64,000 nt of DNA from Paracoccus sediminicola (GTDB taxonomy: Bacteria > Pseudomonadota > Alphaproteobacteria > Rhodobacterales > Rhodobacteraceae): the NCBI RefSeq assembly GCF_027912835.1, contig NZ_CP115768.1:2393501-2457500 (forward strand), given 5' to 3'. The position numbers were made by a program, and so were the translations under genes. The notes beneath the pieces were generated by a model. It ran no database searches and had not been told where the DNA came from. It saw nothing but the letters and a program-made list of their open reading frames with translations. This document shows, in pieces, positions 1-64,000 of the stretch (positions within the stretch are counted from its first letter, which is position 1; every line of letters starts with the position of its first letter).

Positions 1-987
1 TATCTTTCGCAACGGATCGAGGGTTTCGAAGGACCGGTCGAGGTCACCAAGTTCGACACGGGCCAGTCGAACCCGACCTATCGTCTCTCGTTGCCCGGTC
101 GAGACCTCGTGCTGCGCCGCAAGCCGCCCGGACAGCTTCTTAAATCTGCTCACGCGGTGGATCGCGAATTCCGGGTCCAGTCCGCGCTGGAGGACAGTGA
201 CGTTCCGGTCGCGAAGATGCATTTTCTTTGCGAGGATGAAAGCGTCATCGGCTCGATGTTCTATGTGATGGATCTGGTGCCGGGTCGCAATTTCGCGCGC
301 CCCGACCTTCCGGGAGAAGACGACGCCACTCGCAGCGGCGTGACGGATGAAATGGCCCGCGTGCTCGCCGCCTTGCATGAGGTCGACATCGACGCACGGG
401 GCCTGTCTGACTATGGCCCACCCGGCAATTACTACGAGCGCCAGATCGGACGCTGGACCAAGCAGTATCGCGCCTCGGAAACGGAACCGATGCCGCGCAT
501 GGACCGGCTGATCGACATGCTGAGCGAGCGTATCCCCGAGGATCAGGGCGAGCGCACTCTGGTTCACGGAGACTACCGCATAGACAATATGATTTTCGCC
601 GCGGAAGGCACCGATTGCCGCGCCGTGCTGGATTGGGAACTGTCCACGATCGGGCATCCCTATGCCGATCTCGCCGCTGTCATCATGCAGTGGCAGATGC
701 CCCCCGGTGACGAGGGTCGCGGATTGGCCGGGCTTGAGCGTGAGGCGCTCGGGCTACCCAGTGACGAGGCCTTCATCGGATCCTACTGCGCGCGCCGGAA
801 TCTGCCGGGTATTTCCGATTTCGGCTTCTATCTTGGCTTCGCCTTCTTCCGAATGGCCGCGATCATACAGGGCGTGAAGAAGCGAGGTCTTGAAGGCAAC
901 GCCTCCAACCCGGCGAAAGCGGCCGCGGTTGGCAAACGCATCCCGCTTTTCGTCGAGGGCGGGCTCCAGGCGCTTGACGGGACATGA
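1..987 (+). CDS. Phosphotransferase family protein (ACAD10/11 kinase-like), 5' truncated by window edge
   Basis: The frame is open from base 1, so the start lies upstream of the window. Visible features are the family's N-terminal GQSNPTY motif (about codons 21-27), the kinase-like catalytic loop LVHGDYRIDN (H-x-D-x4-N) near base 555, and the metal-binding LDWE near base 630. This is the aminoglycoside-phosphotransferase fold branch found next to acyl-CoA dehydrogenases. Known members include the kinase domain of ACAD10/11 and LvaA of levulinate catabolism, which phosphorylate 4-hydroxyacyl-CoAs. The stop overlaps the next gene by ATGA, so the two are translationally coupled. The neighbouring thiolase and acyl ligase fit hydroxy-fatty-acid or similar CoA-ester metabolism. 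The substrate is not shown by the sequence. Confidence 0.85.
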   Translation, partial: YLSQRIEGFEGPVEVTKFDTGQSNPTYRLSLPGRDLVLRRKPPGQLLKSAHAVDREFRVQSALEDSDVPVAKMHFLCEDESVIGSMFYVMDLVPGRNFARPDLPGEDDATRSGVTDEMARVLAALHEVDIDARGLSDYGPPGNYYERQIGRWTKQYRASETEPMPRMDRLIDMLSERIPEDQGERTLVHGDYRIDNMIFAAEGTDCRAVLDWELSTIGHPYADLAAVIMQWQMPPGDEGRGLAGLEREALGLPSDEAFIGSYCARRNLPGISDFGFYLGFAFFRMAAIIQGVKKRGLEGNASNPAKAAAVGKRIPLFVEGGLQALDGT

Positions 988-2432
988 CCACGCTCGAACC
1001 GGATGCCGCCGATCTCGCAGAGGGACGGCGCAGCTTCTGGTTATTATTCCCTGTGGTGTCCCTGGCGATGTTCGTCTCGTTCGGGGACAACACCATCGTC
1101 GCCACGGCCCTGCCCGCGCTCGCTGCGGAATTCGGAGAGCCGACCCGCGCGCCCCTGATCATCTCGGCATATCTCGTGGCGATGATGGTCGCGGCACCGG
1201 TCTTCGGGCGTCTCGGCGACGCCTTCGGGCACAAACCCATGCTGCGACCTGCGGCCGGCCTTTTCATCGCGGCATCGGGGCTTTGCATCCTTGCGCCGGA
1301 GTTCTGGGCTCTGGTGGCGTTCAGGTCGGTTCAGGGCATTGGCGCCGGCGGTCTGGTCGCCCTTGCCTCCGCCCTGTTGGCCGAACGTATCCCGCCCCGT
1401 CAACGCGCGGGCTATCAGGGCTATATCGCGACCTTCGTGGTCGGTTCCTATGCGACAGGACCAATCCTCAGCGGGCTGCTAACCGAGTTCGCCGACTGGC
1501 GCGCGATCTTTCTGCTGAACATCCCGTTTGGACTGGCTATTCTGTGGTTTGCCCGGCGCTTACCTGACCGGGACCTGCCGCGAGCGCCGTTTCAACTCGA
1601 TATCGCGGGCGTCTTCTTGCTGGCGATCTTCGTCGGTGCACTCGTGGCAATTTCCGAGGCGGGCGCACGCGATACTCGGGTCGCCGCCACACTGGGCGGT
1701 GCCGCCGCTGTGGCGCTGATCCTTTTCATAATCCAGGAACGGCGCAGCACGCATCCGCTTATCCCGCCAGCGGTCATATCCGACAGCTCGATCCGCCGGG
1801 TCAATCTCGCAGTCATGCTGTATGGGGTTTGCTCGGTGCCGCTTCTTGTCGTGTTGCCGATCTATTACCGCACCGTTCATGGTCTTTCCTCATCCGAAAT
1901 CGGGATATCCATGCTTCCGATCAGCGTCGGGCTGGTGGTTAGCTCGCTGGCCACAGGTCAGCTTGTCGCGCGGACCGGCATGGTCCTGTCCTGGGCGGTC
2001 TGCGGAATGACCGGCATGTCGCTGGTGCTCGCCGGTTTTTCTCTGGTTCCGGGCCTGTCATTGCACGCGATCCTTTTCGGACTGTTCTTCATAGGGCTCG
2101 GCATGGGCACGGTTCTGGGTCCGGTGCAGATCGTGGTCCAATTGGCCGCGGCAGCGAGTGATCTCGGCTCGGCCTCTTCGACCATCCACGTGTCGCGACT
2201 GATGGGCGCGGCCTGCGGCACGGCGCTTTCAAGCACGATACTCTACGTGGTGCTCTCACGCGATCCCAGCGCGCAGGCGCTGTTCGAAGGCCTCATGACG
2301 CGCAGCGACGTGCCGGCGGAAATCCGGCCCGGGACCTTCGATGCGGCGTTCTCTGCGATCTTTGGGGCGATCGCGCTCATGGCCCTGGCCTGCGCTGCCG
2401 TCGCAGCGAGCGTCCCGCTGCGCAAGCTCTGA
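984..2432 (+). CDS. MFS transporter, DHA2 (EmrB/QacA-like) family
   Basis: A 482-residue hydrophobic protein with about 14 predicted membrane segments, the usual size for drug:H+ antiporter family 2. The cytoplasmic loop motif between early helices reads GRLGDAFGHKPML (about residues 73-85), the signature MFS motif A. The start ATG overlaps the phosphotransferase stop. It probably exports an organic compound or drug. Its position suggests efflux of a toxic pathway intermediate, but that is inference. It ends 1 bp before the stop of the convergent thiolase gene, with no space for an obvious terminator. Confidence 0.85.
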   Translation: MTTLEPDAADLAEGRRSFWLLFPVVSLAMFVSFGDNTIVATALPALAAEFGEPTRAPLIISAYLVAMMVAAPVFGRLGDAFGHKPMLRPAAGLFIAASGLCILAPEFWALVAFRSVQGIGAGGLVALASALLAERIPPRQRAGYQGYIATFVVGSYATGPILSGLLTEFADWRAIFLLNIPFGLAILWFARRLPDRDLPRAPFQLDIAGVFLLAIFVGALVAISEAGARDTRVAATLGGAAAVALILFIIQERRSTHPLIPPAVISDSSIRRVNLAVMLYGVCSVPLLVVLPIYYRTVHGLSSSEIGISMLPISVGLVVSSLATGQLVARTGMVLSWAVCGMTGMSLVLAGFSLVPGLSLHAILFGLFFIGLGMGTVLGPVQIVVQLAAAASDLGSASSTIHVSRLMGAACGTALSSTILYVVLSRDPSAQALFEGLMTRSDVPAEIRPGTFDAAFSAIFGAIALMALACAAVAASVPLRKL

Positions 2433-2433
2433 G

Positions 2434-3636
2434 TCACAGAACCTCGAACAGCCCTGCAGCACCCATCCCCCCACCGACGCACATCGTGCAGACCACATGG
2501 CGCGCCCCCCTGCGCTTCCCTTCGATCAGGGCATGACCGACCATTCTGGCACCGGACATCCCATAGGGATGGCCAACCGAAATCGCACCGCCATTGACGT
2601 TCAGGATATCGTCGGGGATGCCCAGAACCCGTGCTGATTGCAGCACCTGACTGGCGAATGCCTCATTGAGTTCCCAAAGACCGATATCCTCCACGGACAA
2701 GCCGTGGACGCGCAGAAGTTCGGGAACCGCGTGAATCGGGCCGATACCCATCTCTTCGGGACCGAGCCCGCCGACCATCATGCCGACATAACGGCCCAGC
2801 GGAGAAAGCCCCAGCTTTTCCGCCTTGCCCGCCTCCATGACCACGCTGGCCGAAGCCCCGTCCGAAAGCTGGGAAGCGTTCCCTGCGGTGATAAACTTCC
2901 CTTGCTTTACCCGCTGGCCGTCTTTGAAGACCGGGTCCAGCTTCTGAAGCTTTTCGAGCGTCGTGTCCGGGCGGTTGCCCTCGTCCTTGTCCAGCGTTAC
3001 CTCTCGCTCGGAAATCTCGCCCGTCTCGCGGTCCTGAACCTTCATCACAGTGGTCAGCGGGACGATCTCATCGTCGAACCTGCCCGCCTCCTGAGCCGCA
3101 GCAGTGCGCTGCTGCGAGCGAAGCGCATAGGCGTCCTGATCCTCGCGGCTGACATCGTAGCGGTCGGCCACGATCTCCGCCGTCTCCAGCATGGACATAT
3201 AGAGCTCCGGACGATGCTCGCTGATCCACGGATCCATTCTACGGTCCTGACGCATATTCTGGTTCTGGACGAGAGAGATGCTTTCCACCCCTCCCCCGAT
3301 CACCACATCCATCCCGTCGTGAATGACCTGCTTGGCCGCCGTCGCGATGGCCATCAGGCCAGATGCGCATTGGCGATCCAGGGACATCCCGGAAACCGTA
3401 TCCGGCAGGCCCGCGCGGATCACGGCCTGGCGGCCGATATTGCCGCCTGTCGATCCCTGCTGAATGGCGCAGCCGACGATGCAGTCCCTGATTTCGTTCG
3501 GATCGACATTTGCGCGCTCGACCGCGTGCTTGACCGCATGTCCAATCAGGGTCTGCGCCTGGGTGTCGTTGAACGCGCCCCGGAAGGCCCTCCCGATCGG
3601 CGTGCGGGCAGTGGAAACGATGACGGCGTCGCGCAT
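2434..3636 (-). CDS. Acetyl-CoA C-acyltransferase (thiolase)
   Basis: A 400-residue degradative thiolase, full length. The nucleophilic cysteine sits in LDRQCASGL (about residue 90). The substrate-binding NEAFA motif, the catalytic histidine in [16 protein letters not shown], and the second cysteine in CVGGGMG near the C terminus are all present. It would cleave a 3-ketoacyl-CoA to acetyl-CoA and a shortened acyl-CoA, or run in reverse. The start is set by a GGGAGG ribosome site just upstream. It may be co-transcribed with the upstream histidine phosphatase gene on the same strand, 71 bp away. FadA/PhaA/PcaF subfamilies cannot be separated by eye. Confidence 0.92.
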
Positions 3637-3707
3637 GGTGATCCTCCCTTTCTGCGTTTCGCTTAGCAGAATTGCATTTCAAAAAATGACTGACAAGAGT
3701 GCGCGGG

Positions 3708-4358
3708 CTAGAGATGCGCACAATCGTTGAAGCGGCGGACCTGCATATGCTGGCCCTTCACGACCAGTTCTGAGATCGAGCCATTCGCAGCGCCATTGAA
3801 TGCAAAGGGTGCGGCCCCGGTCGCAAGAGACAGCGCTGCTCCGATGACACCGCCATGAACGAAGCAGGCAACCCGCTGGTCCGGATGAGCCTGCGCGGTT
3901 CGGATCAGGCTCGCCCGGACCCGCCGATGAAGTTCTGCCGTGGTTTCTGCCCCCGGAATTTCGCCCCACTCTCCGAGGTCACGGGCCCGCCGGATGGCAG
4001 GATGCCCTTCAGCCGCGTGGAAGCGATAGGCACCGCCCTCCCATTCGCCGAGATGGACCTCTCGGAGATCCGCCTCGATCACCGGCTTCAACCCGGTCGC
4101 CTCAAGCAGCGGCGCGGCGGTCTGTTGCGTGCGCGTTAAGGTCGAGACGACCACGGCGTCTACGCCCTCCCGTAAAAGGCGGGCACAGACCAGACGGGCC
4201 TGGGCCTTTCCGTCCGGGTGCAACTCCGGATCGCCCTGCCCGTCCCGGAGTTGAAAACTCTGATCCCGGATGGCCGGCATGGATTCGCCGTGTCGCACAA
4301 GAAGCAGAACAGCCGCATCGCGGGGCGGCACATAGCGGGACTGACGCGCCAGCTCCAT
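3708..4358 (-). CDS. Histidine phosphatase family protein (phosphoglycerate-mutase fold)
   Basis: A 216-residue protein with the catalytic LVRHGES motif at about residues 20-26, the acidic TTAELHRRV segment, and the second catalytic histidine in FVHGGVIG. These define the branch-1 histidine phosphatases, which work through a phosphohistidine intermediate. The substrate is unknown. Such genes recur beside ACAD10/11-type phosphotransferases and acyl-CoA genes, so removal of a phosphate from a hydroxyacyl intermediate is an attractive guess, not a demonstrated role. The start is preceded by only a weak ribosome site. Confidence 0.82.
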   Translation of the reverse strand: MELARQSRYVPPRDAAVLLLVRHGESMPAIRDQSFQLRDGQGDPELHPDGKAQARLVCARLLREGVDAVVVSTLTRTQQTAAPLLEATGLKPVIEADLREVHLGEWEGGAYRFHAAEGHPAIRRARDLGEWGEIPGAETTAELHRRVRASLIRTAQAHPDQRVACFVHGGVIGAALSLATGAAPFAFNGAANGSISELVVKGQHMQVRRFNDCAHL

Positions 4359-4874
4359 CTAGCGGACCTGGCGCGGACGAACTCCGCATGGCTTGGGGTG
4401 ACTGGCGGCATCCTTCACATAGGCTTCCTTCCATAGCATTGCCGCATTCGCAAGCGCCTGTGTTTTGTGGACGGGATCCCTACACTGTCGTGGCTATTGA
4501 CAGATGGCAGCCTTGGGCTTGAGCAGGCTTTGACGCTTTATCTACGGGAAACCCGGAAACTGCACCGGGAGAGAGCATTGCGGGCCTTTCCCCCTGTCAC
4601 CCAACGCAAAGCTGCTGATCGCCGTACTCTGCGTGTGCGCGAGGAGGAGATGATGCACAACCCCGCAAACCAGCCGGCACCTCGCGTTGGCCTGCACCAA
4701 GGCGACATACGCATACTCGCGGCGGCGAATCTCGTGCAGTTTCTCGGGGCGTGGCTGTCATCTGCTGCGATGCGCAGTTTAGGGTTGCTCATTGCTGCGG
4801 AATTGGGTTTCGTTGTGCGGTACGCCACGGTTTTCGCGATCAGTGAAAATCCGCCCATGCCCAGGGAGGACAAG
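4359..4874. promoter_or_regulatory. Divergent intergenic region upstream of histidine phosphatase and acyl ligase genes
   Basis: A 516-bp stretch between divergent genes that must hold promoters for both sides. The ligase frame is open back to 4467 on the plus strand, and an AGGAGGAG box precedes an in-frame ATGATG near 4651, so an N-terminally extended ligase is formally possible. The extension resembles nothing I recognise, and the ligase family begins normally at 4875. No clear operator palindrome was seen. Confidence 0.4.
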
Positions 4875-6602
4875 ATGACCCGTGACACGGTCCCGGAACA
4901 CCCTCGGAATATCGAACCACATTCGCTTGGGTTCGAAGAGGCAGTCGCATATGTGACGACAACGAATCCCACGTTTTTGCTCAAGGAAATCGAAATTCGC
5001 GGGGAACGCTACCCGATCTTTGCAAACGCCCCGCAGACTGTCCCCGAAATGCTGCTCGGCGCACGGGCCGCCTATGGCGGTGGATCCAAGACCCATCTGG
5101 TGTATCGGGATGAGCGCCTGAGTTTCAACAGCTTTCTCGGGCAAGTTGCCGCCGCAGGAACGGCGCTGCGTGATCAGCTTGGCGTCCGCGCGGGCGATCG
5201 CGTGGCAATCGTCACGCGAAACTATCCCGAGATGGTGATCGCGCTGCATGCGATCTCTGTCGTCGGAGCCGTACCGGTCCTGATGAACGGTTGGTGGACA
5301 TCGCAAGAGCTGGAATTCGGCATGACCGACTGCAACGCCCGCGTCGCAATCGCCGACGGGCCGCGTCTGGAACGGTTGATGCCGCTCCGTGACCGTCTGG
5401 ATCTGAAGCTGGTCGGGATCAGGGACGCCGAGGAACAGGGTGCGCATAACTGGTCGGCACTCGTCGCGACCCATATCGACGCCCCTATGCCTGAGGCTCA
5501 GATTGCGCCGGATGACGAATTTGCAATCATGTACTCCTCTGGGAGCACAGGTGCGCCGAAAGGGGTGATCCAGACACACCGTGGCGTGGTTAACGCGGTC
5601 TGGAGCTGGATGATGCAGCCCCATCTCAAGCCGCTGATGGCCGGACCCGATGAGCCTCAACCGGCCCCGATGCCTCCGTCCTATCTGGTGGTCACCCCGT
5701 TCTTTCACGTCACCGCGCTATATCCGCTTTACATGCTTGGCATTCCCGTGGGCGCGAAGATCACCATCATGCACAAATGGGACGCGCAGGAGGCGATCAA
5801 GATCATCCGCGACGAAGAGGTGACACGCTTTATCGGCGTGCCCACCCAGACCGCAGATCTGACTGCTGCGGTGGAGGCCGCCGGGATCGAGCTGCCCTCG
5901 CTGCGCTATATGGGATCAGGCGGCGCCAAACGGCCCGCCGCGCATGTCGCCGGGTTGGCCCGCGCCTTTCCCGCCGGCACTGTCGCGACCGGTTGGGGCA
6001 TGACAGAGACCACCGCCTTGGGCATCGGCATGATCGGTGACGACTACACCGCCCGACCCGACGCTGCCGGCCGGCTTTATCCCCCGATCCAGAGACTGCG
6101 CGTCATGGATGAAAGCGGCAAAGAATGCGCGGTCGGCGAGCCGGGCGAACTTCAGGTCAGAAGCGTCGCGGTGATGCGCGGCTATCTCGGGCGGCCGGAC
6201 GCCACCGCAGAGGTGTTGCGTGACGGCTGGCTTTCGACGGGGGACATCGGCTCGGTGGACAGTGACGGCTTTGTCACCATCCATGATCGCAAGAAGAATA
6301 TCGTGATCCGTGGCGGTGAGAATATATCCTGCGCCGAGGTCGAAGAGGCTCTGCACGCCCATCCGGCGGTGATCGAAGCCTGTGTGTTTTCGGTGCCGGA
6401 CAACCGGCTCGGTGAGGTCGCAGGGGCAGCGCTTCAGCTGCGTGCATCCGTCACCGAGGCAGAGCTGACCAAGTTTCTGGAATCCCGCCTTGCCGCATTC
6501 AAGATCCCCGAACGATTCTGGATGCAGAATGCTCCGCTCCCTCGCGGCGCGACGGACAAGACCGATCGGCGTGCGGTGCGCGCCGCCTGCCTTGATGCGT
6601 AA
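4875..6602 (+). CDS. AMP-dependent acyl-CoA synthetase/ligase
   Basis: A 575-residue ANL-superfamily ligase that activates a carboxylic acid to its CoA thioester through an acyl-adenylate. The ATP-binding loop YSSGSTGAPKGV lies about 220 residues in. GWGMTETT follows, then STGDIGSVDSDGF and the hinge DRKKNIVIRGGENIS. The C-terminal lysine needed for adenylation is in TDKTDRR near the end. I chose the ATG at 4875 because GGGAGGA lies 6 bp upstream and homology begins soon after. The substrate is unknown; medium-chain fatty acid or aryl acid are both plausible. It converges on the hydroxyacid dehydrogenase gene. Confidence 0.9.
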   Translation: MTRDTVPEHPRNIEPHSLGFEEAVAYVTTTNPTFLLKEIEIRGERYPIFANAPQTVPEMLLGARAAYGGGSKTHLVYRDERLSFNSFLGQVAAAGTALRDQLGVRAGDRVAIVTRNYPEMVIALHAISVVGAVPVLMNGWWTSQELEFGMTDCNARVAIADGPRLERLMPLRDRLDLKLVGIRDAEEQGAHNWSALVATHIDAPMPEAQIAPDDEFAIMYSSGSTGAPKGVIQTHRGVVNAVWSWMMQPHLKPLMAGPDEPQPAPMPPSYLVVTPFFHVTALYPLYMLGIPVGAKITIMHKWDAQEAIKIIRDEEVTRFIGVPTQTADLTAAVEAAGIELPSLRYMGSGGAKRPAAHVAGLARAFPAGTVATGWGMTETTALGIGMIGDDYTARPDAAGRLYPPIQRLRVMDESGKECAVGEPGELQVRSVAVMRGYLGRPDATAEVLRDGWLSTGDIGSVDSDGFVTIHDRKKNIVIRGGENISCAEVEEALHAHPAVIEACVFSVPDNRLGEVAGAALQLRASVTEAELTKFLESRLAAFKIPERFWMQNAPLPRGATDKTDRRAVRAACLDA

Positions 6603-6660
6603 AGCGGAACCGGGTTTTGCGGACCAGTTGGATCGCCGCCAGAAGGCGCCTGCCGCGATC

Positions 6661-7605
6661 TCAGACCACCGGTGAGATCAGCGGATTGCCATCGAGATGC
6701 GCCAGCAGGTTCTTCACCACGAGATCGCCCATCATCTTGCGTGTCTTGTGCGTCGCGCTGCCCGTGTGTGGCAGCATCACGACGTTATCCAGCGGAATCA
6801 GCCTCGCGGGAACCTTCGGCTCGGCGGCGAAGACGTCAAGGGCCGCGCCCTTGATCTTGCGCGATACCAAAGCCTCGACAAGCGCATCCTCGTCCACGAG
6901 CGATCCGCGCGCGATATTGACGAGATAGCTTTCGGGGCCGAGTGCCTCGATGACCTGCCGGCTGACAATCCCGTCGGTTGACCTGGACCCCGGCGCGATC
7001 ACGATCAGCCAGTCCACCTCGCGGGCCATCGTCTCAAGGTCGTCGTAATATGGGTAAGGCTCGTAGGGCTGGCGATTGCGCCCGTGATAAACGACTTCCA
7101 TCTTGAACGCCTGCAAGCGCCGGGCGATCTCCTTGCCGATGCGACCCAGCCCGAGAATGCCCGCTCGCTTGCCCGTCAGCTCGTCGGTCAGGGGATAGGA
7201 CCCTTCGCTTTCCCATTTGCCATCCCGCAGATAGCGATCAGCCTGAGGTATACGATGGGCCAGCGAGATCATCAGCCCCAACGTCACCTCGGCAACGCAG
7301 TCATTCAGAACATCCGGCGTATTAGTGACCCGGACACCCGCTTCACGCGCGGCTGTCACATCGACCGCGTCATAGCCGACACCGAAAGAAGAGATCAGTT
7401 CGAGCTTGGGCAGCGCCTCGATGATCTCTCTGGAGGCGCCATGACTTCCGCCGGTCGCGATATGCCGAACCTTGTCGGACAGATCTTTCAACAGGGCCTG
7501 CTTGTCCTCTGCTTCCCAGTATCTGTGGATCTTGAACCTCTCCTCAAGTGCCGATGTGACATCGTCATTCTGCGGACCGATCATCAGAAGGTCAGGTTTG
7601 GACAT
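6661..7605 (-). CDS. NAD(P)-dependent D-2-hydroxyacid dehydrogenase
   Basis: A 314-residue D-isomer-specific 2-hydroxyacid dehydrogenase. The Rossmann motif GLGRIGKEIARR is mid-protein. The catalytic arginine is in NIARGSLVDE and the histidine in PHTGSATHKTR, the usual R/E/H triad layout. It resembles glyoxylate/hydroxypyruvate reductases, which reduce a 2-keto acid with NAD(P)H. The start MSKPDLL at 7605 was chosen over longer frames because GGGAGAG lies just upstream and the family begins here. It seems monocistronic; its upstream side faces an IS5 remnant. Confidence 0.88.
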   Translation of the reverse strand: MSKPDLLMIGPQNDDVTSALEERFKIHRYWEAEDKQALLKDLSDKVRHIATGGSHGASREIIEALPKLELISSFGVGYDAVDVTAAREAGVRVTNTPDVLNDCVAEVTLGLMISLAHRIPQADRYLRDGKWESEGSYPLTDELTGKRAGILGLGRIGKEIARRLQAFKMEVVYHGRNRQPYEPYPYYDDLETMAREVDWLIVIAPGSRSTDGIVSRQVIEALGPESYLVNIARGSLVDEDALVEALVSRKIKGAALDVFAAEPKVPARLIPLDNVVMLPHTGSATHKTRKMMGDLVVKNLLAHLDGNPLISPVV

Positions 7606-7761
7606 GATGCATTTCTCTCCCGTGCATGGAAAAACCGGCCGATCCCGGCTCGGCGCGCCGCCTCTGCATGTTCTTGCGCAAATCACGGAGCGCGCCAAGC
7701 CTTGTAATTCCGCACGTCGCCACGCGGCACAGCAGAAGCCCGGCGCGGTCCGGGACCGCTA

Positions 7762-8376
7762 GGGGTTATTGCAAATATCGGCCAGAGGGATTCAGCTTGG
7801 GGGTCCTGATGGTTAGATCGTTGGTAGGGCAAAGCTTGCCGACCCCCGCTACTGCACATCCAACTGGTCTGATAAAAACGCTTCCCTGAAGCGGTGAGGA
7901 ACGTTGTCCATCTGGTTCGATCATGAAATGCCCTGGAAGGCGGACCAAAGCGGCAAGCGTGGTCATCCAGAGAACTTCTCCGACAGCGCCATTCAGACCT
8001 GCCTGTCGCTGAAAGTGTTGTTCGGCCCTCCGCTTCGCCAGACCGTCGGTCTGGTCGCGAGTCTGGAAGCCAATTTGCCCCGCCGCAACCTCACGAGATG
8101 AGGTCTTCCGGGCAACGCGGTGTCTAGGGCGATCGACCTGGGAAAACCGGGTGGTTATCATGCCCGAAGTCGCGTCGAGGCCCAGACGAACCGCCTCAAG
8201 CTTTTCGGTGATCGGATCATTTCAAGAGACCCTCATCGCCAGACCGCCGAAATCCAAACCCGCATCGCTATTATGAACCGCTACTCGGCCCTTGGACGGA
8301 CCGAGATCGAAGCCGTCGCCTGAAGCCTATGGGTAAAGGGCCGATCATCCTGGCCTCCGATTAGCGCAACAAGGCC
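7762..8376 (+). mobile_element. IS5-family element remnant with internal deletion
   Basis: The left end GGGTTATTGCAAATATCGG (7763-7781) and right end CCGATTAGCGCAACAAGGCC (8357-8376) are degenerate inverted ends of the type seen in IS5-family (IS427-like) elements, with the characteristic TTGCACAAAT/TGTGCAACAA core. The enclosed 0.6 kb is shorter than the roughly 0.8-0.9 kb usual for this group, because the middle of the transposase is missing. No convincing target duplication remains. The element is dead. Confidence 0.75.
7850..8323 (+). pseudogene. Degenerate IS5-family transposase
   Basis: One reading frame keeps the N-terminal block (SLKR, stop, GTLSIWFDHEMPWKA, then AAIQTC-like SAIQTCLSLKVLFG and LRQTVGL). 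After a second stop at 8099-8101 it keeps the C-terminal block GYHARSRVEAQ, RQTAEIQTRIAIMNRYSALG. Intact relatives have about 180 more residues between these, including most of the DDE catalytic core. There are thus two in-frame stops plus a large internal deletion, and the product cannot be active. Confidence 0.8.
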
Positions 8377-8462
8377 AATCTGACCCGCGATCCCATCGGC
8401 GAGAAACGTATGATCGAACGCGCCTTCGGTGTCGGGTGGCGTCTTATGACCGAAGCCATGGG

Positions 8463-8543
8463 CTTCATCGAAAAGCGTCTCGCATCATGACTCCGTCCCG
8501 CGAAGGGACGACTGCCGTCGCTGGAGATGTCTGCAACGGAGCC
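8463..8543. repeat. 81-bp inverted repeat, left copy
   Basis: This sequence matches the reverse complement of 15658-15738 at 78 of 81 positions by direct alignment. The three differences are single-base transitions or transversions. The pair encloses the whole uronate cassette. It ends about 100 bp before the kduD stop. No gene is supported in it, although both copies can be read as the same short peptide. Confidence 0.9.
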
Positions 8544-8557
8544 TTGCGCGGTACAAT

Positions 8558-9286
8558 CTATCGGGCAAGCCAGCCTCCATCCACATTCAGCACCGCGCCG
8601 TTAACATATTCAGACGCTGGTGCAGCAAGGAAAACGGCGGTTTGTCCGATATCTTCGGCCTTGCCCCAGCGACCCGCCGGGATCCGGTCGAGGATCGCTT
8701 GCGAGCGTTCGGGATCGCGGCGCAGCGCCTCGGTATTGTTGGTTTCGATGTAGCCGGGCGCAATGGCGTTGACGTTCAAGCCGCGCGCAGCCCATTCATT
8801 CGCCATCAGCTTGGTCAGCCCCGCCACACCATGTTTGCTGGCGGTATAGGATGGCACGCGGATTCCACCCTGAAATGACAGCAGCGAGGCGATATTGACG
8901 ATCTTTCCCGAGCCTCGGGGCAGGGCCGCCCGTGCAAACGCCTGACAGGTGAAGAACAGCGCCTTGAGGTTGACGTCCATCACCTCGTCCCAATCGGCCT
9001 CCGAGAACTCCTCAATATCGTCGCGGCGGATGGTCCCGGCATTGTTAACCAAAATGTCGATAGGCTCAGCGGAGAAGACGTCCTTCGCGGCCATCGGGTC
9101 CGCGAAGTCGAGCCGCATCCCACGCCCCTTGCGGCCCATCATGGCCAGCGTCTCGTCGCAATCGCGACGACCGGCCGCGATAACTTCGGCGCCGGCCTGT
9201 GCCATGGCGACTGCGATGGCCTGACCGATGCCGGTATTCGCACCCGTCACAAGCGCCGTTTGACCCTCGAGCGAAAATGGGTTCAC
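8558..9286 (-). CDS. kduD: 2-dehydro-3-deoxy-D-gluconate 5-dehydrogenase (KduD)
   Basis: A 242-residue classical short-chain dehydrogenase. It has the nucleotide-binding TGANTGIGQA (about residues 15-24), NNAG, the catalytic serine in ASLLSFQGG, and the YTASKHG tyrosine/lysine pair. The opening MNPFSLEGQTALVTGANTG and ending NVDGGWLAR are typical of KduD. It reduces 2,5-diketo-3-deoxygluconate, the product of KduI, to 2-keto-3-deoxygluconate. The start overlaps the kduI stop by ATGA, and this is the last gene of the uronate operon. Immediately downstream lies the left inverted repeat. Confidence 0.93.
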   Translation of the reverse strand: MNPFSLEGQTALVTGANTGIGQAIAVAMAQAGAEVIAAGRRDCDETLAMMGRKGRGMRLDFADPMAAKDVFSAEPIDILVNNAGTIRRDDIEEFSEADWDEVMDVNLKALFFTCQAFARAALPRGSGKIVNIASLLSFQGGIRVPSYTASKHGVAGLTKLMANEWAARGLNVNAIAPGYIETNNTEALRRDPERSQAILDRIPAGRWGKAEDIGQTAVFLAAPASEYVNGAVLNVDGGWLAR

Positions 9287-10107
9287 CGCATATCCTCCGG
9301 TTGTACGAAATCCATGTCCGTGTAATCGACATTATCCCCGGCCATGGCCCAGATGAACGTATAGCTGCCGATCCCGGCTCCGGAATGGATCGACCATGTG
9401 GGCGAGATCACCGCCTGCTCATTCGCCACGAACAGATGCCGCGTCTCCTGCGGTTCGCCCATCAGGTGGAGCACGCGCGATTCAGGGTCCATCCCGTGAT
9501 AAAGATAGGCCTCCATCCGGCGGTCGTGGTGGTGGCTGGGAATGGTGTTCCAGACGGATCCGTCCTCAAGCGTGGTATAGCCAAGCACGAGCTGGCAGCT
9601 TTCCATGACCAGAGGGTGAATGAACTGCCGGATGGTCCGCTTGTTGCTGGTTTCGACCGCCCCGAGCTTGACCTCTTTCGCCTCTTCGACCGTAACCAGG
9701 CGGCAGGGCAGCGCGCGATGCGCGGGTGCCGAGGTAATATAGAATCTTCCATGTCCGGAAAACGTCACCGCGCCCGATCCCATGCCCAGATACAGCACGT
9801 CGCCTTTCTTCATATCCCATGACTGGCCGGCGGCCTCGACCGTGCCGGTGTCGCCAATGTTGACGATGCCCATCTCGCGCCGTTCAAGAAATGTCTCGGT
9901 CCTGGTTTCGTCGATCTTGTCCAGCGTCAGCGTCTTGCCTGCTGGCACCGCACCCCCAAGGGTAAAGCGGTCGTAATGGGTATAAATCAGCCGGATCTCG
10001 CCATCCGCGAACAGTCCCTCTCCAAGAAAGTGACGACGCAATGTTTCGGTGTCCATCGCCTTGGCATGGTCGGGATGGATGGCGTGGCGGGTTTCGACAT
10101 GGGTCAT
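9283..10107 (-). CDS. kduI: 5-dehydro-4-deoxy-D-glucuronate isomerase (KduI)
   Basis: A 274-residue cupin-fold isomerase of the expected length (family about 275-280). It starts THVETRHAIHPDHAKAMDTE and carries the metal-binding PSHHHDRRMEAYLY segment. It converts 5-keto-4-deoxyuronate, made from unsaturated galacturonate released by pectate or oligouronide lyases, into 2,5-diketo-3-deoxygluconate. It lies between the kdgF-like cupin gene (11 bp) and kduD (4-bp overlap). The order cupin-kduI-kduD follows the order of the reactions. Confidence 0.95.
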   Translation of the reverse strand: MTHVETRHAIHPDHAKAMDTETLRRHFLGEGLFADGEIRLIYTHYDRFTLGGAVPAGKTLTLDKIDETRTETFLERREMGIVNIGDTGTVEAAGQSWDMKKGDVLYLGMGSGAVTFSGHGRFYITSAPAHRALPCRLVTVEEAKEVKLGAVETSNKRTIRQFIHPLVMESCQLVLGYTTLEDGSVWNTIPSHHHDRRMEAYLYHGMDPESRVLHLMGEPQETRHLFVANEQAVISPTWSIHSGAGIGSYTFIWAMAGDNVDYTDMDFVQPEDMR

Positions 10108-10118
10108 GAAAACTCCTG

Positions 10119-10400
10119 TTACAGAAAATCGTCGCGACGCGGGGTGAAGTTGTCGATCAACTCTCCCGCTTGCAAACAGACACAGCCATGCTCGGCGCCG
10201 GAGGGAATGACGAAGGCATCCCCCGTGCCGACTTCGAAGCTGCGTCCGTCCTGGGTGAAGCTGAAGCGACCTGATTTGACATAGGTGGACTGCACATGCG
10301 GATGGCTGTGCAGGGCGCCTTCGTCGCCCTTCTCGAAGGCGAAGCTGACAACCATCAGCTCGGGCTCTTGCGCCAGAACGGTTCGGACGGGTTCGCTCAT
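10119..10400 (-). CDS. kdgF: KdgF-like cupin (unsaturated uronate linearisation)
   Basis: A 93-residue single-cupin protein with HSHPHVQSTYVKSG (metal-binding histidines) and the second cupin box IPSGAEHGC. Known KdgF proteins are about 110 residues and speed the ring-opening of 4,5-unsaturated uronates to the linear ketone used by KduI. Size, sequence and position directly upstream of kduI agree. The start at 10400 (MSEPVRTV) has GGAGAC just upstream; the longer frame runs into dctM. Calling it KdgF is inference from family and context. Confidence 0.8.
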   Translation of the reverse strand: MSEPVRTVLAQEPELMVVSFAFEKGDEGALHSHPHVQSTYVKSGRFSFTQDGRSFEVGTGDAFVIPSGAEHGCVCLQAGELIDNFTPRRDDFL

Positions 10401-10410
10401 ATCGGTCTCC

Positions 10411-11691
10411 TTACCGGAAGAGTGAGGGCAGCCACAGCGACAGCGCCGGGACATAGGTCACCAGCAGCAGCGCGACGAACGCGGCGCCATAGAAGGGCCA
10501 GATTGTGCGCATGGCCTGCCAGATACTGATCCGCCCGACGGCACAGCCCACGAACAGCACCGCGCCGACAGGGGGCGTACACAAACCTATGCCCAGATTG
10601 AGCACGAGGATGACGCCGAAATGCACCGGGTCGACACCGAAAGCCTGCGCCACGGGCAGGAAGATCGGCGTGGTGATAACGATCAGCGGCGACATGTCCA
10701 TGAAGGTGCCGAGCACCAGCAACATGACGTTCATCAGCAACAGAATCACAAGCGGGCTGTCAGAGATATTCTGCAGGAACTCGACCAGTTGAGCCGGCAC
10801 GCGAAGATAGGCGAGGAGCCAACCGAAACAGGCCGCGCAGCCGATGACCAGAAGGACCATCGAGGTGGTGCGCACGGCGGCCTTGGTGGCCTCGACGAAC
10901 TCGGCCCAAGGCAGGCTGCGATACACGACTGCGGTGACAAGCAGCGCATAGACCACGGCGATGTTCGAGGATTCCGAGGCGGTGAAGACGCCCGAACGCA
11001 CGCCGCCGAAGATGATGGCGATCAGGATCAGCCCAGGCACGGCCGAGACGAAAAGCTGTCCCATCATGCGGAATCCGGGGAACGGCTCGGTGGGGTAGCC
11101 ATTCTTGCGCGCGACATACCAGGCCGCGGTCATCAGCAGCACTGCCAGCAGAAGGCCCGGCACGATCCCGGCGGTGAACAGATCCGCGATGGACAGACGC
11201 CCGCCCGCAGCAATGGAATAGATGATCATGTTGTGGCTCGGCGGCAGCAGCAGCGCGATGATCGAGCTGGTGACGGTAATGTTCACGGCATAATCGACAT
11301 CATAGCCGCGCTCTTTCATCTGCGGCACCATCAGACCGCCCACGGCACTGGCATCGGCGGCGGCAGAACCGGAAACCCCGCCAAACATCAGCGATGCCAT
11401 GATGTTTACCTGTCCCAGGCCGCCGCGCATATGCCCGACAAGCGATCCTGCCAGGGCCACCAGCCTGCGCGCGATATCGCCGCGAACCATCAGGTCGCCG
11501 GAATAGATGAAGAAGGGAATCGCCATCAGCGCAAAGACGGAAATGCCGGAGTTCAGCCGCTGGAACACCACGACGGGCGGCAGACCCAGATAAAGTACGG
11601 TGAAAAAGCTGGAGGCACCGAGGCAAAAGGCCACCGGCGTGCCGATCAGCAGCAGGCCGACAAAGCTTCCGAAAAGGATCCAGTATTCCAT
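10411..11691 (-). CDS. dctM: TRAP transporter large permease (DctM)
   Basis: A 426-residue membrane protein with about 12 hydrophobic segments, the normal size of the DctM/SiaM subunit. It forms the ion-coupled transport channel with DctQ, taking ligand from the periplasmic DctP. The start MEYWILFGSFVGLLLIG at 11691 sits one base after the dctQ stop. The longer frame would read through dctQ. Downstream is kdgF after 10 bp. In this operon the imported substrate is likely an unsaturated or saturated uronate or oligouronate. Confidence 0.92.
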   Translation of the reverse strand: MEYWILFGSFVGLLLIGTPVAFCLGASSFFTVLYLGLPPVVVFQRLNSGISVFALMAIPFFIYSGDLMVRGDIARRLVALAGSLVGHMRGGLGQVNIMASLMFGGVSGSAAADASAVGGLMVPQMKERGYDVDYAVNITVTSSIIALLLPPSHNMIIYSIAAGGRLSIADLFTAGIVPGLLLAVLLMTAAWYVARKNGYPTEPFPGFRMMGQLFVSAVPGLILIAIIFGGVRSGVFTASESSNIAVVYALLVTAVVYRSLPWAEFVEATKAAVRTTSMVLLVIGCAACFGWLLAYLRVPAQLVEFLQNISDSPLVILLLMNVMLLVLGTFMDMSPLIVITTPIFLPVAQAFGVDPVHFGVILVLNLGIGLCTPPVGAVLFVGCAVGRISIWQAMRTIWPFYGAAFVALLLVTYVPALSLWLPSLFR

Positions 11692-11692
11692 C

Positions 11693-12292
11693 TCAGCGCC
11701 CTCCGCCGCGTGTCGTGTCTTCCAGGATATCCTGTGCCGCGGGACCTTCCGCATGGCCGTCCACCTCGCCATCGGCGGCGTCGTCCATGTCCCCGAAACG
11801 CGAGGTTTTCAGACCGGCTGCACGGCGCAGGATGCGCTCGACGGAGAACAGCACCAGCAGGACGCCCCCGCCGATCAGGGGCGCGAAATCCCAGATCCGC
11901 GATATGTTGAGCCCTGGGATCACCCCGCTTGCCGCCTTCGCCGCAAGCTGCCAGCCGAAAAAGCTCATCCCGAAGCCGAATGCCGTGACCACCAGATCCG
12001 AGAAGCTGTGAAACCACGGACGCCAGCTTTCCGGCATCACCATCAGCCCCACATCGAAGGACAAATGATAGCCCTCCTTCACGCCGACCGCCGCGCCCAG
12101 AAAAATGAACCAGCCCATCAGCATCACGCTGGCCGGCTCTGCCCAGAACAGGCTGAAACCGATGATGTAGCGATAGAAGACCTGCGCAAAGACGAAGGCC
12201 GTCATCAGAACAAGCCCGATCCCGGCGACCCACAATCCCACTCGCGCGATCCAGCCGGTGATATCGGCCATTTTCAGCATGATGCCGCGCAT
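11693..12292 (-). CDS. dctQ: TRAP transporter small permease (DctQ)
   Basis: A 199-residue protein with four hydrophobic segments, as in DctQ subunits, containing the conserved FAQVFYRYIIGFSLFWAEP segment around residues 30-50. It pairs with DctM in the inner membrane. The C-terminal tail is long, charged and poorly conserved. It is separated from dctP by 61 bp that include a strong hairpin, and touches dctM with a 1-bp gap. Confidence 0.9.
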   Translation of the reverse strand: MRGIMLKMADITGWIARVGLWVAGIGLVLMTAFVFAQVFYRYIIGFSLFWAEPASVMLMGWFIFLGAAVGVKEGYHLSFDVGLMVMPESWRPWFHSFSDLVVTAFGFGMSFFGWQLAAKAASGVIPGLNISRIWDFAPLIGGGVLLVLFSVERILRRAAGLKTSRFGDMDDAADGEVDGHAEGPAAQDILEDTTRGGGR

Positions 12293-12315
12293 ATCCTGAC
12301 CTCCCGAACAGGAAT

Positions 12316-12341
12316 GGCCGCCCGCGCCGAGGCGGGCGGCC
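12316..12341. other. GC hairpin between dctP and dctQ
   Basis: A perfect 10-bp inverted repeat, GGCCGCCCGC (12316-12325) with GCGGGCGGCC (12332-12341), and a 6-base loop. On the transcribed strand no U-run follows, so it is not a standard intrinsic terminator. Such hairpins behind binding-protein genes often protect the upstream mRNA or attenuate read-through. Confidence 0.75.
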
Positions 12342-12353
12342 GGTTTCTTGTCG

Positions 12354-13340
12354 CTATTCGGTGGCCTGGATCCGCTCGATCAGCTCCTTCGCCTCGGGCG
12401 TGGTCGCATATTTCTCATAGACCGGCGCCATGGCTTCGATGAACGGGGTCTTGTCGATGCTCTCGACGATCTCCGAACCACCTGCAATGACAGCCTCTTT
12501 CGACGCCGCCTCCTGCTCGGCCCATAATTCACGCTCGACGGTTTCCGAGTTCTCGGCTGCGGCGCGAATGATCTCCTGATCCTCGGCTGACAGGCCATCC
12601 CAGGTCGATTTCGACATGGCTACGATTTCGGGGACCATCAGGTGCTGATCAAGCGTGAAATACTTGGCAACCTCGGAATGCCCCGAGCTGTCATAGCTGG
12701 GATAGTTGTTCTCGGCCCCGTCGATGACGCCGGTCTGGATCGCCGAATAGACCTCGCCATAGGGCATCGGAGTCGCGTTGGCGCCAAGCGCATCCATCAT
12801 GTCGACGAAAACATCGTTCTGCATGACACGGAACTTCATGCCTTCCAGATCGTCAATCGACTCGATCGGCTTCTGCGAGTTGTAGAAGCTGCGCGAACCG
12901 GCGTCATAATAAGCCAGCGTGATCAGGTCGTGTTCGGCAATGGCGTCGGCCAGCTCGTCGCCGATCGGACCGTCAACGACGTTATACATATGCTGCTGAT
13001 CGCGGAACAGATAGGGCAGCGAGAAGAGCTGCGTTTCCGGTACGATGTCGTTGAAGGTGCCGAGCGTCGCACGGACCATGTCAATCACCCCGAACTGGGT
13101 CTGCTCGATCGTGTCCTTTTCCTCACCAAGCTGCGACGAGGGGAACACTTCGATGCAGATGCGCCCGTCGGTCTTTTCCTTGACCTCTTCGGCCATCGCT
13201 TTCACCGCCTCGACGGTTGGGTAGCCTTCGGGATGCGTGTCGGATGACCGCAGCGTGGTTTCGCATTCTTGCGCCGCCGCAGCAGAGACCATCGCGGCAG
13301 AGACCATCAGCCCTGCGAGTGTGGTGTTGAGAAGCTTCAT
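12354..13340 (-). CDS. dctP: TRAP transporter solute-binding protein (DctP)
   Basis: A 328-residue periplasmic protein with a signal peptide ([23 protein letters not shown]). It has the DctP-family arginine region [19 protein letters not shown], where the arginine usually binds the ligand carboxylate. The [13 protein letters not shown] and [19 protein letters not shown] motifs are also typical. It captures an organic acid, probably a uronate given the flanking uxaC and kdu genes. It lies 21 bp after uxaC and is followed by the hairpin and dctQM. Confidence 0.93.
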
Positions 13341-13361
13341 ATTTTCCTCCCTGTCAGAAGC

Positions 13362-14768
13362 TCAGAGTTTATAGGCCCGCTTCGCCAGCCCGTAGGTCAG
13401 CTCATGGGCCAGTTCATGCGCCTCATTTTCGGCCAGACGACCTGTGACAACCAATGTTGCCAGATAGGCGCAGTCTACACGCCGGGCGACGTCATGCCGC
13501 GCGGGAATAGAACAGAATGCACGTGTATCGTCGTTGAAGCCGACGGTGTTATAGAAGCCGGCCGTTTCAGTGGTCATTTCACGGAAACGGCGCATGCCTT
13601 CGGCGCTGTCATGGAACCACCATGCCGGGCCAAGCCGCAGACAAGGCCAGGCACCCGCCAGCGGTGCAAGCTCGCGGGAATAAGATGTTTCATCAAGTGT
13701 GAACAAGATGACCGTCAGGTCGGGCTCCATTCCGACGGCGTTCAGCAGGGGCGAAAGCGCGGCGACATAATCTGTCCGCCCCGGAATATCGAAGCCCTTG
13801 TCACGGCCATGACGCGCCAGAACGCCGATATTATGGTTTCGGCGCGATCCCGGATGAATCTGAAGGACCAACCCGTCATCAAGGCTCATTCGGGCCATTT
13901 CGGTCAGCATGTGGCCTCGGAACGCGTCGGCCTCTTCTTCTGTGCAAGCGCCTTTCAGGGCCTTATCGAACAGCGCCTCTGCGTCGGCCTGCGGCAGATT
14001 CTCTGTGCGGGCGCTGCTGTGACCGTGATCGGAGGAGGTTGCACCGAACTCCTTGAAATAAGCGCGGCGGGCGCGATGCGCATCAAGATAGCCTGCCCAT
14101 TTTGTGGTGTCGAAACCGGTCTGTTCGCCCATCAGGGCAATATTTTCCGCGAAACCGGCCATTTCAGGGTCAATGACGCCATCCGGACGATATGCGGTGA
14201 TGACGCGCCCGTCCCAGTCGGAGTCACGTATCATCCGGTGCCAGCGAAGATCGTCCGTTGCCGGTTCGGTCGTGGAAATCGCCTCGATATTGAAGCGCTC
14301 GAACAGGGCGCGGGGGCGGAACTCAGGTTTGCTCAGGCAATCGGCGATATGGTCGTAATACCAGTCAGCGGTCTCTGCCGATAAATGCCTGTCTATGCCG
14401 AATACGTTCTGAAAGCTGTGATCCAGCCAGAGCCGCGAAGGCGTGCCGCGGAACAGGTGGTAATTGCTGGCAAACAGACGCCAGATCTTCCGCCCGTCGG
14501 TTTCGGTCGAGCCGCCATCGGCGCGTGGCACACCAAGATCAGTCATTTTCACGCCCTGCGATACCAGCATGCGGAACACATAATGGTCGGGGGTAACCAT
14601 AAGCTGCGCCGGATCGGCGAATGCGGCGTCTTCGGCATACCAGCGAGGGTCGGTATGTCCGTGAGGGCTGATGATCGGAAGATCCCGTACTTCGTCATAG
14701 AGGGCGCGCGCCAATGTGCGGCCCGCTATATCCGCCGGAAACAATCGGTCGTCATTCAGAAGCGCCAT
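13362..14768 (-). CDS. uxaC: Glucuronate isomerase (UxaC)
   Basis: A 468-residue amidohydrolase-fold isomerase at the family's usual length. The metal-binding SPHGHTDPRWYAED motif lies at about residues 34-47. Phrases such as HTxNIGV-like HNIGVLARHGRDKGFD and PARHDVARRVDCAYLA are characteristic. It interconverts D-glucuronate/fructuronate and D-galacturonate/tagaturonate. It is the first gene of the minus-strand operon, with a GGGAGGATC ribosome site. The remaining steps (UxaB, UxaA, KdgK, KdgA) are not in the window and must be supplied elsewhere. Confidence 0.95.
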   Translation of the reverse strand: MALLNDDRLFPADIAGRTLARALYDEVRDLPIISPHGHTDPRWYAEDAAFADPAQLMVTPDHYVFRMLVSQGVKMTDLGVPRADGGSTETDGRKIWRLFASNYHLFRGTPSRLWLDHSFQNVFGIDRHLSAETADWYYDHIADCLSKPEFRPRALFERFNIEAISTTEPATDDLRWHRMIRDSDWDGRVITAYRPDGVIDPEMAGFAENIALMGEQTGFDTTKWAGYLDAHRARRAYFKEFGATSSDHGHSSARTENLPQADAEALFDKALKGACTEEEADAFRGHMLTEMARMSLDDGLVLQIHPGSRRNHNIGVLARHGRDKGFDIPGRTDYVAALSPLLNAVGMEPDLTVILFTLDETSYSRELAPLAGAWPCLRLGPAWWFHDSAEGMRRFREMTTETAGFYNTVGFNDDTRAFCSIPARHDVARRVDCAYLATLVVTGRLAENEAHELAHELTYGLAKRAYKL

Positions 14769-14863
14769 TGATGATCCTCCCGAATCGTCTTGCCACTCAT
14801 CTAATCGTCTAATATGCTAGTTAACCAGTTGCGTCAATCATAAGTGGCAGTTAGGGGTGTGGG
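14769..14863. promoter_or_regulatory. Divergent promoter region with candidate GntR sites
   Basis: A 95-bp region between uxaC and the GntR gene, AT-rich compared with its surroundings. An interrupted inverted repeat, TGCCACTCAT (14791-14800) and ATAAGTGGCA (14840-14849), matches at 9 of 10 positions. Between them run near-repeats TCTAATCG, TCTAATAT, GCTAGTTA with an 8-bp period. These are the best candidates for operators of the adjacent regulator. Confidence 0.45.
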
Positions 14864-15571
14864 ATGACGAAGTCTGAAAATTCGATTGCCGCGTCATTGC
14901 CTTCTCTGGCCTCAATGCAGGCGCGCACAGTGACCGATCAGGTTTATGATGTTCTATATGAGCAGGTGATTAATCTGACCCTGCGTCCGGGCGCCAAGCT
15001 TTCAGAGGCCGAGGTTGCGGCCCGGATGGGCGTCTCCCGCCAACCGGTGCGTGATGCGTTTTTCAGGTTGTCGCGGCAGGGCTTCATACAGATCCGGCCT
15101 CAGCGTGCCACGACGGTCACGCCGATTTCCGAGGAGGCGATCCGTCAGGCCCATTTCATACGCCTTGCTCTGGAAACTGCGTGCCTTCAGAAGGCTGCCC
15201 TGTGTCTGAATACCGAGCAGCATGATGCTTTGGATCAGTTAATCTCACGCCAGCAGACCGCTCTGGAAGGCGGCAATCGTGACGGTTTCCACAAGCTGGA
15301 TGAACAGTTTCATCACGATATTTGTGCCTATGCAGGGTTGGATTTCGTCTGGACACTTGTCCGTGACAACAAGGGGCATATGGACCGCGCGCGCTACACG
15401 TCGCTTTCCTATAATGCCTGGAACGCGATGACGGAGCATCGCGACATCCTTCGTGCGCTGCGCGAACGTGACCCCGACGCAGCTGTCATCGCGATCAAGC
15501 GGCATCTCGACCGTATCGACGATACGCTGGAGAAGTTGCGCGAAGAGCAGCCCGAAATTCTTGGCCGATAA
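14864..15571 (+). CDS. GntR/FadR-family transcriptional regulator (FCD domain)
   Basis: A 235-residue regulator. The N-terminal winged helix includes LTLRPGAKLSEAEVAARMGVSRQPVRDAFFRL (about residues 36-67), the standard GntR DNA-binding signature. The C-terminal all-helical FCD domain has metal-site histidines in LDEQFHHDIC and RDILRALRERDPDAAVIAIKRHL. It is divergent from the uronate operon and probably represses it until a uronate or ketodeoxygluconate binds. The exact effector is inferred from neighbours only. Confidence 0.9.
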   Translation: MTKSENSIAASLPSLASMQARTVTDQVYDVLYEQVINLTLRPGAKLSEAEVAARMGVSRQPVRDAFFRLSRQGFIQIRPQRATTVTPISEEAIRQAHFIRLALETACLQKAALCLNTEQHDALDQLISRQQTALEGGNRDGFHKLDEQFHHDICAYAGLDFVWTLVRDNKGHMDRARYTSLSYNAWNAMTEHRDILRALRERDPDAAVIAIKRHLDRIDDTLEKLREEQPEILGR

Positions 15572-15657
15572 TAATCTTCTGCCAAATCCTCTGCTGCCGA
15601 TGTAGTTTCGCCGAGCCTTCGAGGAACTCGAAAAAGGAAACCCGGCTGGCGCTGCTT

Positions 15658-15738
15658 GGCTCCGTTGCAGACATTTCCAGCGACGGCAGTCGCCCCTTCG
15701 CGGGACGGAGTCATTATGCGAGACGCTTTTCGATGAAG
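15658..15738. repeat. 81-bp inverted repeat, right copy
   Basis: The inverted partner of 8463-8543 (78/81 identical). It begins about 85 bp after the GntR stop and runs directly into the coding sequence of a truncated TonB-dependent receptor, so its outer edge marks an old rearrangement junction. A 15-base piece of the same sequence, ACGGAGTCATGATGC, recurs at 16230-16244. Confidence 0.9.
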
Positions 15739-16134
15739 GGCGGAGAACTCGAGGCGAGCTATCTGCGCGGAGACTGGCAATTCGGTGCTGCCATATCAGT
15801 GGTGGACGGGGTGGATCAGGATGATCAGATCCTCAACAGCTTGCCCAATGACCGCGCCGTGTTGTCGACAAGCTGGCACGCCTCCGAGAGCTGGAAGATC
15901 GGCGCTCGCAGCATTCTGTCAAAGGGTCGCGACAAGCCCGACGGCTCGCGCCGGGTCGGCTATGGCGTCCATGACATCTACGCGATCTGGGCACCGGCGG
16001 GCGGCGCGCTTGAAGGGATACGGGTCAATTTGGGCGTGGATAACTTAACCGGCCGCGACTATACCCCGGCCACCTATCAGACCGGCCCGGCGCCTGGCCG
16101 AAACTATAAAATCCTGCTGAGCCGGCATTTCTGA
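15733..16134 (+). pseudogene. TonB-dependent receptor, C-terminal fragment only
   Basis: About 130 codons encode the last beta-strands of an outer-membrane TonB-dependent receptor. They include GGELEASYLRGDWQFGAAIS, GARSILSKGRDKPDG, VNLGVDNLTGRDYTP and the terminal aromatic residue in LLSRHF, as outer-membrane barrels require. The plug domain and most of the barrel (typically over 500 residues) are missing. The fragment starts at the edge of the 81-bp repeat, so the insertion or rearrangement removed the 5' part. It resembles heme/siderophore receptors, but the ligand cannot be told. Confidence 0.82.
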
Positions 16135-16157
16135 ACTGCAATTCTGTAGCATCGCGT

Positions 16158-16189
16158 ATCGGCGCCGAAAACTTCGTTTTGGCGCCGAT
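16158..16189 (+). terminator. Hairpin after TonB receptor remnant
   Basis: ATCGGCGCC (16158-16166) pairs perfectly with GGCGCCGAT (16181-16189), and AAAAC/GTTTT pair inside the loop. It sits 23 bp after the receptor stop. No long T-run follows, so termination is probable but not certain. Confidence 0.55.
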
Positions 16190-16277
16190 CCTGCTTGGTC
16201 ATTCGGTGCGAAACAGCGTCTCCGGCGTTACGGAGTCATGATGCTGGAAACCTGAACGGGCGAGCCTCTGCCGCTTC

Positions 16278-17297
16278 TCAGCCTGTGAAGAAATGGATGC
16301 CCCCGACGACGAAGACGCCGAGGAAGATGGTTTCGGCAACGATGAGCGCAATGGCACCGCCGCCGACCTCGAACATCTTCTTGAGCGAGGTCTTGATGCC
16401 GACGGCGGCGATCGAGATCAGCAGCGCCCAGCGGGACAGGCTCCCGGCCAGATCGGCCACCGTCGCCGGGATCAGCCCCAGCGAGTTCACCGCGGCCAGG
16501 ATCAGGAAACCCACCACGAAGCCCGGCAGCAAGGGCGGGGACGAGCCGCCCGCATCGGTGTCGGCCAGACCCTTCGCGCGGATCGCCAGCGAGAAGACCA
16601 GCACCACCGGGGCCAGCATCGAGACCCGGATCAGCTTGACCAGCGTCGCCGTCTCGCCGGTCTCGATGCCGACCGAGAACCCCGCCCCGACGACCTGCGC
16701 CACGTCATGGATGGTGCCGCCCAGGAACACGCCCGAATCCCGCGCCGAGAAGCCGAAGAGCTGCGACAGCATCGGATAGACCACCATCGCCACCGTCGAC
16801 AGCACCGTCACCGACAGCACGGTGAAGACGAGGTCGCGCTCGGATTTTTCGTGTTTGGGCAGCACCGAGGCAATTGCCATCGCCGCCGAGGCCCCGCAGA
16901 TCGCCACGGAGCCGCCGGTCAGCAGCGCAAAGCGCCAGGCCCGTCCGACGAAACGGCTGGCCAGCAGGGCGAACAGGATGGTGAACACGACGCCGAGGAT
17001 CACCAGCAGAATCGCCGGGCCGCCCAGGTCAGCCAGCATGTCGACGCTGATCCGCGCCCCCAGCAGCGCCACACCCAGCCGCAGCACGGTGCGAGCGGTG
17101 AAGGCGATGCCGGGCTCGGTCCGGGTGCCGTCCTCGGCCAGGAAGTTCAGCGACAGGCCCAGCAGAAGCGCCAGCAGCATTGCCGGCGCACCATAGTGGT
17201 CCGACAGGAACTGCGCCGTCACCGCCACCAGCACCGCCACCGCGAAGCCGGGAAGGTAAGAGCTCAGATCGGCGCGCGCAGGAAGGGATTTCAGCAT
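16278..17297 (-). CDS. YeiH family putative sulfate/sulfite export transporter (UPF0324)
   Basis: A 339-residue inner-membrane protein with about 10 hydrophobic segments, matching the YeiH/UPF0324 family in length. Recognisable blocks are LLALLLGLSLNFL, RTVLRLGVALLGARIS, GGSVAICGASAAMAIASVLP and SGVFLGGTIHDVAQVVGAG. The family has been linked to export of sulfite/sulfate or sulfonate-derived ions, but direct evidence is thin. No sulfur genes lie nearby, and it stands alone between the receptor remnant and iolB. Confidence 0.88.
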   Translation of the reverse strand: MLKSLPARADLSSYLPGFAVAVLVAVTAQFLSDHYGAPAMLLALLLGLSLNFLAEDGTRTEPGIAFTARTVLRLGVALLGARISVDMLADLGGPAILLVILGVVFTILFALLASRFVGRAWRFALLTGGSVAICGASAAMAIASVLPKHEKSERDLVFTVLSVTVLSTVAMVVYPMLSQLFGFSARDSGVFLGGTIHDVAQVVGAGFSVGIETGETATLVKLIRVSMLAPVVLVFSLAIRAKGLADTDAGGSSPPLLPGFVVGFLILAAVNSLGLIPATVADLAGSLSRWALLISIAAVGIKTSLKKMFEVGGGAIALIVAETIFLGVFVVGGIHFFTG

Positions 17298-17500
17298 GAA
17301 TCGAAACCGCCACAGGAAGGAATGTCGTCGCGCCCCCCTGCCATGTCAGGCCCCGCCGTTCCAGTCCCGGCAGGCGCCGCCGCCCATCGGGGCTGCGGAC
17401 CGGCTTATGCCGCGCATTTCCGCGGGCGCATCTCCGAGGCGTCTGTGCCGGTCACAACAGCGGGCTTTTTCTTCGCGGCGCGGCGCGAGGGCTCGCCCCG

Positions 17501-18301
17501 CTACTGGTTCATGATCCATTCGACCTCCGGTGCGGGAACGAAGCGCCAGTTGCGGCGGGGTCCCGCCATGACATTAAGGTAATACATTTCGAAGCCATAG
17601 GGGGCTCCGCAGGGGTGATGGCCTCGGGGGACGCAGACGACATCGCCATCCTTCACTGCCATGGTCTCGTCCAGCGCGCCGTCATCGGTGTAAACGCGCT
17701 GGATCGCCCAGCCATTGCTGGGGTTGAGCCGGTGGTAATAGGTTTCCTCCAGATAGGTAATGCGGGGGAAATCGTCCTCATCGTGGCGGTGGCTGGGATA
17801 GCTCGACCAGTGGCCGGCGGGTGTGAAGACTTCGGTCACCAGCAGGCTGTCGGCATGGTCCTGATCCTCCATCGCAATATTGTTGATATGGCGGGTATTC
17901 GTGCCCTTTCCGCGCTCGGTCAGGGTGATGCCGTCCGGGCCGATCCGACGCGCCTCATGACCACCCTTCCCCGGTGCGGAGCAGACAGCGATCACGCAAT
18001 CGGTGGTCGCTTCAGCCTGCCATTGCTGGCCATTCGGCACGTAGAGGGAATGCGGCGGGCTCTTTTCGAAGACATCCATCCGGTCGCCCAATTCGCCCCA
18101 GTCCTGCCCGGCGGCGTGGAAGCGCGCGCGGCCCTCGACCATGACCAGAATCACCTCGCGTTCGCCGGTTTTCTCCGCCGCCCGGTCGCCTGCGCGAAGG
18201 CGGTAGAGCGAGAAGCCGACATAGCGCCAGCCGGCGTTGTCAGGGGTGATACGATGCACCTCGCCGCGGCTGCCGAAGGGTTTGCGAAGAAGATGGCTCA
18301 T
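17501..18301 (-). CDS. iolB: 5-deoxy-glucuronate isomerase (IolB)
   Basis: A 266-residue bicupin isomerase converting 5-deoxy-glucuronate to 2-deoxy-5-keto-gluconate in myo-inositol breakdown. Typical features are the metal-site SSYPSHRHDEDDFPRITYLEE, TYYHRLNP and the C-terminal GHHPCGAPYGFEMYYLNVMAG. The start at 18301 (MSHLLRKPFG) is preceded by AAGGAAAA. It is the last gene of the iol run; 164 bp separate it from iolE, where a separate promoter is possible but not obvious. Confidence 0.95.
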   Translation of the reverse strand: MSHLLRKPFGSRGEVHRITPDNAGWRYVGFSLYRLRAGDRAAEKTGEREVILVMVEGRARFHAAGQDWGELGDRMDVFEKSPPHSLYVPNGQQWQAEATTDCVIAVCSAPGKGGHEARRIGPDGITLTERGKGTNTRHINNIAMEDQDHADSLLVTEVFTPAGHWSSYPSHRHDEDDFPRITYLEETYYHRLNPSNGWAIQRVYTDDGALDETMAVKDGDVVCVPRGHHPCGAPYGFEMYYLNVMAGPRRNWRFVPAPEVEWIMNQ

Positions 18302-18465
18302 AGGTTTTCCTTTCTGAAAGTCCGGACGCCGGAGGCCGCGAAACGGGAGCATGCGTTGCGCGCGGTCTCCGGTCGGGGCCGGCATTGCCGCGCATCGCGA
18401 TCAGCCCGGTGGCCTGCGACGTGGCGCGGACAAGCCGGGCGTCCGCGCACCGCACTGTCATGAGC

Positions 18466-19380
18466 TTATGCCGCCTCATCGCGGTCCAGCCCCGCTTCCA
18501 CCGCCATGCGGCGCAGCGCGTCATGGCCCATCGACTGGTAGTGCCGCGGGTCGCGGAGTTCGGGATCCTGTTCGGCCTCGATCACCAGCCAGCCATCGTA
18601 ACCGGCCTCTGCCGCGATGCGCAGGATCGGCGCGAAATCCACGCAGCCCTCGGGATCGCCTGGCACGGTGAAGGCGCCGCGGCGGACACCCTCGATGAAG
18701 GAGAGCCCCTCGGCGCGGACCGCCTCCATCACCGGCTGCCGTATATTCTTGCAGTGTATATGGCCGACACGGTCGATATATCTGCGCGCCAAATCCTCAG
18801 GGTCGGCGCCGCCGAAGCTTGCATGGCCGGTGTCGAGCAGCAGATACACATCCGGCTCGGCAGCCGCCATGAAACGGTCGATATCGTCGGCGCTCTCGAC
18901 GCAAGAGCCGACATGATGATGATAGCAGAAGCGCATCCCCTGCGCGCTGGCATGAGCGGCCAGATCATTGATGCCGGTCATCAGCCGGTCCCATTCGTCA
19001 TCGGTCAGGATCGGGCGGTCATTGGCCGCCACCTGATCGTTGCCATGCACCGAATTCGAGCATTCGCAGATGATGATGAGATCGCTTCCCGCAGCCTTGG
19101 ACATGGCGATATGGGCATCCATCGCCGCGCGCTCGACCTCCGGCGTCGAGCCGGTGGCCAGGATATTCGACGAATGCCAGCCGCCGATGAAGCCCAGCCC
19201 GTAAGCGCCGAGGGCCGCTTTCAGCTCATCGCCATCCGAGGGCATCTTGTGGCCCTTTTCGATGCCGTCAAAGCCGATCTCGCGGCAATCCGACAGGCAG
19301 TCCTTTAGCGAGAGATGCGCGCCGATGCTCTGGTCGTCGTCATTCGACCAGGCGATGGGATTGGTGCCGTAGCGGATCAT
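18466..19380 (-). CDS. iolE: myo-inosose-2 dehydratase (IolE)
   Basis: A 304-residue TIM-barrel protein of the expected length, starting IRYGTNPIAWSNDD. Other typical blocks are GFIGGWHSSNIL, FCYHHHVGSCVES and LLLDTGHASFGGADP. It removes water from 2-keto-myo-inositol to give 3D-(3,5/4)-trihydroxycyclohexane-1,2-dione. The start is 7 bp from the iolD stop, so translation is likely coupled. Confidence 0.96.
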   Translation of the reverse strand: MIRYGTNPIAWSNDDDQSIGAHLSLKDCLSDCREIGFDGIEKGHKMPSDGDELKAALGAYGLGFIGGWHSSNILATGSTPEVERAAMDAHIAMSKAAGSDLIIICECSNSVHGNDQVAANDRPILTDDEWDRLMTGINDLAAHASAQGMRFCYHHHVGSCVESADDIDRFMAAAEPDVYLLLDTGHASFGGADPEDLARRYIDRVGHIHCKNIRQPVMEAVRAEGLSFIEGVRRGAFTVPGDPEGCVDFAPILRIAAEAGYDGWLVIEAEQDPELRDPRHYQSMGHDALRRMAVEAGLDRDEAA

Positions 19381-19387
19381 GTCACCC

Positions 19388-21223
19388 TCAATTCACGAGC
19401 CGCTGTTGCGCGGCGTTCTTCAGATAATCGGCGTAGGCCGCTTTCAGTTTTTCCGTATCACCAACCTCTGGCACGGCAACGTCCCACCAATGCCCCGCGC
19501 CGTCCAGCCCGTCGCCGGGTCCGGGCTCGGCGGTGGTGTCGATGACGATCACGGTCGGGATATCACGTGTCCGGGCCTGCGCGATTTCGATTTCGAGTTC
19601 GGCGATGTTCTCGGCCTTCACCGCATGGGCGCCCATACTGGCGGCATGGGCGACAAAGTCGATCTGCGGCTGCGCCTCGATATTGCTGTGGGCATAGAGA
19701 TTGTTGAACGGAACACCGCCAGTGCCCTGCTGCAGGCGGTTGATGCAGCCATAGCCGCGATTATCGGTCAGCACGACGGTAAAGGGCACGCGACGCATCA
19801 CCGCCGTGGCCAGTTCGCTGTTCATCATCATATAGCTGCCGTCGCCGACGAAGCAGATCACCTCGCGATCCGGTCGGGCCAGTTTCAGCCCCATCGCGCC
19901 CGCGATTTCATAGCCCATGCAGCTATAGCCGTATTCCATGTGATAGCCGTGGCGGCTGGCCTGCCACAGCAGCTTCAGCGCGCCGGGCATGGTGCCGGCG
20001 GCGCACATGGCGATGGCGTCCTCGCCGGTGGCGCGCTGCACCGCGCCGATCACCTGCGCATCGGTCGGCAGCGCGTTGGTATCCGAAGGCGCCGCACAAT
20101 GCGCATCGACCGCCCTCAGCCAGTCGGCGCGCGATTGCGGCCGGGCGGCATCGGCGCGGTAATCGCCCAAGGCATCCGTCAGCGCCTCAAGCGCGACCCT
20201 CGCATCCGCCACAAGGCCCACCGCGCCATGCTTGGCCGCGTCATAGGGCTGGATATTGATGCTGGTCAGCTTCGCCTCTCCGAACAGCGTCCGCGAGCCG
20301 GTGGTGAAATCCTGCAGCCGCGTGCCGATGCCGATCACCAGATCGGCCTGCGCCGCCATCTCATTGGCTGCGGCCGCGCCATCGACGCCGGCCGCGCCAT
20401 AATTCATCGCATGGGATTGCGGCAGGGCGGATTTGCCCGCCTGCGTCTCGATCACCGGAATATTGTGGCGGCTGGCGAATTCGGCCAGCGCATCCTCGGC
20501 CTGCGCATAGATCACGCCCCCACCGGCCACGATCACCGGAGCCTTGGCGGTGCGGATCAGTTCCGCGACGTCCTCCAGTTCCGCCGGATCGGGGGCGGGG
20601 CGGCGGATCCGCCAGACACGCGGTTCGAAGAACGCGACCGGCCAGTCATAGCCTTCCGCCTGCACATCCTGACAGAAGGACAGGCAGACCGGCCCGCAAT
20701 TCGCCGGGTCGGTCATCACGGCCATGGCGCGGGGAAGTGCGGTCAGCAGGTGCTCGGGCCGGGTGATGCGGTCGAAATAGCGCGTCACGGGGCGGAAACA
20801 GTCATTGGCGCTGATCGTGCCATCGTCGAAAGCCTCGACCTGTTGCAGCACCGGATCGGGGCGGCGGTTGGCGAAGACATCGCCCGCGATGATCAGCAAG
20901 GGCAGCCGGTTCACATGCGCCAGCGCCGCCGCCGTCACCACATTCGTGGCCCCCGGCCCGATCGAGGTCGTCACCGCCTGCGCCCGCCTGCGCGCCTTTC
21001 CCTTGGCATAGGCGATCGCGGCATGGGCCATCGACTGCTCGTTCTGTCCGCGCCATGTCGGCAACGCCTCGCCGATCCCGTGCAGCGCCTCGCCGATACC
21101 CGCGACATTGCCATGACCGAAGATCGCCCAGACGCCTTCGATAAAGCGCGCGCCCTCATCGGTCATCTGCACGGAAAGCCAGCGGGTCATGGCCTGTGCG
21201 GCGGTCAGTCTGATCGTGGTCAT
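19388..21223 (-). CDS. iolD: 3D-(3,5/4)-trihydroxycyclohexane-1,2-dione acylhydrolase (IolD)
   Basis: A 611-residue thiamine-diphosphate enzyme that opens the inositol-derived ring to 5-deoxy-glucuronate. Three domains are visible: an N-terminal Pyr-type domain (QMTDEGARFIEGVWAIFGHG), a central domain, and a PP domain with GYSCMGYEIAGAMGLK and GDGSYMMMNSELATA (the GDG...N ThDP/Mg motif). Length fits the family. The start overlaps the iolC stop by ATGA. Confidence 0.96.
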   Translation of the reverse strand: MTTIRLTAAQAMTRWLSVQMTDEGARFIEGVWAIFGHGNVAGIGEALHGIGEALPTWRGQNEQSMAHAAIAYAKGKARRRAQAVTTSIGPGATNVVTAAALAHVNRLPLLIIAGDVFANRRPDPVLQQVEAFDDGTISANDCFRPVTRYFDRITRPEHLLTALPRAMAVMTDPANCGPVCLSFCQDVQAEGYDWPVAFFEPRVWRIRRPAPDPAELEDVAELIRTAKAPVIVAGGGVIYAQAEDALAEFASRHNIPVIETQAGKSALPQSHAMNYGAAGVDGAAAANEMAAQADLVIGIGTRLQDFTTGSRTLFGEAKLTSINIQPYDAAKHGAVGLVADARVALEALTDALGDYRADAARPQSRADWLRAVDAHCAAPSDTNALPTDAQVIGAVQRATGEDAIAMCAAGTMPGALKLLWQASRHGYHMEYGYSCMGYEIAGAMGLKLARPDREVICFVGDGSYMMMNSELATAVMRRVPFTVVLTDNRGYGCINRLQQGTGGVPFNNLYAHSNIEAQPQIDFVAHAASMGAHAVKAENIAELEIEIAQARTRDIPTVIVIDTTAEPGPGDGLDGAGHWWDVAVPEVGDTEKLKAAYADYLKNAAQQRLVN

Positions 21224-23139
21224 GCGGCCTCCTTCGCGGTCGCCCGCGCCTTGTCCCAGATTGCGCAGAGCGCGGCATAGCGGTCAGCCATCTGCCTGAC
21301 TGCCTCATCGTCGCCCATCTCGCCCTGTATCCATGCGCGCGCCGCATCGGCAAAGATCGTGCGGCCCACGGCGAAGCCGCGCACCAGATCGAAGCCCGCC
21401 GCGATGTCGAAGCTGGCCGCGAGCTTTTCCTTGGACGCGTCGAGGCCCAGCACCACGATGCCGCGCGTATGGCGGTCGTGGTCCTCTATGGCGGCGATGG
21501 CGTTCTGCCAGCCTGCGCGGGTCGTCATCGGCTCCAGCTTCCACCAGTCAGGATAAATCCCGGCGGCATAGAATTGCCGGATCAGCTTGGCCGTAGTCTG
21601 GTCGTCCACTGGCCCGACCTTGGACGGGATCACCTCCAGCAGAAATTCCAGCCCGTTGCGCCGCGCCGCTGCGTAAAGCCGGGCCATCGTCGCCTCTTGC
21701 TCGGCGCGCAACGCGGCATCGTCATCGGGATGGCAGAAGCACAGCACCTTCACCACATTCTCGCGCGCCCATTCCTGCAGGCCGCCGCAATCGGGGCCAA
21801 GCTCGGGTTCCAGCCTCAGCGGCCGCGAGCCCGGCCATTCCGCAGGCCGCCCGATCCACAGCCCCGAGCCTGAGGCCGCATGCAGCGCCGCACGCCCGAT
21901 GCGGTTGTCGCATAATATGCCATACCCCGGCTGACCATCCGCCACCTGAAGCGCGGCTTGCAGGCACAGCTGCTTGAACGCGCCGCCCTTCTCGGGCGTA
22001 TATCCCGGCATCTCCTCCAGCTGGCCGCGATGGTCGAAGGCGAAGACGCGCATTGTCGACCAGTCTCCCGCGCCGGGATTGGCGCGGTTGGTGGCCCGAT
22101 GCACCTGTTCCAGTTCGGCATCGTTGCGCAGATCGGGGCGTTGCACGCCGCGCCTCAGGAAGAATTCCAGCTCGGTCAGGCTGGGATAGGCCGGGGTGCA
22201 GCCATGGCGGCTGACGGCGAAGGCCCCGCAGGCATTCGCATATTCCAGCGCGCGCGGCCAGTCCTCGCCATCCAGCCAGCCCTTCATCAGCCCGGAAAAG
22301 AACCCGTCCCCCGCGCCGAGCACATTGAACACCTCGATGGGGAAGCCCGGACCGGTCTGGCCGTCGTCCAGACTGTCGGGGATCGCGCCTTCAAAGGCCA
22401 CCGCCCCGGCAGCCCCGCGCTTGCAGACCAGCGTGGCACCCGAAACCTGCCGCACCGCCCGGAGCGCCGCGATGGTGTCGGTCGAGCCGCCGGCGATGTG
22501 GAATTCCTCTTCGGTGCCGACGATCAGGTCGAAATAATGCAGAGTCGATTGCAGTTCCGCCGTCACCTTTTCGCTTTCGACAAAGCGGCTTTCGCCCTCG
22601 CCATGCCCGGCCACGCCCCAGAGATTCGGGCGATAGTCGATATCAAGCGCCGTCTTCGCCCCGTGCTTGCGCGCCAGTTCCAGCGCCCGGATCACCGCCG
22701 CCCGCGTCCGCGGATGCGAAAGATGCGTGCCGGTGGCCAGCACGGCGCGCGCCTCGGCGATGAAGCTTTCGTCGATATCCTCCTCGGTCAGCCCCATATC
22801 GGCGCAGTTCTCGCGATAGAAGATCAGCGGAAAGCTGTCCTCATCGCGAATGCCCAGCAGAACCAGCGCGGTCAGCCGCTCGGGATCTGTCTTGACGCCG
22901 CGCACATCGACGCCTTCGCGCAGCAACTGCTCGCGGATGAAGCGCCCCATATGTTCGTCGCCGACACCTGTGATGACGGCGGATTTGAGACCGAGCCGCG
23001 CCGTTCCGCAGGCGATATTCGTCGGAGACCCGCCGATATACTTGCTGAAAGACCCCATATCCTCCAGGCGGCCGCCGATCTGGTCGCCGTAAAGGTCGAC
23101 GCTGCTGCGGCCAATCGTGATCAGGTCAAGCGGTTTCAT
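21220..23139 (-). CDS. iolC: 5-dehydro-2-deoxygluconokinase with C-terminal DUF2090 aldolase-like domain (IolC)
   Basis: A 639-residue fusion. Residues 1 to about 330 are a PfkB sugar kinase with [15 protein letters not shown] and the catalytic [14 protein letters not shown]. It phosphorylates 2-deoxy-5-keto-gluconate. From about residue 340 on is a DUF2090 domain ([29 protein letters not shown]), thought to act as the aldolase (IolJ role) that follows. The start lies within the upstream Gfo/Idh/MocA gene (14-bp overlap). This two-domain form is common in proteobacteria and explains why no separate iolJ is present. Confidence 0.94.
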
Positions 23140-24262
23140 GGAGACTCTCCTCGATCTTCACCGGCTGGCCCTCCGAGGCCGCCATGGCGTGGATGATCTG
23201 TTCGATATGAAGTCCGGCCGCGAAGTCCGGGCGGGCGGGCGCTCCGCCACAGATCGCCCGCAAAAGGTCGCGGCATTCGATGATCTTCAACTCGTTGAAG
23301 CCGAAATTATGACCCGGAGCCGGGCAGAAGGCCGCGAAATCGGGCTGTTCCGGGCCGGAAAGCTGGCGGGTGAAGCCCGGCTCTCCGGCCCGGTGCACCC
23401 AAAGCTCGTTCATGTTTTCCTGATCGAAAACAAGGCTGCCGTCGCTGCCATGCACTTCCCATTGCAGGCGGCATTTGCGGCCCCGTGCCACGCGCGAGGT
23501 GGCAAAGCTGCCCTGAGCGCCGGATGCGAAGCGGATCAGGGCCAGCGCACTGTCTTCATTTTCGACCGCGCGCGGGCCTTCGGCAAAGGGACGGCTGGCA
23601 ATGGCGATCTGGGTCATGGCGGTGACCTCCACTACGGGCCCCATGAGCGCGACCATCTGGCTGACCAGATGACAGCCGAGATCGCCCAGCACCCCCAGCC
23701 CGCCGCCTGCAAGGGTCATGCGCCACGACCACGGCAGGTCGGGATCGGCGGAATAATCCTCGTCATAGACACCGCGAAAGGCCAGCGGGCGACCAATCGC
23801 GCCGTTGGCGACCAGTTGCCGCGCCGCCTGAAAGGCCGGGCTACGAAGATAGTTATAGCCCAGAAGCGTGACCTGACCCGGATGCGCAGCGGCGAGATCG
23901 GCCATCGCTTGCGCATCGGCAAATGTCAGGGCCATCGGCTTTTCCAGCCAGACATGCTTGCCCGCCTTCAGCGCGGCCTCGGCCATCGGGCGGTGCAGCC
24001 CGTTCGGCGTGGTGATCGAGACGATATCGACGGCCGGGTCCACCACCGCCGTCTGCCAATCATCGCTGGCGCGGGCAAAGCCGAATTGCGCGGCATAATC
24101 GTGGGCCTTGTCGGCGGGGGTGTCGCAGAGGACTTCCAGCCTCGGATGGGCGCCACCAAAGACGGTGGCTGTATTGCGCCAGGCCATGGCATGGCATTTG
24201 CCCATGAAGCCGGTGCCGATCAGCGCCACACCGAGGGGTCGAGATGGCATGTGTTGTGTCAC
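23126..24262 (-). CDS. Gfo/Idh/MocA family oxidoreductase
   Basis: A 378-residue NAD(P)-dependent dehydrogenase. The Rossmann motif [18 protein letters not shown] is near residue 10. EKPMALT is the conserved lysine motif, and [16 protein letters not shown] carries the catalytic aspartate/histidine region. It is distinct from the iolG-like protein encoded further upstream. It may oxidise another inositol isomer (scyllo- or chiro-inositol) or a keto-inositol. The exact substrate is inferred only from its place between the transporter and iolC. Confidence 0.9.
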
Positions 24263-24320
24263 GACGTCTCCGTGTTGCTGAAGGGCGGGCGCGCGCGATC
24301 TGCCCCCGCCCCGATCGGTT

Positions 24321-25097
24321 TCAGATGGTGCCGCCCAGCGAACCTTCCAGCTGCGCCATCTCTTGCCCGCCAGCCATCATGTCCTGAAGCTGAGCGGAGT
24401 CGATTTCGCCCTTCACCGCGGTGCCGAGGGTCTGGCCGCGATTCAGCACGGTGAAACGGTCGCCCACGGCCATGGCGTGGCGCACGTTATGGCTGATGAA
24501 CACGACGCCGATGCCCTGATTGCGGACCCGGTCGATGGTGGCCAGAACGTTCGAGGTCTGGCGCACCCCCAGCGCCGAGGTCGGTTCGTCCAGGATCAGC
24601 ACCTTGGCCCCGAAATAGACCGCCCGCGCAATCGCGACCGTCTGGCGTTCGCCGCCCGACAGCGTGCCGACCGCCTGATCCGGCGCGCGCAGGTTGATGC
24701 CCATCTTGCGCATCTCTTCCATGGTGATCTCGTTGGCGCGGTCGATGTCGAAGCGCTTGACGATGCCACCCTTCTTGGGCTCTCGCCCCATGAAAAAATT
24801 GCGGGTGACGCTCATCAGCGGGATCATGGCGAGATCCTGGAAGACGGTGGCGATGCCGGCCTCCATCGCGTCGCGCGGGCTGTCGAAGCTGAGCGGCTTG
24901 CCTTCGAAGAAGATCTCGCCCGAGGTCGGCTTGTGAACGCCGGACATGGTCTTGATGAAGGTGGATTTGCCGGCGCCGTTATCGCCCAGAAGGCAGTGGC
25001 ATTCGCCGGGGCGCACATCGAAGGTCACGCCGTTCAGGGCGATGACATTGCCGAAATGCTTCTTGATGTTTTCCATGTGGATGATGGGATCGGACAT
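24321..25097 (-). CDS. Sugar (inositol-type) ABC transporter ATP-binding protein, single domain
   Basis: A 258-residue ATPase with Walker [10 protein letters not shown], signature [14 protein letters not shown] and Walker [13 protein letters not shown]. Sugar ABC ATPases of the RbsA/MglA class usually carry two such domains (about 500 residues). This one has only one, as in some FrcA/inositol-type importers. It follows the permease gene by 1 bp and works with the permease and binding protein at 25-27 kb. Together they form the likely inositol importer (IatA-like). Confidence 0.92.
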
Positions 25098-25098
25098 C

Positions 25099-26205
25099 TC
25101 AACGTTCCCCCGTCACGCGCTTGCGGATGACATTGTTGAAGACCACCGCCAGCAGCAGCATGCCGCCCAGGAAGACCTGGAACCAGTCCTGATCGAAATC
25201 GGTATAGGTCAGGCCAATGGTGACCATGCCGAAGATGATCGCTCCGAAGAAGGCGCCGATGGCCGAGCCATAACCGCCGGTCAGCAGGCAGCCGCCGATC
25301 ACCGCGGTGATGATCGCCTCGAACTCCTTCATGAAGCCGCGCCGCGCATCGGTTGACCCGGCGTCGATCACGGTGATGATCGCGACCAGAGCGGCGGCGC
25401 AGGCGGTCAGCATGAAGAGCGAGATCTTGACCCGCTTGACGGGCACGCCGGAATTGGCAGCGGCGTTGTCGTCGCCGCCGGTGGCGAAGATCCAGTTGCC
25501 GGCGGGCGTGCGCAGCAGGACGAAGGTGCAGACCAGCGCCATGGCGATGAACCACAGGATCTCGACCGGGATTCCCGGCACTTTCGGCGCGCCGGAGTTG
25601 AAGCTGTCGACGATGCCACGCTCGGCCAGCCAGGTGAAGAGACCGGGGAAGGCGTCGCCCGAGAAGATCGGCGTGAGAAAGTCGTTCTCCACCGCGTCGC
25701 GCACGCCGCGAAGCTGGGTCGAGCCGCCGGTGAACAGCTTCAGCCCCACCAGAGACGCACCGCGCAGGATGAACAGAAAGGCCAGCGTGACGATGAAGCT
25801 GGGCAGGCCGGTGCGGATGACGACATAGCCGTTCAGCGCCCCCATCGCCGCTGCGGCCAGCAGGGTCACCGGGATGGCCACGATCAGCGGCAATCCCATA
25901 TTCACGGCAAGCACACCGAAGATCAGCCCGGTGAAGGCCACCATGGAGCCGATGGAGAGGTCGAATTCTCCGCCGATCATCAGCATCGCGGCGGCGATAC
26001 CCAATATGCCAAGCTGCGCGGCTGGGGTCATGAAATTCATGATGCCGGACAGGGTGAACATGGTGCTGTCGGCGGTGATCAGAAAGAAGATCGTGACCAG
26101 AATGACACCGCCAATGGCGCCAAGCTCGGGTCGCTTCATCAAGCGGGTCGCGAACGATTCGGACTTGATCCGTTCGTCCGCCGTATTCGTGGCGTCCGTC
26201 GTCAT
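25099..26205 (-). CDS. Sugar (inositol-type) ABC transporter permease
   Basis: A 368-residue membrane protein of the RbsC/IatP class with about ten hydrophobic segments. It contains [15 protein letters not shown] and the EAA-like cytoplasmic region. The start at 26205 is set by GGTGGAGGA upstream; the ORF extends 24 bp further without a ribosome site. It would homodimerise to form the channel and pair with the adjacent ATPase and binding protein. It is 77 bp from the binding-protein gene, across a hairpin. Confidence 0.92.
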
Positions 26206-26241
26206 GGGGTCCTCCACCCTGATAATCACTGCGTGTCAGTT

Positions 26242-26276
26242 GCGGGCGCGCGCCTTAAATCATCGCGCGCGCCCGC
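26242..26276. other. GC hairpin between inositol binding-protein and permease genes
   Basis: A perfect 12-bp inverted repeat (26242-26253 with 26265-26276) and an 11-base loop, wholly GC in the stem. It follows the binding-protein stop by a few bases. No U-run is seen, so mRNA stabilisation or partial attenuation is more likely than full termination. Confidence 0.75.
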
Positions 26277-26282
26277 CTTCGA

Positions 26283-27200
26283 TCAGCGGATGCCTTCGGC
26301 GGAAAGATCGACCACCTGTTCGGCCTTGTCCTGCGTGACGAGGTTCGGCCCGGAGGGCACGTCGCCCGCCGGCATCAGCCCGTAATTCGCATTGAGCGCC
26401 AGGAAGCTGACCGGCAGATAACCCTGAAGAAATTGTTGCTGGTCGATGGCGAAGGTGGCGCGGCCATCGGCAACGGCCTCGAGGAAACCTGCCGACATGT
26501 CGAAAGTCGCGATCAGCACATCGTCCCGGCCGACGGCCTCGACGGCGTCGATCGACGGCTCGCCCACCAGCGGCGCGCTGAGACCGAGAATGGTGTCCAC
26601 TTCGGGATCGGATTCGAGCGCGGCGCGAACCTTGGACTGAACCTCGGTCGGGTCGGCCTGTGTCGGCACCACCTCGACAGGATTGCCGAAGCCTTCGGCA
26701 AAGCCCTCGCAGCGCTGGTCGAGCGCGACGTTGCCGACCTCCTGGTTGACGCAGATGCCCTTGGTGCCGCCAAGCGCGGCAAGCTCTTCTCCGGCTGCGA
26801 CGCCCGCGTCATATTCGGACTGGCCGACATGCAGAATCACCCCGAGATCGGCGGCGACATCGCCGCCGGAATTCATCGAGATGACCGGAATCCCGGCCTC
26901 GACCGCGCGCTGGATCGACGGCCCGAGTGCGTCGCCATCGGGGATCGACACGACGATCCCGTCGGGTTCCTGGTTGACGGCGGCGTCGATGAGCTGGCTC
27001 ATCTGGACCATGTCGAAGGTCTCGGGCGAGCGGAAATCGACGCTCGCGCCGGTATCCTCGCCGGCCTTGGCGGCGCCGTTCTTGACGACCGACCAGAACG
27101 GGTCATTGGCCTGACCATGCGCCACGACGACGATGTCCTGTGCCAGAGACGGGGCCGCGAGGGCCAACGTCATGGCGGAAGCTGCAAAAAGATGTTTCAT
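26283..27200 (-). CDS. Sugar (inositol-type) ABC transporter substrate-binding protein
   Basis: A 305-residue periplasmic-binding protein of the ribose/inositol class with signal peptide KHLFAASAMTLALAAPSLAQ. It has the two-lobe fold motifs AHGQANDPFWSVVKNGA and IPVISMNSGGD. The start at 27200 has GGAGGAG just upstream; the ORF extends much further, but only as antisense-like read-through. The iol genes on both sides make inositol the likely ligand (IbpA-like). The ligand itself is inferred. Confidence 0.93.
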   Translation of the reverse strand: MKHLFAASAMTLALAAPSLAQDIVVVAHGQANDPFWSVVKNGAAKAGEDTGASVDFRSPETFDMVQMSQLIDAAVNQEPDGIVVSIPDGDALGPSIQRAVEAGIPVISMNSGGDVAADLGVILHVGQSEYDAGVAAGEELAALGGTKGICVNQEVGNVALDQRCEGFAEGFGNPVEVVPTQADPTEVQSKVRAALESDPEVDTILGLSAPLVGEPSIDAVEAVGRDDVLIATFDMSAGFLEAVADGRATFAIDQQQFLQGYLPVSFLALNANYGLMPAGDVPSGPNLVTQDKAEQVVDLSAEGIR

Positions 27201-27246
27201 GGTTCTCCTCCCATTGGTGATGTGCGGGCGTTCCTCCACGCCCTTT

Positions 27247-28104
27247 TCAGCCAGCGCGTAACGCGCCGGATGGATTGGCCTGCTCGATCCGCCGGATGGC
27301 CTGGACCGAGCGGGCCAGAATCTGTTCGAGCGTATCACGATAGCCCGCGCCCTTGTCAGTGGTGAACGGGTCGGGACCGGGGGCGGCGGGTTCGATGATG
27401 ACCGGGCCGTCATATCCGATCCGGTCCAGCGCGGCGAATTGGGCGGCGAAATCGATATGACCGTCTCCGATCCCGCCGCGATTGGAATCTGCGACGTGAT
27501 AGAGCCCGATCCGGTCGCCACCCGCAAGCAGGGCGGCGGCGGGGTCGGCCTCTTCGATATTCATGTGGTAGGCGTCGGGCAGCAGGCTGAAATTCGATGC
27601 GCCGACACGTTCCAGCAGCGCCAGCCCCTCGGCGACGGTGCGGATCTGATGAGATTCGTAGCGGTTCAGGATCTCGAACACGACCGGCAGCCCTGCCTGT
27701 TGTGCGAGGGCGCAGATGCGGCGGGTGCTGTCGGCGAGATGCGCATCCTCGGTCGCCTGATCGCTGATCGGGCGGATGCGCTGCACGAGGCCGTGACAGG
27801 AGATGCGCGGCAGGCCGTCGGGTTGACCCAGCCGCCCCGCCCAGTCGATCAGCCTTTCGTAATAGGCCACCGCAGCGTCGCGGACTTCCTTTTCGGGATG
27901 CGAGATATCGGCGTCGCCGGGGGTGATGGAAAATACCGTCAGCCCGTGTTCCGCGAAGATGCGTCCCGCCTTGGCCGGGTCGATCCCGTCGACATCGCCA
28001 TGCAGCTCGACCCCGTCCAGCCCCGCGCGCCGGGCGCGGGCGGCGATGGCGGTCAGATCCTCGCCGCCGAAAATCCAGGTGCAGCATCCGGTCTGGCGCA
28101 TCAT
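27247..28104 (-). CDS. Sugar phosphate isomerase/epimerase (TIM barrel, IolI/IolH-like)
   Basis: A 285-residue xylose-isomerase-like TIM-barrel protein. It has GLDGVELHGDVDG near the N terminus, metal-ligand regions FEILNRYESH and LLPDAYHMNIEE, and HVADSNRGGIGDGHIDF. Related proteins in inositol operons include IolI (2-keto-myo-inositol isomerase) and IolH. Its ATGA overlap with iolG means translation is coupled. The isomer it acts on is unknown. The start at 28104 was chosen for this overlap and because the longer frame is shadow. Confidence 0.88.
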   Translation of the reverse strand: MMRQTGCCTWIFGGEDLTAIAARARRAGLDGVELHGDVDGIDPAKAGRIFAEHGLTVFSITPGDADISHPEKEVRDAAVAYYERLIDWAGRLGQPDGLPRISCHGLVQRIRPISDQATEDAHLADSTRRICALAQQAGLPVVFEILNRYESHQIRTVAEGLALLERVGASNFSLLPDAYHMNIEEADPAAALLAGGDRIGLYHVADSNRGGIGDGHIDFAAQFAALDRIGYDGPVIIEPAAPGPDPFTTDKGAGYRDTLEQILARSVQAIRRIEQANPSGALRAG

Positions 28105-29111
28105 TCCGCCCCCAGCATGTCGGGCGTGATCGCTACGCTGTCGCCGGATTGCGCCGAGCGTGTGGCCGCCTCGGCGCAGGCCAGCGCGGCGACGCCTTCG
28201 CGCAGGGTGACCGGCATCGCAGCGCCGGATTGGAGCGCGTCGATAAAGGCGGTCCATTCGATTTCGTAGGCGCGCATATAGCGTTCGAGGAAGAAATAGA
28301 CTGGCTTGGCGGCGCTGGCGCCGCTTGCGGTGATCTTTTCGACGGTGTTTTCCAGCATGTTCTTGGCCGAAAGCAGCCCCTCCGAGCCGAGCAGCTCGAT
28401 CCGCTGGTCATAGCCGTAACCGGCCCGGCGCGAATTTTTGATGACGCAGATGCGCCCATCGTCCCATTGCAGGATGACGGCGGCGGTATCGACATCGCCC
28501 GCCGTGCCGATTTCAGGATCGACCATGGCGCTGCCCGTGGCGCTGACACGCGCGGGCGGGCCGCCGAAGATCCAGCAGGCAATATCGAAATCATGGATCA
28601 TCATGTCCCGGAACAGTCCGCCGGAGACCTTGATATAGTCGATGGGCGGCGGCGCTGGATCGAATGAGGTGATCGACAGGAGCTCGCCCTTGCCGATCTC
28701 TCCCGCGTCATAGGCGGCCTTGAGCGCGGCGAATTGCGGATCGAAACGCCGGTTGAAGCCGACCATGACAGGCTGGCCGCTGGCCTCGGCGGTTTTCAGA
28801 GTGGCAAGCGCACGGTCCAGCGACAGATCGACGGGCTTTTCGCACAGCACCGCCTTGCCTGCCGCGGTGGCGCGCTCGATCAGGTCGGAATGGGTGTCGG
28901 TCGAGGTCGCAATAAGCACTGCGTCGATTTCGTCATCGGCCAGGATATCGTCGATGCTTCTGACTTCGGCGCCGATCTGCCCGGCCAGCTTGCGCGCTGC
29001 TTCGGGGATGGCGTCGGCCACGGCGACAAGCCGAGATCCGTCATGGGCGGTTATGGATTTCGCGTGGACCTGACCGATCCGGCCGGCCCCAAGCAACGCT
29101 ACCTTCATCAT
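28101..29111 (-). CDS. iolG: Inositol 2-dehydrogenase (IolG), Gfo/Idh/MocA family
   Basis: A 336-residue NAD-dependent dehydrogenase with Rossmann KVALLGAGRIGQVHAKSI, the EKPVDLS lysine motif and GGLFRDMMIHDFDIACWI with catalytic aspartate/histidine, all characteristic of inositol dehydrogenases. It oxidises myo-inositol to 2-keto-myo-inositol, the substrate of IolE. It is the first gene of the minus-strand iol run, directly downstream of the LacI operator region. A second ATG three bases in is an equally possible start. Confidence 0.93.
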   Translation of the reverse strand: MMKVALLGAGRIGQVHAKSITAHDGSRLVAVADAIPEAARKLAGQIGAEVRSIDDILADDEIDAVLIATSTDTHSDLIERATAAGKAVLCEKPVDLSLDRALATLKTAEASGQPVMVGFNRRFDPQFAALKAAYDAGEIGKGELLSITSFDPAPPPIDYIKVSGGLFRDMMIHDFDIACWIFGGPPARVSATGSAMVDPEIGTAGDVDTAAVILQWDDGRICVIKNSRRAGYGYDQRIELLGSEGLLSAKNMLENTVEKITASGASAAKPVYFFLERYMRAYEIEWTAFIDALQSGAAMPVTLREGVAALACAEAATRSAQSGDSVAITPDMLGAE

Positions 29112-29248
29112 TCTGCACCCCTCCCTCGAATCATCGCAAGCTGTCTGTTAGCGCCCAAGCTGAGCGATTCTGCACGCGCGTGCAAGAAAAATATGCTCGC
29201 GCGTGCAAATTTCTTCCCGCGCGCGCCGCGTCGGGGTAAGCTGGGCCT
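29112..29248. promoter_or_regulatory. Divergent iolG / lacI promoter region with two operator-like palindromes
   Basis: TGCACGCGCGTGCA at 29171-29184 is a perfect 14-bp palindrome. TGCTCGCGCGTGCA at 29194-29207 is the same with one change. Their centres are 23 bp apart, about two helical turns. A central CG within an even palindrome is the usual shape of LacI/GalR operators. They lie between the start of iolG and the regulator gene, so both promoters could be controlled. Confidence 0.75.
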
Positions 29249-30259
29249 ATGACCGATATAACGAACCAACTCGACACGGCGCGTGCTATCACCGCCGACG
29301 ACGTGGCCGAGGCAGCGGGCGTGTCCCGCTGGACTGTGGCGCGGGCCTTCAAGAAAGATGCCTCTATCTCACGCAAGAGCCGGGAAAGGGTGATGGCGGC
29401 GGCTGAGAGACTGGGCTATGCGCCGGATCTTCTGGCGGCCTCGCTGGCATCGGACAGGTCGCATCTGGTGGCGCTGATCACCAATGACTTCAACAACCCG
29501 CACAAGCTTGTGCTGCTGGAGCGGCTGACACGGATCCTGTGGTCGCATGGCTGGGGCTCGCTGCTAGTGAACATGTCGGAAAGCGAAGATGCCTCGGCTG
29601 CGCTGCTGGCGGCGAGCCAGCGACGGGTCGACGCGGCAGTGATGATCGGGACGCGGTTCGACGACCGCGTTCTGGACACCGCGCTTGGGGCGCGGCGGGT
29701 GAAAAAGCTGGTCGTCTTTGCACGCTACAGCAGCAACCCGAACACGCTGACCATTGCCTGCGACGACGTATTGGCGATGCGCGAGATCGCGGATCACCTG
29801 CTGGCGCGCGGCTATCGCCGCCCCGCCTTCATCGCCGGGCCGGATACGCAATCGGCCAAGCTGCACCGGCTGGACAGCTTCACCGATTACTGGCGCTCCA
29901 AGACCGGCTATGTCGTGCCGGCGCGCCATACCAGCGGCTATGATTTTCAGTCCGCGATCAATACCGCCGAGGCGCTGCTGACCGACTCGGCGCAGAAGGG
30001 TCTGCCCGATGTGATGGTTTGCGAGAACGATATTCTGGCGATCGGGGTGAGCGACGCTGTCCGCAACCTGCGCGGGACGGGGGCGGAAATCGCCGTGACC
30101 GGGTTCGACGATATTCCTCTGGCGGCGGCGCCCTCCTATGCGCTGACGACCTATCGTCAGCCGATTACGGCGATGTGCGAAAGCCTGCTTGAGGTTTTGA
30201 ACGGGCAGCGCAGCAGCAGCGCATTTCTGCCCGGGCGTCTGATCGTCCGGAACGGATGA
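29249..30259 (+). CDS. LacI-family transcriptional regulator of the inositol locus
   Basis: A 336-residue LacI/GalR repressor. The helix-turn-helix ADDVAEAAGVSRWTVARAF is at about residues 15-33, followed by the hinge RLGYAPDLLAASLAS. A periplasmic-binding-like effector domain follows, with TGFDDIPLAAAPSYALTTYRQP near the C terminus. It is divergent from iolG and probably represses the iol genes until inositol or an inositol derivative binds. IolR proteins elsewhere are often DeoR or RpiR type, so a LacI regulator is a lineage variant. Confidence 0.92.
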   Translation: MTDITNQLDTARAITADDVAEAAGVSRWTVARAFKKDASISRKSRERVMAAAERLGYAPDLLAASLASDRSHLVALITNDFNNPHKLVLLERLTRILWSHGWGSLLVNMSESEDASAALLAASQRRVDAAVMIGTRFDDRVLDTALGARRVKKLVVFARYSSNPNTLTIACDDVLAMREIADHLLARGYRRPAFIAGPDTQSAKLHRLDSFTDYWRSKTGYVVPARHTSGYDFQSAINTAEALLTDSAQKGLPDVMVCENDILAIGVSDAVRNLRGTGAEIAVTGFDDIPLAAAPSYALTTYRQPITAMCESLLEVLNGQRSSSAFLPGRLIVRNG

Positions 30260-30278
30260 GGGTCATGGCGCTGCCGGA

Positions 30279-31124
30279 TCACGCCGGGCGTGTTCCCGCA
30301 GGCGCGGCGGCGTTGTTCCAGCCCGGATCGTCGAACGCAGTCAAAGCTGAAAGCCTGTCGTAATCCCCAGGGATGGCCGCGAGGACGGGAAAGCCGATGC
30401 CACGGAGCTCCGCATCCGCGCAGGGTGCGACGCGCCCGCCCGCCGCCTCGATCAGCGCATAGCCGGCGAGGCAGTCCCAGATCGACATGCGCGGCTCGCA
30501 ATAACCGACCAGACGCCCGGCGGCCACGAAAGCCAGCATCAGCGCACCGGACCCATAGCGCACATGAGCGATCCCCTGCGCCGAAAGATCCTGACAGAAA
30601 CGGCCAAACCGGGCCGGGTCGATACGGTCATTCGCGCCGATCCCCAGAAGCCCGGTGCTCAGATCGAAGCGGTCGGTCACCCGCACCGGCTTGCCGTTCA
30701 GCGTGGCGCCTTGCCCCCGCCCACCGAGGTAAAGCTCGTCCAGCACAGGCGCGTAAATCGCGCCCAAAAGCGGGCCGCTGGCATCCCTCAGCCCGATCGA
30801 GACGCACCATCCCGGCAGCCCGTTCAGGAATGGCGCCGTTCCGTCGATGGGGTCGATCACCCATGTCAGGCAGTTGAGCCCACCGGTCATGCCGTGCTCT
30901 TCGCCAAGGAACGCGTCATCGCGGAATTCGGACAAGAGCCGGTTGCGGATCAGTGTCTCGACCTCGCGGTCCGCAAGCGAGACCATGTCGGTCAGCGAGC
31001 GTTTCGTCTCGATATCGAGAAGGTCGCGCTTGCGGAAATAGCGCAGCGCCAGATCACCTGCTTCACGCGCGGCGTGTTCCATCGCGGTCAGCCGGACCCG
31101 CAAGTCGAGCTCTCTCAATTCCAT
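30279..31124 (-). CDS. Inositol monophosphatase family protein
   Basis: A 281-residue Mg-dependent phosphatase with all three family motifs: FLGEEHG (about residues 73-79), WVIDPIDGT (about 88-96) and the C-terminal SIWDCLAGYALIEAAGG. It would hydrolyse inositol-1-phosphate or another small phosphomonoester (histidinol phosphate or sugar phosphate are alternatives). It lies 10 bp after the ABC ATPase of an AfuABC-like importer, as the last gene of that operon, and is convergent with the iol regulator. The combination suggests dephosphorylation of an imported phosphorylated compound. Confidence 0.92.
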   Translation of the reverse strand: MELRELDLRVRLTAMEHAAREAGDLALRYFRKRDLLDIETKRSLTDMVSLADREVETLIRNRLLSEFRDDAFLGEEHGMTGGLNCLTWVIDPIDGTAPFLNGLPGWCVSIGLRDASGPLLGAIYAPVLDELYLGGRGQGATLNGKPVRVTDRFDLSTGLLGIGANDRIDPARFGRFCQDLSAQGIAHVRYGSGALMLAFVAAGRLVGYCEPRMSIWDCLAGYALIEAAGGRVAPCADAELRGIGFPVLAAIPGDYDRLSALTAFDDPGWNNAAAPAGTRPA

Positions 31125-31134
31125 TGCTCTGCCC

Positions 31135-32190
31135 TCATGCGATCAGCGCCACGCCGACGCCGCGAAATTGCAGCCGGATCCCCGATCCGGGGGCGACGGC
31201 GGCAGAGCTGGTATCATCGATGACGAAAAGCGGCCCCGCCGCGGTTTCGATCTCGTATTCTATATGGTCCCCGAGATAGGCTGCGGTCGCGACACGGCCT
31301 TCCAGGCCTTGTCCGTCACCGGAAAGCCTGAACGCGCCGGGGCGCACCGCCAGCCGGGCGGGTCCCGGTGCCACGCCGCGCGCCGGCAAGAAGGTTTCCA
31401 CGCCGCCGACGCTGACCCGGGCCTGACCCCCGGTCACGACCAGCACCTGACAGTCGATGACATTCGCCTCGCCGATGAAATCCGCGATGAATTCCGAGGC
31501 CGGGCTTTCATAAAGCTCGCGTGGCGTGCCGTCCTGCGCAACCACGCCGTCCTTCATCACCACGATCCGGTCGGACACCGCCAGCGCCTCATCCTGATCA
31601 TGGGTGACATAAACGGCGGTAAAGCCCAGCCGCTGCTGCAATTCGCGGATCTCGGTGCGCACGCGGCGGCGAAGGCGGGCATCCAGATTTGACAGCGGCT
31701 CGTCCAGCAACAGGACCTGCGGCTCCAGCACGAGCGCACGGGCGACGGCGACACGCTGCTGCTGGCCGCCCGAAAGCTCGGACGGAAGCCGGTCGCCAAG
31801 GCCCGACAGCCCGACCAGTTCCAGCCCGGCCTGCGCCATCTCGCGCGCTCGTGCGGGTCTGGTGCCGTCGGATTCCAGCCCATAGGCGATGTTGTCTATA
31901 ACGCTCATATGCGGAAACAGCGCGTAGCTTTGGAACACCATGGTCACGTCGCGCCGGTTCGCGGGCAGACGCGTGACATCCTGACCGCCGATCCTGATCG
32001 TGCCGTCGGTCGGGGTTTCCAGCCCGGCCAGCATCCGCAGCGTGGTCGTCTTGCCGCAGCCCGAGGGGCCCAGAAGCGTCACCAGCTGCCCCGGCTCGAT
32101 CGTCAGGTCCAGCTTCGGGATCGCCGTGAAGGCGCCATAATCCTTGCGCACCGCGCGGAATTCGACTGCGCCTCGTTGCGGGTTGGTCAC
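31135..32190 (-). CDS. ABC transporter ATP-binding protein (AfuC/FbpC/PotA-like)
   Basis: A 351-residue ATPase with Walker A GPSGCGKTTTLRML, signature LSGGQQQRVAVARAL, Walker B VLLLDEPLSNLD and the H-loop YVTHDQDEAL. The C-terminal TOBE-like extension (about residues 240-351) is present. It belongs to the Fe3+/polyamine/sugar-phosphate importer ATPase class. Its start overlaps the permease stop by ATGA. Substrate specificity comes from the binding protein at 34.5 kb. Confidence 0.92.
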   Translation of the reverse strand: MTNPQRGAVEFRAVRKDYGAFTAIPKLDLTIEPGQLVTLLGPSGCGKTTTLRMLAGLETPTDGTIRIGGQDVTRLPANRRDVTMVFQSYALFPHMSVIDNIAYGLESDGTRPARAREMAQAGLELVGLSGLGDRLPSELSGGQQQRVAVARALVLEPQVLLLDEPLSNLDARLRRRVRTEIRELQQRLGFTAVYVTHDQDEALAVSDRIVVMKDGVVAQDGTPRELYESPASEFIADFIGEANVIDCQVLVVTGGQARVSVGGVETFLPARGVAPGPARLAVRPGAFRLSGDGQGLEGRVATAAYLGDHIEYEIETAAGPLFVIDDTSSAAVAPGSGIRLQFRGVGVALIA

Positions 32191-34382
32191 GTCATGGCCT
32201 CCTTGGCGATGGCTGCATCTGTGCGGCGGCGCAGGCGGCGTTCGCCGATCAGCAGCTGGAAGCTGCCGATGACGGCGATCATCACCACGATCAGCGCCGA
32301 GGAATAGGCGATGGCAACGCCGTATTGGCCGTTCTCGACCAGCCCGACGATATAGGCCGTCGCCATGTTGTATTTCGCCGAAACGAGGAAGATCACGGCC
32401 GAGATCGAGGTGATCGCGCGCACGAAGCTATAGACCAGCGCCGCCATGATCGCGGGCCGGAGCAGCGGCAGGATGACCCTGCGCAGCGTGCGACCGGAAT
32501 TGGCGCCCAGCGTCAGCGATGCCTCGTCAAGGCTGCCGTCAAGCTGCGCCATGGCCGCCACGCTGCCGCGCACGCCCACTGGCATGTTGCGGAACACGAA
32601 GCAGACGATCAGGATCAGCGCGGTGCCCGTCATCTGGATCGGCGGCAGGTTGAAGGCCATGATATAGCTGATGCCGATGACCGTGCCGGGGATCGCAAAG
32701 CTCATCATCAGGACGAATTCGAACACCGCCTTGCCGGGGAAGTTCTGGCGCGAGATCAGCCAGCCGGTCAGCAGCCCGACCGTTGCCGTCAGCGGCGCTG
32801 CGATCAGCGCGATGATCATCGTGGTCCAGAAACTGTCCCACGCCACCCCGGTCCAGCGGAGACCGCCTTCGAAGCTGATGCCGAAGGCGCGGATGTAATG
32901 GTCCAGCGTCAGCGTGTGATCCAGACCCCACAGCTTCACGAAGCCGCCGAACAGGATCATCGCATAGACGATCACCGTAAACAGGCTCCATAGCGTCACG
33001 ACGCCGATCACCGGCCATGCGACACGGGCGGGCAGTAGGGCATGATTGCCGCCATCGCCCTTGCCGCCGACCGTGGCGAAATTGCGGCCGGTCAGCCACA
33101 GCCTCTGGGCCAGGAATGCCGACAGGGTGAAAAACAACAGCACCGCGGCCAGGACCGCGGCACGCGAGGGATCGTTCTGCGCGCCGACCACCGAGAAGAA
33201 AATCTCGGTCGACAGCACCCCGCCAGATCCGCCCAGCACCAGCGGATTGCCGAAATCCGCCATGCTTTCGATGAACCCGATCAGAAAGGCATTGGCCAGC
33301 CCCGGCGCCATCAAGGGCAGCGACACCCGGCGAAAGGTGCGCCAGCGCCCGGCGCGCAGGGTCTGCGAGGCCTCTTCCATCGAGGGGCTGACCCCCTCGA
33401 CCACACCAATCAGCACAAGGAAAGAAATCGGCGTGAAGCTGAGCACCTGCGCCAGCCAGATTCCGGTGAGGCCGTAAAGCCAGCGACCCAGCTCCCATCC
33501 GGTCGCATCCTCGATCAGCTGCGTCAGCGTGCCGGAACGGCCCAGCAACATGATCAGCGCAAGCCCGACGACGAAAGGCGGGGTGATGATTGGCAGCACC
33601 GTCAGCAGGCGGAGGCTTTTCTTGAAGGGAAAACGGGTGCGTGTCGCGACAAGTGCGAAGGCCAGGCCAAGCAGCGTCGTGGCGGTCGCGGTGCAGATTG
33701 CCAGAAAGAAGGTGCGCCAAGCCACGCCGCAGGTGCCGCCGCCCAGACAGGCGAGGCTCCAGATCTTGGGGTCGGCGATATTCTTGCGCACGCCTTCGGT
33801 GGTGAAAGAGCCGTCGAAATCCTGAAACGCGCCGGTGAAGATCGACAGGATCGGATAGAAAACGAAGCTGCCGACCAGCAGGATCAGCAGCGCGATCGAG
33901 GTCAGCACGAAGGCATCGCCCTTCAGCGCGCCACGCTCTGCCGCGCCGAACGAGATGAGGCAAGTGAAGAACAGCGCAAGGATGACCGCGCCGGCACCGA
34001 AGGCCGGTTGCCCCTTGGCCTCGCCGAACATGATCTCCAGCAGGCCCCAGTTCCAGCCCCGCATCCCGACCGACAGGCCTTCGGCGATCATCCAGATCAG
34101 ACCGGCCGCACCGATACGGATCAGCCAGCGCCCCCTGTCGCCGCCCGATGGCCGGGCCAGCCGCAGCCATACCGACAGCGCCAGCAGCAGCAGCACCGGC
34201 CAAAGCTGCCAGCGCCCGATCGCCGCCTGAAAAATGCCCGGCCACAGATCGGGATCGCTGCCCAGATCGGCCAGCCAGTCAAGTCCGAAGAACCCGCCCC
34301 GGATCTTGTACCAGGGCAGCAACAGCAGCGCCAAGGCCGCAGCGCCGATGATCCAGTCCAGCCGCCTGTTATCCGCAGTCAT
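32187..34382 (-). CDS. ABC transporter double permease (AfuB/FbpB-like)
   Basis: A 731-residue membrane protein with two permease halves, each with its own EAA cytoplasmic motif (EASQTLRAGRWRTFRRVSLP near residue 340 and EASLTLGANSGRTLRRVILP near residue 640). The extended N-terminal membrane region is long even for this class. Two-domain permeases of this kind occur in FbpABC iron and AfuABC hexose-phosphate importers. Genes run binding protein, permease, ATPase, phosphatase. Confidence 0.92.
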   Translation of the reverse strand: MTADNRRLDWIIGAAALALLLLPWYKIRGGFFGLDWLADLGSDPDLWPGIFQAAIGRWQLWPVLLLLALSVWLRLARPSGGDRGRWLIRIGAAGLIWMIAEGLSVGMRGWNWGLLEIMFGEAKGQPAFGAGAVILALFFTCLISFGAAERGALKGDAFVLTSIALLILLVGSFVFYPILSIFTGAFQDFDGSFTTEGVRKNIADPKIWSLACLGGGTCGVAWRTFFLAICTATATTLLGLAFALVATRTRFPFKKSLRLLTVLPIITPPFVVGLALIMLLGRSGTLTQLIEDATGWELGRWLYGLTGIWLAQVLSFTPISFLVLIGVVEGVSPSMEEASQTLRAGRWRTFRRVSLPLMAPGLANAFLIGFIESMADFGNPLVLGGSGGVLSTEIFFSVVGAQNDPSRAAVLAAVLLFFTLSAFLAQRLWLTGRNFATVGGKGDGGNHALLPARVAWPVIGVVTLWSLFTVIVYAMILFGGFVKLWGLDHTLTLDHYIRAFGISFEGGLRWTGVAWDSFWTTMIIALIAAPLTATVGLLTGWLISRQNFPGKAVFEFVLMMSFAIPGTVIGISYIMAFNLPPIQMTGTALILIVCFVFRNMPVGVRGSVAAMAQLDGSLDEASLTLGANSGRTLRRVILPLLRPAIMAALVYSFVRAITSISAVIFLVSAKYNMATAYIVGLVENGQYGVAIAYSSALIVVMIAVIGSFQLLIGERRLRRRTDAAIAKEAMT

Positions 34383-34414
34383 CCCGGCGCTTGCCCGTTC
34401 GTTGCTTACATGAG

Positions 34415-34445
34415 GGCCGGGTCGGACGAAGCGCCCTGCCCGGCC
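34415..34445. other. GC hairpin between AfuA-like binding-protein and permease genes
   Basis: GGCCGGG (34415-34421) pairs with CCCGGCC (34439-34445) across a loop of about 17 bases. It is weaker than the other binding-protein hairpins of this window but occupies the same position, just after the binding-protein stop. Confidence 0.5.
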
Positions 34446-34457
34446 AGATCGACAGCG

Positions 34458-35486
34458 TTACTGCGCCGCCTGCCCGCCAATCTCGGCATCCCAGCGGGCC
34501 AGCAATTCCTTGCGGCGATCGGCAGAGCCGTATTCGGCAAAGTCATAGTCGATCAGCTTCACCTCGCTGAGATCCGGCACATGCTCGGAAGCGGTGGCGG
34601 ATTTGTTCGAGGGCAGCTGGAACGAACCGGCCTCGGGCATCAGGTTCTGCGCCTCGGCAGTCAGCACCCAGTCATAGAATATCTTGGCCTCGTCCGGGTT
34701 CTGCGCACCCTCGATGATCGACATCGAGCCGACTTCGTATCCGGTCCCTTCGCAGGGGGCCATGACCTGTATCGGAAAGCCCTCGACCGATTGCGACACG
34801 GCATCATGCATGAAGACGATGCCAAGCCCGGTCTCGCCCCGCGCGGCAGCCTTTACGGGGGCCGATCCGGATTTCGTATATTGCGCGACGTTTTCGTTCA
34901 TTTGTTTGAGGAACTCAAAAGCCTCGTCCTCGCCCATCAGCTGAACCAGAGTCGCAAGCGTCGTATAGGCCGTGCCCGAAGAGTTCGGATCGGCGATCTG
35001 GATCTCGCCCTTCAGCGCGGGATCCAGCAAATCCTCCCAGCAGGCTGGGCCTTCGATGCCCTTCTCGGCGAGGATCTCGGTATTATAGCCCCAGCCCAGC
35101 GCGCCGCTATAGACACCGACGGTCCGGTATTCCGAGGTTTCCGCCTGTTCGACGGCCCAGTCCTGAAGCTCTGGCAGCAGCTCCGATCTGTATTCAGCGG
35201 TCAGCCCGTCATGCGCCGCCTGAAGATGGGGATCGCCGGTGCCGCCCCACCACAGGTCGGTCTGAGGATTGCGTCCCTCGGCGCGGACCTTGGCATAGGC
35301 CTCGCCCGAGGACAGGCGAACCATGTTGACGTTGATGTCGGAATGACCGGCTTCGAACTCCGTCACCAGCTTCTCGCAGATCACAACATCGGCGGAACAG
35401 ATCAGGTTCAGCTCTGCCGCCGCTGCCATTCCACCCGAAAGACCCAGCGCCGCCCCAGTTGCGATTGCGGCTGTCTTGATATGCAT
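34458..35486 (-). CDS. AfuA/FbpA-like ABC transporter substrate-binding protein
   Basis: A 342-residue periplasmic protein with signal peptide MHIKTAAIATGAALGLSGGM. The mature part has TDLWWGGTGDPHLQAA, GEIQIADPNSSGTAYTTLA and APCEGTGYEVGSMS, which resemble AfuA-type sugar-phosphate binders more than iron binders (no paired tyrosines in the usual C-terminal iron site are evident). The start at 35486 was chosen for the signal peptide and the GGGGAG ribosome site. The adjacent inositol-monophosphatase gene supports a phosphorylated polyol or sugar ligand. That ligand is inference. Confidence 0.88.
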   Translation of the reverse strand: MHIKTAAIATGAALGLSGGMAAAAELNLICSADVVICEKLVTEFEAGHSDINVNMVRLSSGEAYAKVRAEGRNPQTDLWWGGTGDPHLQAAHDGLTAEYRSELLPELQDWAVEQAETSEYRTVGVYSGALGWGYNTEILAEKGIEGPACWEDLLDPALKGEIQIADPNSSGTAYTTLATLVQLMGEDEAFEFLKQMNENVAQYTKSGSAPVKAAARGETGLGIVFMHDAVSQSVEGFPIQVMAPCEGTGYEVGSMSIIEGAQNPDEAKIFYDWVLTAEAQNLMPEAGSFQLPSNKSATASEHVPDLSEVKLIDYDFAEYGSADRRKELLARWDAEIGGQAAQ

Positions 35487-35658
35487 ATTCCCCTCCCCTT
35501 GCGCAGGATGCAGATTAATCTGCAATGCTGTTCATCAGCTTCGGGCAGAATATGGCTCTGCGTCAACTGATTCTATTCCTATAATCATATTGTCATAAAA
35601 CCTCTTTATGGTGTCATCTTGCAATGCTGTGCAGGCAATCGATCAGATAGGAGATCTC
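35487..35658. promoter_or_regulatory. Divergent promoter region with 11-bp direct repeat
   Basis: TGCAATGCTGT occurs at 35521-35531 and again at 35620-35630, exactly 99 bp apart and flanking an AT-rich core that likely holds both promoters. The copies sit near the two gene starts. They are candidate binding sites for the adjacent LacI protein, though the repeat is only weakly palindromic. Confidence 0.5.
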
Positions 35659-36684
35659 ATGCCCAGAACCCCCGCCAGCGCCAAGGACGTGGCCGAGCTT
35701 GCCGGTGTTTCACGCGCGGCGGTCTCGCGCTGCTTCACCCCCGGCGCCAGCATCGCGCCCGAGACCCGCGCCAAGATCCTGAAAGCGGCGGATCAGCTTG
35801 GCTATCGGGTCAACCGTCTGGCCAGCGGGCTGATCCGCAACGAATCCGGCATGGTCGCGCTGATCTCGGCCGAGATCGGCACACCCTACAGGGCGCAGCT
35901 TCTGGCCGAGCTGACCGCGGCGCTGCAACGGGCGGGCAAGCTGGCGCTGGTCATCAATACGGACCGTTCGCATGCCAGTGTCGAAGAGGCTCTGCTGCAG
36001 GCGATCAGCTATCGCACGGATGCGGCGATCTTCCTGTCCGGCATGCCGGCGCGATCGCTGGCCGAGACTTGCCAGCGCAACGGAATGCGGCTGGTGCTGA
36101 TCAATCGCGACGGAGATCACCCCGGTGCGCTTCTGGTCCGGCTGGCCGATGCCGATGCCGGGCGGCAGGCCGTGGCAATGCTGCGCGCCGCCGGCTGCCG
36201 CAGGCTGGCCCTTGCCAGCTCCTGCGCGAACACGCCCAGCCTCCTGGAGCGAGAGCGCGGCTTTCGCGAAGCAGCAGACGAGACCGGCATCGACTGGGTG
36301 CAGCACCGTGTCGGGGCTACGTCGTATGAGACCGGGCTGGAACTGGGCATGTCGCTGCTGACCGCAAAGGACCGGCCGGACGGCATCTTCTGCACCACCG
36401 ATCTGATGGCCTGCGGGCTCATGGACGCGGCCCGCTGGCGGCTGGGGCTGCGCATCCCTGACGACCTATCGGTGATCGGGTTCGACGATATCCCTCAGGC
36501 GGGCTGGGAAGGTTATGCGCTGACCTCGTTCCGCCAGCCCATCGCAGAGATTGCCGCCGAAAGCGTGACATGGCTGCTGTCAGAGCCGGCGCAAGACAGC
36601 ATGGAAGAGCTGCGGCTTCGCCCGAGGCTGCAACTCCGCAGCTCGGTGAAGCGCGGCTTCGATCCGGGCGCCGGGCCGGATTGA
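35659..36684 (+). CDS. LacI-family transcriptional regulator
   Basis: A 341-residue LacI/GalR protein. The HTH SAKDVAELAGVSRAAVSRCF is at about residues 6-25, the hinge LGYRVNRLASGLIRNESG follows, and the C-terminal ligand domain has VIGFDDIPQAGWEGYALTSFRQP. The start at 35659 has AGGAG upstream; the ORF extends 17 codons further without one. Divergent from the AfuABC-like operon, which it probably controls. It ends 16 bp before the convergent HAD gene stop. Confidence 0.9.
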   Translation: MPRTPASAKDVAELAGVSRAAVSRCFTPGASIAPETRAKILKAADQLGYRVNRLASGLIRNESGMVALISAEIGTPYRAQLLAELTAALQRAGKLALVINTDRSHASVEEALLQAISYRTDAAIFLSGMPARSLAETCQRNGMRLVLINRDGDHPGALLVRLADADAGRQAVAMLRAAGCRRLALASSCANTPSLLERERGFREAADETGIDWVQHRVGATSYETGLELGMSLLTAKDRPDGIFCTTDLMACGLMDAARWRLGLRIPDDLSVIGFDDIPQAGWEGYALTSFRQPIAEIAAESVTWLLSEPAQDSMEELRLRPRLQLRSSVKRGFDPGAGPD

Positions 36685-36700
36685 AATAAGTCGTCGCGTC

Positions 36701-37600
36701 TCAGGGCCGGTCGAGAACGAAGTCAGGGTAAATTCCCGCTACATCCAGATAGGCGCGCGCGGGCGCGCCGCCGAGAAAACCATAGCCCGCCACCAGCGCC
36801 GAGGCGATCCCGACTGTGTTCGCGCCCAGGATGTCGGTATGGGGCGAATCTCCGACCATCAGGATACGGTCGAGGGGGATATCTGCCGGCAGCCGCGCCA
36901 ACGCCAGATCGAAGATATTTCCGAACGGCTTGCCGTAGAATTGCGGCGCGATGCCGGTGGCATCGGCAAGGCGATGCGCGAAATAACCGGGCTCTTGCGA
37001 GAACCCGTTCTCGCGCGGGGCGACGATATCGGGATTCCCGACCCAAACCGGGCGCGGATCGTTCCGCAGACTGTCTTCCAGCAGGCGCTGCCGTGTCTCG
37101 GTCCAACCGGCCGTGCCGACCATCAGCACCCCCTCGGCGCGATCGTAAACCGATCCTTCGTCTTCGAGATATTCGGTATCCAGCGTGGCCAGCTCGCCCA
37201 GCCCGGCGGCGCGGCTGGACATCAGGCCCCAGCGACGAGGAGGCGCGGTCTCCAGTGCGGCCATCATCGCCTTGCGGCTGGTGATGACATCGCCCGGCGC
37301 GAAATCATAGCCGAGTGCCGCGTATTTCCGCATCAGCATCTCATGCGGCAGGCTGGCGGCGTTCGACACGACCATCAGCGTCTTGCCGGCGTCACGCAGC
37401 GACTGCAGGCGTTCGACCACGCCGGGAATGGCGCATTCACCGATATTCAGCACGCCGAATGCATCCAGCAGGAAGACGTCGAAGCGGTCCGCGATCTCGG
37501 ACAGATCGGAGGCCGCCCGGGCCGCCCCATGGCGCGAGGGTTGCGGAAGCCGGTCGCGCGCGGCCTCATAGGCGGCGAAAGCCTCGGCCAGCTCCATCAT
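36701..37600 (-). CDS. HAD-superfamily (class IIA) hydrolase
   Basis: A 299-residue phosphatase-like protein. The HAD nucleophile motif is FLLDAFGVLNIG (DxFGV variant of DxDGT, around residue 43), followed by VVSNAAS (motif II) and late MVGDSPHTDILGAN (motif IV aspartates). The C1-DxF form is typical for NagD-like class IIA enzymes with sugar-phosphate or related substrates. The start overlaps the phnE stop by ATGA, so it is the last gene of the PhnCDE-type operon. It probably dephosphorylates what that system imports. Confidence 0.85.
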   Translation of the reverse strand: MMELAEAFAAYEAARDRLPQPSRHGAARAASDLSEIADRFDVFLLDAFGVLNIGECAIPGVVERLQSLRDAGKTLMVVSNAASLPHEMLMRKYAALGYDFAPGDVITSRKAMMAALETAPPRRWGLMSSRAAGLGELATLDTEYLEDEGSVYDRAEGVLMVGTAGWTETRQRLLEDSLRNDPRPVWVGNPDIVAPRENGFSQEPGYFAHRLADATGIAPQFYGKPFGNIFDLALARLPADIPLDRILMVGDSPHTDILGANTVGIASALVAGYGFLGGAPARAYLDVAGIYPDFVLDRP

Positions 37601-38415
37601 ATGATTGCTCCGCGCACCTTTGCCGACACCCATTCGCTGATGACCACGGCGAACAAAATCACAAGCAGGATCAGGCTGACCTGAGGCCATGCCAGCACAT
37701 TCAGCGATGACGACAGCTGAAGCCCGATCCCGCCTGCTCCCACCAATCCCAGCACGGTGGATTCGCGAATATTGATGTCCCAGCGGAAAACAGCGATTCC
37801 GGCGAAAGCAGGCAGGATCTGCGGCACGATGCCATAGGCCATGACCTGCCAGCGAGAAGCGCCAGTTGCAGTGATTGCCTCGACCTGGCTACGGTCGATT
37901 TCCTCGATCGCCTCGTAAAGCAGCTTGGCGCAGAAGCCGATCGAGCGGATGGCGATGGCAACCACGCCGGCCAGCACGCCCGGCCCGATGATCGCAATCA
38001 GCAGCAATGCCCAGATCAGCGAATTGATCGAGCGCGTGGCCACGATGATCAGCAGCGCCAGAGGCCGGATGAAATAGGCCGACGGTGTGGTGTTGCGCGC
38101 CGCCAGAAAAGCCACCGGCACCGCAAGGCACAGCGCGATCAGCGTGCCCAGCGTGGCGATGTTCAGCGTGTCCCAGATCGGCTTGCCGAGCTGGGTGACA
38201 TATTCCCATCTCGGCGGCGTTGCCCGGGTCCAGATATCTCCGGCGATGCGCGGCGCATCCTGCACGAAGAACCAGGTCGTCGCTTCCGAGATGCGCAGCC
38301 AGCAATACACGAAGACCGCCACGCCGATCAGCCAGCCGAACCAGTGCAGCATGGCTTTGCCGGTGGTGCGCCGGCGCCAGAGCTGCTTGCCGTCTTGTTG
38401 GATGGTCGGCATCAC
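37597..38415 (-). CDS. phnE: Phosphonate-type ABC transporter permease (PhnE), second copy
   Basis: A 272-residue permease with about six hydrophobic segments. The EAA motif region is QVEAITATGASRWQVMAYGIVPQILP, and the C-terminal [10 protein letters not shown] is typical of PhnE. It overlaps the first phnE by 4 bp and probably forms a heterodimer with it. The two permeases are clearly related but diverged, so this is not a recent duplication or assembly error. Confidence 0.92.
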   Translation of the reverse strand: MMPTIQQDGKQLWRRRTTGKAMLHWFGWLIGVAVFVYCWLRISEATTWFFVQDAPRIAGDIWTRATPPRWEYVTQLGKPIWDTLNIATLGTLIALCLAVPVAFLAARNTTPSAYFIRPLALLIIVATRSINSLIWALLLIAIIGPGVLAGVVAIAIRSIGFCAKLLYEAIEEIDRSQVEAITATGASRWQVMAYGIVPQILPAFAGIAVFRWDINIRESTVLGLVGAGGIGLQLSSSLNVLAWPQVSLILLVILFAVVISEWVSAKVRGAII

Positions 38416-39230
38416 TGAACCCTCGCACGGATGACGCCGGACAGATATTCCAGCGCCATGACGATCACGATGATCAGGATGAGAATGGCGGCGGCGGTGT
38501 CGTATTCATAGCGGTCAAAGGCCGTATTCAGCGTGGCTCCGATGCCGCCCGCGCCGACCAGGCCGAGAATGGCGCTTTCGCGGAAGTTGATGTCGATCCG
38601 ATACATGGACAGTCCGATCAGCCGGGGCATGACCTGCGGCTGAACGCCGTAATTGATCCACTGGCCCCAGCGCGCACCTGTGGCGCGGACAGCCTCGGAC
38701 TGGCTGCGATCCATGGATTCGATTTCCTCGGCCAGCAGCTTGGACAGAAAGCCGATCGTGGCGAATGACAGCGTCAGGAACCCGGCCAGCGGACCAAAGC
38801 CGAAGATGGCCACCAGGAGGATCGCGACGATGATTTCCTGAAGCGCGCGGGACACGGCAATGATCGAGCGGCAGATCAGATAGACCGGGAGCGGCGCGAT
38901 ATTGCGCGCCGCGCCGAGCCCGATTGGGATCGAGATCGCGATGCCCACCACCGATGCCGCCACCGTCATGACGATGCTTTCCTCTAGCCCCGTCCAGATA
39001 TCCGTCGAACGCGACGTAAAATCAGGGCGCGCGAAAGCGGTGATGAATTGCCAGCCACGGTCCAGCCCTTCATAGACACGGCCCCAATCGACCGGGATCG
39101 TCGAGATTGCGAGGATGAGATAGACCACGAACCCGACGCCGAGCGCCCAGCGCAAGGCCCGGCTGCGGATCAGCGGCGGCTTTCGCCAGGGCTTGCCGAG
39201 GACGGCCTGAAGCTCGGTCGAGGCGGTCAC
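38412..39230 (-). CDS. phnE: Phosphonate-type ABC transporter permease (PhnE), first copy
   Basis: A 272-residue permease with PhnE features: [23 protein letters not shown] and [18 protein letters not shown]. It sits between phnC (4-bp overlap) and the second phnE (4-bp overlap), so the whole transporter is translationally coupled. Membrane orientation and segment number follow the partner permease. Confidence 0.92.
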
Positions 39231-40015
39231 GACGCGGCCTCCTGCTGTTCTTCTTCCTTCTGTATCGTCGCCTCCCAGTCCTCTTCGCCGTAGATCTGTG
39301 TGAGCACTTCCGGTGTCAGTGCCTTGGGAGAGCCGTCAAAGGCAATCTCGCCAAAGCGGAGCCCGACGATACGCGACACGAACATCTGGGCCAGCGCGAC
39401 ATCGTGAATGTTGATGATCGCGGACAGGCCGCGTTCCTCACAAAGCTCGCAGATCAGCCGCATGATCTGGCGCGAGGTCTTGGGGTCAAGCGAGGCGGTG
39501 GGCTCATCGACAAGCAAAAGCTTGGGATCCTGGATCAGCGCCCGGCAGATGCCGACGCGCTGCCGCTGGCCGCCCGACAATTCGTCGGCGCGCTTGTCGG
39601 CCATATGCACCAGACCCACGCGGTCCAGAAGGCGAAACGCTTCGTCCACATCCTTTTGCGGATAACGCCGCGTCAGCGACCGCCAGAAGCCGACATAGCC
39701 GAGCCGGCCAGACAGCACGTTCTCCATCACTGTCAGGCGTTCGACCAAGGCATATTCCTGAAAGATCATGCCCATCTTGCGCCGCGCGCGCCGCAGCTTG
39801 CCGGAAGACAAATGGGTGATTTCCAGATCATCAATCCAGACCTCGCCGCTGGTCGGCTCGACCAGACGGTTGATGCAGCGGATCATGGTCGATTTACCGG
39901 CCCCTGACGGGCCGATGAGGGCCAGCACCTGCCCGTCCGGCACCTCGAGATCGATGGATTTCAGCGCCTGATCCCCGGTGGCATAGGTCTTGACCAGTTT
40001 CTTCAGCTTCAGCAT
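39227..40015 (-). CDS. phnC: Phosphonate-type ABC transporter ATP-binding protein (PhnC)
   Basis: A 262-residue ATPase with Walker [18 protein letters not shown], signature [15 protein letters not shown], Walker [17 protein letters not shown] and the H-loop NIHDVALAQ. The opening [15 protein letters not shown] at 40015 is the standard PhnC start; 25 in-frame residues upstream look like leader read-through. It powers import with the two PhnE permeases and the PhnD-like binding protein. Confidence 0.92.
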
Positions 40016-40043
40016 TCGCCGCCCTGTCCCCAGTACTTCTTGT

Positions 40044-40067
40044 GGCGCGGCCGCGACGGGCCGCGCC
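40044..40067. other. GC hairpin between phnD and phnC
   Basis: GGCGCGGCC (40044-40052) pairs perfectly with GGCCGCGCC (40059-40067) with a 6-base loop, 29 bp after the phnD stop. There is no T-run on the transcribed strand. Confidence 0.75.
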
Positions 40068-40096
40068 GATCGGTTTGCCGGATCATTCAACCCGGA

Positions 40097-41068
40097 TCAC
40101 TGGCAGGCGTAGCTGACGCCGTTGGCTTCATCGATCTTGCGGATCACGTCCCAGTAATCCTTGTAGTTGATCTCGATGAACTGGCCCTCGCCGTTCTTTT
40201 CGAACTCTTCCTGCAGCGAGGTGCCTTCCCAGTCGAAGTTGAAGAACGCGTTGCGAATGCTTTCCTGCAGTTCGGGCGTGAGGTTATTGACAACGCCATA
40301 GCCGGTGGTCGGGAAGGTCTCGGATTTGTAGATCGAAACGATCTGATCCGCGCTGACCACATCGCGTTCGATCATGCGGGTCATCACGGAATTGGCGATG
40401 GCCGCGGCGGGATAGTCCTTGTTCGCAACACCCAGAACCGAATTGTCGTGTTTGCCCGAGAAGACCGGGGTGAAGTCCGTCTCTGCTTCCATCCCGTAAT
40501 CCGCCTTCAGGATCGCCGAGGGGGCCTTGAAGCCGGAATTCGAGGTCGGCGCGGTAAAGGCGACTTCCTTGCCCTTCAGATCCTCAATCTCGGTAATACC
40601 CGAATCGGGATAGGTGATGATCTCCATCTCATAGCCAAAGCTGCCATCGGGCGCGGCCATGATTGTGAACGGCCTGAAGCCTGCACAGTTGACCGCAAGC
40701 GGGTTCGACCCGGTATTGAAGCCGGCAATATGAAGGCGGCCGGACCGCATCGCCTCGATCTGGGCGGCGTTGGATTGCACAGGGAAGAACTGGACGCTCT
40801 TGCCGGTTTCGCTTTCCAGATGCGCCAGGAAATCCGCCCAGGCGGTTTCATAAACCGCCGGATCCTCGACCGGCGTATAGGCGAAAATCAGCGTGTCGGG
40901 GTCCTGCAATTGCGCTTCGTCCGTCGGGATGTCCGCGATCAGGTCGCCATCCGTATCGCAGAAACGCGCATCGAGATCGCCACGCTCGCATTCCTGCGCC
41001 TGCGCGGCGGTCCCAAGCGCCAGAAGCGCGCCGATAACAGCCGTCGCAGCGAATGTCACATTGTTCAT
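40097..41068 (-). CDS. phnD: Phosphate/phosphite/phosphonate-type ABC substrate-binding protein (PhnD)
   Basis: A 323-residue periplasmic protein with signal peptide ending AAQAQ. The core has YTPVEDPAVYETAWADFL, GRLHIAGFNTG, VAFTAPTSNSGFKAP and FSGKHDNSVLGVANKDY, matching PhnD-type binders. Unusually, the mature N terminus has CDTDGDLIAD (about residues 37-46), with acidic residues spaced like a calcium-binding loop and flanked by two cysteines. It is the first gene of its operon, with AGGAGGAAG upstream. The natural ligand could be a phosphonate, phosphate ester or phosphite. Confidence 0.9.
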   Translation of the reverse strand: MNNVTFAATAVIGALLALGTAAQAQECERGDLDARFCDTDGDLIADIPTDEAQLQDPDTLIFAYTPVEDPAVYETAWADFLAHLESETGKSVQFFPVQSNAAQIEAMRSGRLHIAGFNTGSNPLAVNCAGFRPFTIMAAPDGSFGYEMEIITYPDSGITEIEDLKGKEVAFTAPTSNSGFKAPSAILKADYGMEAETDFTPVFSGKHDNSVLGVANKDYPAAAIANSVMTRMIERDVVSADQIVSIYKSETFPTTGYGVVNNLTPELQESIRNAFFNFDWEGTSLQEEFEKNGEGQFIEINYKDYWDVIRKIDEANGVSYACQ

Positions 41069-41117
41069 GTCTTCCTCCTCCTTGTTGTAAACCCTCTCCG
41101 GGTGAACGTTACTGTCG

Positions 41118-41918
41118 TCATCTGGCCACCCGAACCTCGACCTGTGCGGTTTTCATCGCCCGCGCCAATGCCGGCGGCATTGCCCGATCGACGACTACGG
41201 TGCTCAGTTCCTTCAGCTCGGCCGCTTTGCGAAAACCCGAGGCACCGAATTTTCCGCCGTGGATCAGCAGGACAGAATGCCCGGCCTGCGCCAGCATCGT
41301 CTGCTTGACCGCTGCGAAGCCGCTGACCGATTCAAAGATACCATCCTCGGCCAGGGCAGTTGCACCGATCACCGTCCGGTCAACCTGATAGCGGCGCAGG
41401 AATTCCAGCGTCTCATCCCCGACCACTGCGGATTCGCGGGGCAGATATTCGCCGGGACACAGCATCACATGCGCCGCCTCGCTGTTCCCCATGGTGATGG
41501 CGATGGGCAGCGAATTGGTGATGACCCGGCAGGCCGTGTTTGCAAAGGCCAGAAACCGCGCCATCTGCATTGTGGTCGAGCCGGAATCGATCATCAGCGT
41601 CTCGCCCGCCCGCACCATCGAGGCCGCAAGCCGTCCGATCCTTTCGCGTTCCTCAAGGCTCTTGCGCTGACGCTCATCCAGCGACGGATAGGTGCCCGGC
41701 ACAGGCTGAGAAGCGCCGCCATGTGCACGATCGATCAGACCCTCGCCGGCCAGGTCGTCAAGATCGCGGCGGACCGTTTCCGTCGAAACGCCGAAACGTT
41801 CGGCCAGGTCCGAGATACGCAGATGCTGGCGCAGCCGCAGTTCGAGCAGGATCTGCTTGCGCCGTTCTGCCTTTCGCAGACGGGTTGCGGGCTGGACCTG
41901 AAACTCCTCGAGCTGCAT
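41118..41918 (-). CDS. DeoR/GlpR-family transcriptional regulator
   Basis: A 266-residue regulator. The HTH is RISDLAERFGVSTETVRRDL (about residues 34-53), the standard DeoR signature, followed by a sugar-phosphate-sensing domain with MIDSGSTTMQMARFL and LIHGGKFGASGFRKAAEL. DeoR proteins usually sense phosphorylated sugars, which suits a neighbour that imports organophosphates. The start MQLEEFQVQ at 41918 is preceded by GAAGGAAC. It is upstream of phnD on the same strand with a 49-bp gap, so it may head that operon. Confidence 0.9.
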   Translation of the reverse strand: MQLEEFQVQPATRLRKAERRKQILLELRLRQHLRISDLAERFGVSTETVRRDLDDLAGEGLIDRAHGGASQPVPGTYPSLDERQRKSLEERERIGRLAASMVRAGETLMIDSGSTTMQMARFLAFANTACRVITNSLPIAITMGNSEAAHVMLCPGEYLPRESAVVGDETLEFLRRYQVDRTVIGATALAEDGIFESVSGFAAVKQTMLAQAGHSVLLIHGGKFGASGFRKAAELKELSTVVVDRAMPPALARAMKTAQVEVRVAR

Positions 41919-42068
41919 CGAACCGTTAAGTTCCTTCACTGGCCTATCAGATAGGGAAAGATTGTTGGAGCTTGACCGTGAATGCAAGAAAAAATGTTGG
42001 ACAAACCACATTATCGCGGCGATTCTTTGTTGAAAAGCCAATATCCTTCCTATTCGAGTTTCGCATAC
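41919..42068. promoter_or_regulatory. Divergent region between DeoR regulator and Na/Pi cotransporter genes
   Basis: A 150-bp AT-rich gap holding promoters for both genes. An alternative cotransporter start at 41982 lies inside it, with GGAG about 11 bp upstream. No convincing operator or Pho box was found by eye. Confidence 0.4.
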
Positions 42069-43703
42069 ATGATCGTTTTCATCATCAACCTGGCCGGGGC
42101 CGTCGCGCTGCTGCTGTGGTCGGTCAGGATGATCCGCACCGGGATCGAGCGTGCTTTCATGACGCCGCTGCGTCGGTTGCTGCGACATGCGACCGGATCG
42201 CGGGTGAGCGCCGTCTGCGCTGGTATCGTCTCGGCCATTTTGTTGCAAAGCTCGACCGCCGTCGCAATGTTGACTGCGGGCTTCGCCGAGACTGGCACGC
42301 TGGCGATCTCTGCCGGGGTGGCGCTCATATTGGGGGCCGATCTGGGCTCGGCCATCGCCGCACAGATTCTGCTGCTGCCTATTCACGTCGTCACCCCTGT
42401 GCTGCTGATTCTGGGCGTGGCGCTGTTCCTGCGCTCGACCGGCCGCCAGCCCAAGCAGGCGGGCCGCATCCTGATCGGGCTGGCGCTGGTTCTGATTTCA
42501 TTGTCCATGATCCGCGCGGCGGCGCAGCCATTGCAGGACAGCGAGATCGTGCAGACCATCCTGGTGCCGCTGACCAGCGACCCGGCCTCGGGTTTTCTTC
42601 TGGCGGCCATCATCACCTATGCCATGCACTCGTCAATCGCGGCGGTGCTCATGTTCGTCACCTTCGCCATGCAGGGGCTTCTGCCCGCGCAGGCCGCGGC
42701 AACCATGGTGCTCGGCGCGAATTTCGGGGGCGCGTTGATCCCGGTGGTCCTGACCTGGCAGGCCGAGCGCGGTCCGAGGCAGATCATGCTGTCCAACCTT
42801 GCCCTCCGGGGCGGCGGTGCCCTCGTGGTATTGGGCGCGCTGTTCAGCGCTCCGGCATTGCTGGACCAGCTCGGCAGCAGCCCAGCGCGACAAGCCATCA
42901 ATCTTCATCTTGCATTCAATTGTGCGGTCGCGCTTCTGGCATTGCCGTTCATTCCCGTCATTGTCCGCCTTGCGAGCGCGGTCCTGCCTGCCGACGGCCC
43001 GGACACCGATCCAGAGGAAAGCGCGCTTGACGAAGCCATGCTCGAAGCGCCTTCTCAGGCAATCATCAATGCGCAGCGCGAGCTGTTGCGGATGGCCGAG
43101 GAAACGCATCTGATGCTGCGCCCGGTCATGAGCCTTTTTGCAAGTTGGGACTCCGCGACCGCCGACCGGATTGCCGCGAGCGAGCGCCGCGTGGACAGGA
43201 TGCATTACGAGATCAAGATATATCTCGCACGGCTGAACGAAACACGTCTGACACCCGAGCAACTTGGCCGCAGCATGTCGATTGCCACGCTGGCCAACCA
43301 TCTCGAAGACGCCGGGGACCAGATCGCCGTCAACCTGCTGGAACAGGCGCGCAAGATGCATGCCCAGGGACTGGTTTTTTCCGACCACGGATCCAGCGAT
43401 CTGAGGGATTTCCACGACCGGGTGCTATCCAATGCAAGGCTGGCGCTGAATGTCTTGCTGACGGAGGATGTCGAAACGGCCCGGCAACTGATCGAGGAAA
43501 AGGACCGGACGCGCATCATCGAGAAAGAGCTGCAAAACGCCCATCTCGCCCGCCTGCGGAACAACAACCCCGCGGCGCTGCAAACCACCAATCAGCATCA
43601 GGAGGTGATCCGCGCGCTGAAGCAGATCAACACCGACTTTACGCTCATCGCCTATCCAGTCGTCGAACGGGAAGGCGACCTTCTGGGCAGCAGATTGGCG
43701 TGA
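42069..43703 (+). CDS. Na/Pi cotransporter family protein with C-terminal PhoU domain
   Basis: A 544-residue protein. The N-terminal half is a NptA/PNaS-type transporter with two inverted repeats holding the QSSTAVAMLTAGF and SSIAAVLMFVTFAMQG serine-rich motifs. The C-terminal 200 residues are a PhoU-like helical domain. It takes up, or possibly exports, phosphate with sodium. The start at 42069 was chosen because the first membrane segment begins at once and the family length fits; 41982 is an alternative. Next to phosphonate-type import and phosphatases it may balance released phosphate. Confidence 0.9.
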   Translation: MIVFIINLAGAVALLLWSVRMIRTGIERAFMTPLRRLLRHATGSRVSAVCAGIVSAILLQSSTAVAMLTAGFAETGTLAISAGVALILGADLGSAIAAQILLLPIHVVTPVLLILGVALFLRSTGRQPKQAGRILIGLALVLISLSMIRAAAQPLQDSEIVQTILVPLTSDPASGFLLAAIITYAMHSSIAAVLMFVTFAMQGLLPAQAAATMVLGANFGGALIPVVLTWQAERGPRQIMLSNLALRGGGALVVLGALFSAPALLDQLGSSPARQAINLHLAFNCAVALLALPFIPVIVRLASAVLPADGPDTDPEESALDEAMLEAPSQAIINAQRELLRMAEETHLMLRPVMSLFASWDSATADRIAASERRVDRMHYEIKIYLARLNETRLTPEQLGRSMSIATLANHLEDAGDQIAVNLLEQARKMHAQGLVFSDHGSSDLRDFHDRVLSNARLALNVLLTEDVETARQLIEEKDRTRIIEKELQNAHLARLRNNNPAALQTTNQHQEVIRALKQINTDFTLIAYPVVEREGDLLGSRLA

Positions 43704-43794
43704 CGCGGCGCTGCGAAGCGCGGCGGGACTCCCGAGCGCTCGTCGTCCGGGGCGCGTCGAGGCCATGACTATGAGCTGCGCATCCCGCTCAAGT

Positions 43795-44335
43795 ATTTTT
43801 CCTGATCAGCCCACCTGGGTGGTCCAGGTTAGAAGTTAATTCATGACCGGCCCTTGGTCCCTCGCGACAATGATTTCCGGGGTCGGGGGCGATAGCCCAA
43901 AGCGTTTTGTGGTCGCTTCGTCCTGAAGTGCTTTCTCCCCACTGCCCGATCAGGATCTGTGCCTCACGGAGGCTGTGGAAGACTTCAACTTTCAGCAATT
44001 CAGCGCGAAAACGGGCGTTGAAGCCTTCGCATTGAGCGTGCGAACGCCACTGGTCCGAGTGAGCACGCGAAACCAATCTCCCAAGGTGATCCGGGCTCGA
44101 TGTAAGCCGTTTTCGCACCGACGGCGCTGATCCGGTTCCGAACGGCTCGGGCGATGAGCTCTGGGCCGTTGTCGGAACGGATGGTCTACGCCCATTCCGC
44201 AATATTGCTTGCGCCAGCGATAATACGTCCGTTCGACAACGCCGACACACCTGACCGCGTCCAGACCGGACAAACCTTGCCCCATCGGCACCTCAACCTG
44301 CCGCAACTTCGAGACAATCGCTTCCGCCTTCGGTT
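43795..44335 (-). pseudogene. IS3-family transposase remnant (OrfA/OrfB joined by deletion)
   Basis: Reading leftwards, the frame opens with the OrfA start region AEAIVSKLRQVEVPMGQG and RTYYRWRKQYCGMGV. It then jumps directly into the OrfB catalytic end TIRSDNGPELIARAVRNRIS and, after further frameshifts, FNARFRAELLKVEVFHSLREAQILIGQW. Most of the OrfB integrase core and the end of OrfA are lost. At least two frameshifts make it inactive. The subgroup looks IS407-like. Confidence 0.8.
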
Positions 44336-44512
44336 ACTTGTATGCAATTCTCGATCCTCCGTTTGCAAAACATACCGGCGGAGCACTTCGCTGGGGGAGG
44401 ATCAGCGGCACCTATTCTATCGGACGCAGATATCGCGTTGATATAGACGTGCGACTGGCCGGTGGCATGAAAGCGCCATCGGCTTGTCTATCGGATATCT
44501 TAGGTGTGATTT

Positions 44513-44559
44513 TGGTTGCGGGGGTAGGATTTGAACCTACGACCTTCAGGTTATGAGCC
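44513..44559 (-). tRNA. 3' fragment of initiator tRNA-fMet (CAT), attachment-site-like
   Basis: On the minus strand the sequence is the 3' half of an alphaproteobacterial initiator tRNA. It runs from GGCTCATAACC (anticodon loop CAT) through the variable loop, the T-arm TAGGTTCAAATCCTA and the 3' acceptor strand CCCCGCA to the encoded ACCA. The D-arm and 5' acceptor strand are missing; sequence upstream of GGCTCAT does not pair. The last 40-50 bp of tRNA genes are classical integrase attachment sites, so this is probably an att remnant of an integrated element. It is not a functional tRNA. Confidence 0.85.
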
Positions 44560-44980
44560 GATCAAAGGGGAAATCACGAAACTGAACGATTTCAGCGCCT
44601 TAAGCGGTAACTGTTTGATTTCTCGTGACTTCCATTCCGTCACTCGACCGCAGCAACCGGCTTTGGGCTGCACAGACGCACCACGCGCCAGCATGGACGA
44701 GATCGCAAGCTTCTACGCCGGGATGGTAAACGGCGATGGCTACCTGCCCTCGAACGCGATCTCGAACACCGTGCGCAATGCCATGCTGGAGCGCGGCCTG
44801 GTCACGACAGAACGGCTGAAAGCGCGAGGCGTGCCGAGGCCATCCGGCGCAATCAGATCGACGCGGACACATTGCGGCATATCCTCGCGCGCGGTCCGAT
44901 CAGGCCAAAGCGTCATGACCCCAAATCATCATGTTCACCCTCCGGCAACATCCGTGGTGCAGGCTATTATAGCGAGGACG
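44560..44980 (+). other. Unassigned stretch between tRNA fragment and istB remnant
   Basis: 420 bp without an intact gene. One plus-strand frame reads MDEIASFYAGMVNGDGYLP followed by NAISNTVRNAMLERGLVTTE (44692-44808), which looks like real protein. It continues without a domain I recognise and has no ribosome site. It may be the tail of a mobile-element or phage gene whose other parts are gone. Confidence 0.4.
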
Positions 44981-45729
44981 ATGAAGATGCAGCATGAACA
45001 CGTCGTGGCATTGGCGCGCGAGCTTTCGCTGTCAGGCTTTGCCGACACGCTGGATCGCCAAGCCGGTGATATGCAATACGCCGATATGGCCTTCGTTGAG
45101 CGGGTCGCATCCCTACTCATCGCCGAGAAACAGCGTCGTGCGTCGAGCCGACTGACCCGAATGTTGAACGAGGCAAAATTGCCGGTCAAGGCTGCACCTG
45201 AGGAGTTGATCAGCACGGAGCGCGCGGTTTGAACCCAGCCATCATGCGCGATCTCTTGAAATGTGACTTGATTTCATACGCTTGGAATATCCTGATCAGC
45301 GGCCAGACCGGCGCTGGGAAAAGCTGGATAGCCGCCTGTATCGCGACGGCCGCGATCCGGGCCGGGCACAAATCCCGCTACTTCAAGATGTCCGACCTGC
45401 TTTACAGCCTTTCGATGACGCTTGCGGACGGTGTTTATCTGCGGGAGCGCGAGAAATTGGCAAAATTTAAGCTGATGATGATAGACGATTTCGGGAAGGT
45501 CGCGATGAGTGAGGGCGAGAAATCGATACTCTTCGATATCATCGAGGACCGCGCGGGGACACTGTCCACCATCATGGTCGGACAGCGTCCCTTCAACGAT
45601 TGGCATTCGCTCATCGACAATCCGGTGATAGCTGATGCTGTTCTCGACCGTCTGTCGCGAGATCGACATCAAATCAAGCTACGAGGTGAGTCACTGCGCC
45701 GCCGGGACGCCAATTTCGACAATCTATAG
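44981..45729 (+). pseudogene. istB: IS21-family IstB helper ATPase, frameshifted
   Basis: The first part (44981-45232) has the IstB N-terminal region ELSLSGFADTLDRQAGDMQ and LTRMLNEAKLPVKAAPEEL, and stops at TGA. The rest (from about 45229, one base shifted) has Walker A SGQTGAGKSWIAACIA, Walker B LMMIDDFGKVAMS and the C-terminal DNPVIADAVLDRLSRDRHQIKL. A single-base indel near 45220-45230 separates the halves. No partner istA is present, so the element is dead even if frameshifting occurred. Confidence 0.85.
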
Positions 45730-45799
45730 GTGCTGCCTTCGGTGCCCAGTTCGATGCAGCTGGGTGCTGCATTACTACGACATCGGCTGCAGAAATTTG

Positions 45800-46171
45800 A
45801 TGCAATCGGGTGCCGAAAGTCATGAGAGCCTGCACGCAAGCACGATGCTGATCGCCGAGATGCCGGAACTTGGTCAGATCACCGGCGAACAAGCCACCGC
45901 TCTAACGGGCCTCGCCCCTATCGCACATGACAGCGGCATGTTGCGAGGAAAACGGGCCATCGGGGGTGGGCGTCGCTTGCTGCGACACGTGATGCTCCAA
46001 GCCGCGCTTGTCGCCGCCCATCATAACCCTGTGCTGAAAACCTTCGCAGATCGCCTGCGACAGGCTGGAAAACCGCAAAAGGTGATCATCACCAACGTAG
46101 CTCGCAAGCTCGTCACAATGGCAAACGCGCTGTGCAAAACCCAAAAATCATGGGCTTCTCAGGCCGTCTGA
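45800..46171 (+). pseudogene. IS110-family transposase, C-terminal fragment
   Basis: About 120 codons match the transposase_20 C-terminal domain of IS110/IS1111 elements: LIAEMPELGQITGEQATALTGLAPIAHDSG, RAIGGGRRLLRHVMLQAALVAAHHNP and the ending ITNVARKLVTMANALCK. The N-terminal RuvC-like catalytic half is missing. It ends 13 bp from the convergent CoA-transferase gene stop and marks the edge of the catabolic cluster. Confidence 0.85.
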
Positions 46172-46183
46172 CAGATGCAGTTG

Positions 46184-47347
46184 CTAGTGGCTCTTCCTCG
46201 GCCTCACAGTTGCGAGAATCTCTTCAGTGTGCTCGCCAAGGCGAGGCGGGGCGGTTGGGGTCATTACCTCGGTGTCCGAGAAGCGCAACGGTGACCTGAC
46301 GAGCCGGACAGTGCCGTGCCTCTCGTCCGGAACCTCCTGCACCAGGCCGCGTATCTGGACTTCGGGCGAGGTAAACACTTCCGCGACAGATCGCACCTTA
46401 CCGGCAGGCACGCCCTTAGCATCAAGCTCGGCGAGCCATTCATTGGTTGGACGGGTTGCAAACAGCCGCTGCAGTTCGGGGATGAGCGTTTCGCGATTGT
46501 CGACCCTGTCGCGGTTAAGCAGATAGCGGGGATCTGCAGCGAGGTCGGGGCGGCCGAATACGTCCTCGCAAAGCCTGCGGAACTGCCCGTCATTGCCGCA
46601 GGCGAGCGCGACGGTCCCGTCGGCTGTGTCGAAAAGCTGGTATGGCACGACCGTGGCGTGGGCGTTGCCGAACCGGCCCGGATCGCGCCCGGTATTGAGG
46701 TGGCCGGTCGCCACATTGGCGAGAAGTGCGACAGCGCTTTCAAAAAGGGAAAGGTCAATATGCTGGCCGCGTCCTGTCCTTTCACGGGCGAATAGAGCCG
46801 CAAGGATGGCCTGGACCCCGTTCATTCCCGTCACGATGTCGGTAATCGCAACGCCCAGCTTCATGGGGCAGCCATCTGGCCCGCCCGTGATCGCCATGAG
46901 GCCGCTCTCGGCCTGGATGGTGAAATCGTAGCCGCCCTCGCGGGCACGCGGCCCGGTACGGCCGTAACCGGAAATCGAACAGTAGATCAGGCCGGGATTC
47001 GTTTCCCACAGGCTGTCCGGGTTGAGACCATAAGAGTTCAGGGCACCAAGCCGAAAGTTCTCAACCAGCACGTCTGCCCGCCCGGCCAGTTCATGTAAGG
47101 CGGCAAGATCTTCTGGATTTTTGAGATCGAGCGCAACAGATTTTTTGCTGCGGTTGCAGGCGAGATAGTAGGTCGATTCTCCGTCGATATCGGGCGGCAT
47201 CCAGCCGCGAGTATCGTCGCCCTTGCCCGGCTGCTCGATTTTCCAGACCTCTGCGCCGAGGTCGGCGAGGGTCTGGGTGCAGATGGGGCCGGCAAGGACG
47301 CGACTTAGATCGAGTACTGTGATGCCCGTTAGCGGCGCGGCGCCCAT
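46184..47347 (-). CDS. CaiB/BaiF family CoA-transferase
   Basis: A 387-residue class III CoA-transferase. It opens with LTGITVLDLSRVLAGPICTQTLADLGAEVWKIEQP, the classical family start, and holds NRSKKSVALDLKNPED and GYDFTIQAESGLMAITG. The catalytic aspartate lies in the region after NVATGH/early-mid protein, which I did not place exactly. It moves CoA between acids through an aspartyl-CoA intermediate. A second, different CaiB gene lies two genes upstream, and such pairs may form heteromeric transferases as BbsEF do. Its start overlaps the SDR stop by ATGA. Confidence 0.9.
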   Translation of the reverse strand: MGAAPLTGITVLDLSRVLAGPICTQTLADLGAEVWKIEQPGKGDDTRGWMPPDIDGESTYYLACNRSKKSVALDLKNPEDLAALHELAGRADVLVENFRLGALNSYGLNPDSLWETNPGLIYCSISGYGRTGPRAREGGYDFTIQAESGLMAITGGPDGCPMKLGVAITDIVTGMNGVQAILAALFARERTGRGQHIDLSLFESAVALLANVATGHLNTGRDPGRFGNAHATVVPYQLFDTADGTVALACGNDGQFRRLCEDVFGRPDLAADPRYLLNRDRVDNRETLIPELQRLFATRPTNEWLAELDAKGVPAGKVRSVAEVFTSPEVQIRGLVQEVPDERHGTVRLVRSPLRFSDTEVMTPTAPPRLGEHTEEILATVRPRKSH

Positions 47348-48144
47348 CAGTCAGCCTCAATCATGTGAAGCCCGGCACCGATATGTGCCCCTCCGTCGAT
47401 CTGGATCAACTGACCGGTCATCATTCGACCGGCAGGGCTTGCGAGAAACGCGGTAAGTTCGGCCACCTCCTCAACTTTCGTGTCCATATGCATCGGTGTC
47501 GCCTCCAGCAGCGTATCGAGCATTTCGCGAGCAGCCTCATCCGACAGACCTGCGGTAACGACGGTGCCAGGTCCGATGCAGTTGAGCCGGATGCCATCCC
47601 CGGCCCATTCCAGCGCCAGCGAACGTGTCATGCCCAGTACACCGGCTCGTGCTGCGACGGAATGGGCCAGACCCATGGAACCGCGCTCAACACCGGAAAG
47701 GCTCATATTCACGACGGCACCTTGCCGTTCTTTGAGGAACGGGTATGCGGCCTTCGTCGCCGCAAACACAGCGGTCAGGTTCAGGTCGATGACCGCCTCC
47801 CAGCCTCCCTTGCTGATGTTCGTCGCCGGAGCGAAGAATTGTCCGCCGGCATTGTTCACAAGCAGGTCGATCCCGTGCGCCTCGCCAGCCTCCGCGATCT
47901 TGGCCACAAGCTTCTCGCTCTCGCGCACATTGACGCTCTTCCATCGGAACGAACCGGGCATACTGCTGGCCGTTTTCTCGACGTCCTTCAACGGATCCTC
48001 GCGCCGGCCGATGCCGGTGACGTCCATGCCAAGTTGGCACAGGCGTAGGGCGATCGCGCGACCGATGCCCGTTCCCGCGCCGCTGACAACGGCTCCCATT
48101 CCGGACATCAGGCCGTCCTTCAGTACAGTGACTTCAGCGCTCAT
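47347..48144 (-). CDS. SDR family oxidoreductase
   Basis: A 265-residue short-chain dehydrogenase with GAVVSGAGTGIGRAIALRL (cofactor site), LLVNNAGGQFFAP and MNMSLS-region serine. The catalytic tyrosine motif is altered: the usual YxxxK appears as HSVAARAGVLGMTRSLALEW, so tyrosine and lysine are not evident. This may be a non-catalytic partner or an unusual enoyl-reductase-like member. The start at 48144 is set by GGAGGAG; the longer frame overlaps the next gene. It lies between two CaiB genes, with short overlaps on both sides. Confidence 0.88.
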   Translation of the reverse strand: MSAEVTVLKDGLMSGMGAVVSGAGTGIGRAIALRLCQLGMDVTGIGRREDPLKDVEKTASSMPGSFRWKSVNVRESEKLVAKIAEAGEAHGIDLLVNNAGGQFFAPATNISKGGWEAVIDLNLTAVFAATKAAYPFLKERQGAVVNMSLSGVERGSMGLAHSVAARAGVLGMTRSLALEWAGDGIRLNCIGPGTVVTAGLSDEAAREMLDTLLEATPMHMDTKVEEVAELTAFLASPAGRMMTGQLIQIDGGAHIGAGLHMIEAD

Positions 48145-49234
48145 GGCTGACTCCTCCATTCGATGTCGGTTGTCCAAGAGGCGGCGCCGGCTGTCTGTCG
48201 ATGCGCTTCCCGTTGAAAAGGGCCGGGAAGGCCGGTACGGCCTCGCCATTATCGCGGATGGTCACGCCGGCGTCCGGCCGAAGTGTCCGGATGACGTCCA
48301 GAGCTTCGCCAGGATGGCGGACCTTACCGGCGGGAATTCTGAGCCGGGCGAGTGTCGACAAAACGTCATCGGCTTGTTGCGGACGGGTCCAGGCCTCGAC
48401 GTTTGCATCGAACTCCTCTGCGCGCGCCATCCGCTCGGAAAAGCTGGCATGAGGACCGCCTGTCTCGTTGCGAAGCGACTGCCAGTACGGATCGAGGCCG
48501 CCGTAGATATAGACGTGCCCGTCGGCACATTCGTAGATCCCGGAGGGCGAGGAGGCCCGATCTCGGTTGCCGGACGGCGCGCCGAGCGTTCCGCCTTCAG
48601 ATAGAAGGATGGCAGCCGGTCCCAGCAGCATGGCCGAGGCGACCTCCATCATCGTGAGGTCAATCACGATGCCGCCAGCCCTCTTGGCATCAAGCACGGC
48701 CATAGCCGTTGACATGGCCGCATAGTGCCCGCTGTAAAAGTCCACCGGCCATGAGGTGGAGACGCGCGGTGTGCCATCGACGTTTCCGTTCATCCATGCA
48801 AAACCACTCTCGCACTGTGCGATCGTATCCATGCATGTCCGGTCATCGTCCTGCCCATAGCCCGACACGTAGGTGGCCACGATCTGCGGAAATCGGTCGA
48901 GGATCCTGTCCGGGCCGAGATTAAGTCGCCGGAGGCCCCTTGGCGCGAGATTGCAGATCATCGCATCCGCGCGGGAAAGCAGATCTGCAAGCACCGATGC
49001 ATCGTCGTCGCGGCGCGTATCAAGAATTCGGCTTTCCTTGCCGGTATTAAAACAGCGAAAATAGGCCGAGCCGTGTTCGCTTCCGGGAAGGGCACGGGAT
49101 CCATCACCATTCGCGGGCTCGATCTTGACGACGCTCGCGCCGAAGTCGGCAAGAAGCTGGCCCGCGGTCGGACCGGCAATGAACTGCGAGAACTCGACGA
49201 CCGTCCGGCCCGCAAGGGGTGTCGGCGTTGCCAT
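48134..49234 (-). CDS. CaiB/BaiF family CoA-transferase (second)
   Basis: A 366-residue class III CoA-transferase with LAGRTVVEFSQFIAGPTAGQLLADFGASVVKIEPANGD, GSAYFRCFNTGKESRILD and ATYVSGYGQDDDR. Compared with the 46.2-kb copy it is shorter and clearly diverged, so the two are not a recent duplication. Together they match the two-subunit pattern of succinyl-CoA:benzylsuccinate CoA-transferase. It is 4 bp from the CoA ligase stop. Confidence 0.9.
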   Translation of the reverse strand: MATPTPLAGRTVVEFSQFIAGPTAGQLLADFGASVVKIEPANGDGSRALPGSEHGSAYFRCFNTGKESRILDTRRDDDASVLADLLSRADAMICNLAPRGLRRLNLGPDRILDRFPQIVATYVSGYGQDDDRTCMDTIAQCESGFAWMNGNVDGTPRVSTSWPVDFYSGHYAAMSTAMAVLDAKRAGGIVIDLTMMEVASAMLLGPAAILLSEGGTLGAPSGNRDRASSPSGIYECADGHVYIYGGLDPYWQSLRNETGGPHASFSERMARAEEFDANVEAWTRPQQADDVLSTLARLRIPAGKVRHPGEALDVIRTLRPDAGVTIRDNGEAVPAFPALFNGKRIDRQPAPPLGQPTSNGGVSHER

Positions 49235-49238
49235 TTGA

Positions 49239-50573
49239 TCACTCCCGGATCAGGCGCTTGGCCTTGTGGACGGTTCGCGGAAGGGTTCCCGGTTCGAGGA
49301 TCTCGATATCGAAACGGACGTTCAGCTTGTCGCGGAGCTTCTGCTGCAGGCTCGCTTCCAGACCGTCATCGCTTCCAGCCTCCCGTTCGACCCGCAGCAG
49401 AATGCGCTTCAAAAAGCCCGTCTCGGGATCCTTCATGCCGTCGTCGACAAATATAGCGTATTCGTTTGTCGTGCCCTCATGGGCGCGGACGACGTCCTCG
49501 ACTGCGGACGGGAAGAGGTTCACGCCGCGCACGATAAGCATGTCGTCGCCGCGTCCCTGAACACCGCCGACAAGTCGGGCGTGGGTCCGCCCATCGAGCG
49601 CGACAGACCGGTCACGGACCACGATATCCCCTGTCCACCACCGCACGAGGGGGCATGCCTGCTTGTCCAGATGGGTGAGGACAAGCACGCCCGCCTCACC
49701 ATCGGGCACAGGTTCGTCGGTTTCCGGATCCAGAACCTCGGTATAGATGAAATCTTCTGCTATAACCGGGCCATCCTGCCGAGCGGTGTCCCAGCCAATC
49801 GGCTGGCACTCAAGAGCGCCGTAGCAGTCGAACATCTTCGCACCCCACTGGCGCTCGATGCGTTCGCGCGTGCCCGGAATCGAACCGCCCGGCTCACCAC
49901 CGACACACACCATCTCGACACTCGATTTGCGCAGGTCAACGCCCCGCTTCGCCGCATTTTCGGCAATATGCGCCATGAAGGACGGGGTACCGATCACACA
50001 GCGCGGCTTGTATTCCAAGATCGTGTCGATCTGCCTCTCGGTATCGACGGACCCTCCGGGGATTACGAGTGCGCCGAGATGCTGGGCAGCGAGCGATGCT
50101 CCGAGACCGCCGACAAACCAAGAGTAGCCGAACATGCAGTGAAAAACATCGTCCTTGCGAAGGCCCTGTGCGTAAAGATAGCGCGCATACAGGTCGGACC
50201 AGCGCCCGATGTCGGAATGGCTCCAGAGTACCGGTGCCGGACGCGAGGTGGTGCCGGAGGAATAGTGGACACGAGCCGCGTCAGCCATTTCCACAGCTCT
50301 AAACGTGCCGAAGGGCGGATCCGCAGCAAGCCCGGCCACGTAGTCCTTTTTCTTCGTCAGAGGTAACTTCAAGAGATCCGCAAAATCCGAAAACGCATGC
50401 GGATCGAAACCGGTCTCCTTGAACAGCTTGGCATAATGCGCGCTTTTCTCGCCGACACGAACAAGTTGCGTCTTCAACTGATCAAGCTGGAAAGCTTCGA
50501 TGCGGTCCCGCGACCAGGTCTCGACCTCGTCCCAGATGGTGTCGCTATAGGGTTCCTTGGGCGAAGCGTGCAT
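49239..50573 (-). CDS. Phenylacetate-CoA ligase family (AMP-forming) protein
   Basis: A 444-residue AMP-forming ligase of the PaaK class, the expected 430-450 residues. The adenylate loop is YSSGTTSRPAPVLW, with CYGALECQPIGWD, WWTGDIVVRD and GRGDDMLIVRGVNLFPSAVED. It would activate an aryl or related acid to its CoA ester. The start at 50573 (MHASPKEP) has GGGAG 8 bp upstream and lies inside the tetR coding end. Having both a ligase and CoA transferases suggests two acids, or that one activates the substrate and the other moves CoA along the pathway. Confidence 0.9.
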   Translation of the reverse strand: MHASPKEPYSDTIWDEVETWSRDRIEAFQLDQLKTQLVRVGEKSAHYAKLFKETGFDPHAFSDFADLLKLPLTKKKDYVAGLAADPPFGTFRAVEMADAARVHYSSGTTSRPAPVLWSHSDIGRWSDLYARYLYAQGLRKDDVFHCMFGYSWFVGGLGASLAAQHLGALVIPGGSVDTERQIDTILEYKPRCVIGTPSFMAHIAENAAKRGVDLRKSSVEMVCVGGEPGGSIPGTRERIERQWGAKMFDCYGALECQPIGWDTARQDGPVIAEDFIYTEVLDPETDEPVPDGEAGVLVLTHLDKQACPLVRWWTGDIVVRDRSVALDGRTHARLVGGVQGRGDDMLIVRGVNLFPSAVEDVVRAHEGTTNEYAIFVDDGMKDPETGFLKRILLRVEREAGSDDGLEASLQQKLRDKLNVRFDIEILEPGTLPRTVHKAKRLIRE

Positions 50574-51225
50574 CAATGGGTCTCCCGTCATTTCGCAACC
50601 CGCTCATCGCAAAGTCGACCAGTATTTCTTGAAGCGCGACCGTATCGGCATCGGTCTGAAGCCTGCGCGGCCGATACCAGACGGTGACCCAGTTCATCGC
50701 GCCGAAGAACGGTTTGGTCAGAAGGCGCGGGGACAGGTCCTTGAAGATACGCTCGCGTGCGCCCTGGGCAATTACTTCGGCAAACATTTCTTCGTAGTTG
50801 TCGCGCGAGCGGTTGATTTCGGCAAGCACCTTCGTGTGCCGAAACCCCTTCTGCTCGAACAGATAACGCTCGAGCCCCTGTACTGCTACTTTGTGGATGG
50901 GTGTTTCCGTCAGAAGAAGTTTCACATGCGCATGCGCCATTGCACGCAGCTTGTCTTCGGTCGGGAGGTCGCTTCGTGCGACCGGCTCCACCATCATGGA
51001 CAATCGCTCCATGGCCAACCGCTGGATATCGAAGAAGATCTGCGACTTGCTGCGATAGTGGTAGTAGACCATTCCTTTTGTTGCGCCGATCCGCTCTGCG
51101 ATCGCGTCGATAGATGTCGCTGAATATCCGAAATCCATGAAAAGTTCTGCCGCGACAGAAATGATCTGGCGGCGCGGATCGCGCTCCATTGTGGAATCGG
51201 ATTGTTGGTCTGCGTTCTTGCTCAT
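50545..51225 (-). CDS. TetR-family transcriptional regulator
   Basis: A 226-residue TetR protein. The HTH is around residues 30-60: SATSIDAIAERIGATKGMVYYHYRSKSQIF. The C-terminal effector domain is of the KstR2/FadR-like acyl-CoA-sensing size. It overlaps the ligase start. Two 16-bp CATAC-n6-GTATG sequences lie at the divergent promoter at 58.2-58.4 kb and are its likely operators, with an acyl-CoA as probable inducer. Confidence 0.9.
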   Translation of the reverse strand: MSKNADQQSDSTMERDPRRQIISVAAELFMDFGYSATSIDAIAERIGATKGMVYYHYRSKSQIFFDIQRLAMERLSMMVEPVARSDLPTEDKLRAMAHAHVKLLLTETPIHKVAVQGLERYLFEQKGFRHTKVLAEINRSRDNYEEMFAEVIAQGARERIFKDLSPRLLTKPFFGAMNWVTVWYRPRRLQTDADTVALQEILVDFAMSGLRNDGRPIDARFAQGTL

Positions 51226-51255
51226 CAGGCTGGTGCTTTCGACGCTCGAGTAACC

Positions 51256-52416
51256 TCATTTTGCCGCCGAAGCATCTTTGTGAATCGACCGCGCCAGAAC
51301 CAGCCGCTGGATCTCCGATGTGCCCTCGTAGATCTGCAGGATTCGCTGGTCGCGGTAGAGTCGTTCGGCGACATTCGGCTTGCAATAGCCGAAACCGCCC
51401 CAGATCTGAACTGCCGTGTCGGCGGCGCGGTGCGAAACTTCCGATGTGTAGAGTTTAGACATCGCTCCAAGCGAGGATACGTCTTCGCCGGCATCATAGG
51501 CTCTCGCAGCCTCGTAAAGCATCATCCGGGCTGCTGAGACTTCTGTCGCCATGTCCGCAAGGGCAAAGCCGATCCCCTGGTTTTCGATGATCTTCTTACC
51601 GAATGCCTCACGGTCGGCGGCACGCGCCGACGCGGTGTCGTAGGCGCCCAGCGCAAGGCCGGTCGACTGCGCCGAAACCATGATGCGGCCGACGGTCAGC
51701 GTCTGCAGGGCGAGACGCAAGGCCCGCCCCTCTTCGCCAACCTGTGCTTCGGCACTGACCCAGGTATCGAGCTTCAGGTTCGAAGTCTGGGTTCCACGAA
51801 TGCCCATCTTGTCGTTCAACTCATCGATCTCGACACCATCTGCTTCCTTGTCGACCATGAAGGCGGTAATGCCGCGTCCCCCGGCGGCCGGATCGGTTTT
51901 GGCGAAAACCACGTAATAGCGCGACGCTCCGCCATTTCCGATCCAGTACTTTTCACCCCGGATCCGCCAGCCTCCATTCTCGCGTAAGGCTGTCGCGGTG
52001 ATGGCCGCTGCATCCGAACCGGTGGAGCGTTCGGAAAGGGCAAACGAGGTTGCCGTTCCCTCTGCCATAGCGCCAAGATAAAGTTTTTTCTGCGCTTCTG
52101 TGCCGCCCAGAAGGACCGGAAAGGCGCCGAGCTGGCAGGCGCAGAGGATCGCAGCCGTCGACGCGCAGCCTCGCCCGATCCGCTCGACGACCGCAACGGT
52201 CGTTCGAAGGGGCGCACCCCTTCCGCCATAGGCCTCAGGAATGAAAAGCCCGGCGAGACCGCTATCGACCAGCGCCTCGACGTTTTCCCAGGGATAGCGT
52301 TGTTCGCGGTCGAGTTTGTCGGCCAGCGGCGCGAACTTCTCGTCCGTCAGGCGAGCAGCCTTGTCCAACCACGCGCGCGCATCCTCGTCTAGTTTCGGTT
52401 CCCAAATGACACCCAT
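51256..52416 (-). CDS. Acyl-CoA dehydrogenase
   Basis: A 386-residue flavoprotein of the acyl-CoA dehydrogenase family. It has GTATSFALSERSTGSDAAAI (FAD/substrate loop), YWIGNGGASRYYVVFAK and the C-terminal catalytic-base region RILQIYEGTSEIQRLVLAR. It would introduce the alpha,beta double bond. Its start shares bases with the livM stop. The BbsG position in a bbs-like set would fit, but chain specificity cannot be read. Confidence 0.93.
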   Translation of the reverse strand: MGVIWEPKLDEDARAWLDKAARLTDEKFAPLADKLDREQRYPWENVEALVDSGLAGLFIPEAYGGRGAPLRTTVAVVERIGRGCASTAAILCACQLGAFPVLLGGTEAQKKLYLGAMAEGTATSFALSERSTGSDAAAITATALRENGGWRIRGEKYWIGNGGASRYYVVFAKTDPAAGGRGITAFMVDKEADGVEIDELNDKMGIRGTQTSNLKLDTWVSAEAQVGEEGRALRLALQTLTVGRIMVSAQSTGLALGAYDTASARAADREAFGKKIIENQGIGFALADMATEVSAARMMLYEAARAYDAGEDVSSLGAMSKLYTSEVSHRAADTAVQIWGGFGYCKPNVAERLYRDQRILQIYEGTSEIQRLVLARSIHKDASAAK

Positions 52417-53411
52417 CACGTGCTCCTCGTATTTTTGCTATCGGCAATGGCCTGAACCTGTTTCGCACTGTTTGGCTTCAGCACCCTGAAACCGCTCCGG
52501 AACAGGCCGAGCAGACCGCCCGGCAGGAAGGACAGAACCAGAATGAGAACCGTGCCGAGTATAATGCGATCCACATAGGCGCCGTAGGACAGGAAGCGTT
52601 CCTGCAGGATGATGAGAGCGACCCCCGCGAGTGGTGCAAGCAACACACGCCTGCCGATCAGCACCACCGCCGTCAGGATCAGGATCAGAAAGTAGATCGC
52701 AAGAACGTCGGCGCTTATATAGGCGCGCTGGTAAGCGTAGAGCCATCCTGCGGAGGCCGTGATCGGCGCAGAGAACAGGAAGACCTGCATCCTGACCGCT
52801 GCAGGATTGATGCCGCTCATCGTGGCGAGTGCGGGGTTGAGATGCACCGTCATGGCAGCGTGGCCGAGGCGCGAGCGCCTGAAGCTCGATACGAACCACA
52901 GCGCGACGAGCAGCAGCATCCAAGCCACAGGCCAGAGGTCGCGGTCATTCCGGGCAGTGAAGCCTGGCAGCGAAAAGACCGGTATGCCGCTGATTCCGTC
53001 CGAACCACCGATGAAGGTCCAGTTAGAGGCGATGGTCATTGCGACGACTGTCACGGCGTAGGTCACGAGCGAGAATACAAATTGCCGAAGTCTCAAGGTC
53101 GCCAGCGCGATTGCGCCGGCCACGACAAGCGTCAGGACGATCGTCGCGGCAAGCGAGACAAGTGGATTGGCGCCTAAGCGGCTGGTGGTCATCGCCGTGG
53201 TGTAAGCGCCGATCGCGAAGAAAACCGTATGGGCGAGGCTGACCTCACCAAGGTCGGAAACGATGATGTCAAGCCCGTAGGCCATGACCGCGAAGATCGC
53301 GATGACGACGAGAGCAGAATAGACCGCGCTGCTGCCGCCGAGGGCCATCGGCAGGAAGAATCCGCCAATGCCAAGAATGATCCACATGCCAGCTTGAGCG
53401 ACGCCTGACAT
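52416..53411 (-). CDS. livM: Branched-chain/aryl acid-type ABC transporter permease (LivM)
   Basis: A 331-residue inner-membrane protein with about ten hydrophobic segments. It contains MAYGLDIIVSDLGEVSLAHTVFFAIGAYT and the EAA-like RSRLGHAAMTVHLNPALA of LivM. It pairs with LivH. The adjoining catabolic genes make an aromatic or other organic acid a more likely substrate than leucine, but this is inference. Confidence 0.92.
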   Translation of the reverse strand: MSGVAQAGMWIILGIGGFFLPMALGGSSAVYSALVVIAIFAVMAYGLDIIVSDLGEVSLAHTVFFAIGAYTTAMTTSRLGANPLVSLAATIVLTLVVAGAIALATLRLRQFVFSLVTYAVTVVAMTIASNWTFIGGSDGISGIPVFSLPGFTARNDRDLWPVAWMLLLVALWFVSSFRRSRLGHAAMTVHLNPALATMSGINPAAVRMQVFLFSAPITASAGWLYAYQRAYISADVLAIYFLILILTAVVLIGRRVLLAPLAGVALIILQERFLSYGAYVDRIILGTVLILVLSFLPGGLLGLFRSGFRVLKPNSAKQVQAIADSKNTRST

Positions 53412-53412
53412 C

Positions 53413-54279
53413 CTAGCGACCTCCTGCAGATGCGGCGAGCCCGCCTGGTCGCACTACGAGAAACGCGATGAGGACAAGGAAGACCGCAGCCGTAACATAG
53501 GCCGACGAGACATATGCACCGAAGAATGCGGTAAAAAGACCGATACTTAGACCGGCAAGATAGCTGCCTGTCACCGAGCCGATCCCCCCAAGAACAACGA
53601 CAACGAAAGTGATAATGACCTCATCAAATCCCATGGAGGTGAGAATTGGTGTCCGCGGCGCCACCAGCGCCGCGGCGAGAGCGACTGCGGCGCCCTCAAA
53701 GGCGAAAACCCCGAGATAGACCTTGCTGATGTCGATGCCGGCGAGTTGCGCCAATTTGGGATCCTCAGCAACCATACGAACCAGTCGGCCGAGATGGCTA
53801 CGATCGAGTGTCAGCTTTAGACCAATGAACACGAGGATCGCGACGATCACGAGCGCAATGTCCTGCCATGTGATCCAGATATTGCCGATATAAATGTCAC
53901 GCAGCGAAAGTGGCGTGTCGAGGATCTGACCGGTCGATCCGAAGGTCAGGGCAGCCCCGCCCTCAAGCACGTATCCGAAGCCAAGCGTGACGATCATAAC
54001 CGAAACGAGGTCCTGGCGGATCGTGAGGCCCAGCATAGTCCGTTGCATCACGAATCCTATCGCAATTCCAGCCATCATGGCGAGCGGTATGGCCATGAGG
54101 TAAGGCAGGCCCCAAGAGTCCATGGCAAACCAGGTGACGAAGGCTGCGACCATGTAGATCTGACCGTGAGCGAAGTTAACAAGCCGCGCCACACCGAGGA
54201 GCACGGTCCACCCGATGGCGATCAGAGCATAGGCATGACCGAGCACAATCCCGTTAATGACCTGCTGGAGAAAGTTCAT
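53413..54279 (-). CDS. livH: Branched-chain/aryl acid-type ABC transporter permease (LivH)
   Basis: A 288-residue permease with about eight hydrophobic segments. Typical LivH phrases are INGIVLGHAYALIAIGWTVLLG, RLVNFAHGQIYMVAAFVTW and VVVLGGIGSVTGSYLAGL. It overlaps livF by ATGA and is followed by livM after 1 bp. Confidence 0.93.
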   Translation of the reverse strand: MNFLQQVINGIVLGHAYALIAIGWTVLLGVARLVNFAHGQIYMVAAFVTWFAMDSWGLPYLMAIPLAMMAGIAIGFVMQRTMLGLTIRQDLVSVMIVTLGFGYVLEGGAALTFGSTGQILDTPLSLRDIYIGNIWITWQDIALVIVAILVFIGLKLTLDRSHLGRLVRMVAEDPKLAQLAGIDISKVYLGVFAFEGAAVALAAALVAPRTPILTSMGFDEVIITFVVVVLGGIGSVTGSYLAGLSIGLFTAFFGAYVSSAYVTAAVFLVLIAFLVVRPGGLAASAGGR

Positions 54280-55010
54280 GCAGCGGCTCCCAGATAGGCT
54301 TCTGCAATGCGCTTGTCTTCGCGCATCTCGTCTGCTGTGCCAGACGTCACGATCCGACCACGTTCCAGCAGCATCAGCCGGTCGACGACCTTCAGCGCTG
54401 CTTCTACATTTTGCTCGATCAGCAGCACAGTCAGACCGTCGTTGGCAAGATCGTGGATCGTGCTCAATACGCTCGACACGAGTTTCGGTGCGAGGCCGAT
54501 CGACGGCTCGTCAAGACAGAGAACACGCGGGGCGAGGCGAAGCGCACGAGCAATGCCGAGCATCTGACGCTCCCCGCCCGAAAGCTGGCTTCCAAGGTGA
54601 TGGCGACGCTTGGCGAGGTTCGGAAAGAGATCGTAAATGTCATCCAGGGAATAAATGTCACGCCCGGCCCCAGGATTGGTCGCTGCATGAGCCAGATTGT
54701 CGGCGACGCTCATCTGGCTGAAGATTAATGTGCTCTCGGGGATCAGAAGAAGACCGCGGCGGACGCGCTGCGCGGTGGACATCTGGCTGACGTCCTCACC
54801 GTCGAGCTCGACCCGGCCCGAAACTTTGGGATCGCCGCGTGACCAGCCGAGGATGGCGCCGACCAGCGTGGACTTGCCAGCGCCATTGGGCCCGACAACA
54901 CCGAGCAGTTCGCCGCGGCGAACTGTCAGCTTGCCGATCACCAAAGCCCGGTTGCCGCCATAATCGGCCGTGAGGTCCGTGATGGTCAGGATGGGATCGC
55001 TGATGCTCAT
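54276..55010 (-). CDS. livF: LIV-type ABC transporter ATP-binding protein (LivF)
   Basis: A 244-residue ATPase with Walker A GPNGAGKSTLVGAILGW, signature LSGGERQMLGIARAL, Walker B RVLCLDEPSIGLAPKLV and H-loop LIEQNVEAAL. It is one of the two ATPases of the importer. It overlaps livG and livH by 4 bp each, so the five-subunit core is tightly coupled. Confidence 0.94.
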   Translation of the reverse strand: MSISDPILTITDLTADYGGNRALVIGKLTVRRGELLGVVGPNGAGKSTLVGAILGWSRGDPKVSGRVELDGEDVSQMSTAQRVRRGLLLIPESTLIFSQMSVADNLAHAATNPGAGRDIYSLDDIYDLFPNLAKRRHHLGSQLSGGERQMLGIARALRLAPRVLCLDEPSIGLAPKLVSSVLSTIHDLANDGLTVLLIEQNVEAALKVVDRLMLLERGRIVTSGTADEMREDKRIAEAYLGAAA

Positions 55011-55786
55011 GCCGCGCGCCCCAGATAGGCTTCGAGAACCGCCGGAGACTTGCGGATCTCCGCCGGGGTCCCGCTGGCAATCATTCTGCCTTGATCAAGC
55101 ACGACAATTCTGTCGGTGACGCTCATGATCAAATCCATGTGATGCTCAATGATAACGAGGGTCATGCCCTGTGACTGAAGACGACGGAGCAAGGCGACCA
55201 GCCTCTTCATGTCCTCGCCTCCCAGGCCCGCCGCAGGCTCATCAAGGAGGAGGATGTCGGCCCCCGTTGCATTTGCGAGCGCGATTGAGAGGGACCGTTG
55301 GGTGCCGTACGGGACCTCGCCGGGCCGGGCGTCGTGGAAACGTTCGGGAATTTGCATCTGGTTCAGTGCATCCCGCGCTTCTTGCCGGGCGCGCTTGGCC
55401 CCTGCATGAGAGGCTATCGGCCGAAAGATCGTCCGCGCCAATGACGAGCCGTGTTCATGCTGGCTTACAGCCACCATGTTCTCCAGCACGCTCATTTCGG
55501 CAAAGAAGGCGTTCTGCTGAAAGGCCCGCCTCAGCCCGTATGACGGAAGACGGTAGGGGGGCACGTCCGTGACGTCCTCTTCGCCGATTTGAACGCGTCC
55601 CTCCCGCGTCACCATGTTAGTGATTGCGTTGTAGCAGGTGCTTTTTCCGGCGCCGTTCGGCCCGATTATACCGAGGATCTCTCCGGGCGCGACCTCGAAT
55701 GTTACACCATCGAGGGCGCGAAGAGCCCCGAAGGACACTCCCAGCTCCTCGACCTTGAGCGATTTGCCCTGATGTTTGGTAGACAC
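55007..55786 (-). CDS. livG: LIV-type ABC transporter ATP-binding protein (LivG)
   Basis: A 259-residue ATPase with Walker A GPNGAGKSTCYNAITNM, Walker B ILLLDEPAAGLGGEDM and H-loop VIIEHHMDLIMSV. The usual LSGG signature is replaced by VPYGTQRSLSIALAN, a variant common in LivG-type proteins. It is preceded by a 20-bp gap after the nearer binding-protein gene. Confidence 0.93.
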   Translation of the reverse strand: MSTKHQGKSLKVEELGVSFGALRALDGVTFEVAPGEILGIIGPNGAGKSTCYNAITNMVTREGRVQIGEEDVTDVPPYRLPSYGLRRAFQQNAFFAEMSVLENMVAVSQHEHGSSLARTIFRPIASHAGAKRARQEARDALNQMQIPERFHDARPGEVPYGTQRSLSIALANATGADILLLDEPAAGLGGEDMKRLVALLRRLQSQGMTLVIIEHHMDLIMSVTDRIVVLDQGRMIASGTPAEIRKSPAVLEAYLGRAA

Positions 55787-55806
55787 CGCGCTGGCTCCTG
55801 TCGTAC

Positions 55807-56976
55807 TCAGTTCTGGCCGTCGCGGACAACGATCTCGCCGTCGGCCACATCGAACAGATAATGGTTGGAGATGAGCTGGCCACTGTCCTCAAAGGCGACG
55901 TCACCAAAAATGGTGCCATTAAATCTGCCGCCTCGGATGCGTTCGGCAACTGCGTCCTTTTCGAACGAACCGACCTCTTCAACAGCCATCGCCCAGACCT
56001 GAAGCGCAGCGGCGCCCAATGCCATGAACTTGTCCGGCGTGTAATCATGCATTTCCTCGGTCTTCGCCACGAAGCGCTGGTTCATCTCGTTCGATGCGAA
56101 GGGTTCTACATTCGGGAAATAGATGTCGGCTCCGATGAGGCCGTCCGCGCCGGGGCCGGCCACCTCGATCACGCTTGGTGCAACCGTCCCGACCGCGGCG
56201 ACCAGTTCGCCTGGAAGTCGCGAACGCTTCGCCTGCCGGATAAGCGCCGGCATGCCGAGCCCCTCATTCGCGTTGATCGCGACCGTCACGTCAGGATTGG
56301 CTGACCGGACGTTGGACAGTTGTACGCGGAAATCAGCCTGCTCGAACGGGAACTTTTCTTCAGCGACTTTTTCATATTCGTGGCCCATCGCTTGCAGCGC
56401 ACCCTCAATCGATTCCTGGGCACCATTGCCGTAGGCGTCGTTCTCGGTCAGGAACGCGACACGCGTGAATTCGTTGTCGGCGATGTAACGTGCGACCACT
56501 TCGCCATCCTGCGCATTGGAGCTGTTGAACCGCACCGGTAGCGAGTTGCCTTCGCCGGAAAGGATCGGGTCGGCCTTTGAAATGGCCGTGAGGTCGAGAA
56601 TGCCGGCACGGCTGATGACCGGCTGCATCGCCAGCGTCACCGGGCTGTTCCAGCCCTCGATGATGACCTCGACACCTTCGGAAATCAATTCGTTGGCACG
56701 CGAGACACCGACCGCCGGCGTACTTTCGTCATCACGGCTGACCAGTTCGATCTGGCGTCCCATGACCCCGCCTTCTTCGTTGATGATATCTGCCATAGCC
56801 TCAATTGCCCAGTTCACGTGCTGACCCTGTGGGCCGGCACCGCCGCTCAACGGAAAGATGAGCCCAACCTTTACTGGCTCGCCACCATCGCTGCTCTGAT
56901 CCTGCGCATGGGCGAAATTCAGCGAGGCGCCGAACGTCGCGGCGGCGAGTAATATTCCCTTCAACCTGTTTCCCAT
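55807..56976 (-). CDS. livK: LIV-type ABC substrate-binding protein (proximal copy)
   Basis: A 389-residue periplasmic-binding protein with signal peptide ending NFAHAQ. It contains KVGLIFPLSGGAGPQGQHVNWAIEAMADI and FLTENDAYGNGAQESIEGAL. The copy at 57.0 kb is highly similar along its entire length, so the two arose by duplication. The start at 56976 has GGGAGGAAG. It delivers the substrate to LivHMGF. Confidence 0.92.
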   Translation of the reverse strand: MGNRLKGILLAAATFGASLNFAHAQDQSSDGGEPVKVGLIFPLSGGAGPQGQHVNWAIEAMADIINEEGGVMGRQIELVSRDDESTPAVGVSRANELISEGVEVIIEGWNSPVTLAMQPVISRAGILDLTAISKADPILSGEGNSLPVRFNSSNAQDGEVVARYIADNEFTRVAFLTENDAYGNGAQESIEGALQAMGHEYEKVAEEKFPFEQADFRVQLSNVRSANPDVTVAINANEGLGMPALIRQAKRSRLPGELVAAVGTVAPSVIEVAGPGADGLIGADIYFPNVEPFASNEMNQRFVAKTEEMHDYTPDKFMALGAAALQVWAMAVEEVGSFEKDAVAERIRGGRFNGTIFGDVAFEDSGQLISNHYLFDVADGEIVVRDGQN

Positions 56977-57034
56977 CGTGGCTTCCTCCCAGTTGGACGC
57001 GTATGTTTCTGTGTTCGGTGGACAGCCTGTCGAA

Positions 57035-58210
57035 CTATTTCGCCGATGAGCTTTCCCCGGGTGTCTCGTCCCCGTCATCGACCACAATGGTCTGCCCAGA
57101 GACTGAGAACGTGAAGTGATTGCTGATCATCTGACCATTGTCTTCAAAGGTGATGTCGCCAAGGATGGTGTTCTCGAAGCTGCCGCCCCTGATTCGCTCA
57201 CCTACCGCGCCTTTTTCGAAGGATCCGACATCGCTAACCGCCTGAGACCAGATCTGAAGCGCAACAGCGCCGAGTGCCATGTACTTGTCGGGCGTGTAGT
57301 CGAACTCGCCCTCGACCTTAGCGACAAAGCGCTGATTAGCTTCGTTCGACGCGAAGGGCTCGACATTCGGGAAGTAGATATCAGCGCCGACCAGCCCGTC
57401 GGCGGTGTCGCCCGCGACATCAATGACGCTCGGCGCGACCGTACCGACCGCAGCAACAAGCTGACCCGGCAGGCGCGAGCGTTTTGCCTGTCTGATAAGC
57501 GCCGGCATGCCGAGTCCTTCATTGGCGCTGATCGCCACCGTGACGTCCGGATTGGCAGCCTTGACGTTGGATAGCTGAACGCGGAAATCGGATTGCTCGA
57601 ACGGGAATTTCTCTTCCGCTACCTTCTGGTACTCATAGTCCATCTCGGCGAACGCATCCTCTATCGCCTGCTGCGCCCCATTGCCGTACGCGTCATTCTC
57701 GGTGAGGAAGGCCACGCGGGTCCAGCCGTTCTCGGCGATGTAATTGGCGGTCACGACGCCATTCTGAGCGTTTGAACTGTTCAGGCGAACCGCAAGCGCA
57801 TTGCCTTCACCGGACAGAATTCCGTCGGCACTTGAAAAAACCGTGATGTCCATGATGTCGGCCCGGTCGATGACCGGCTGCATGGCCAGTGTGACCGGGC
57901 TGTTCCAGCCTTCGATGAAAACCTCGACGCCTTCGCTGATCAGTTCATTGGCCCGCGAGACGCCGATCGCAGGTGTGCTCTCATCGTCGCGGCTGATCAG
58001 TTCGATCTGCCGCCCGAGAACGCCGCCCTGCTCATTGAGGATTTCGGCCATTGCCTGAATGGCCTGAATGACATGCCGTCCCTGCGGGCCGGCCCCCCCG
58101 CTTTGCGGAAAGATTACCCCTACCTTCACGGGGCCCTCTTGCGAGGAGGCCATGGCGGGAATGGCGACGGCTGCGGCGAGCAGCACCGATGCGACGATTC
58201 TTGCCTTCAT
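57035..58210 (-). CDS. livK: LIV-type ABC substrate-binding protein (distal copy)
   Basis: A 391-residue paralogue of the neighbouring binding protein, with signal peptide MKARIVASVLLAAAVAIPAMA. The conserved core includes QAIQAMAEILNEQGGVLGRQIELISRDDESTP. Differences cluster in the signal peptide, the tail and a few loops. It is the first gene of the minus-strand operon, next to the TetR-like operator. Two copies could widen the substrate range or raise binding-protein supply. Confidence 0.92.
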   Translation of the reverse strand: MKARIVASVLLAAAVAIPAMASSQEGPVKVGVIFPQSGGAGPQGRHVIQAIQAMAEILNEQGGVLGRQIELISRDDESTPAIGVSRANELISEGVEVFIEGWNSPVTLAMQPVIDRADIMDITVFSSADGILSGEGNALAVRLNSSNAQNGVVTANYIAENGWTRVAFLTENDAYGNGAQQAIEDAFAEMDYEYQKVAEEKFPFEQSDFRVQLSNVKAANPDVTVAISANEGLGMPALIRQAKRSRLPGQLVAAVGTVAPSVIDVAGDTADGLVGADIYFPNVEPFASNEANQRFVAKVEGEFDYTPDKYMALGAVALQIWSQAVSDVGSFEKGAVGERIRGGSFENTILGDITFEDNGQMISNHFTFSVSGQTIVVDDGDETPGESSSAK

Positions 58211-58403
58211 GAAGTCCTCCCAACAAGAAGCATACTGCACAGTATGATCGATACGTCAACTGTTCATAAACCTATTATTACGCGCTCTCTGGGCTCTGTG
58301 ATGCTAATAAAGGTATGGATTTGTCCATAAGTGCCGACTTAATTCGGTTACTGGTTGCAATCATACCAATCAGTATGTAAGAGTGATCGGTGGAGGAAAT
58401 CGC
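58211..58403. promoter_or_regulatory. Divergent promoter region with two TetR-type operators
   Basis: CATACTGCACAGTATG at 58231-58246 is a perfect 7+7 palindrome with a 2-bp centre. CATACCAATCAGTATG at 58362-58377 is the same with two changed bases in one arm. They flank the region between the binding-protein operon and the enoyl-CoA hydratase gene, 131 bp apart, each close to one of the two starts. They are the best candidates for TetR (50545-51225) binding sites, allowing one regulator to control both arms. Confidence 0.8.
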
Positions 58404-59189
58404 ATGATGCAGTCACGAGATTCGGGAGTGATCGGTGTCGACCGCAGGGGGCACGTGGTCGTCATCCGTATCCAGCGACCTGAAGTGCGTAACGCGTTGA
58501 ATCTGGCGGTGTTGGAAGGTCTGCGCGACAGTTTGGCGGAGGCCGACCGCGACGATTCGGTCCGGGTAATCGTCTTGACAGGTGGAGAGGGCGATTTCTC
58601 CGCGGGCGCGGATATCGATATGCTGTCCGGTCAGACGTCTGCAGGATACGCGCGATCGGTCAACGCGCGATGCTTCAAAGAAATTCGCCGGACAGAAAAG
58701 CCGCTTGTTGCGGCGGTTTCTGGGTTTTGCCTCGGCGGGGGATGCGAGATCGCGCTCGCCTGCGACGTAGTGATTGCTTCCGATACGGCCCGCCTTGGTC
58801 AGCCGGAAATCCGTCTTGGGATCATTCCGGGGGCAGGGGGCACGCAACTCTGGCGAAGGCGCGCCGGTGATGGTGTCCAGTCTGTGGCCGCGCTTGGTGG
58901 TGCTGCGATCGGCGCCTTTACTGCCCGCAGAGCTGGGCTTGTCGACCGCGTGGTCCCGTGCGGGGGCGTAATCGAAGAAGCCTGCCAGTTCGGCGCCGAG
59001 CTGGCGAAGAATGGTCCTCTGGCGCTTCCTGCGGCAAAGCGCGTCATGCGCGCAAGCTGGAACATGTCGCTTTCCGGAACCTTGGATCACGAAGTCTCGG
59101 TCATGGCGGGACTTCTGTCCAGTTCGGATGCCGCGGAAGGTATCGCCGCGTTCCAGCAAAAGCGTCCACCAGTATTCGAGGGTCGATGA
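58404..59189 (+). CDS. Enoyl-CoA hydratase/isomerase family protein
   Basis: A 261-residue crotonase. Oxyanion-hole and active-site motifs are FSAGADIDMLSG (about residues 66-77), VSGFCLGGGCEIALACD and GQPEIRLGIIPGAGGTQ with the catalytic glutamate. It adds water to an enoyl-CoA in beta-oxidation. The start at 58404 has GGTGGAGG upstream; a GTG at 58383 is an unlikely alternative. It opens the plus-strand arm and overlaps the next gene by ATGA. Confidence 0.92.
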   Translation: MMQSRDSGVIGVDRRGHVVVIRIQRPEVRNALNLAVLEGLRDSLAEADRDDSVRVIVLTGGEGDFSAGADIDMLSGQTSAGYARSVNARCFKEIRRTEKPLVAAVSGFCLGGGCEIALACDVVIASDTARLGQPEIRLGIIPGAGGTQLWRRRAGDGVQSVAALGGAAIGAFTARRAGLVDRVVPCGGVIEEACQFGAELAKNGPLALPAAKRVMRASWNMSLSGTLDHEVSVMAGLLSSSDAAEGIAAFQQKRPPVFEGR

Positions 59190-59719
59190 CAATGAAGACG
59201 ATCCGGTTGGACGGGCAGGACGACAGAGACTTGGCGAAAGTTCTGGCGCGCAATCTGCGTTCGGAAGACGGGCTTGAGGTCGTGGGGCTGGCTAGCGAGG
59301 GTGTTGGCCCCGACGCAGTTGGATGGATCAGGGCGTTGGACGATGCCAGAATTCCCGTCAGCGTTCGGATTTCCGGCAAGGTGGGGATGCGCGGCATCCT
59401 TCTTCTCCTCCTCGCTGATCGGAGCGCTGTGGAAGAAGGCTCGGCCAGTGCAGCCGGGTTTCACCCGCTTATCGCCGTCGTAGCGTCGGCGCGTCTTGGA
59501 TCCCTTGCAGCGCGCCGATTGGCGCGTGCGAAAGATCACCTTTCGGTTCTTCGGGACGAGGGGGTCATCGCCACGGGGCCCGAAATCAAAGGCGAGAGGC
59601 AGGTCTGGCGAGCGATCCGCGAGCTGCCCTTCAGTGAGGCTCTCGACTTTGCAGCTGCTGCGACGCGGCAGAGCCATAACAAGGAAGAGCATAGCGATGA
59701 GCACCGATCCACGCTTTGA
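59186..59719 (+). CDS. Unrecognised protein encoded between enoyl-CoA hydratase and DUF35 genes
   Basis: A 177-residue protein I do not recognise. It starts by ATGA overlap with the hydratase stop, and its own end overlaps the DUF35 gene, so it belongs to the operon. Visible features: GLEVVGLASEGVGPDAVGWI, a leucine-rich hydrophobic stretch GILLLLLADRSAVEEGSA, then SARLGSLAARRLARAKDHL and LPFSEALDFAAAATRQ. The order of hydrophobic and alanine-rich parts faintly recalls a shortened, diverged crotonase fold. No catalytic residues can be named. Confidence 0.7.
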   Translation: MTMKTIRLDGQDDRDLAKVLARNLRSEDGLEVVGLASEGVGPDAVGWIRALDDARIPVSVRISGKVGMRGILLLLLADRSAVEEGSASAAGFHPLIAVVASARLGSLAARRLARAKDHLSVLRDEGVIATGPEIKGERQVWRAIRELPFSEALDFAAAATRQSHNKEEHSDEHRSTL

Positions 59720-60083
59720 TGGGGCGGGCCCGGAGGCACGTTGGCGTGACGCCCTCGGCCAGGGACGCTTCACCCTGCAGGCATGCGGCGCGTGCAATCA
59801 CTGTCAGTTTCCGCCGCAACTCGTCTGCGGCGAGTGTGGAAGCGTCACGCTTTCGTTCATCGATGCATCCGGTCACGGCACGGTCTATTCCACGACAACC
59901 GTCCGCAAGCGAGACAGGGCCTACAACGTATCGATCATCGAGTTGGACGATGGACCGCGAATTCTGACCCGCGTGGAATGTGATCCCGCAGGTGTCGCGA
60001 TTGGCGAAGCGGTTGTGGCGCGCATCACGCAAGAGGGTGACCAGCCCATCGTCGTCTTCGACCGGATCGGGGGGCGGTCATGA
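59697..60083 (+). CDS. Zn-ribbon/OB-fold protein (DUF35 family)
   Basis: A 128-residue protein. The N-terminal zinc ribbon has CGAC...CGEC (C30, C33, C44, C47) with an extra C36; the rest is an OB fold (GHGTVYSTTTVRKRDRAYNVSIIELDDG). Such proteins form tight complexes with thiolase-fold partners, as BbsA with BbsB or ChsH2-DUF35 with Ltp2, and bind the CoA substrate. Its stop overlaps the thiolase-fold gene start by ATGA, supporting a complex. Confidence 0.9.
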   Translation: MSTDPRFDGAGPEARWRDALGQGRFTLQACGACNHCQFPPQLVCGECGSVTLSFIDASGHGTVYSTTTVRKRDRAYNVSIIELDDGPRILTRVECDPAGVAIGEAVVARITQEGDQPIVVFDRIGGRS

Positions 60084-61237
60084 GCAATCGTTTGCGCGGG
60101 GTCGTCTCGATTGCTGGGATCGGGAACACAAAACGCTGGGACGCCCCGGAGTTCAGCGCTTTTGACCAGTTGCAGGAAGCGGCAATCCTCGCTGTCGAAG
60201 ATTGCGGGCTGTCACTCCAAGATGTGGATGGCCTCTACTGCGCCTCTTCGGTCTCTGGCCTGCCGGTGCTGAACGCGGCCGAGAGGCTTGGCATCGCGAG
60301 GAACCTTCGCCATGCCGATGGCACGATGGTCGGCGGTGCGTCGTTCCTGTTCCACCTGCGCTCTGCCATTTCGGCGCTTGCCGCTGGGCAATGCTCGACC
60401 GCTCTTGTCTGCTACGGCTCAAATCAGCGCAGCGCTGGCGGCAAGCTGGTGCCGATGCCGGATCCGCAGCCTTTCGAGGAGCCATACAGGGCACTCTACC
60501 CGATTTCCAGCTACGCACTGGCTGCTGCGCGTCACATGCACGAATACGGCACGACGCGGGAAGATCTTGCATCTGTCGCCGTCGCTGCGCGGCAATGGGC
60601 GAACCACAATCCGGATGCCTTCAGCAGAGGCGATCTGTCGATAGAAGATGTGCTGTCATCTCGACTTGTCAGCGATCCGCTTTCCAAGGCTGACTGCTGC
60701 CTTGTCACCGATGGCGGCGGGGCGATCGTTCTGACCACCACCGAACGCGCTCGAGATCTAAGACAACCGCTGGTTCCGCTGCTCGGAACGGGGGCTGCCG
60801 TCAGTCATCGACAGATCGCGGCAATGCCGGACCTGACCCGCACCGCGGCCGAACGCTCTGGCCGGGACGCCATGGCGGAAGCGGGTGTATCGCCACCCGA
60901 CGTCGATCACGTGATGGTTTATGACGCGTTCACGATCTGCACATTGCTGTTTCTTGAAGACCTCGGCTTTTGCGAAAAGGGCGAGGCCGGACGCCTTGCC
61001 GCTTCCGGCGCGATCGCCCCGGGCGGTTCGCTTCCCGTCAATACTAATGGCGGAGGCCTCAGCTGTAATCACCCGGGCATGTATGGGCTTTTCACGCTGA
61101 TCGAATCCGTCGAGCAGCTTCGGGGACAAGCGGGCGATCGACAGGTGACCGGTGCGGAAATCAGCGTCGCCCATGCCAATGGCGGCGTCCTAAGCAGCCA
61201 GGCGACCGCCGTTCTCGGAAATGCCGCGACTCTGTAG
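60080..61237 (+). CDS. Thiolase-fold protein (SCP2-like thiolase/aldolase) lacking the nucleophilic Cys
   Basis: A 385-residue SCP2-type thiolase-superfamily protein. Compared with thiolases, the segment holding the nucleophile reads HADGTMVGGASFLFHL (about residues 78-93), with glycine where cysteine is expected. Other active-site blocks remain: LPVNTNGGGLSCNHPGMYG and AHANGGVLSS. Loss of the cysteine with a DUF35 partner is what is known for Ltp2-like aldolases, which cleave a 3-hydroxyacyl-CoA by retro-aldol reaction. A true thiolase with another nucleophile is less likely. It is encoded between its DUF35 partner and the interrupted SDR. Confidence 0.88.
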   Translation: MSNRLRGVVSIAGIGNTKRWDAPEFSAFDQLQEAAILAVEDCGLSLQDVDGLYCASSVSGLPVLNAAERLGIARNLRHADGTMVGGASFLFHLRSAISALAAGQCSTALVCYGSNQRSAGGKLVPMPDPQPFEEPYRALYPISSYALAAARHMHEYGTTREDLASVAVAARQWANHNPDAFSRGDLSIEDVLSSRLVSDPLSKADCCLVTDGGGAIVLTTTERARDLRQPLVPLLGTGAAVSHRQIAAMPDLTRTAAERSGRDAMAEAGVSPPDVDHVMVYDAFTICTLLFLEDLGFCEKGEAGRLAASGAIAPGGSLPVNTNGGGLSCNHPGMYGLFTLIESVEQLRGQAGDRQVTGAEISVAHANGGVLSSQATAVLGNAATL

Positions 61238-61614
61238 ACATTGAAAGGAAGGCACGTGAACAAGCTTCTAGAAGGCAAGACGGCCATCGTGACCGGCGCT
61301 GGGCAAGGGGTCGGTAAGGCGATCGCTGAAGGCCTTTCCGCAGAGGGCGCCAACGTCGTCGTGAACGATATTGGCGTCACACTCACGGGTGAAAAGGACA
61401 ATGCTGGCGCCGCGGAGGAAGTCGCGAAGGGAATCCGTGAGACCGGCGGACAAGCGATCGGAAATACAGAGAGCGTCACCGAGTGGGATGCCGCGGAGCG
61501 AATAGTGCAAGCCGCGATGGACACCTATGGGCGGGTTGATCTCGTGGTGAACAATGCTGGCATCCTGCGCGACGCGATCTTCCACAAGATGCAGCCGAAT
61601 CAGTTCGAAACCGT

Positions 61615-61622
61615 TCTGCGTG
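61615..61622. repeat. Target-site duplication, left copy
   Basis: TCTGCGTG directly precedes the left IS end and is repeated exactly at 63022-63029 after the right end. The 8-bp length is typical of IS256-family insertion. Confidence 0.95.
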
Positions 61623-63021
61623 GGTAGTGCCCCACCGGTTGGTGTAGGAGGCCGCGCGCGGAGCCCCTGGCGTAGCGCAGCGCGCGGCCGGGTGTGACGC
61701 TGGCGGCCATCGTCGATCTTCGGGCAGGTTCGGGTTGCGAGACCTTGAACCAAGAACGGAGATGACGATGACCGACGACAGAATGACGCTGATCGAGCTG
61801 GTTGAGAAGCAGGCTGACGGCGACCTCGTCCGCGAGATGCTGGCCTTCGCGGCCGAGCGGATCATGGAAGCGGAGGTAGAAGAGCGAACCGGCGCCGCGA
61901 AGGGCGCACGTTCGCCCCTGCGGGAGGTTCAGCGGAACGGCTACCGGGACCGGGACTGGGACACCCGTGCCGGGCGGATCGCGCTGGAGATCCCGAAACT
62001 GAGAAAAGGGAGCTACCTGCCCAGCTTCCTGGAGCCGCGCCGCACAGCCGAGAAGGCGCTCGTGGCGGTGATTCAGGAGGCCTACGTCCAAGGTGTTTCC
62101 ACGCGCTCCGTGGACGATCTGGTGAAGGCCATGGGCGCGGGCGGCATGTCGAAGAGCCAGGTCAGTCGCCTCTGCGTCGAAATCGACGAGCGGGTGAACG
62201 CCTTCCTCTCTCGCCCGCTGGAAGGAGCCTGGCCGTATCTCTGGCTCGACGCGACCTACGTGAAGGTGCGTGAGGGCGGACGGATCGTCAGCCGCGCTGT
62301 GATAATCGCCGTCGCGGTCAACGAGGACGGCAAGCGCGAGGTTCTCGGCGTCGCCACCGGTCCTTCCGAAGCAGAAACGTTCTGGACCGACTTCCTGCGC
62401 TCTCTCGCAGACCGTGGCCTGCGCGGTGTGAAGCTGGTCGTAGCCGATGACCACAAGGGGCTGCGGGCTGCTGCGCGGCGAGTGTTCGATGCAACGCACC
62501 AGCGCTGTCGCGTTCACTGGATGCGCAACGCGCTCGCCCATGCTCCGACCAAGCAGCGCACGGCTGTGGCAGCCATGCTGAAGACGATCTTCGCCCAGGA
62601 AAACAAGGCGGATGCCGAAGCCCAATGGGAGGTCGTCGCGGACGCACTGCGCGAGAAGCAGGCGAGGCTCGGCACCCTCATGGACGTCTCGCGCGACGAC
62701 GTGCTCGCCTACATGGATTTTCCCCGCGAGCACTGGGCTCAGATCGCGTCGACAAATCCACTGGAGCGGGTGAACCGGGAGATCAAGCGCAGGTCTGACG
62801 TCATCGGCATCTTCCCGAACGACGAGGCAATCATCCGGCTCGTCGGCGCGCTGATGCTTGAAACCAATGACGAATGGACGGTTGCGCGGAGATATATGTC
62901 TCTTGAAAGCCTCGCGCGCGTCACCGACAATCCCGACATCAGGCTGTCCGCCGTGGCGACCTGATCAGCTTTGGACCTCTCCGAAGGTCGGCGCTCTTAC
63001 ACCATCCCCCGGGGCACTACC
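61623..63021 (+). mobile_element. Intact IS256-family insertion sequence, 1399 bp
   Basis: Terminal inverted repeats begin GGTAGTGCCCC at both ends and continue with GGTGTA(G/A)GAG after a short mismatch, about 28 bp in all. The element holds one full-length transposase and is flanked by a perfect 8-bp target duplication. The intact frame, matching ends and unmutated duplication point to recent transposition. Confidence 0.95.
61762..62964 (+). CDS. IS256-family transposase
   Basis: A 400-residue DDE transposase, normal length for the family. Catalytic blocks: [10 protein letters not shown] (first Asp), [10 protein letters not shown] (second Asp, DDH variant) and [16 protein letters not shown] (Glu). 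The N-terminal [21 protein letters not shown] and [14 protein letters not shown] blocks are characteristic. The start at 61762 has CGGAG upstream; 61768 is an alternative. No stop or frameshift, so likely active. Confidence 0.95.
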
Positions 63022-63029
63022 TCTGCGTG
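63022..63029. repeat. Target-site duplication, right copy
   Basis: TCTGCGTG, identical to 61615-61622, at the junction where the SDR coding sequence resumes. Confidence 0.95.
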
Positions 63030-63576
63030 TGCATCTTTTCGGTAGTTTCAATATCTCACGCGCGGCCGCAACATATTTCCGAACGCAGGAAACGGGCTCG
63101 TTTGTGCACATGACCTCGACGGCCGGCCTGATCGGAAATTTCGGTCAGGCCAACTACATGTCGGCGAAGCTGGGTATCGTCGGACTTTCGCGGGCGATAG
63201 CGATGGATATGCAGCGCTATGGTGTCCGCTCCAACTGCATTGCGCCTTTCGCCTGGAGCCGGATGGTGTCGTCGATCCCGACTGAAACCGAGGCGGACAA
63301 GATCCGCGTGGCGAAGTTGAAACGTATGACGCCTGAAAAGATCGCACCGCTCGTCGCATTTCTCGGCTCTGATCGTGCGACGGGCATCTCGGGACAGATA
63401 TTCTCAGTGCGTAACAACGAAATCTATCTGTTCAACCAGCCGCGTCCGGTCCGCAGCCTGCATCGCGGTGAGGGTTGGACGGCTGAATCGATAGCCGACA
63501 CACTGCCCGATGCATTCGGACCGCATTTTACGCCGCTTGAGCGTTCGGCCGATGTCATTTCGTGGGATCCGGTCTG

Positions 63577-64000
63577 ATGGCACTTAATGCAGTCTATCTG
63601 GCATCGTTGAAAAGGCCAGAGATCATCCAGAAATGGACGGCGAAGGACGCAGCTTTATATGCGCTCGGCCTCGGCTACGGTGATGATCCGACAGATTCCG
63701 AACAGCTGCGTTTTCTGGACAGAACGAAGGGCATGGACGTTATGCCGGCCATGGCGAATGTCCTCTGCTATGACGGAAGCTGGCTGCGCGATCCGGAAGC
63801 TGGGATAGATTATTCGAGGGTCGTGCATGGCGAGCAGGAGATGGTTCTGCACGCGCCTCTGCCGCTTGAGAGTTCGGCGACTGGCAAGACGGTCATCGAG
63901 GAACTGATCGACAAGGGTGAAGGGCGTGGTGCGCTGATCGTGACAGCGCGCGAACTCAAAGATGCGCGGACCGGCCAAATGCTCGCTACGATCCGTCATA
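63577..64000 (+). CDS. MaoC-family dehydratase/enoyl-CoA hydratase 2, 3' truncated by window edge
   Basis: The start overlaps the SDR stop (TGATG). The 141 visible residues match the N-terminal hot-dog domain of MaoC-type hydratases: LGLGYGDDPTDSEQLRFL, VLCYDGSWLRDPEAGIDYSRVVHGEQEMVLHAPLP. The catalytic HxxxxD/N motif would lie beyond the window. SDR plus MaoC together resemble the hydratase-dehydrogenase pair of peroxisomal multifunctional enzyme type 2. Expression may suffer from the upstream IS insertion. Confidence 0.88.
   Translation, partial: MALNAVYLASLKRPEIIQKWTAKDAALYALGLGYGDDPTDSEQLRFLDRTKGMDVMPAMANVLCYDGSWLRDPEAGIDYSRVVHGEQEMVLHAPLPLESSATGKTVIEELIDKGEGRGALIVTARELKDARTGQMLATIRH

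Follow-up and report, generated by a model that had tools for sequence, protein, structure and literature searches.

The benzylsuccinate genes bbsA-H and the locus described here have in common a DUF35 protein, a thiolase-fold protein, two short-chain dehydrogenases (SDRs), two class-III CoA-transferases, an acyl-CoA dehydrogenase and a crotonase. The Ltp2-ChsH2 and Sal-Shy systems likewise pair a DUF35 protein with a thiolase fold that lacks the nucleophilic cysteine, and the available sections of their description propose the tyrosine of a YD motif as catalytic base in both Ltp2 and Sal and place a glycine at the nucleophile position of Sal (PMC12329534). Beta- and gammaproteobacteria are described, in the text available, as cutting the bile-acid side chain via such an aldolase, whereas in Rhodococcus this step presumably falls to a thiolase that contains the Cys (PMC8399759). 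The Variovorax iad auxin locus, by its partial description, combines an AMP-forming ligase and a thiolase-family protein in a proposed removal of an acetic side chain (PMC12633357), and the phloroglucinol cluster of Clostridium scatologenes, as far as its available account goes, places a reductase beside an enzyme of the 'cyclase' family that performs a retro-Claisen ring opening (PMC10470551). Finally, plant iridoid synthase and progesterone 5-beta-reductase share the PF22917 family and an NFY motif with one protein of our locus, which is bacterial and lies within a catabolic cluster.

The locus comprises about 20 adjoining genes at 46184-64000 of the window (the whole 64,000-nucleotide stretch analysed) and beyond its end, in a grouping kept in distantly related bacteria. 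With a probability of roughly 0.6, we read it as a CoA-dependent catabolic unit for an exogenous carboxylic acid that employs a retro-aldolase with a DUF35 partner and, perhaps, a hydrolase that opens a ring. Profile searches recovered all of the enzyme classes that a sequence-only reading of this DNA had named: two class-III CoA-transferases, a FabG-like SDR, a PaaK-like ligase, a TetR regulator, an acyl-CoA dehydrogenase, a LIV-type importer, a crotonase, a DUF35 protein, a thiolase-fold protein, a second SDR and an MFE-2/MaoC hydratase, arranged as follows.

46184-47347, minus strand: CoAT1, class-III CoA-transferase of formyl/succinyl type (PF02515, 446 bits; PDB 10uh, 418 bits; conserved Asp170)
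47347-48144, minus: SDR1, FabG-like short-chain dehydrogenase, start by eye (PF13561, 168.6 bits)
48134-49234, minus: CoAT2, second, shorter class-III CoA-transferase (PF02515, 267.6 bits; conserved Asp165)
49239-50591, minus: PaaK-like AMP-forming CoA ligase (PF00501, PF14535)
50545-51225, minus: TetR-family regulator (PF00440, PF17932)
51256-52419, minus: ACAD1, acyl-CoA dehydrogenase with YEG-SE motif (PF00441 and others)
52416-53411, minus: LivM-like permease (PF02653)
53413-54279, minus: LivH-like permease (PF02653)
54276-55010, minus: LivF-like ATPase (PF00005; best NCBIfam model LivF, below cut-off)
55007-55786, minus: LivG-like ATPase (PF00005, PF12399)
55807-56976, minus: SBP2, LIV-type substrate-binding protein, start by eye (PF13458)
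57035-58210, minus: SBP1, LIV-type substrate-binding protein, start by eye (PF13458; best PDB match 3ip5, 84 bits)
58404-59189, plus: ECH, crotonase-type enoyl-CoA hydratase, start by eye (PF00378, 204 bits; GGGCE and QPE glutamates)
59186-59719, plus: ORFX, small crotonase-fold protein (AlphaFold model and PDB matches)
59697-60083, plus: DUF35 protein, ChsH2-type zinc ribbon and OB fold, start by eye (PF01796, PF12172)
60080-61237, plus: THIO, thiolase-fold protein without nucleophile Cys, motif YDAF (PF22691; PRK06158, 593 bits, cut-off 421)
61241-61622, plus: SDR2, 5' piece (PF00106; best NCBIfam model PRK07791)
61623-63021, plus: IS256-family insertion element (transposase 61735-62964; PF00872, NF033543)
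63022-63577, plus: SDR2, 3' piece (PF13561)
63562-64000, plus: MFE-2/MaoC-type (R)-hydratase, crossing the window end (PF22622, PF01575; 295 aa complete)

The plus-strand operon extends about 3.7 kb beyond the window end, as far as the end of the PF04199 gene, and this part encodes a second acyl-CoA dehydrogenase (ACAD2), a PRISE enone reductase and a PF04199 'cyclase' hydrolase.

Gene content, order, conservation and active-site residues were observed directly, and from them we infer the steps of a pathway. The LIV-type ABC system would import the acid, the PaaK-like ligase would activate it to the CoA ester, ACAD1 would desaturate the acyl-CoA, and ECH or the MFE-2 hydratase would hydrate it to a beta-hydroxyacyl-CoA, from which the DUF35-partnered, Cys-less thiolase-fold protein could release acetyl- or propionyl-CoA and a ketone or aldehyde by a retro-aldol cut. 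The PRISE enzyme would reduce an enone, and the PF04199 hydrolase may open the ring, by analogy with dihydrophloroglucinol cyclohydrolase acting on a cyclic diketone; the class-III CoA-transferases would load CoA onto the acid so formed, ACAD2 and the SDRs would complete its breakdown, and the TetR protein would control the cluster. Catabolism of an imported acid is very likely, and that acid is probably ring-bearing.

The importer consists of six genes, with the two LivH/M permeases, two LivF/G ATPases and LIV-type binding protein that characterize a LIV-type (HAAT) ABC importer; the binding protein is present as a tandem pair, 77.7% identical, which amends the five-subunit importer reported earlier. 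The ligase scores 308 bits against the PaaK phenylacetate-CoA ligase equivalog model, below its cut-off of 646. Functional positions are invariant in the alignments: Asp170 of CoAT1 in 18/18 rows, Asp165 of CoAT2 in 23/23, the YEG-SE motif of ACAD1 in 32/32, and Asp195 and His200 of the MFE-2/MaoC hydratase in 22/22. ECH carries the GGGCE and QPE glutamates, which we take to be its catalytic residues. These are missing from ORFX, a reading frame passed over in the earlier listing, which has no Pfam match and an AlphaFold model of pLDDT 87 whose best PDB matches are crotonases; a frame of this size lies between ECH and DUF35 in all nine of the alphaproteobacterial loci measured.

The thiolase-fold protein and its DUF35 neighbor probably constitute a retro-aldolase, judging from their sequences. 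The nucleophile position holds no cysteine in any of 27 aligned rows (about 17 genomes), reading DGTMVGG in the window protein versus SACSAG in BbsB (7pxp), and YDAF and NHPGMYG are kept in all 27. The absent cysteine, the tyrosine of the YD motif and an adjacent DUF35 gene with a zinc-ribbon Cys pattern are features of Ltp2 and Sal; the closest PDB entry to the DUF35 protein is ChsH2 (6ok1_B), and among the matches to the thiolase-fold protein are Ltp2 (6ok1) and 9myr, presumably Sal, which is of the lipid-transfer type and carries YDCY. However, the third residue of the YD motif in the cluster's thiolase-fold protein is alanine in 27/27 rows, neither the histidine of Ltp2 (YDHF) nor the cysteine of Sal, which leaves the protein outside both motifs described for steroid aldolases. 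Its best match among solved structures is 4u4e (360 bits, against 138 for BbsB), and the DUF35 protein is not fused to a MaoC domain. Neither THIO nor DUF35 was found in 3 of 17 close loci (Ramlibacter, a Kiruna MAG and Alcaligenaceae), and the aldolase step is thus not universal or is encoded elsewhere. Both were also not found in the fetched Streptomyces and Frankiales stretches, where a FadA-like ORF with an NMACASG motif was seen by eye, a parallel to the proteobacterial and Rhodococcus modes of bile-acid side-chain cleavage. An aldehyde dehydrogenase adjoins the cluster in Variovorax VAI-C and was seen in none of the other loci compared for gene order, a distribution that speaks against an aldehyde as the product. 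The iad locus differs from ours at its start, with oxidation by IadCDE, whereas the profile-scanned genes of our cluster include no oxygenase.

The PRISE and PF04199 enzymes are conserved about as well as the other cluster classes. The PRISE protein scores 46 bits against PF22917 (cut-off 27) and 110 bits against iridoid synthase, occurs once in the genome and in 0/14 control genomes, and keeps in 20/20 aligned rows the NFY motif, which we take to be the signature of PRISE enone reductases. The PF04199 protein, at 46.8 bits against a cut-off of 23.1, belongs to the 'cyclase' family, and of the 24 genomes that bear the ligase, 17 encode a counterpart at least 59% identical to it; the Streptomyces locus carries its own PF04199 protein. 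The classical PF04199 motif is His-rich, with metal-binding histidines where the cluster protein has glutamine: in 19/19 rows both His places are Gln, while the Asp and the next His are kept. The closest solved relative, the uncharacterised 5ibz, likewise has Gln at those places. This departure from the classical motif qualifies the comparison with C. scatologenes. Ring opening by the PF04199 enzyme is a tentative assignment, somewhat short of an even chance. The C. scatologenes pathway also differs in being an anaerobic one for phloroglucinol, and neither a LIV importer nor an arm with an acyl-CoA ligase is mentioned in its available account (PMC10470551).

The alternative that survives best, though unlikely, reverses this order: the PF04199 enzyme would act first, hydrolysing a cyclic imide, a cyclic diketone or a lactone to an open acid that then passes to the ligase and the enzymes of beta-oxidation, and PRISE would reduce the activated double bond. 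A maleimide acid from tetrapyrrole breakdown would be an example of such a substrate. We take the 'cyclase' family of isatin hydrolase and diketone cyclohydrolase to be PF04199. That family's inclusion of both enzymes, given in the available text of PMC10470551, speaks for this order, as do two loci (G217 and G114) in which hydrolase, ligase and ACAD stay linked and neither importer nor aldolase was found; the altered metal motif speaks against it, as does the LIV-type importer, which would point to an acid or amide as the compound taken up and not to a neutral ring.

That generic beta-oxidation genes came together by chance, serving no single pathway, is improbable. Every class is common, and roughly 66 kb beyond the window end there is a related DUF35-THIO-SDR2-MFE2 set with other neighbors. 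However, where a locus is uncut and has a close ligase, which is so in 17 cases (8 alphaproteobacterial and 9 betaproteobacterial), that ligase is always accompanied by importer, dehydrogenase, TetR, SDR, an enoyl-CoA hydratase and PF04199 hydrolase, although the betaproteobacterial hydratase counted there shows only 34-38% identity and could be a different enzyme. The two arms thus form one conserved unit, in keeping with the earlier proposal of a route for another imported acid, and further genera and classes repeat its gene order, across alpha- and betaproteobacteria, which makes the cluster more than chance; two actinobacterial contigs also share the importer arm. The ligase occurs in only 2 of 294 sampled genomes of the host family besides the host, so the cluster is patchy, which itself argues against chance assembly, and has probably moved horizontally. 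Counting against our preferred reading, divergent ligase homologues (51-56% identity) have quite different enzymes as neighbors.

If the catabolic-unit reading is right, soil, plant-associated and marine bacteria would possess a self-contained unit for import, activation, side-chain cleavage, ring opening and control. Its most telling marker is the enone reductase; the relatives of this enzyme with solved structures are iridoid synthases from plants and steroid reductases. Our literature search found no paper naming the substrate, whose identity could reveal how bacteria dispose of one class of acids from plants or algae and would put right labels such as 'acetyl-CoA acetyltransferase' and 'BbsA-like'. 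A more specific and distinctly speculative version is a dedicated pathway for cyclic-ketone acids of plants or algae, of the jasmonate/oxylipin or apocarotenoid type. Exocyclic hydration would then allow the DUF35-partnered, Cys-less aldolase to take off the acetic side chain as acetyl-CoA. In the jasmonate case a cyclopentane-1,3-dione would remain, whose ring the PF04199 enzyme could cleave in a retro-Claisen hydrolysis, while PRISE would handle cyclopentenone forms such as OPDA. Such a pathway would be new in uniting a C-C hydrolase with an enone reductase of plant type and a thiolase-fold aldolase of a third kind.

Very improbable is a Bbs-type pathway, the toluene-degradation route that the cluster brings to mind, in which an aryl- or alkylsuccinate is activated by CoA-transferase and degraded by beta-oxidation with true thiolysis. 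The enzyme classes overlap class for class and the thiolase-fold protein does match BbsB, but the kinship suggested by the sequence-only reading finds no support beyond enzyme class. Scores lie far below the equivalog cut-offs for BbsA (22.4 versus 250 bits) and BbsB (148.5 versus 750), and no protein in the whole genome, nor in the 14 control genomes, exceeds the BbsB cut-off. Among solved structures both transferases fall closer to other families than to the benzylsuccinate CoA-transferase subunits of 9fn0 (CoAT1, 169/96 bits versus 418 to formyl-CoA transferase 10uh; CoAT2, 70/42 versus 108 to another transferase). The nucleophilic cysteine of a Bbs thiolase subunit is missing, and the conserved CoA ligase would be needless in a transferase-activated route. 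The cluster also adds an importer, the MFE-2 hydratase, a second dehydrogenase, and PRISE and PF04199 enzymes, the last two classes having no counterpart in the bbs set as previously listed. PF02901, which we assume to be the family of the fumarate-adding glycyl radical enzyme, has no match in the genome (the control was positive in 3/14 genomes), extending genome-wide the earlier remark that no such PFL-like enzyme was in view. Equally improbable is degradation of a steroid or bile-acid side chain, for which the ChsH2 and Ltp2/9myr matches speak, against the 4u4e best match, the differing YD motif, the separate DUF35 protein without MaoC fusion and the lack of any steroid-ring gene noticed within the cluster.

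In this strain, SDR2 is interrupted by the 1,399-bp IS256-family element at 61623-63021, an insertion that probably disables SDR2 and perhaps also the genes downstream of it. The element has imperfect inverted repeats (21/26) and an 8-bp target duplication, and its transposase is present in six identical copies in the genome.

The gene classes named in the sequence-only reading were borne out by ORF listing and family scans, and the cluster they make up is real, conserved and other than a list of its classes implies. The window occupies G000:C1:2393501-2457500 in a 3.53 Mb host genome of 7 contigs, and the cluster's operon continues past the end of the window, as the MFE-2/MaoC hydratase itself does, into the host's own fetched locus (L035; window position = L035 position + 59499):

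58210 downward, minus strand: two tandem LIV-type binding proteins (SBP1, SBP2), LivG, LivF, LivH, LivM, an acyl-CoA dehydrogenase (ACAD1), TetR
After TetR, minus strand: PaaK-like ligase, short class-III CoA-transferase (CoAT2), short-chain dehydrogenase (SDR1), second class-III CoA-transferase (CoAT1)
From about 58404, plus strand: crotonase (ECH), small unlisted ORF, DUF35 protein, thiolase-fold protein (THIO), SDR split by an insertion sequence (SDR2), MFE-2/MaoC hydratase (MFE2)
Downstream of the hydratase in L035, in order: second acyl-CoA dehydrogenase (ACAD2), PRISE-family reductase, PF04199 'cyclase' (hydrolase), TAXI/TRAP transporter

We located 31 loci by a ligase search of the contig database and mapped components over 38 loci or genomes, of which 8 truncated by contig ends were dropped to leave 30; identity thresholds were chosen by the analyst gene by gene, from 34% (ECH) to 60% (ACAD2), and one locus (L021) was mapped over its first 21 kb only. 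Left out of the counts were L034, where 20% of the ligase matched, G383, the ninth match of the whole-genome ligase search, and G388, G536 and G159, taken as repeats of L024, L004 and L023; of the 322 plasmid records that matched the ligase, we followed up just the pair exceeding 60% identity. Seventeen close loci with a ligase at least 65% identical (8 alpha- and 9 betaproteobacterial, classed by organism name or, for L024 alone, by genome kinship) all contain the importer genes, ACAD1, TetR, ligase, SDR1, an ECH and the PF04199 hydrolase, so the two arms, minus- and plus-strand, are linked in other genomes, with components of both together in 17 of 17 uncut close loci. CoAT2, MFE2 and PRISE were found in 16 of the 17, THIO and DUF35 in 14, CoAT1 in 11 (three at just 49-51% identity), and SDR2 and ACAD2 in 8, every one alphaproteobacterial. 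In betaproteobacteria the ECH reaches just 34-38% identity, and the close loci of that class carry another SDR (8/9) and a quinone-oxidoreductase-like protein with a third CoA-transferase (4/9). The importer arm also occurs at 40-64% identity in one Streptomyces and one Frankiales contig, both with a type-I CoA-transferase (PF01144) and the former also with a PF04199 protein; among 13 distant-ligase loci, the arm is present in one, namely Streptomyces, and a PF04199 hydrolase at least 50% identical in 4. Besides the host, which carries it, whole-genome searches at E <= 1e-110 placed the ligase in 8 of 384 genomes of the class sample and 2 of 294 of the family sample; the one genus-mate searched lacked it. 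Such strong gene order with so patchy a spread suggests that the cluster was transferred as a unit.

The enzyme classes overlap those of the benzylsuccinate beta-oxidation set (Bbs), as had been proposed from the sequence, but membership in that pathway was rejected on curated models, solved-structure scores, active-site residues and a genome search for PFL-like enzymes; judged from the CoA-transferases, DUF35 and thiolase-fold protein, the likeness is one of enzyme classes. The BbsA model reached 22 of 250 bits and the BbsB model 148 of 750. Against solved structures, CoAT1 scored 418 bits with formyl-CoA transferase 10uh and 169 and 96 with the two benzylsuccinate CoA-transferase subunits, CoAT2 108 bits with another transferase and 70 and 42 with the same two subunits, and the thiolase-fold protein 360 bits with 4u4e, 174 with 9myr, 151 with Ltp2 and 138 with BbsB. 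DUF35 matched ChsH2 best (46 bits), and no BbsA chain stood among its 7 PDB matches at E <= 1. A fumarate-adding enzyme had not been in view in the window, and likewise no PFL-like enzyme was found in the whole host genome by a search that was positive in 3 of 14 control genomes.

The active site of the thiolase-fold protein suggests a different chemistry. Where BbsB has SACSAG, with the nucleophile Cys, the window protein has DGTMVGG, and across 27 aligned rows (at least 40% identity and 70% coverage; about 17 genomes, as overlapping loci repeat a genome) Cys occupies that place in none, whereas YDAF and NHPGMYG are kept in all. According to PMC12329534, the Tyr of the YD motif is the proposed catalytic base of Ltp2 and Sal, and Sal has Gly at the nucleophile place. 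Since the Cys is missing and the YDAF Tyr is as in these two enzymes, thiolysis is unlikely, and retro-aldol cleavage is the nearest precedent, although the third residue of the motif is Ala, unlike in either steroid aldolase. By eye, the Streptomyces and Frankiales clusters have a FadA-like ORF with an NMACASG motif between ligase and CoAT2; this difference between proteobacterial and actinobacterial loci is paralleled in bile-acid breakdown, where, as PMC8399759 has it, beta- and gammaproteobacteria use an aldolase and Rhodococcus presumably relies on a thiolase. Counting against an indispensable aldolase, the fetched stretches of 3 of the 17 close loci showed neither THIO nor DUF35.

Between ECH and DUF35, the ORF at 59186-59719 has no Pfam match. 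With each genome counted once and repeats dropped, all 9 alphaproteobacterial loci measured have a similar-sized ORF there (gap 530-617 bp), and ECH and DUF35 are 18-24 bp apart in 6 betaproteobacterial loci. Its AlphaFold model, built from 11 sequences (pLDDT 87, pTM 0.79), matched crotonases in the PDB by Foldseek (best E 5.6e-6, probability 1.00; TM 0.51-0.64 by query length among the 50 matches listed, a few of them ClpP). By eye, the ORF lacks both glutamates kept by ECH, which we take to be its catalytic residues, and we read it as a putative non-catalytic partner of ECH.

Several other components look like working enzymes in relatives, to judge by conserved residues: PRISE (NFY in 20/20 rows), ACAD1 (YEG-SE in 32/32), the CoA-transferases (Asp kept in 18 rows for CoAT1 and 23 for CoAT2) and MFE2 (Asp and His kept in 22). 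The PRISE-family reductase matched PF22917 at 46 bits, the single such match in the host genome and one found in 0 of 14 control genomes, and its closest solved relative is iridoid synthase (110 bits). The PF04199 protein keeps the Asp and the following His and has Gln at two His places (19/19 rows), a feature shared by 5ibz, the nearest relative of solved structure; the replaced His are presumably part of the classical motif of the family. We likewise take a 'cyclase'-family enzyme of C. scatologenes to be a PF04199 protein. That enzyme opens a cyclic diketone by a retro-Claisen reaction, according to PMC10470551. Because the altered His motif does not fix the chemistry, ring opening by the cluster's hydrolase is our guess, supported by family and gene company.

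Beyond gene identity, we infer a route in which the ABC importer would take up an acid and the ligase would add CoA, the CoA ester would be desaturated and then hydrated, retro-aldol loss of a short acyl-CoA would yield a ketone or aldehyde, PRISE would reduce an enone and the hydrolase would open the ring, and CoA would be transferred onto the newly formed acid for a last round by ACAD2 and the SDRs. We rate the cluster a variant within known CoA-dependent acid degradation. The binding proteins are 77.7% identical to each other, and SBP1 has distant PDB matches, the best at 84 bits, that point to no particular class of ligand. After the PF04199 gene come a binding protein of the TAXI type and a fused TRAP permease (L035 8424-11644; window-equivalent 67923-71143); as this pair recurs in Pelagivirga (67 and 73% identity) and a tripartite-tricarboxylate-type binding protein adjoins the PF04199 hydrolase in several betaproteobacteria, the pathway may include a further uptake system.

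A parallel to the ligase and thiolase-fold protein is the Variovorax iad locus, for which PMC12633357 proposes that an AMP-forming ligase, together with a thiolase-family protein, strips the acetic side chain from an auxin derivative. Among candidate substrates, jasmonate would fit both the retro-aldol and the PF04199 steps, on paper only. Abscisic acid loses C2 to give dehydrovomifoliol, which fits a retro-aldol step, but it has no obvious place for a PF04199 step. Among the matches listed from open-access literature on abscisic-acid catabolism, jasmonate and iad, no title or abstract concerned the cluster, and no open-access paper matched PRISE in proteobacteria or a list of product names. 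The ACAD-TetR-ligase triad stands, by eye, with a LeuC/LeuD-like hydratase and a PrpB-like lyase in Herbaspirillum/Duganella and two further genomes (G295, G105); set beside such differing enzymes, the triad would serve several pathways, so it does not fix the substrate. In four loci (L030, L033, L065, L066; assigned by eye, with NCBIfam scans for L030 and L066), divergent triads adjoin these two enzymes and an NMT1/SsuA-type ABC importer, with a TauD-like dioxygenase also in L066; they probably represent a different pathway, whose substrate may be a methyl-branched diacid.

In the host, SDR2 is interrupted by a 1,399-bp element (61623-63021) that family scans show to hold an IS256-family transposase, with imperfect terminal inverted repeats (21/26) and an 8-bp duplication, TCTGCGTG. 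Six identical transposase copies across three contigs make the insertion look recent, and genes downstream of it may be affected. Left of the cluster and adjoining CoAT1, remnants of IstB (IS21) and part of an IS110-type transposase at 44531-46171 resemble an island edge; farther left, a phosphonate-type binding protein, a DeoR-type regulator and a Na/Pi cotransporter-PhoU protein (40097-43703) gave no sign in the family scan of membership in the cluster. Elsewhere in the host genome (L057, G000:C1:2514000-2533500) is a second thiolase-fold protein, 59% identical and by eye with YDAF and no nucleophile Cys, together with a DUF35 protein, SDR2-like and MFE2-like proteins, its own TAXI/TRAP transporter and, by eye, a CoA ligase of the ADP-forming type, a class-III CoA-transferase and an HpcH-like lyase.
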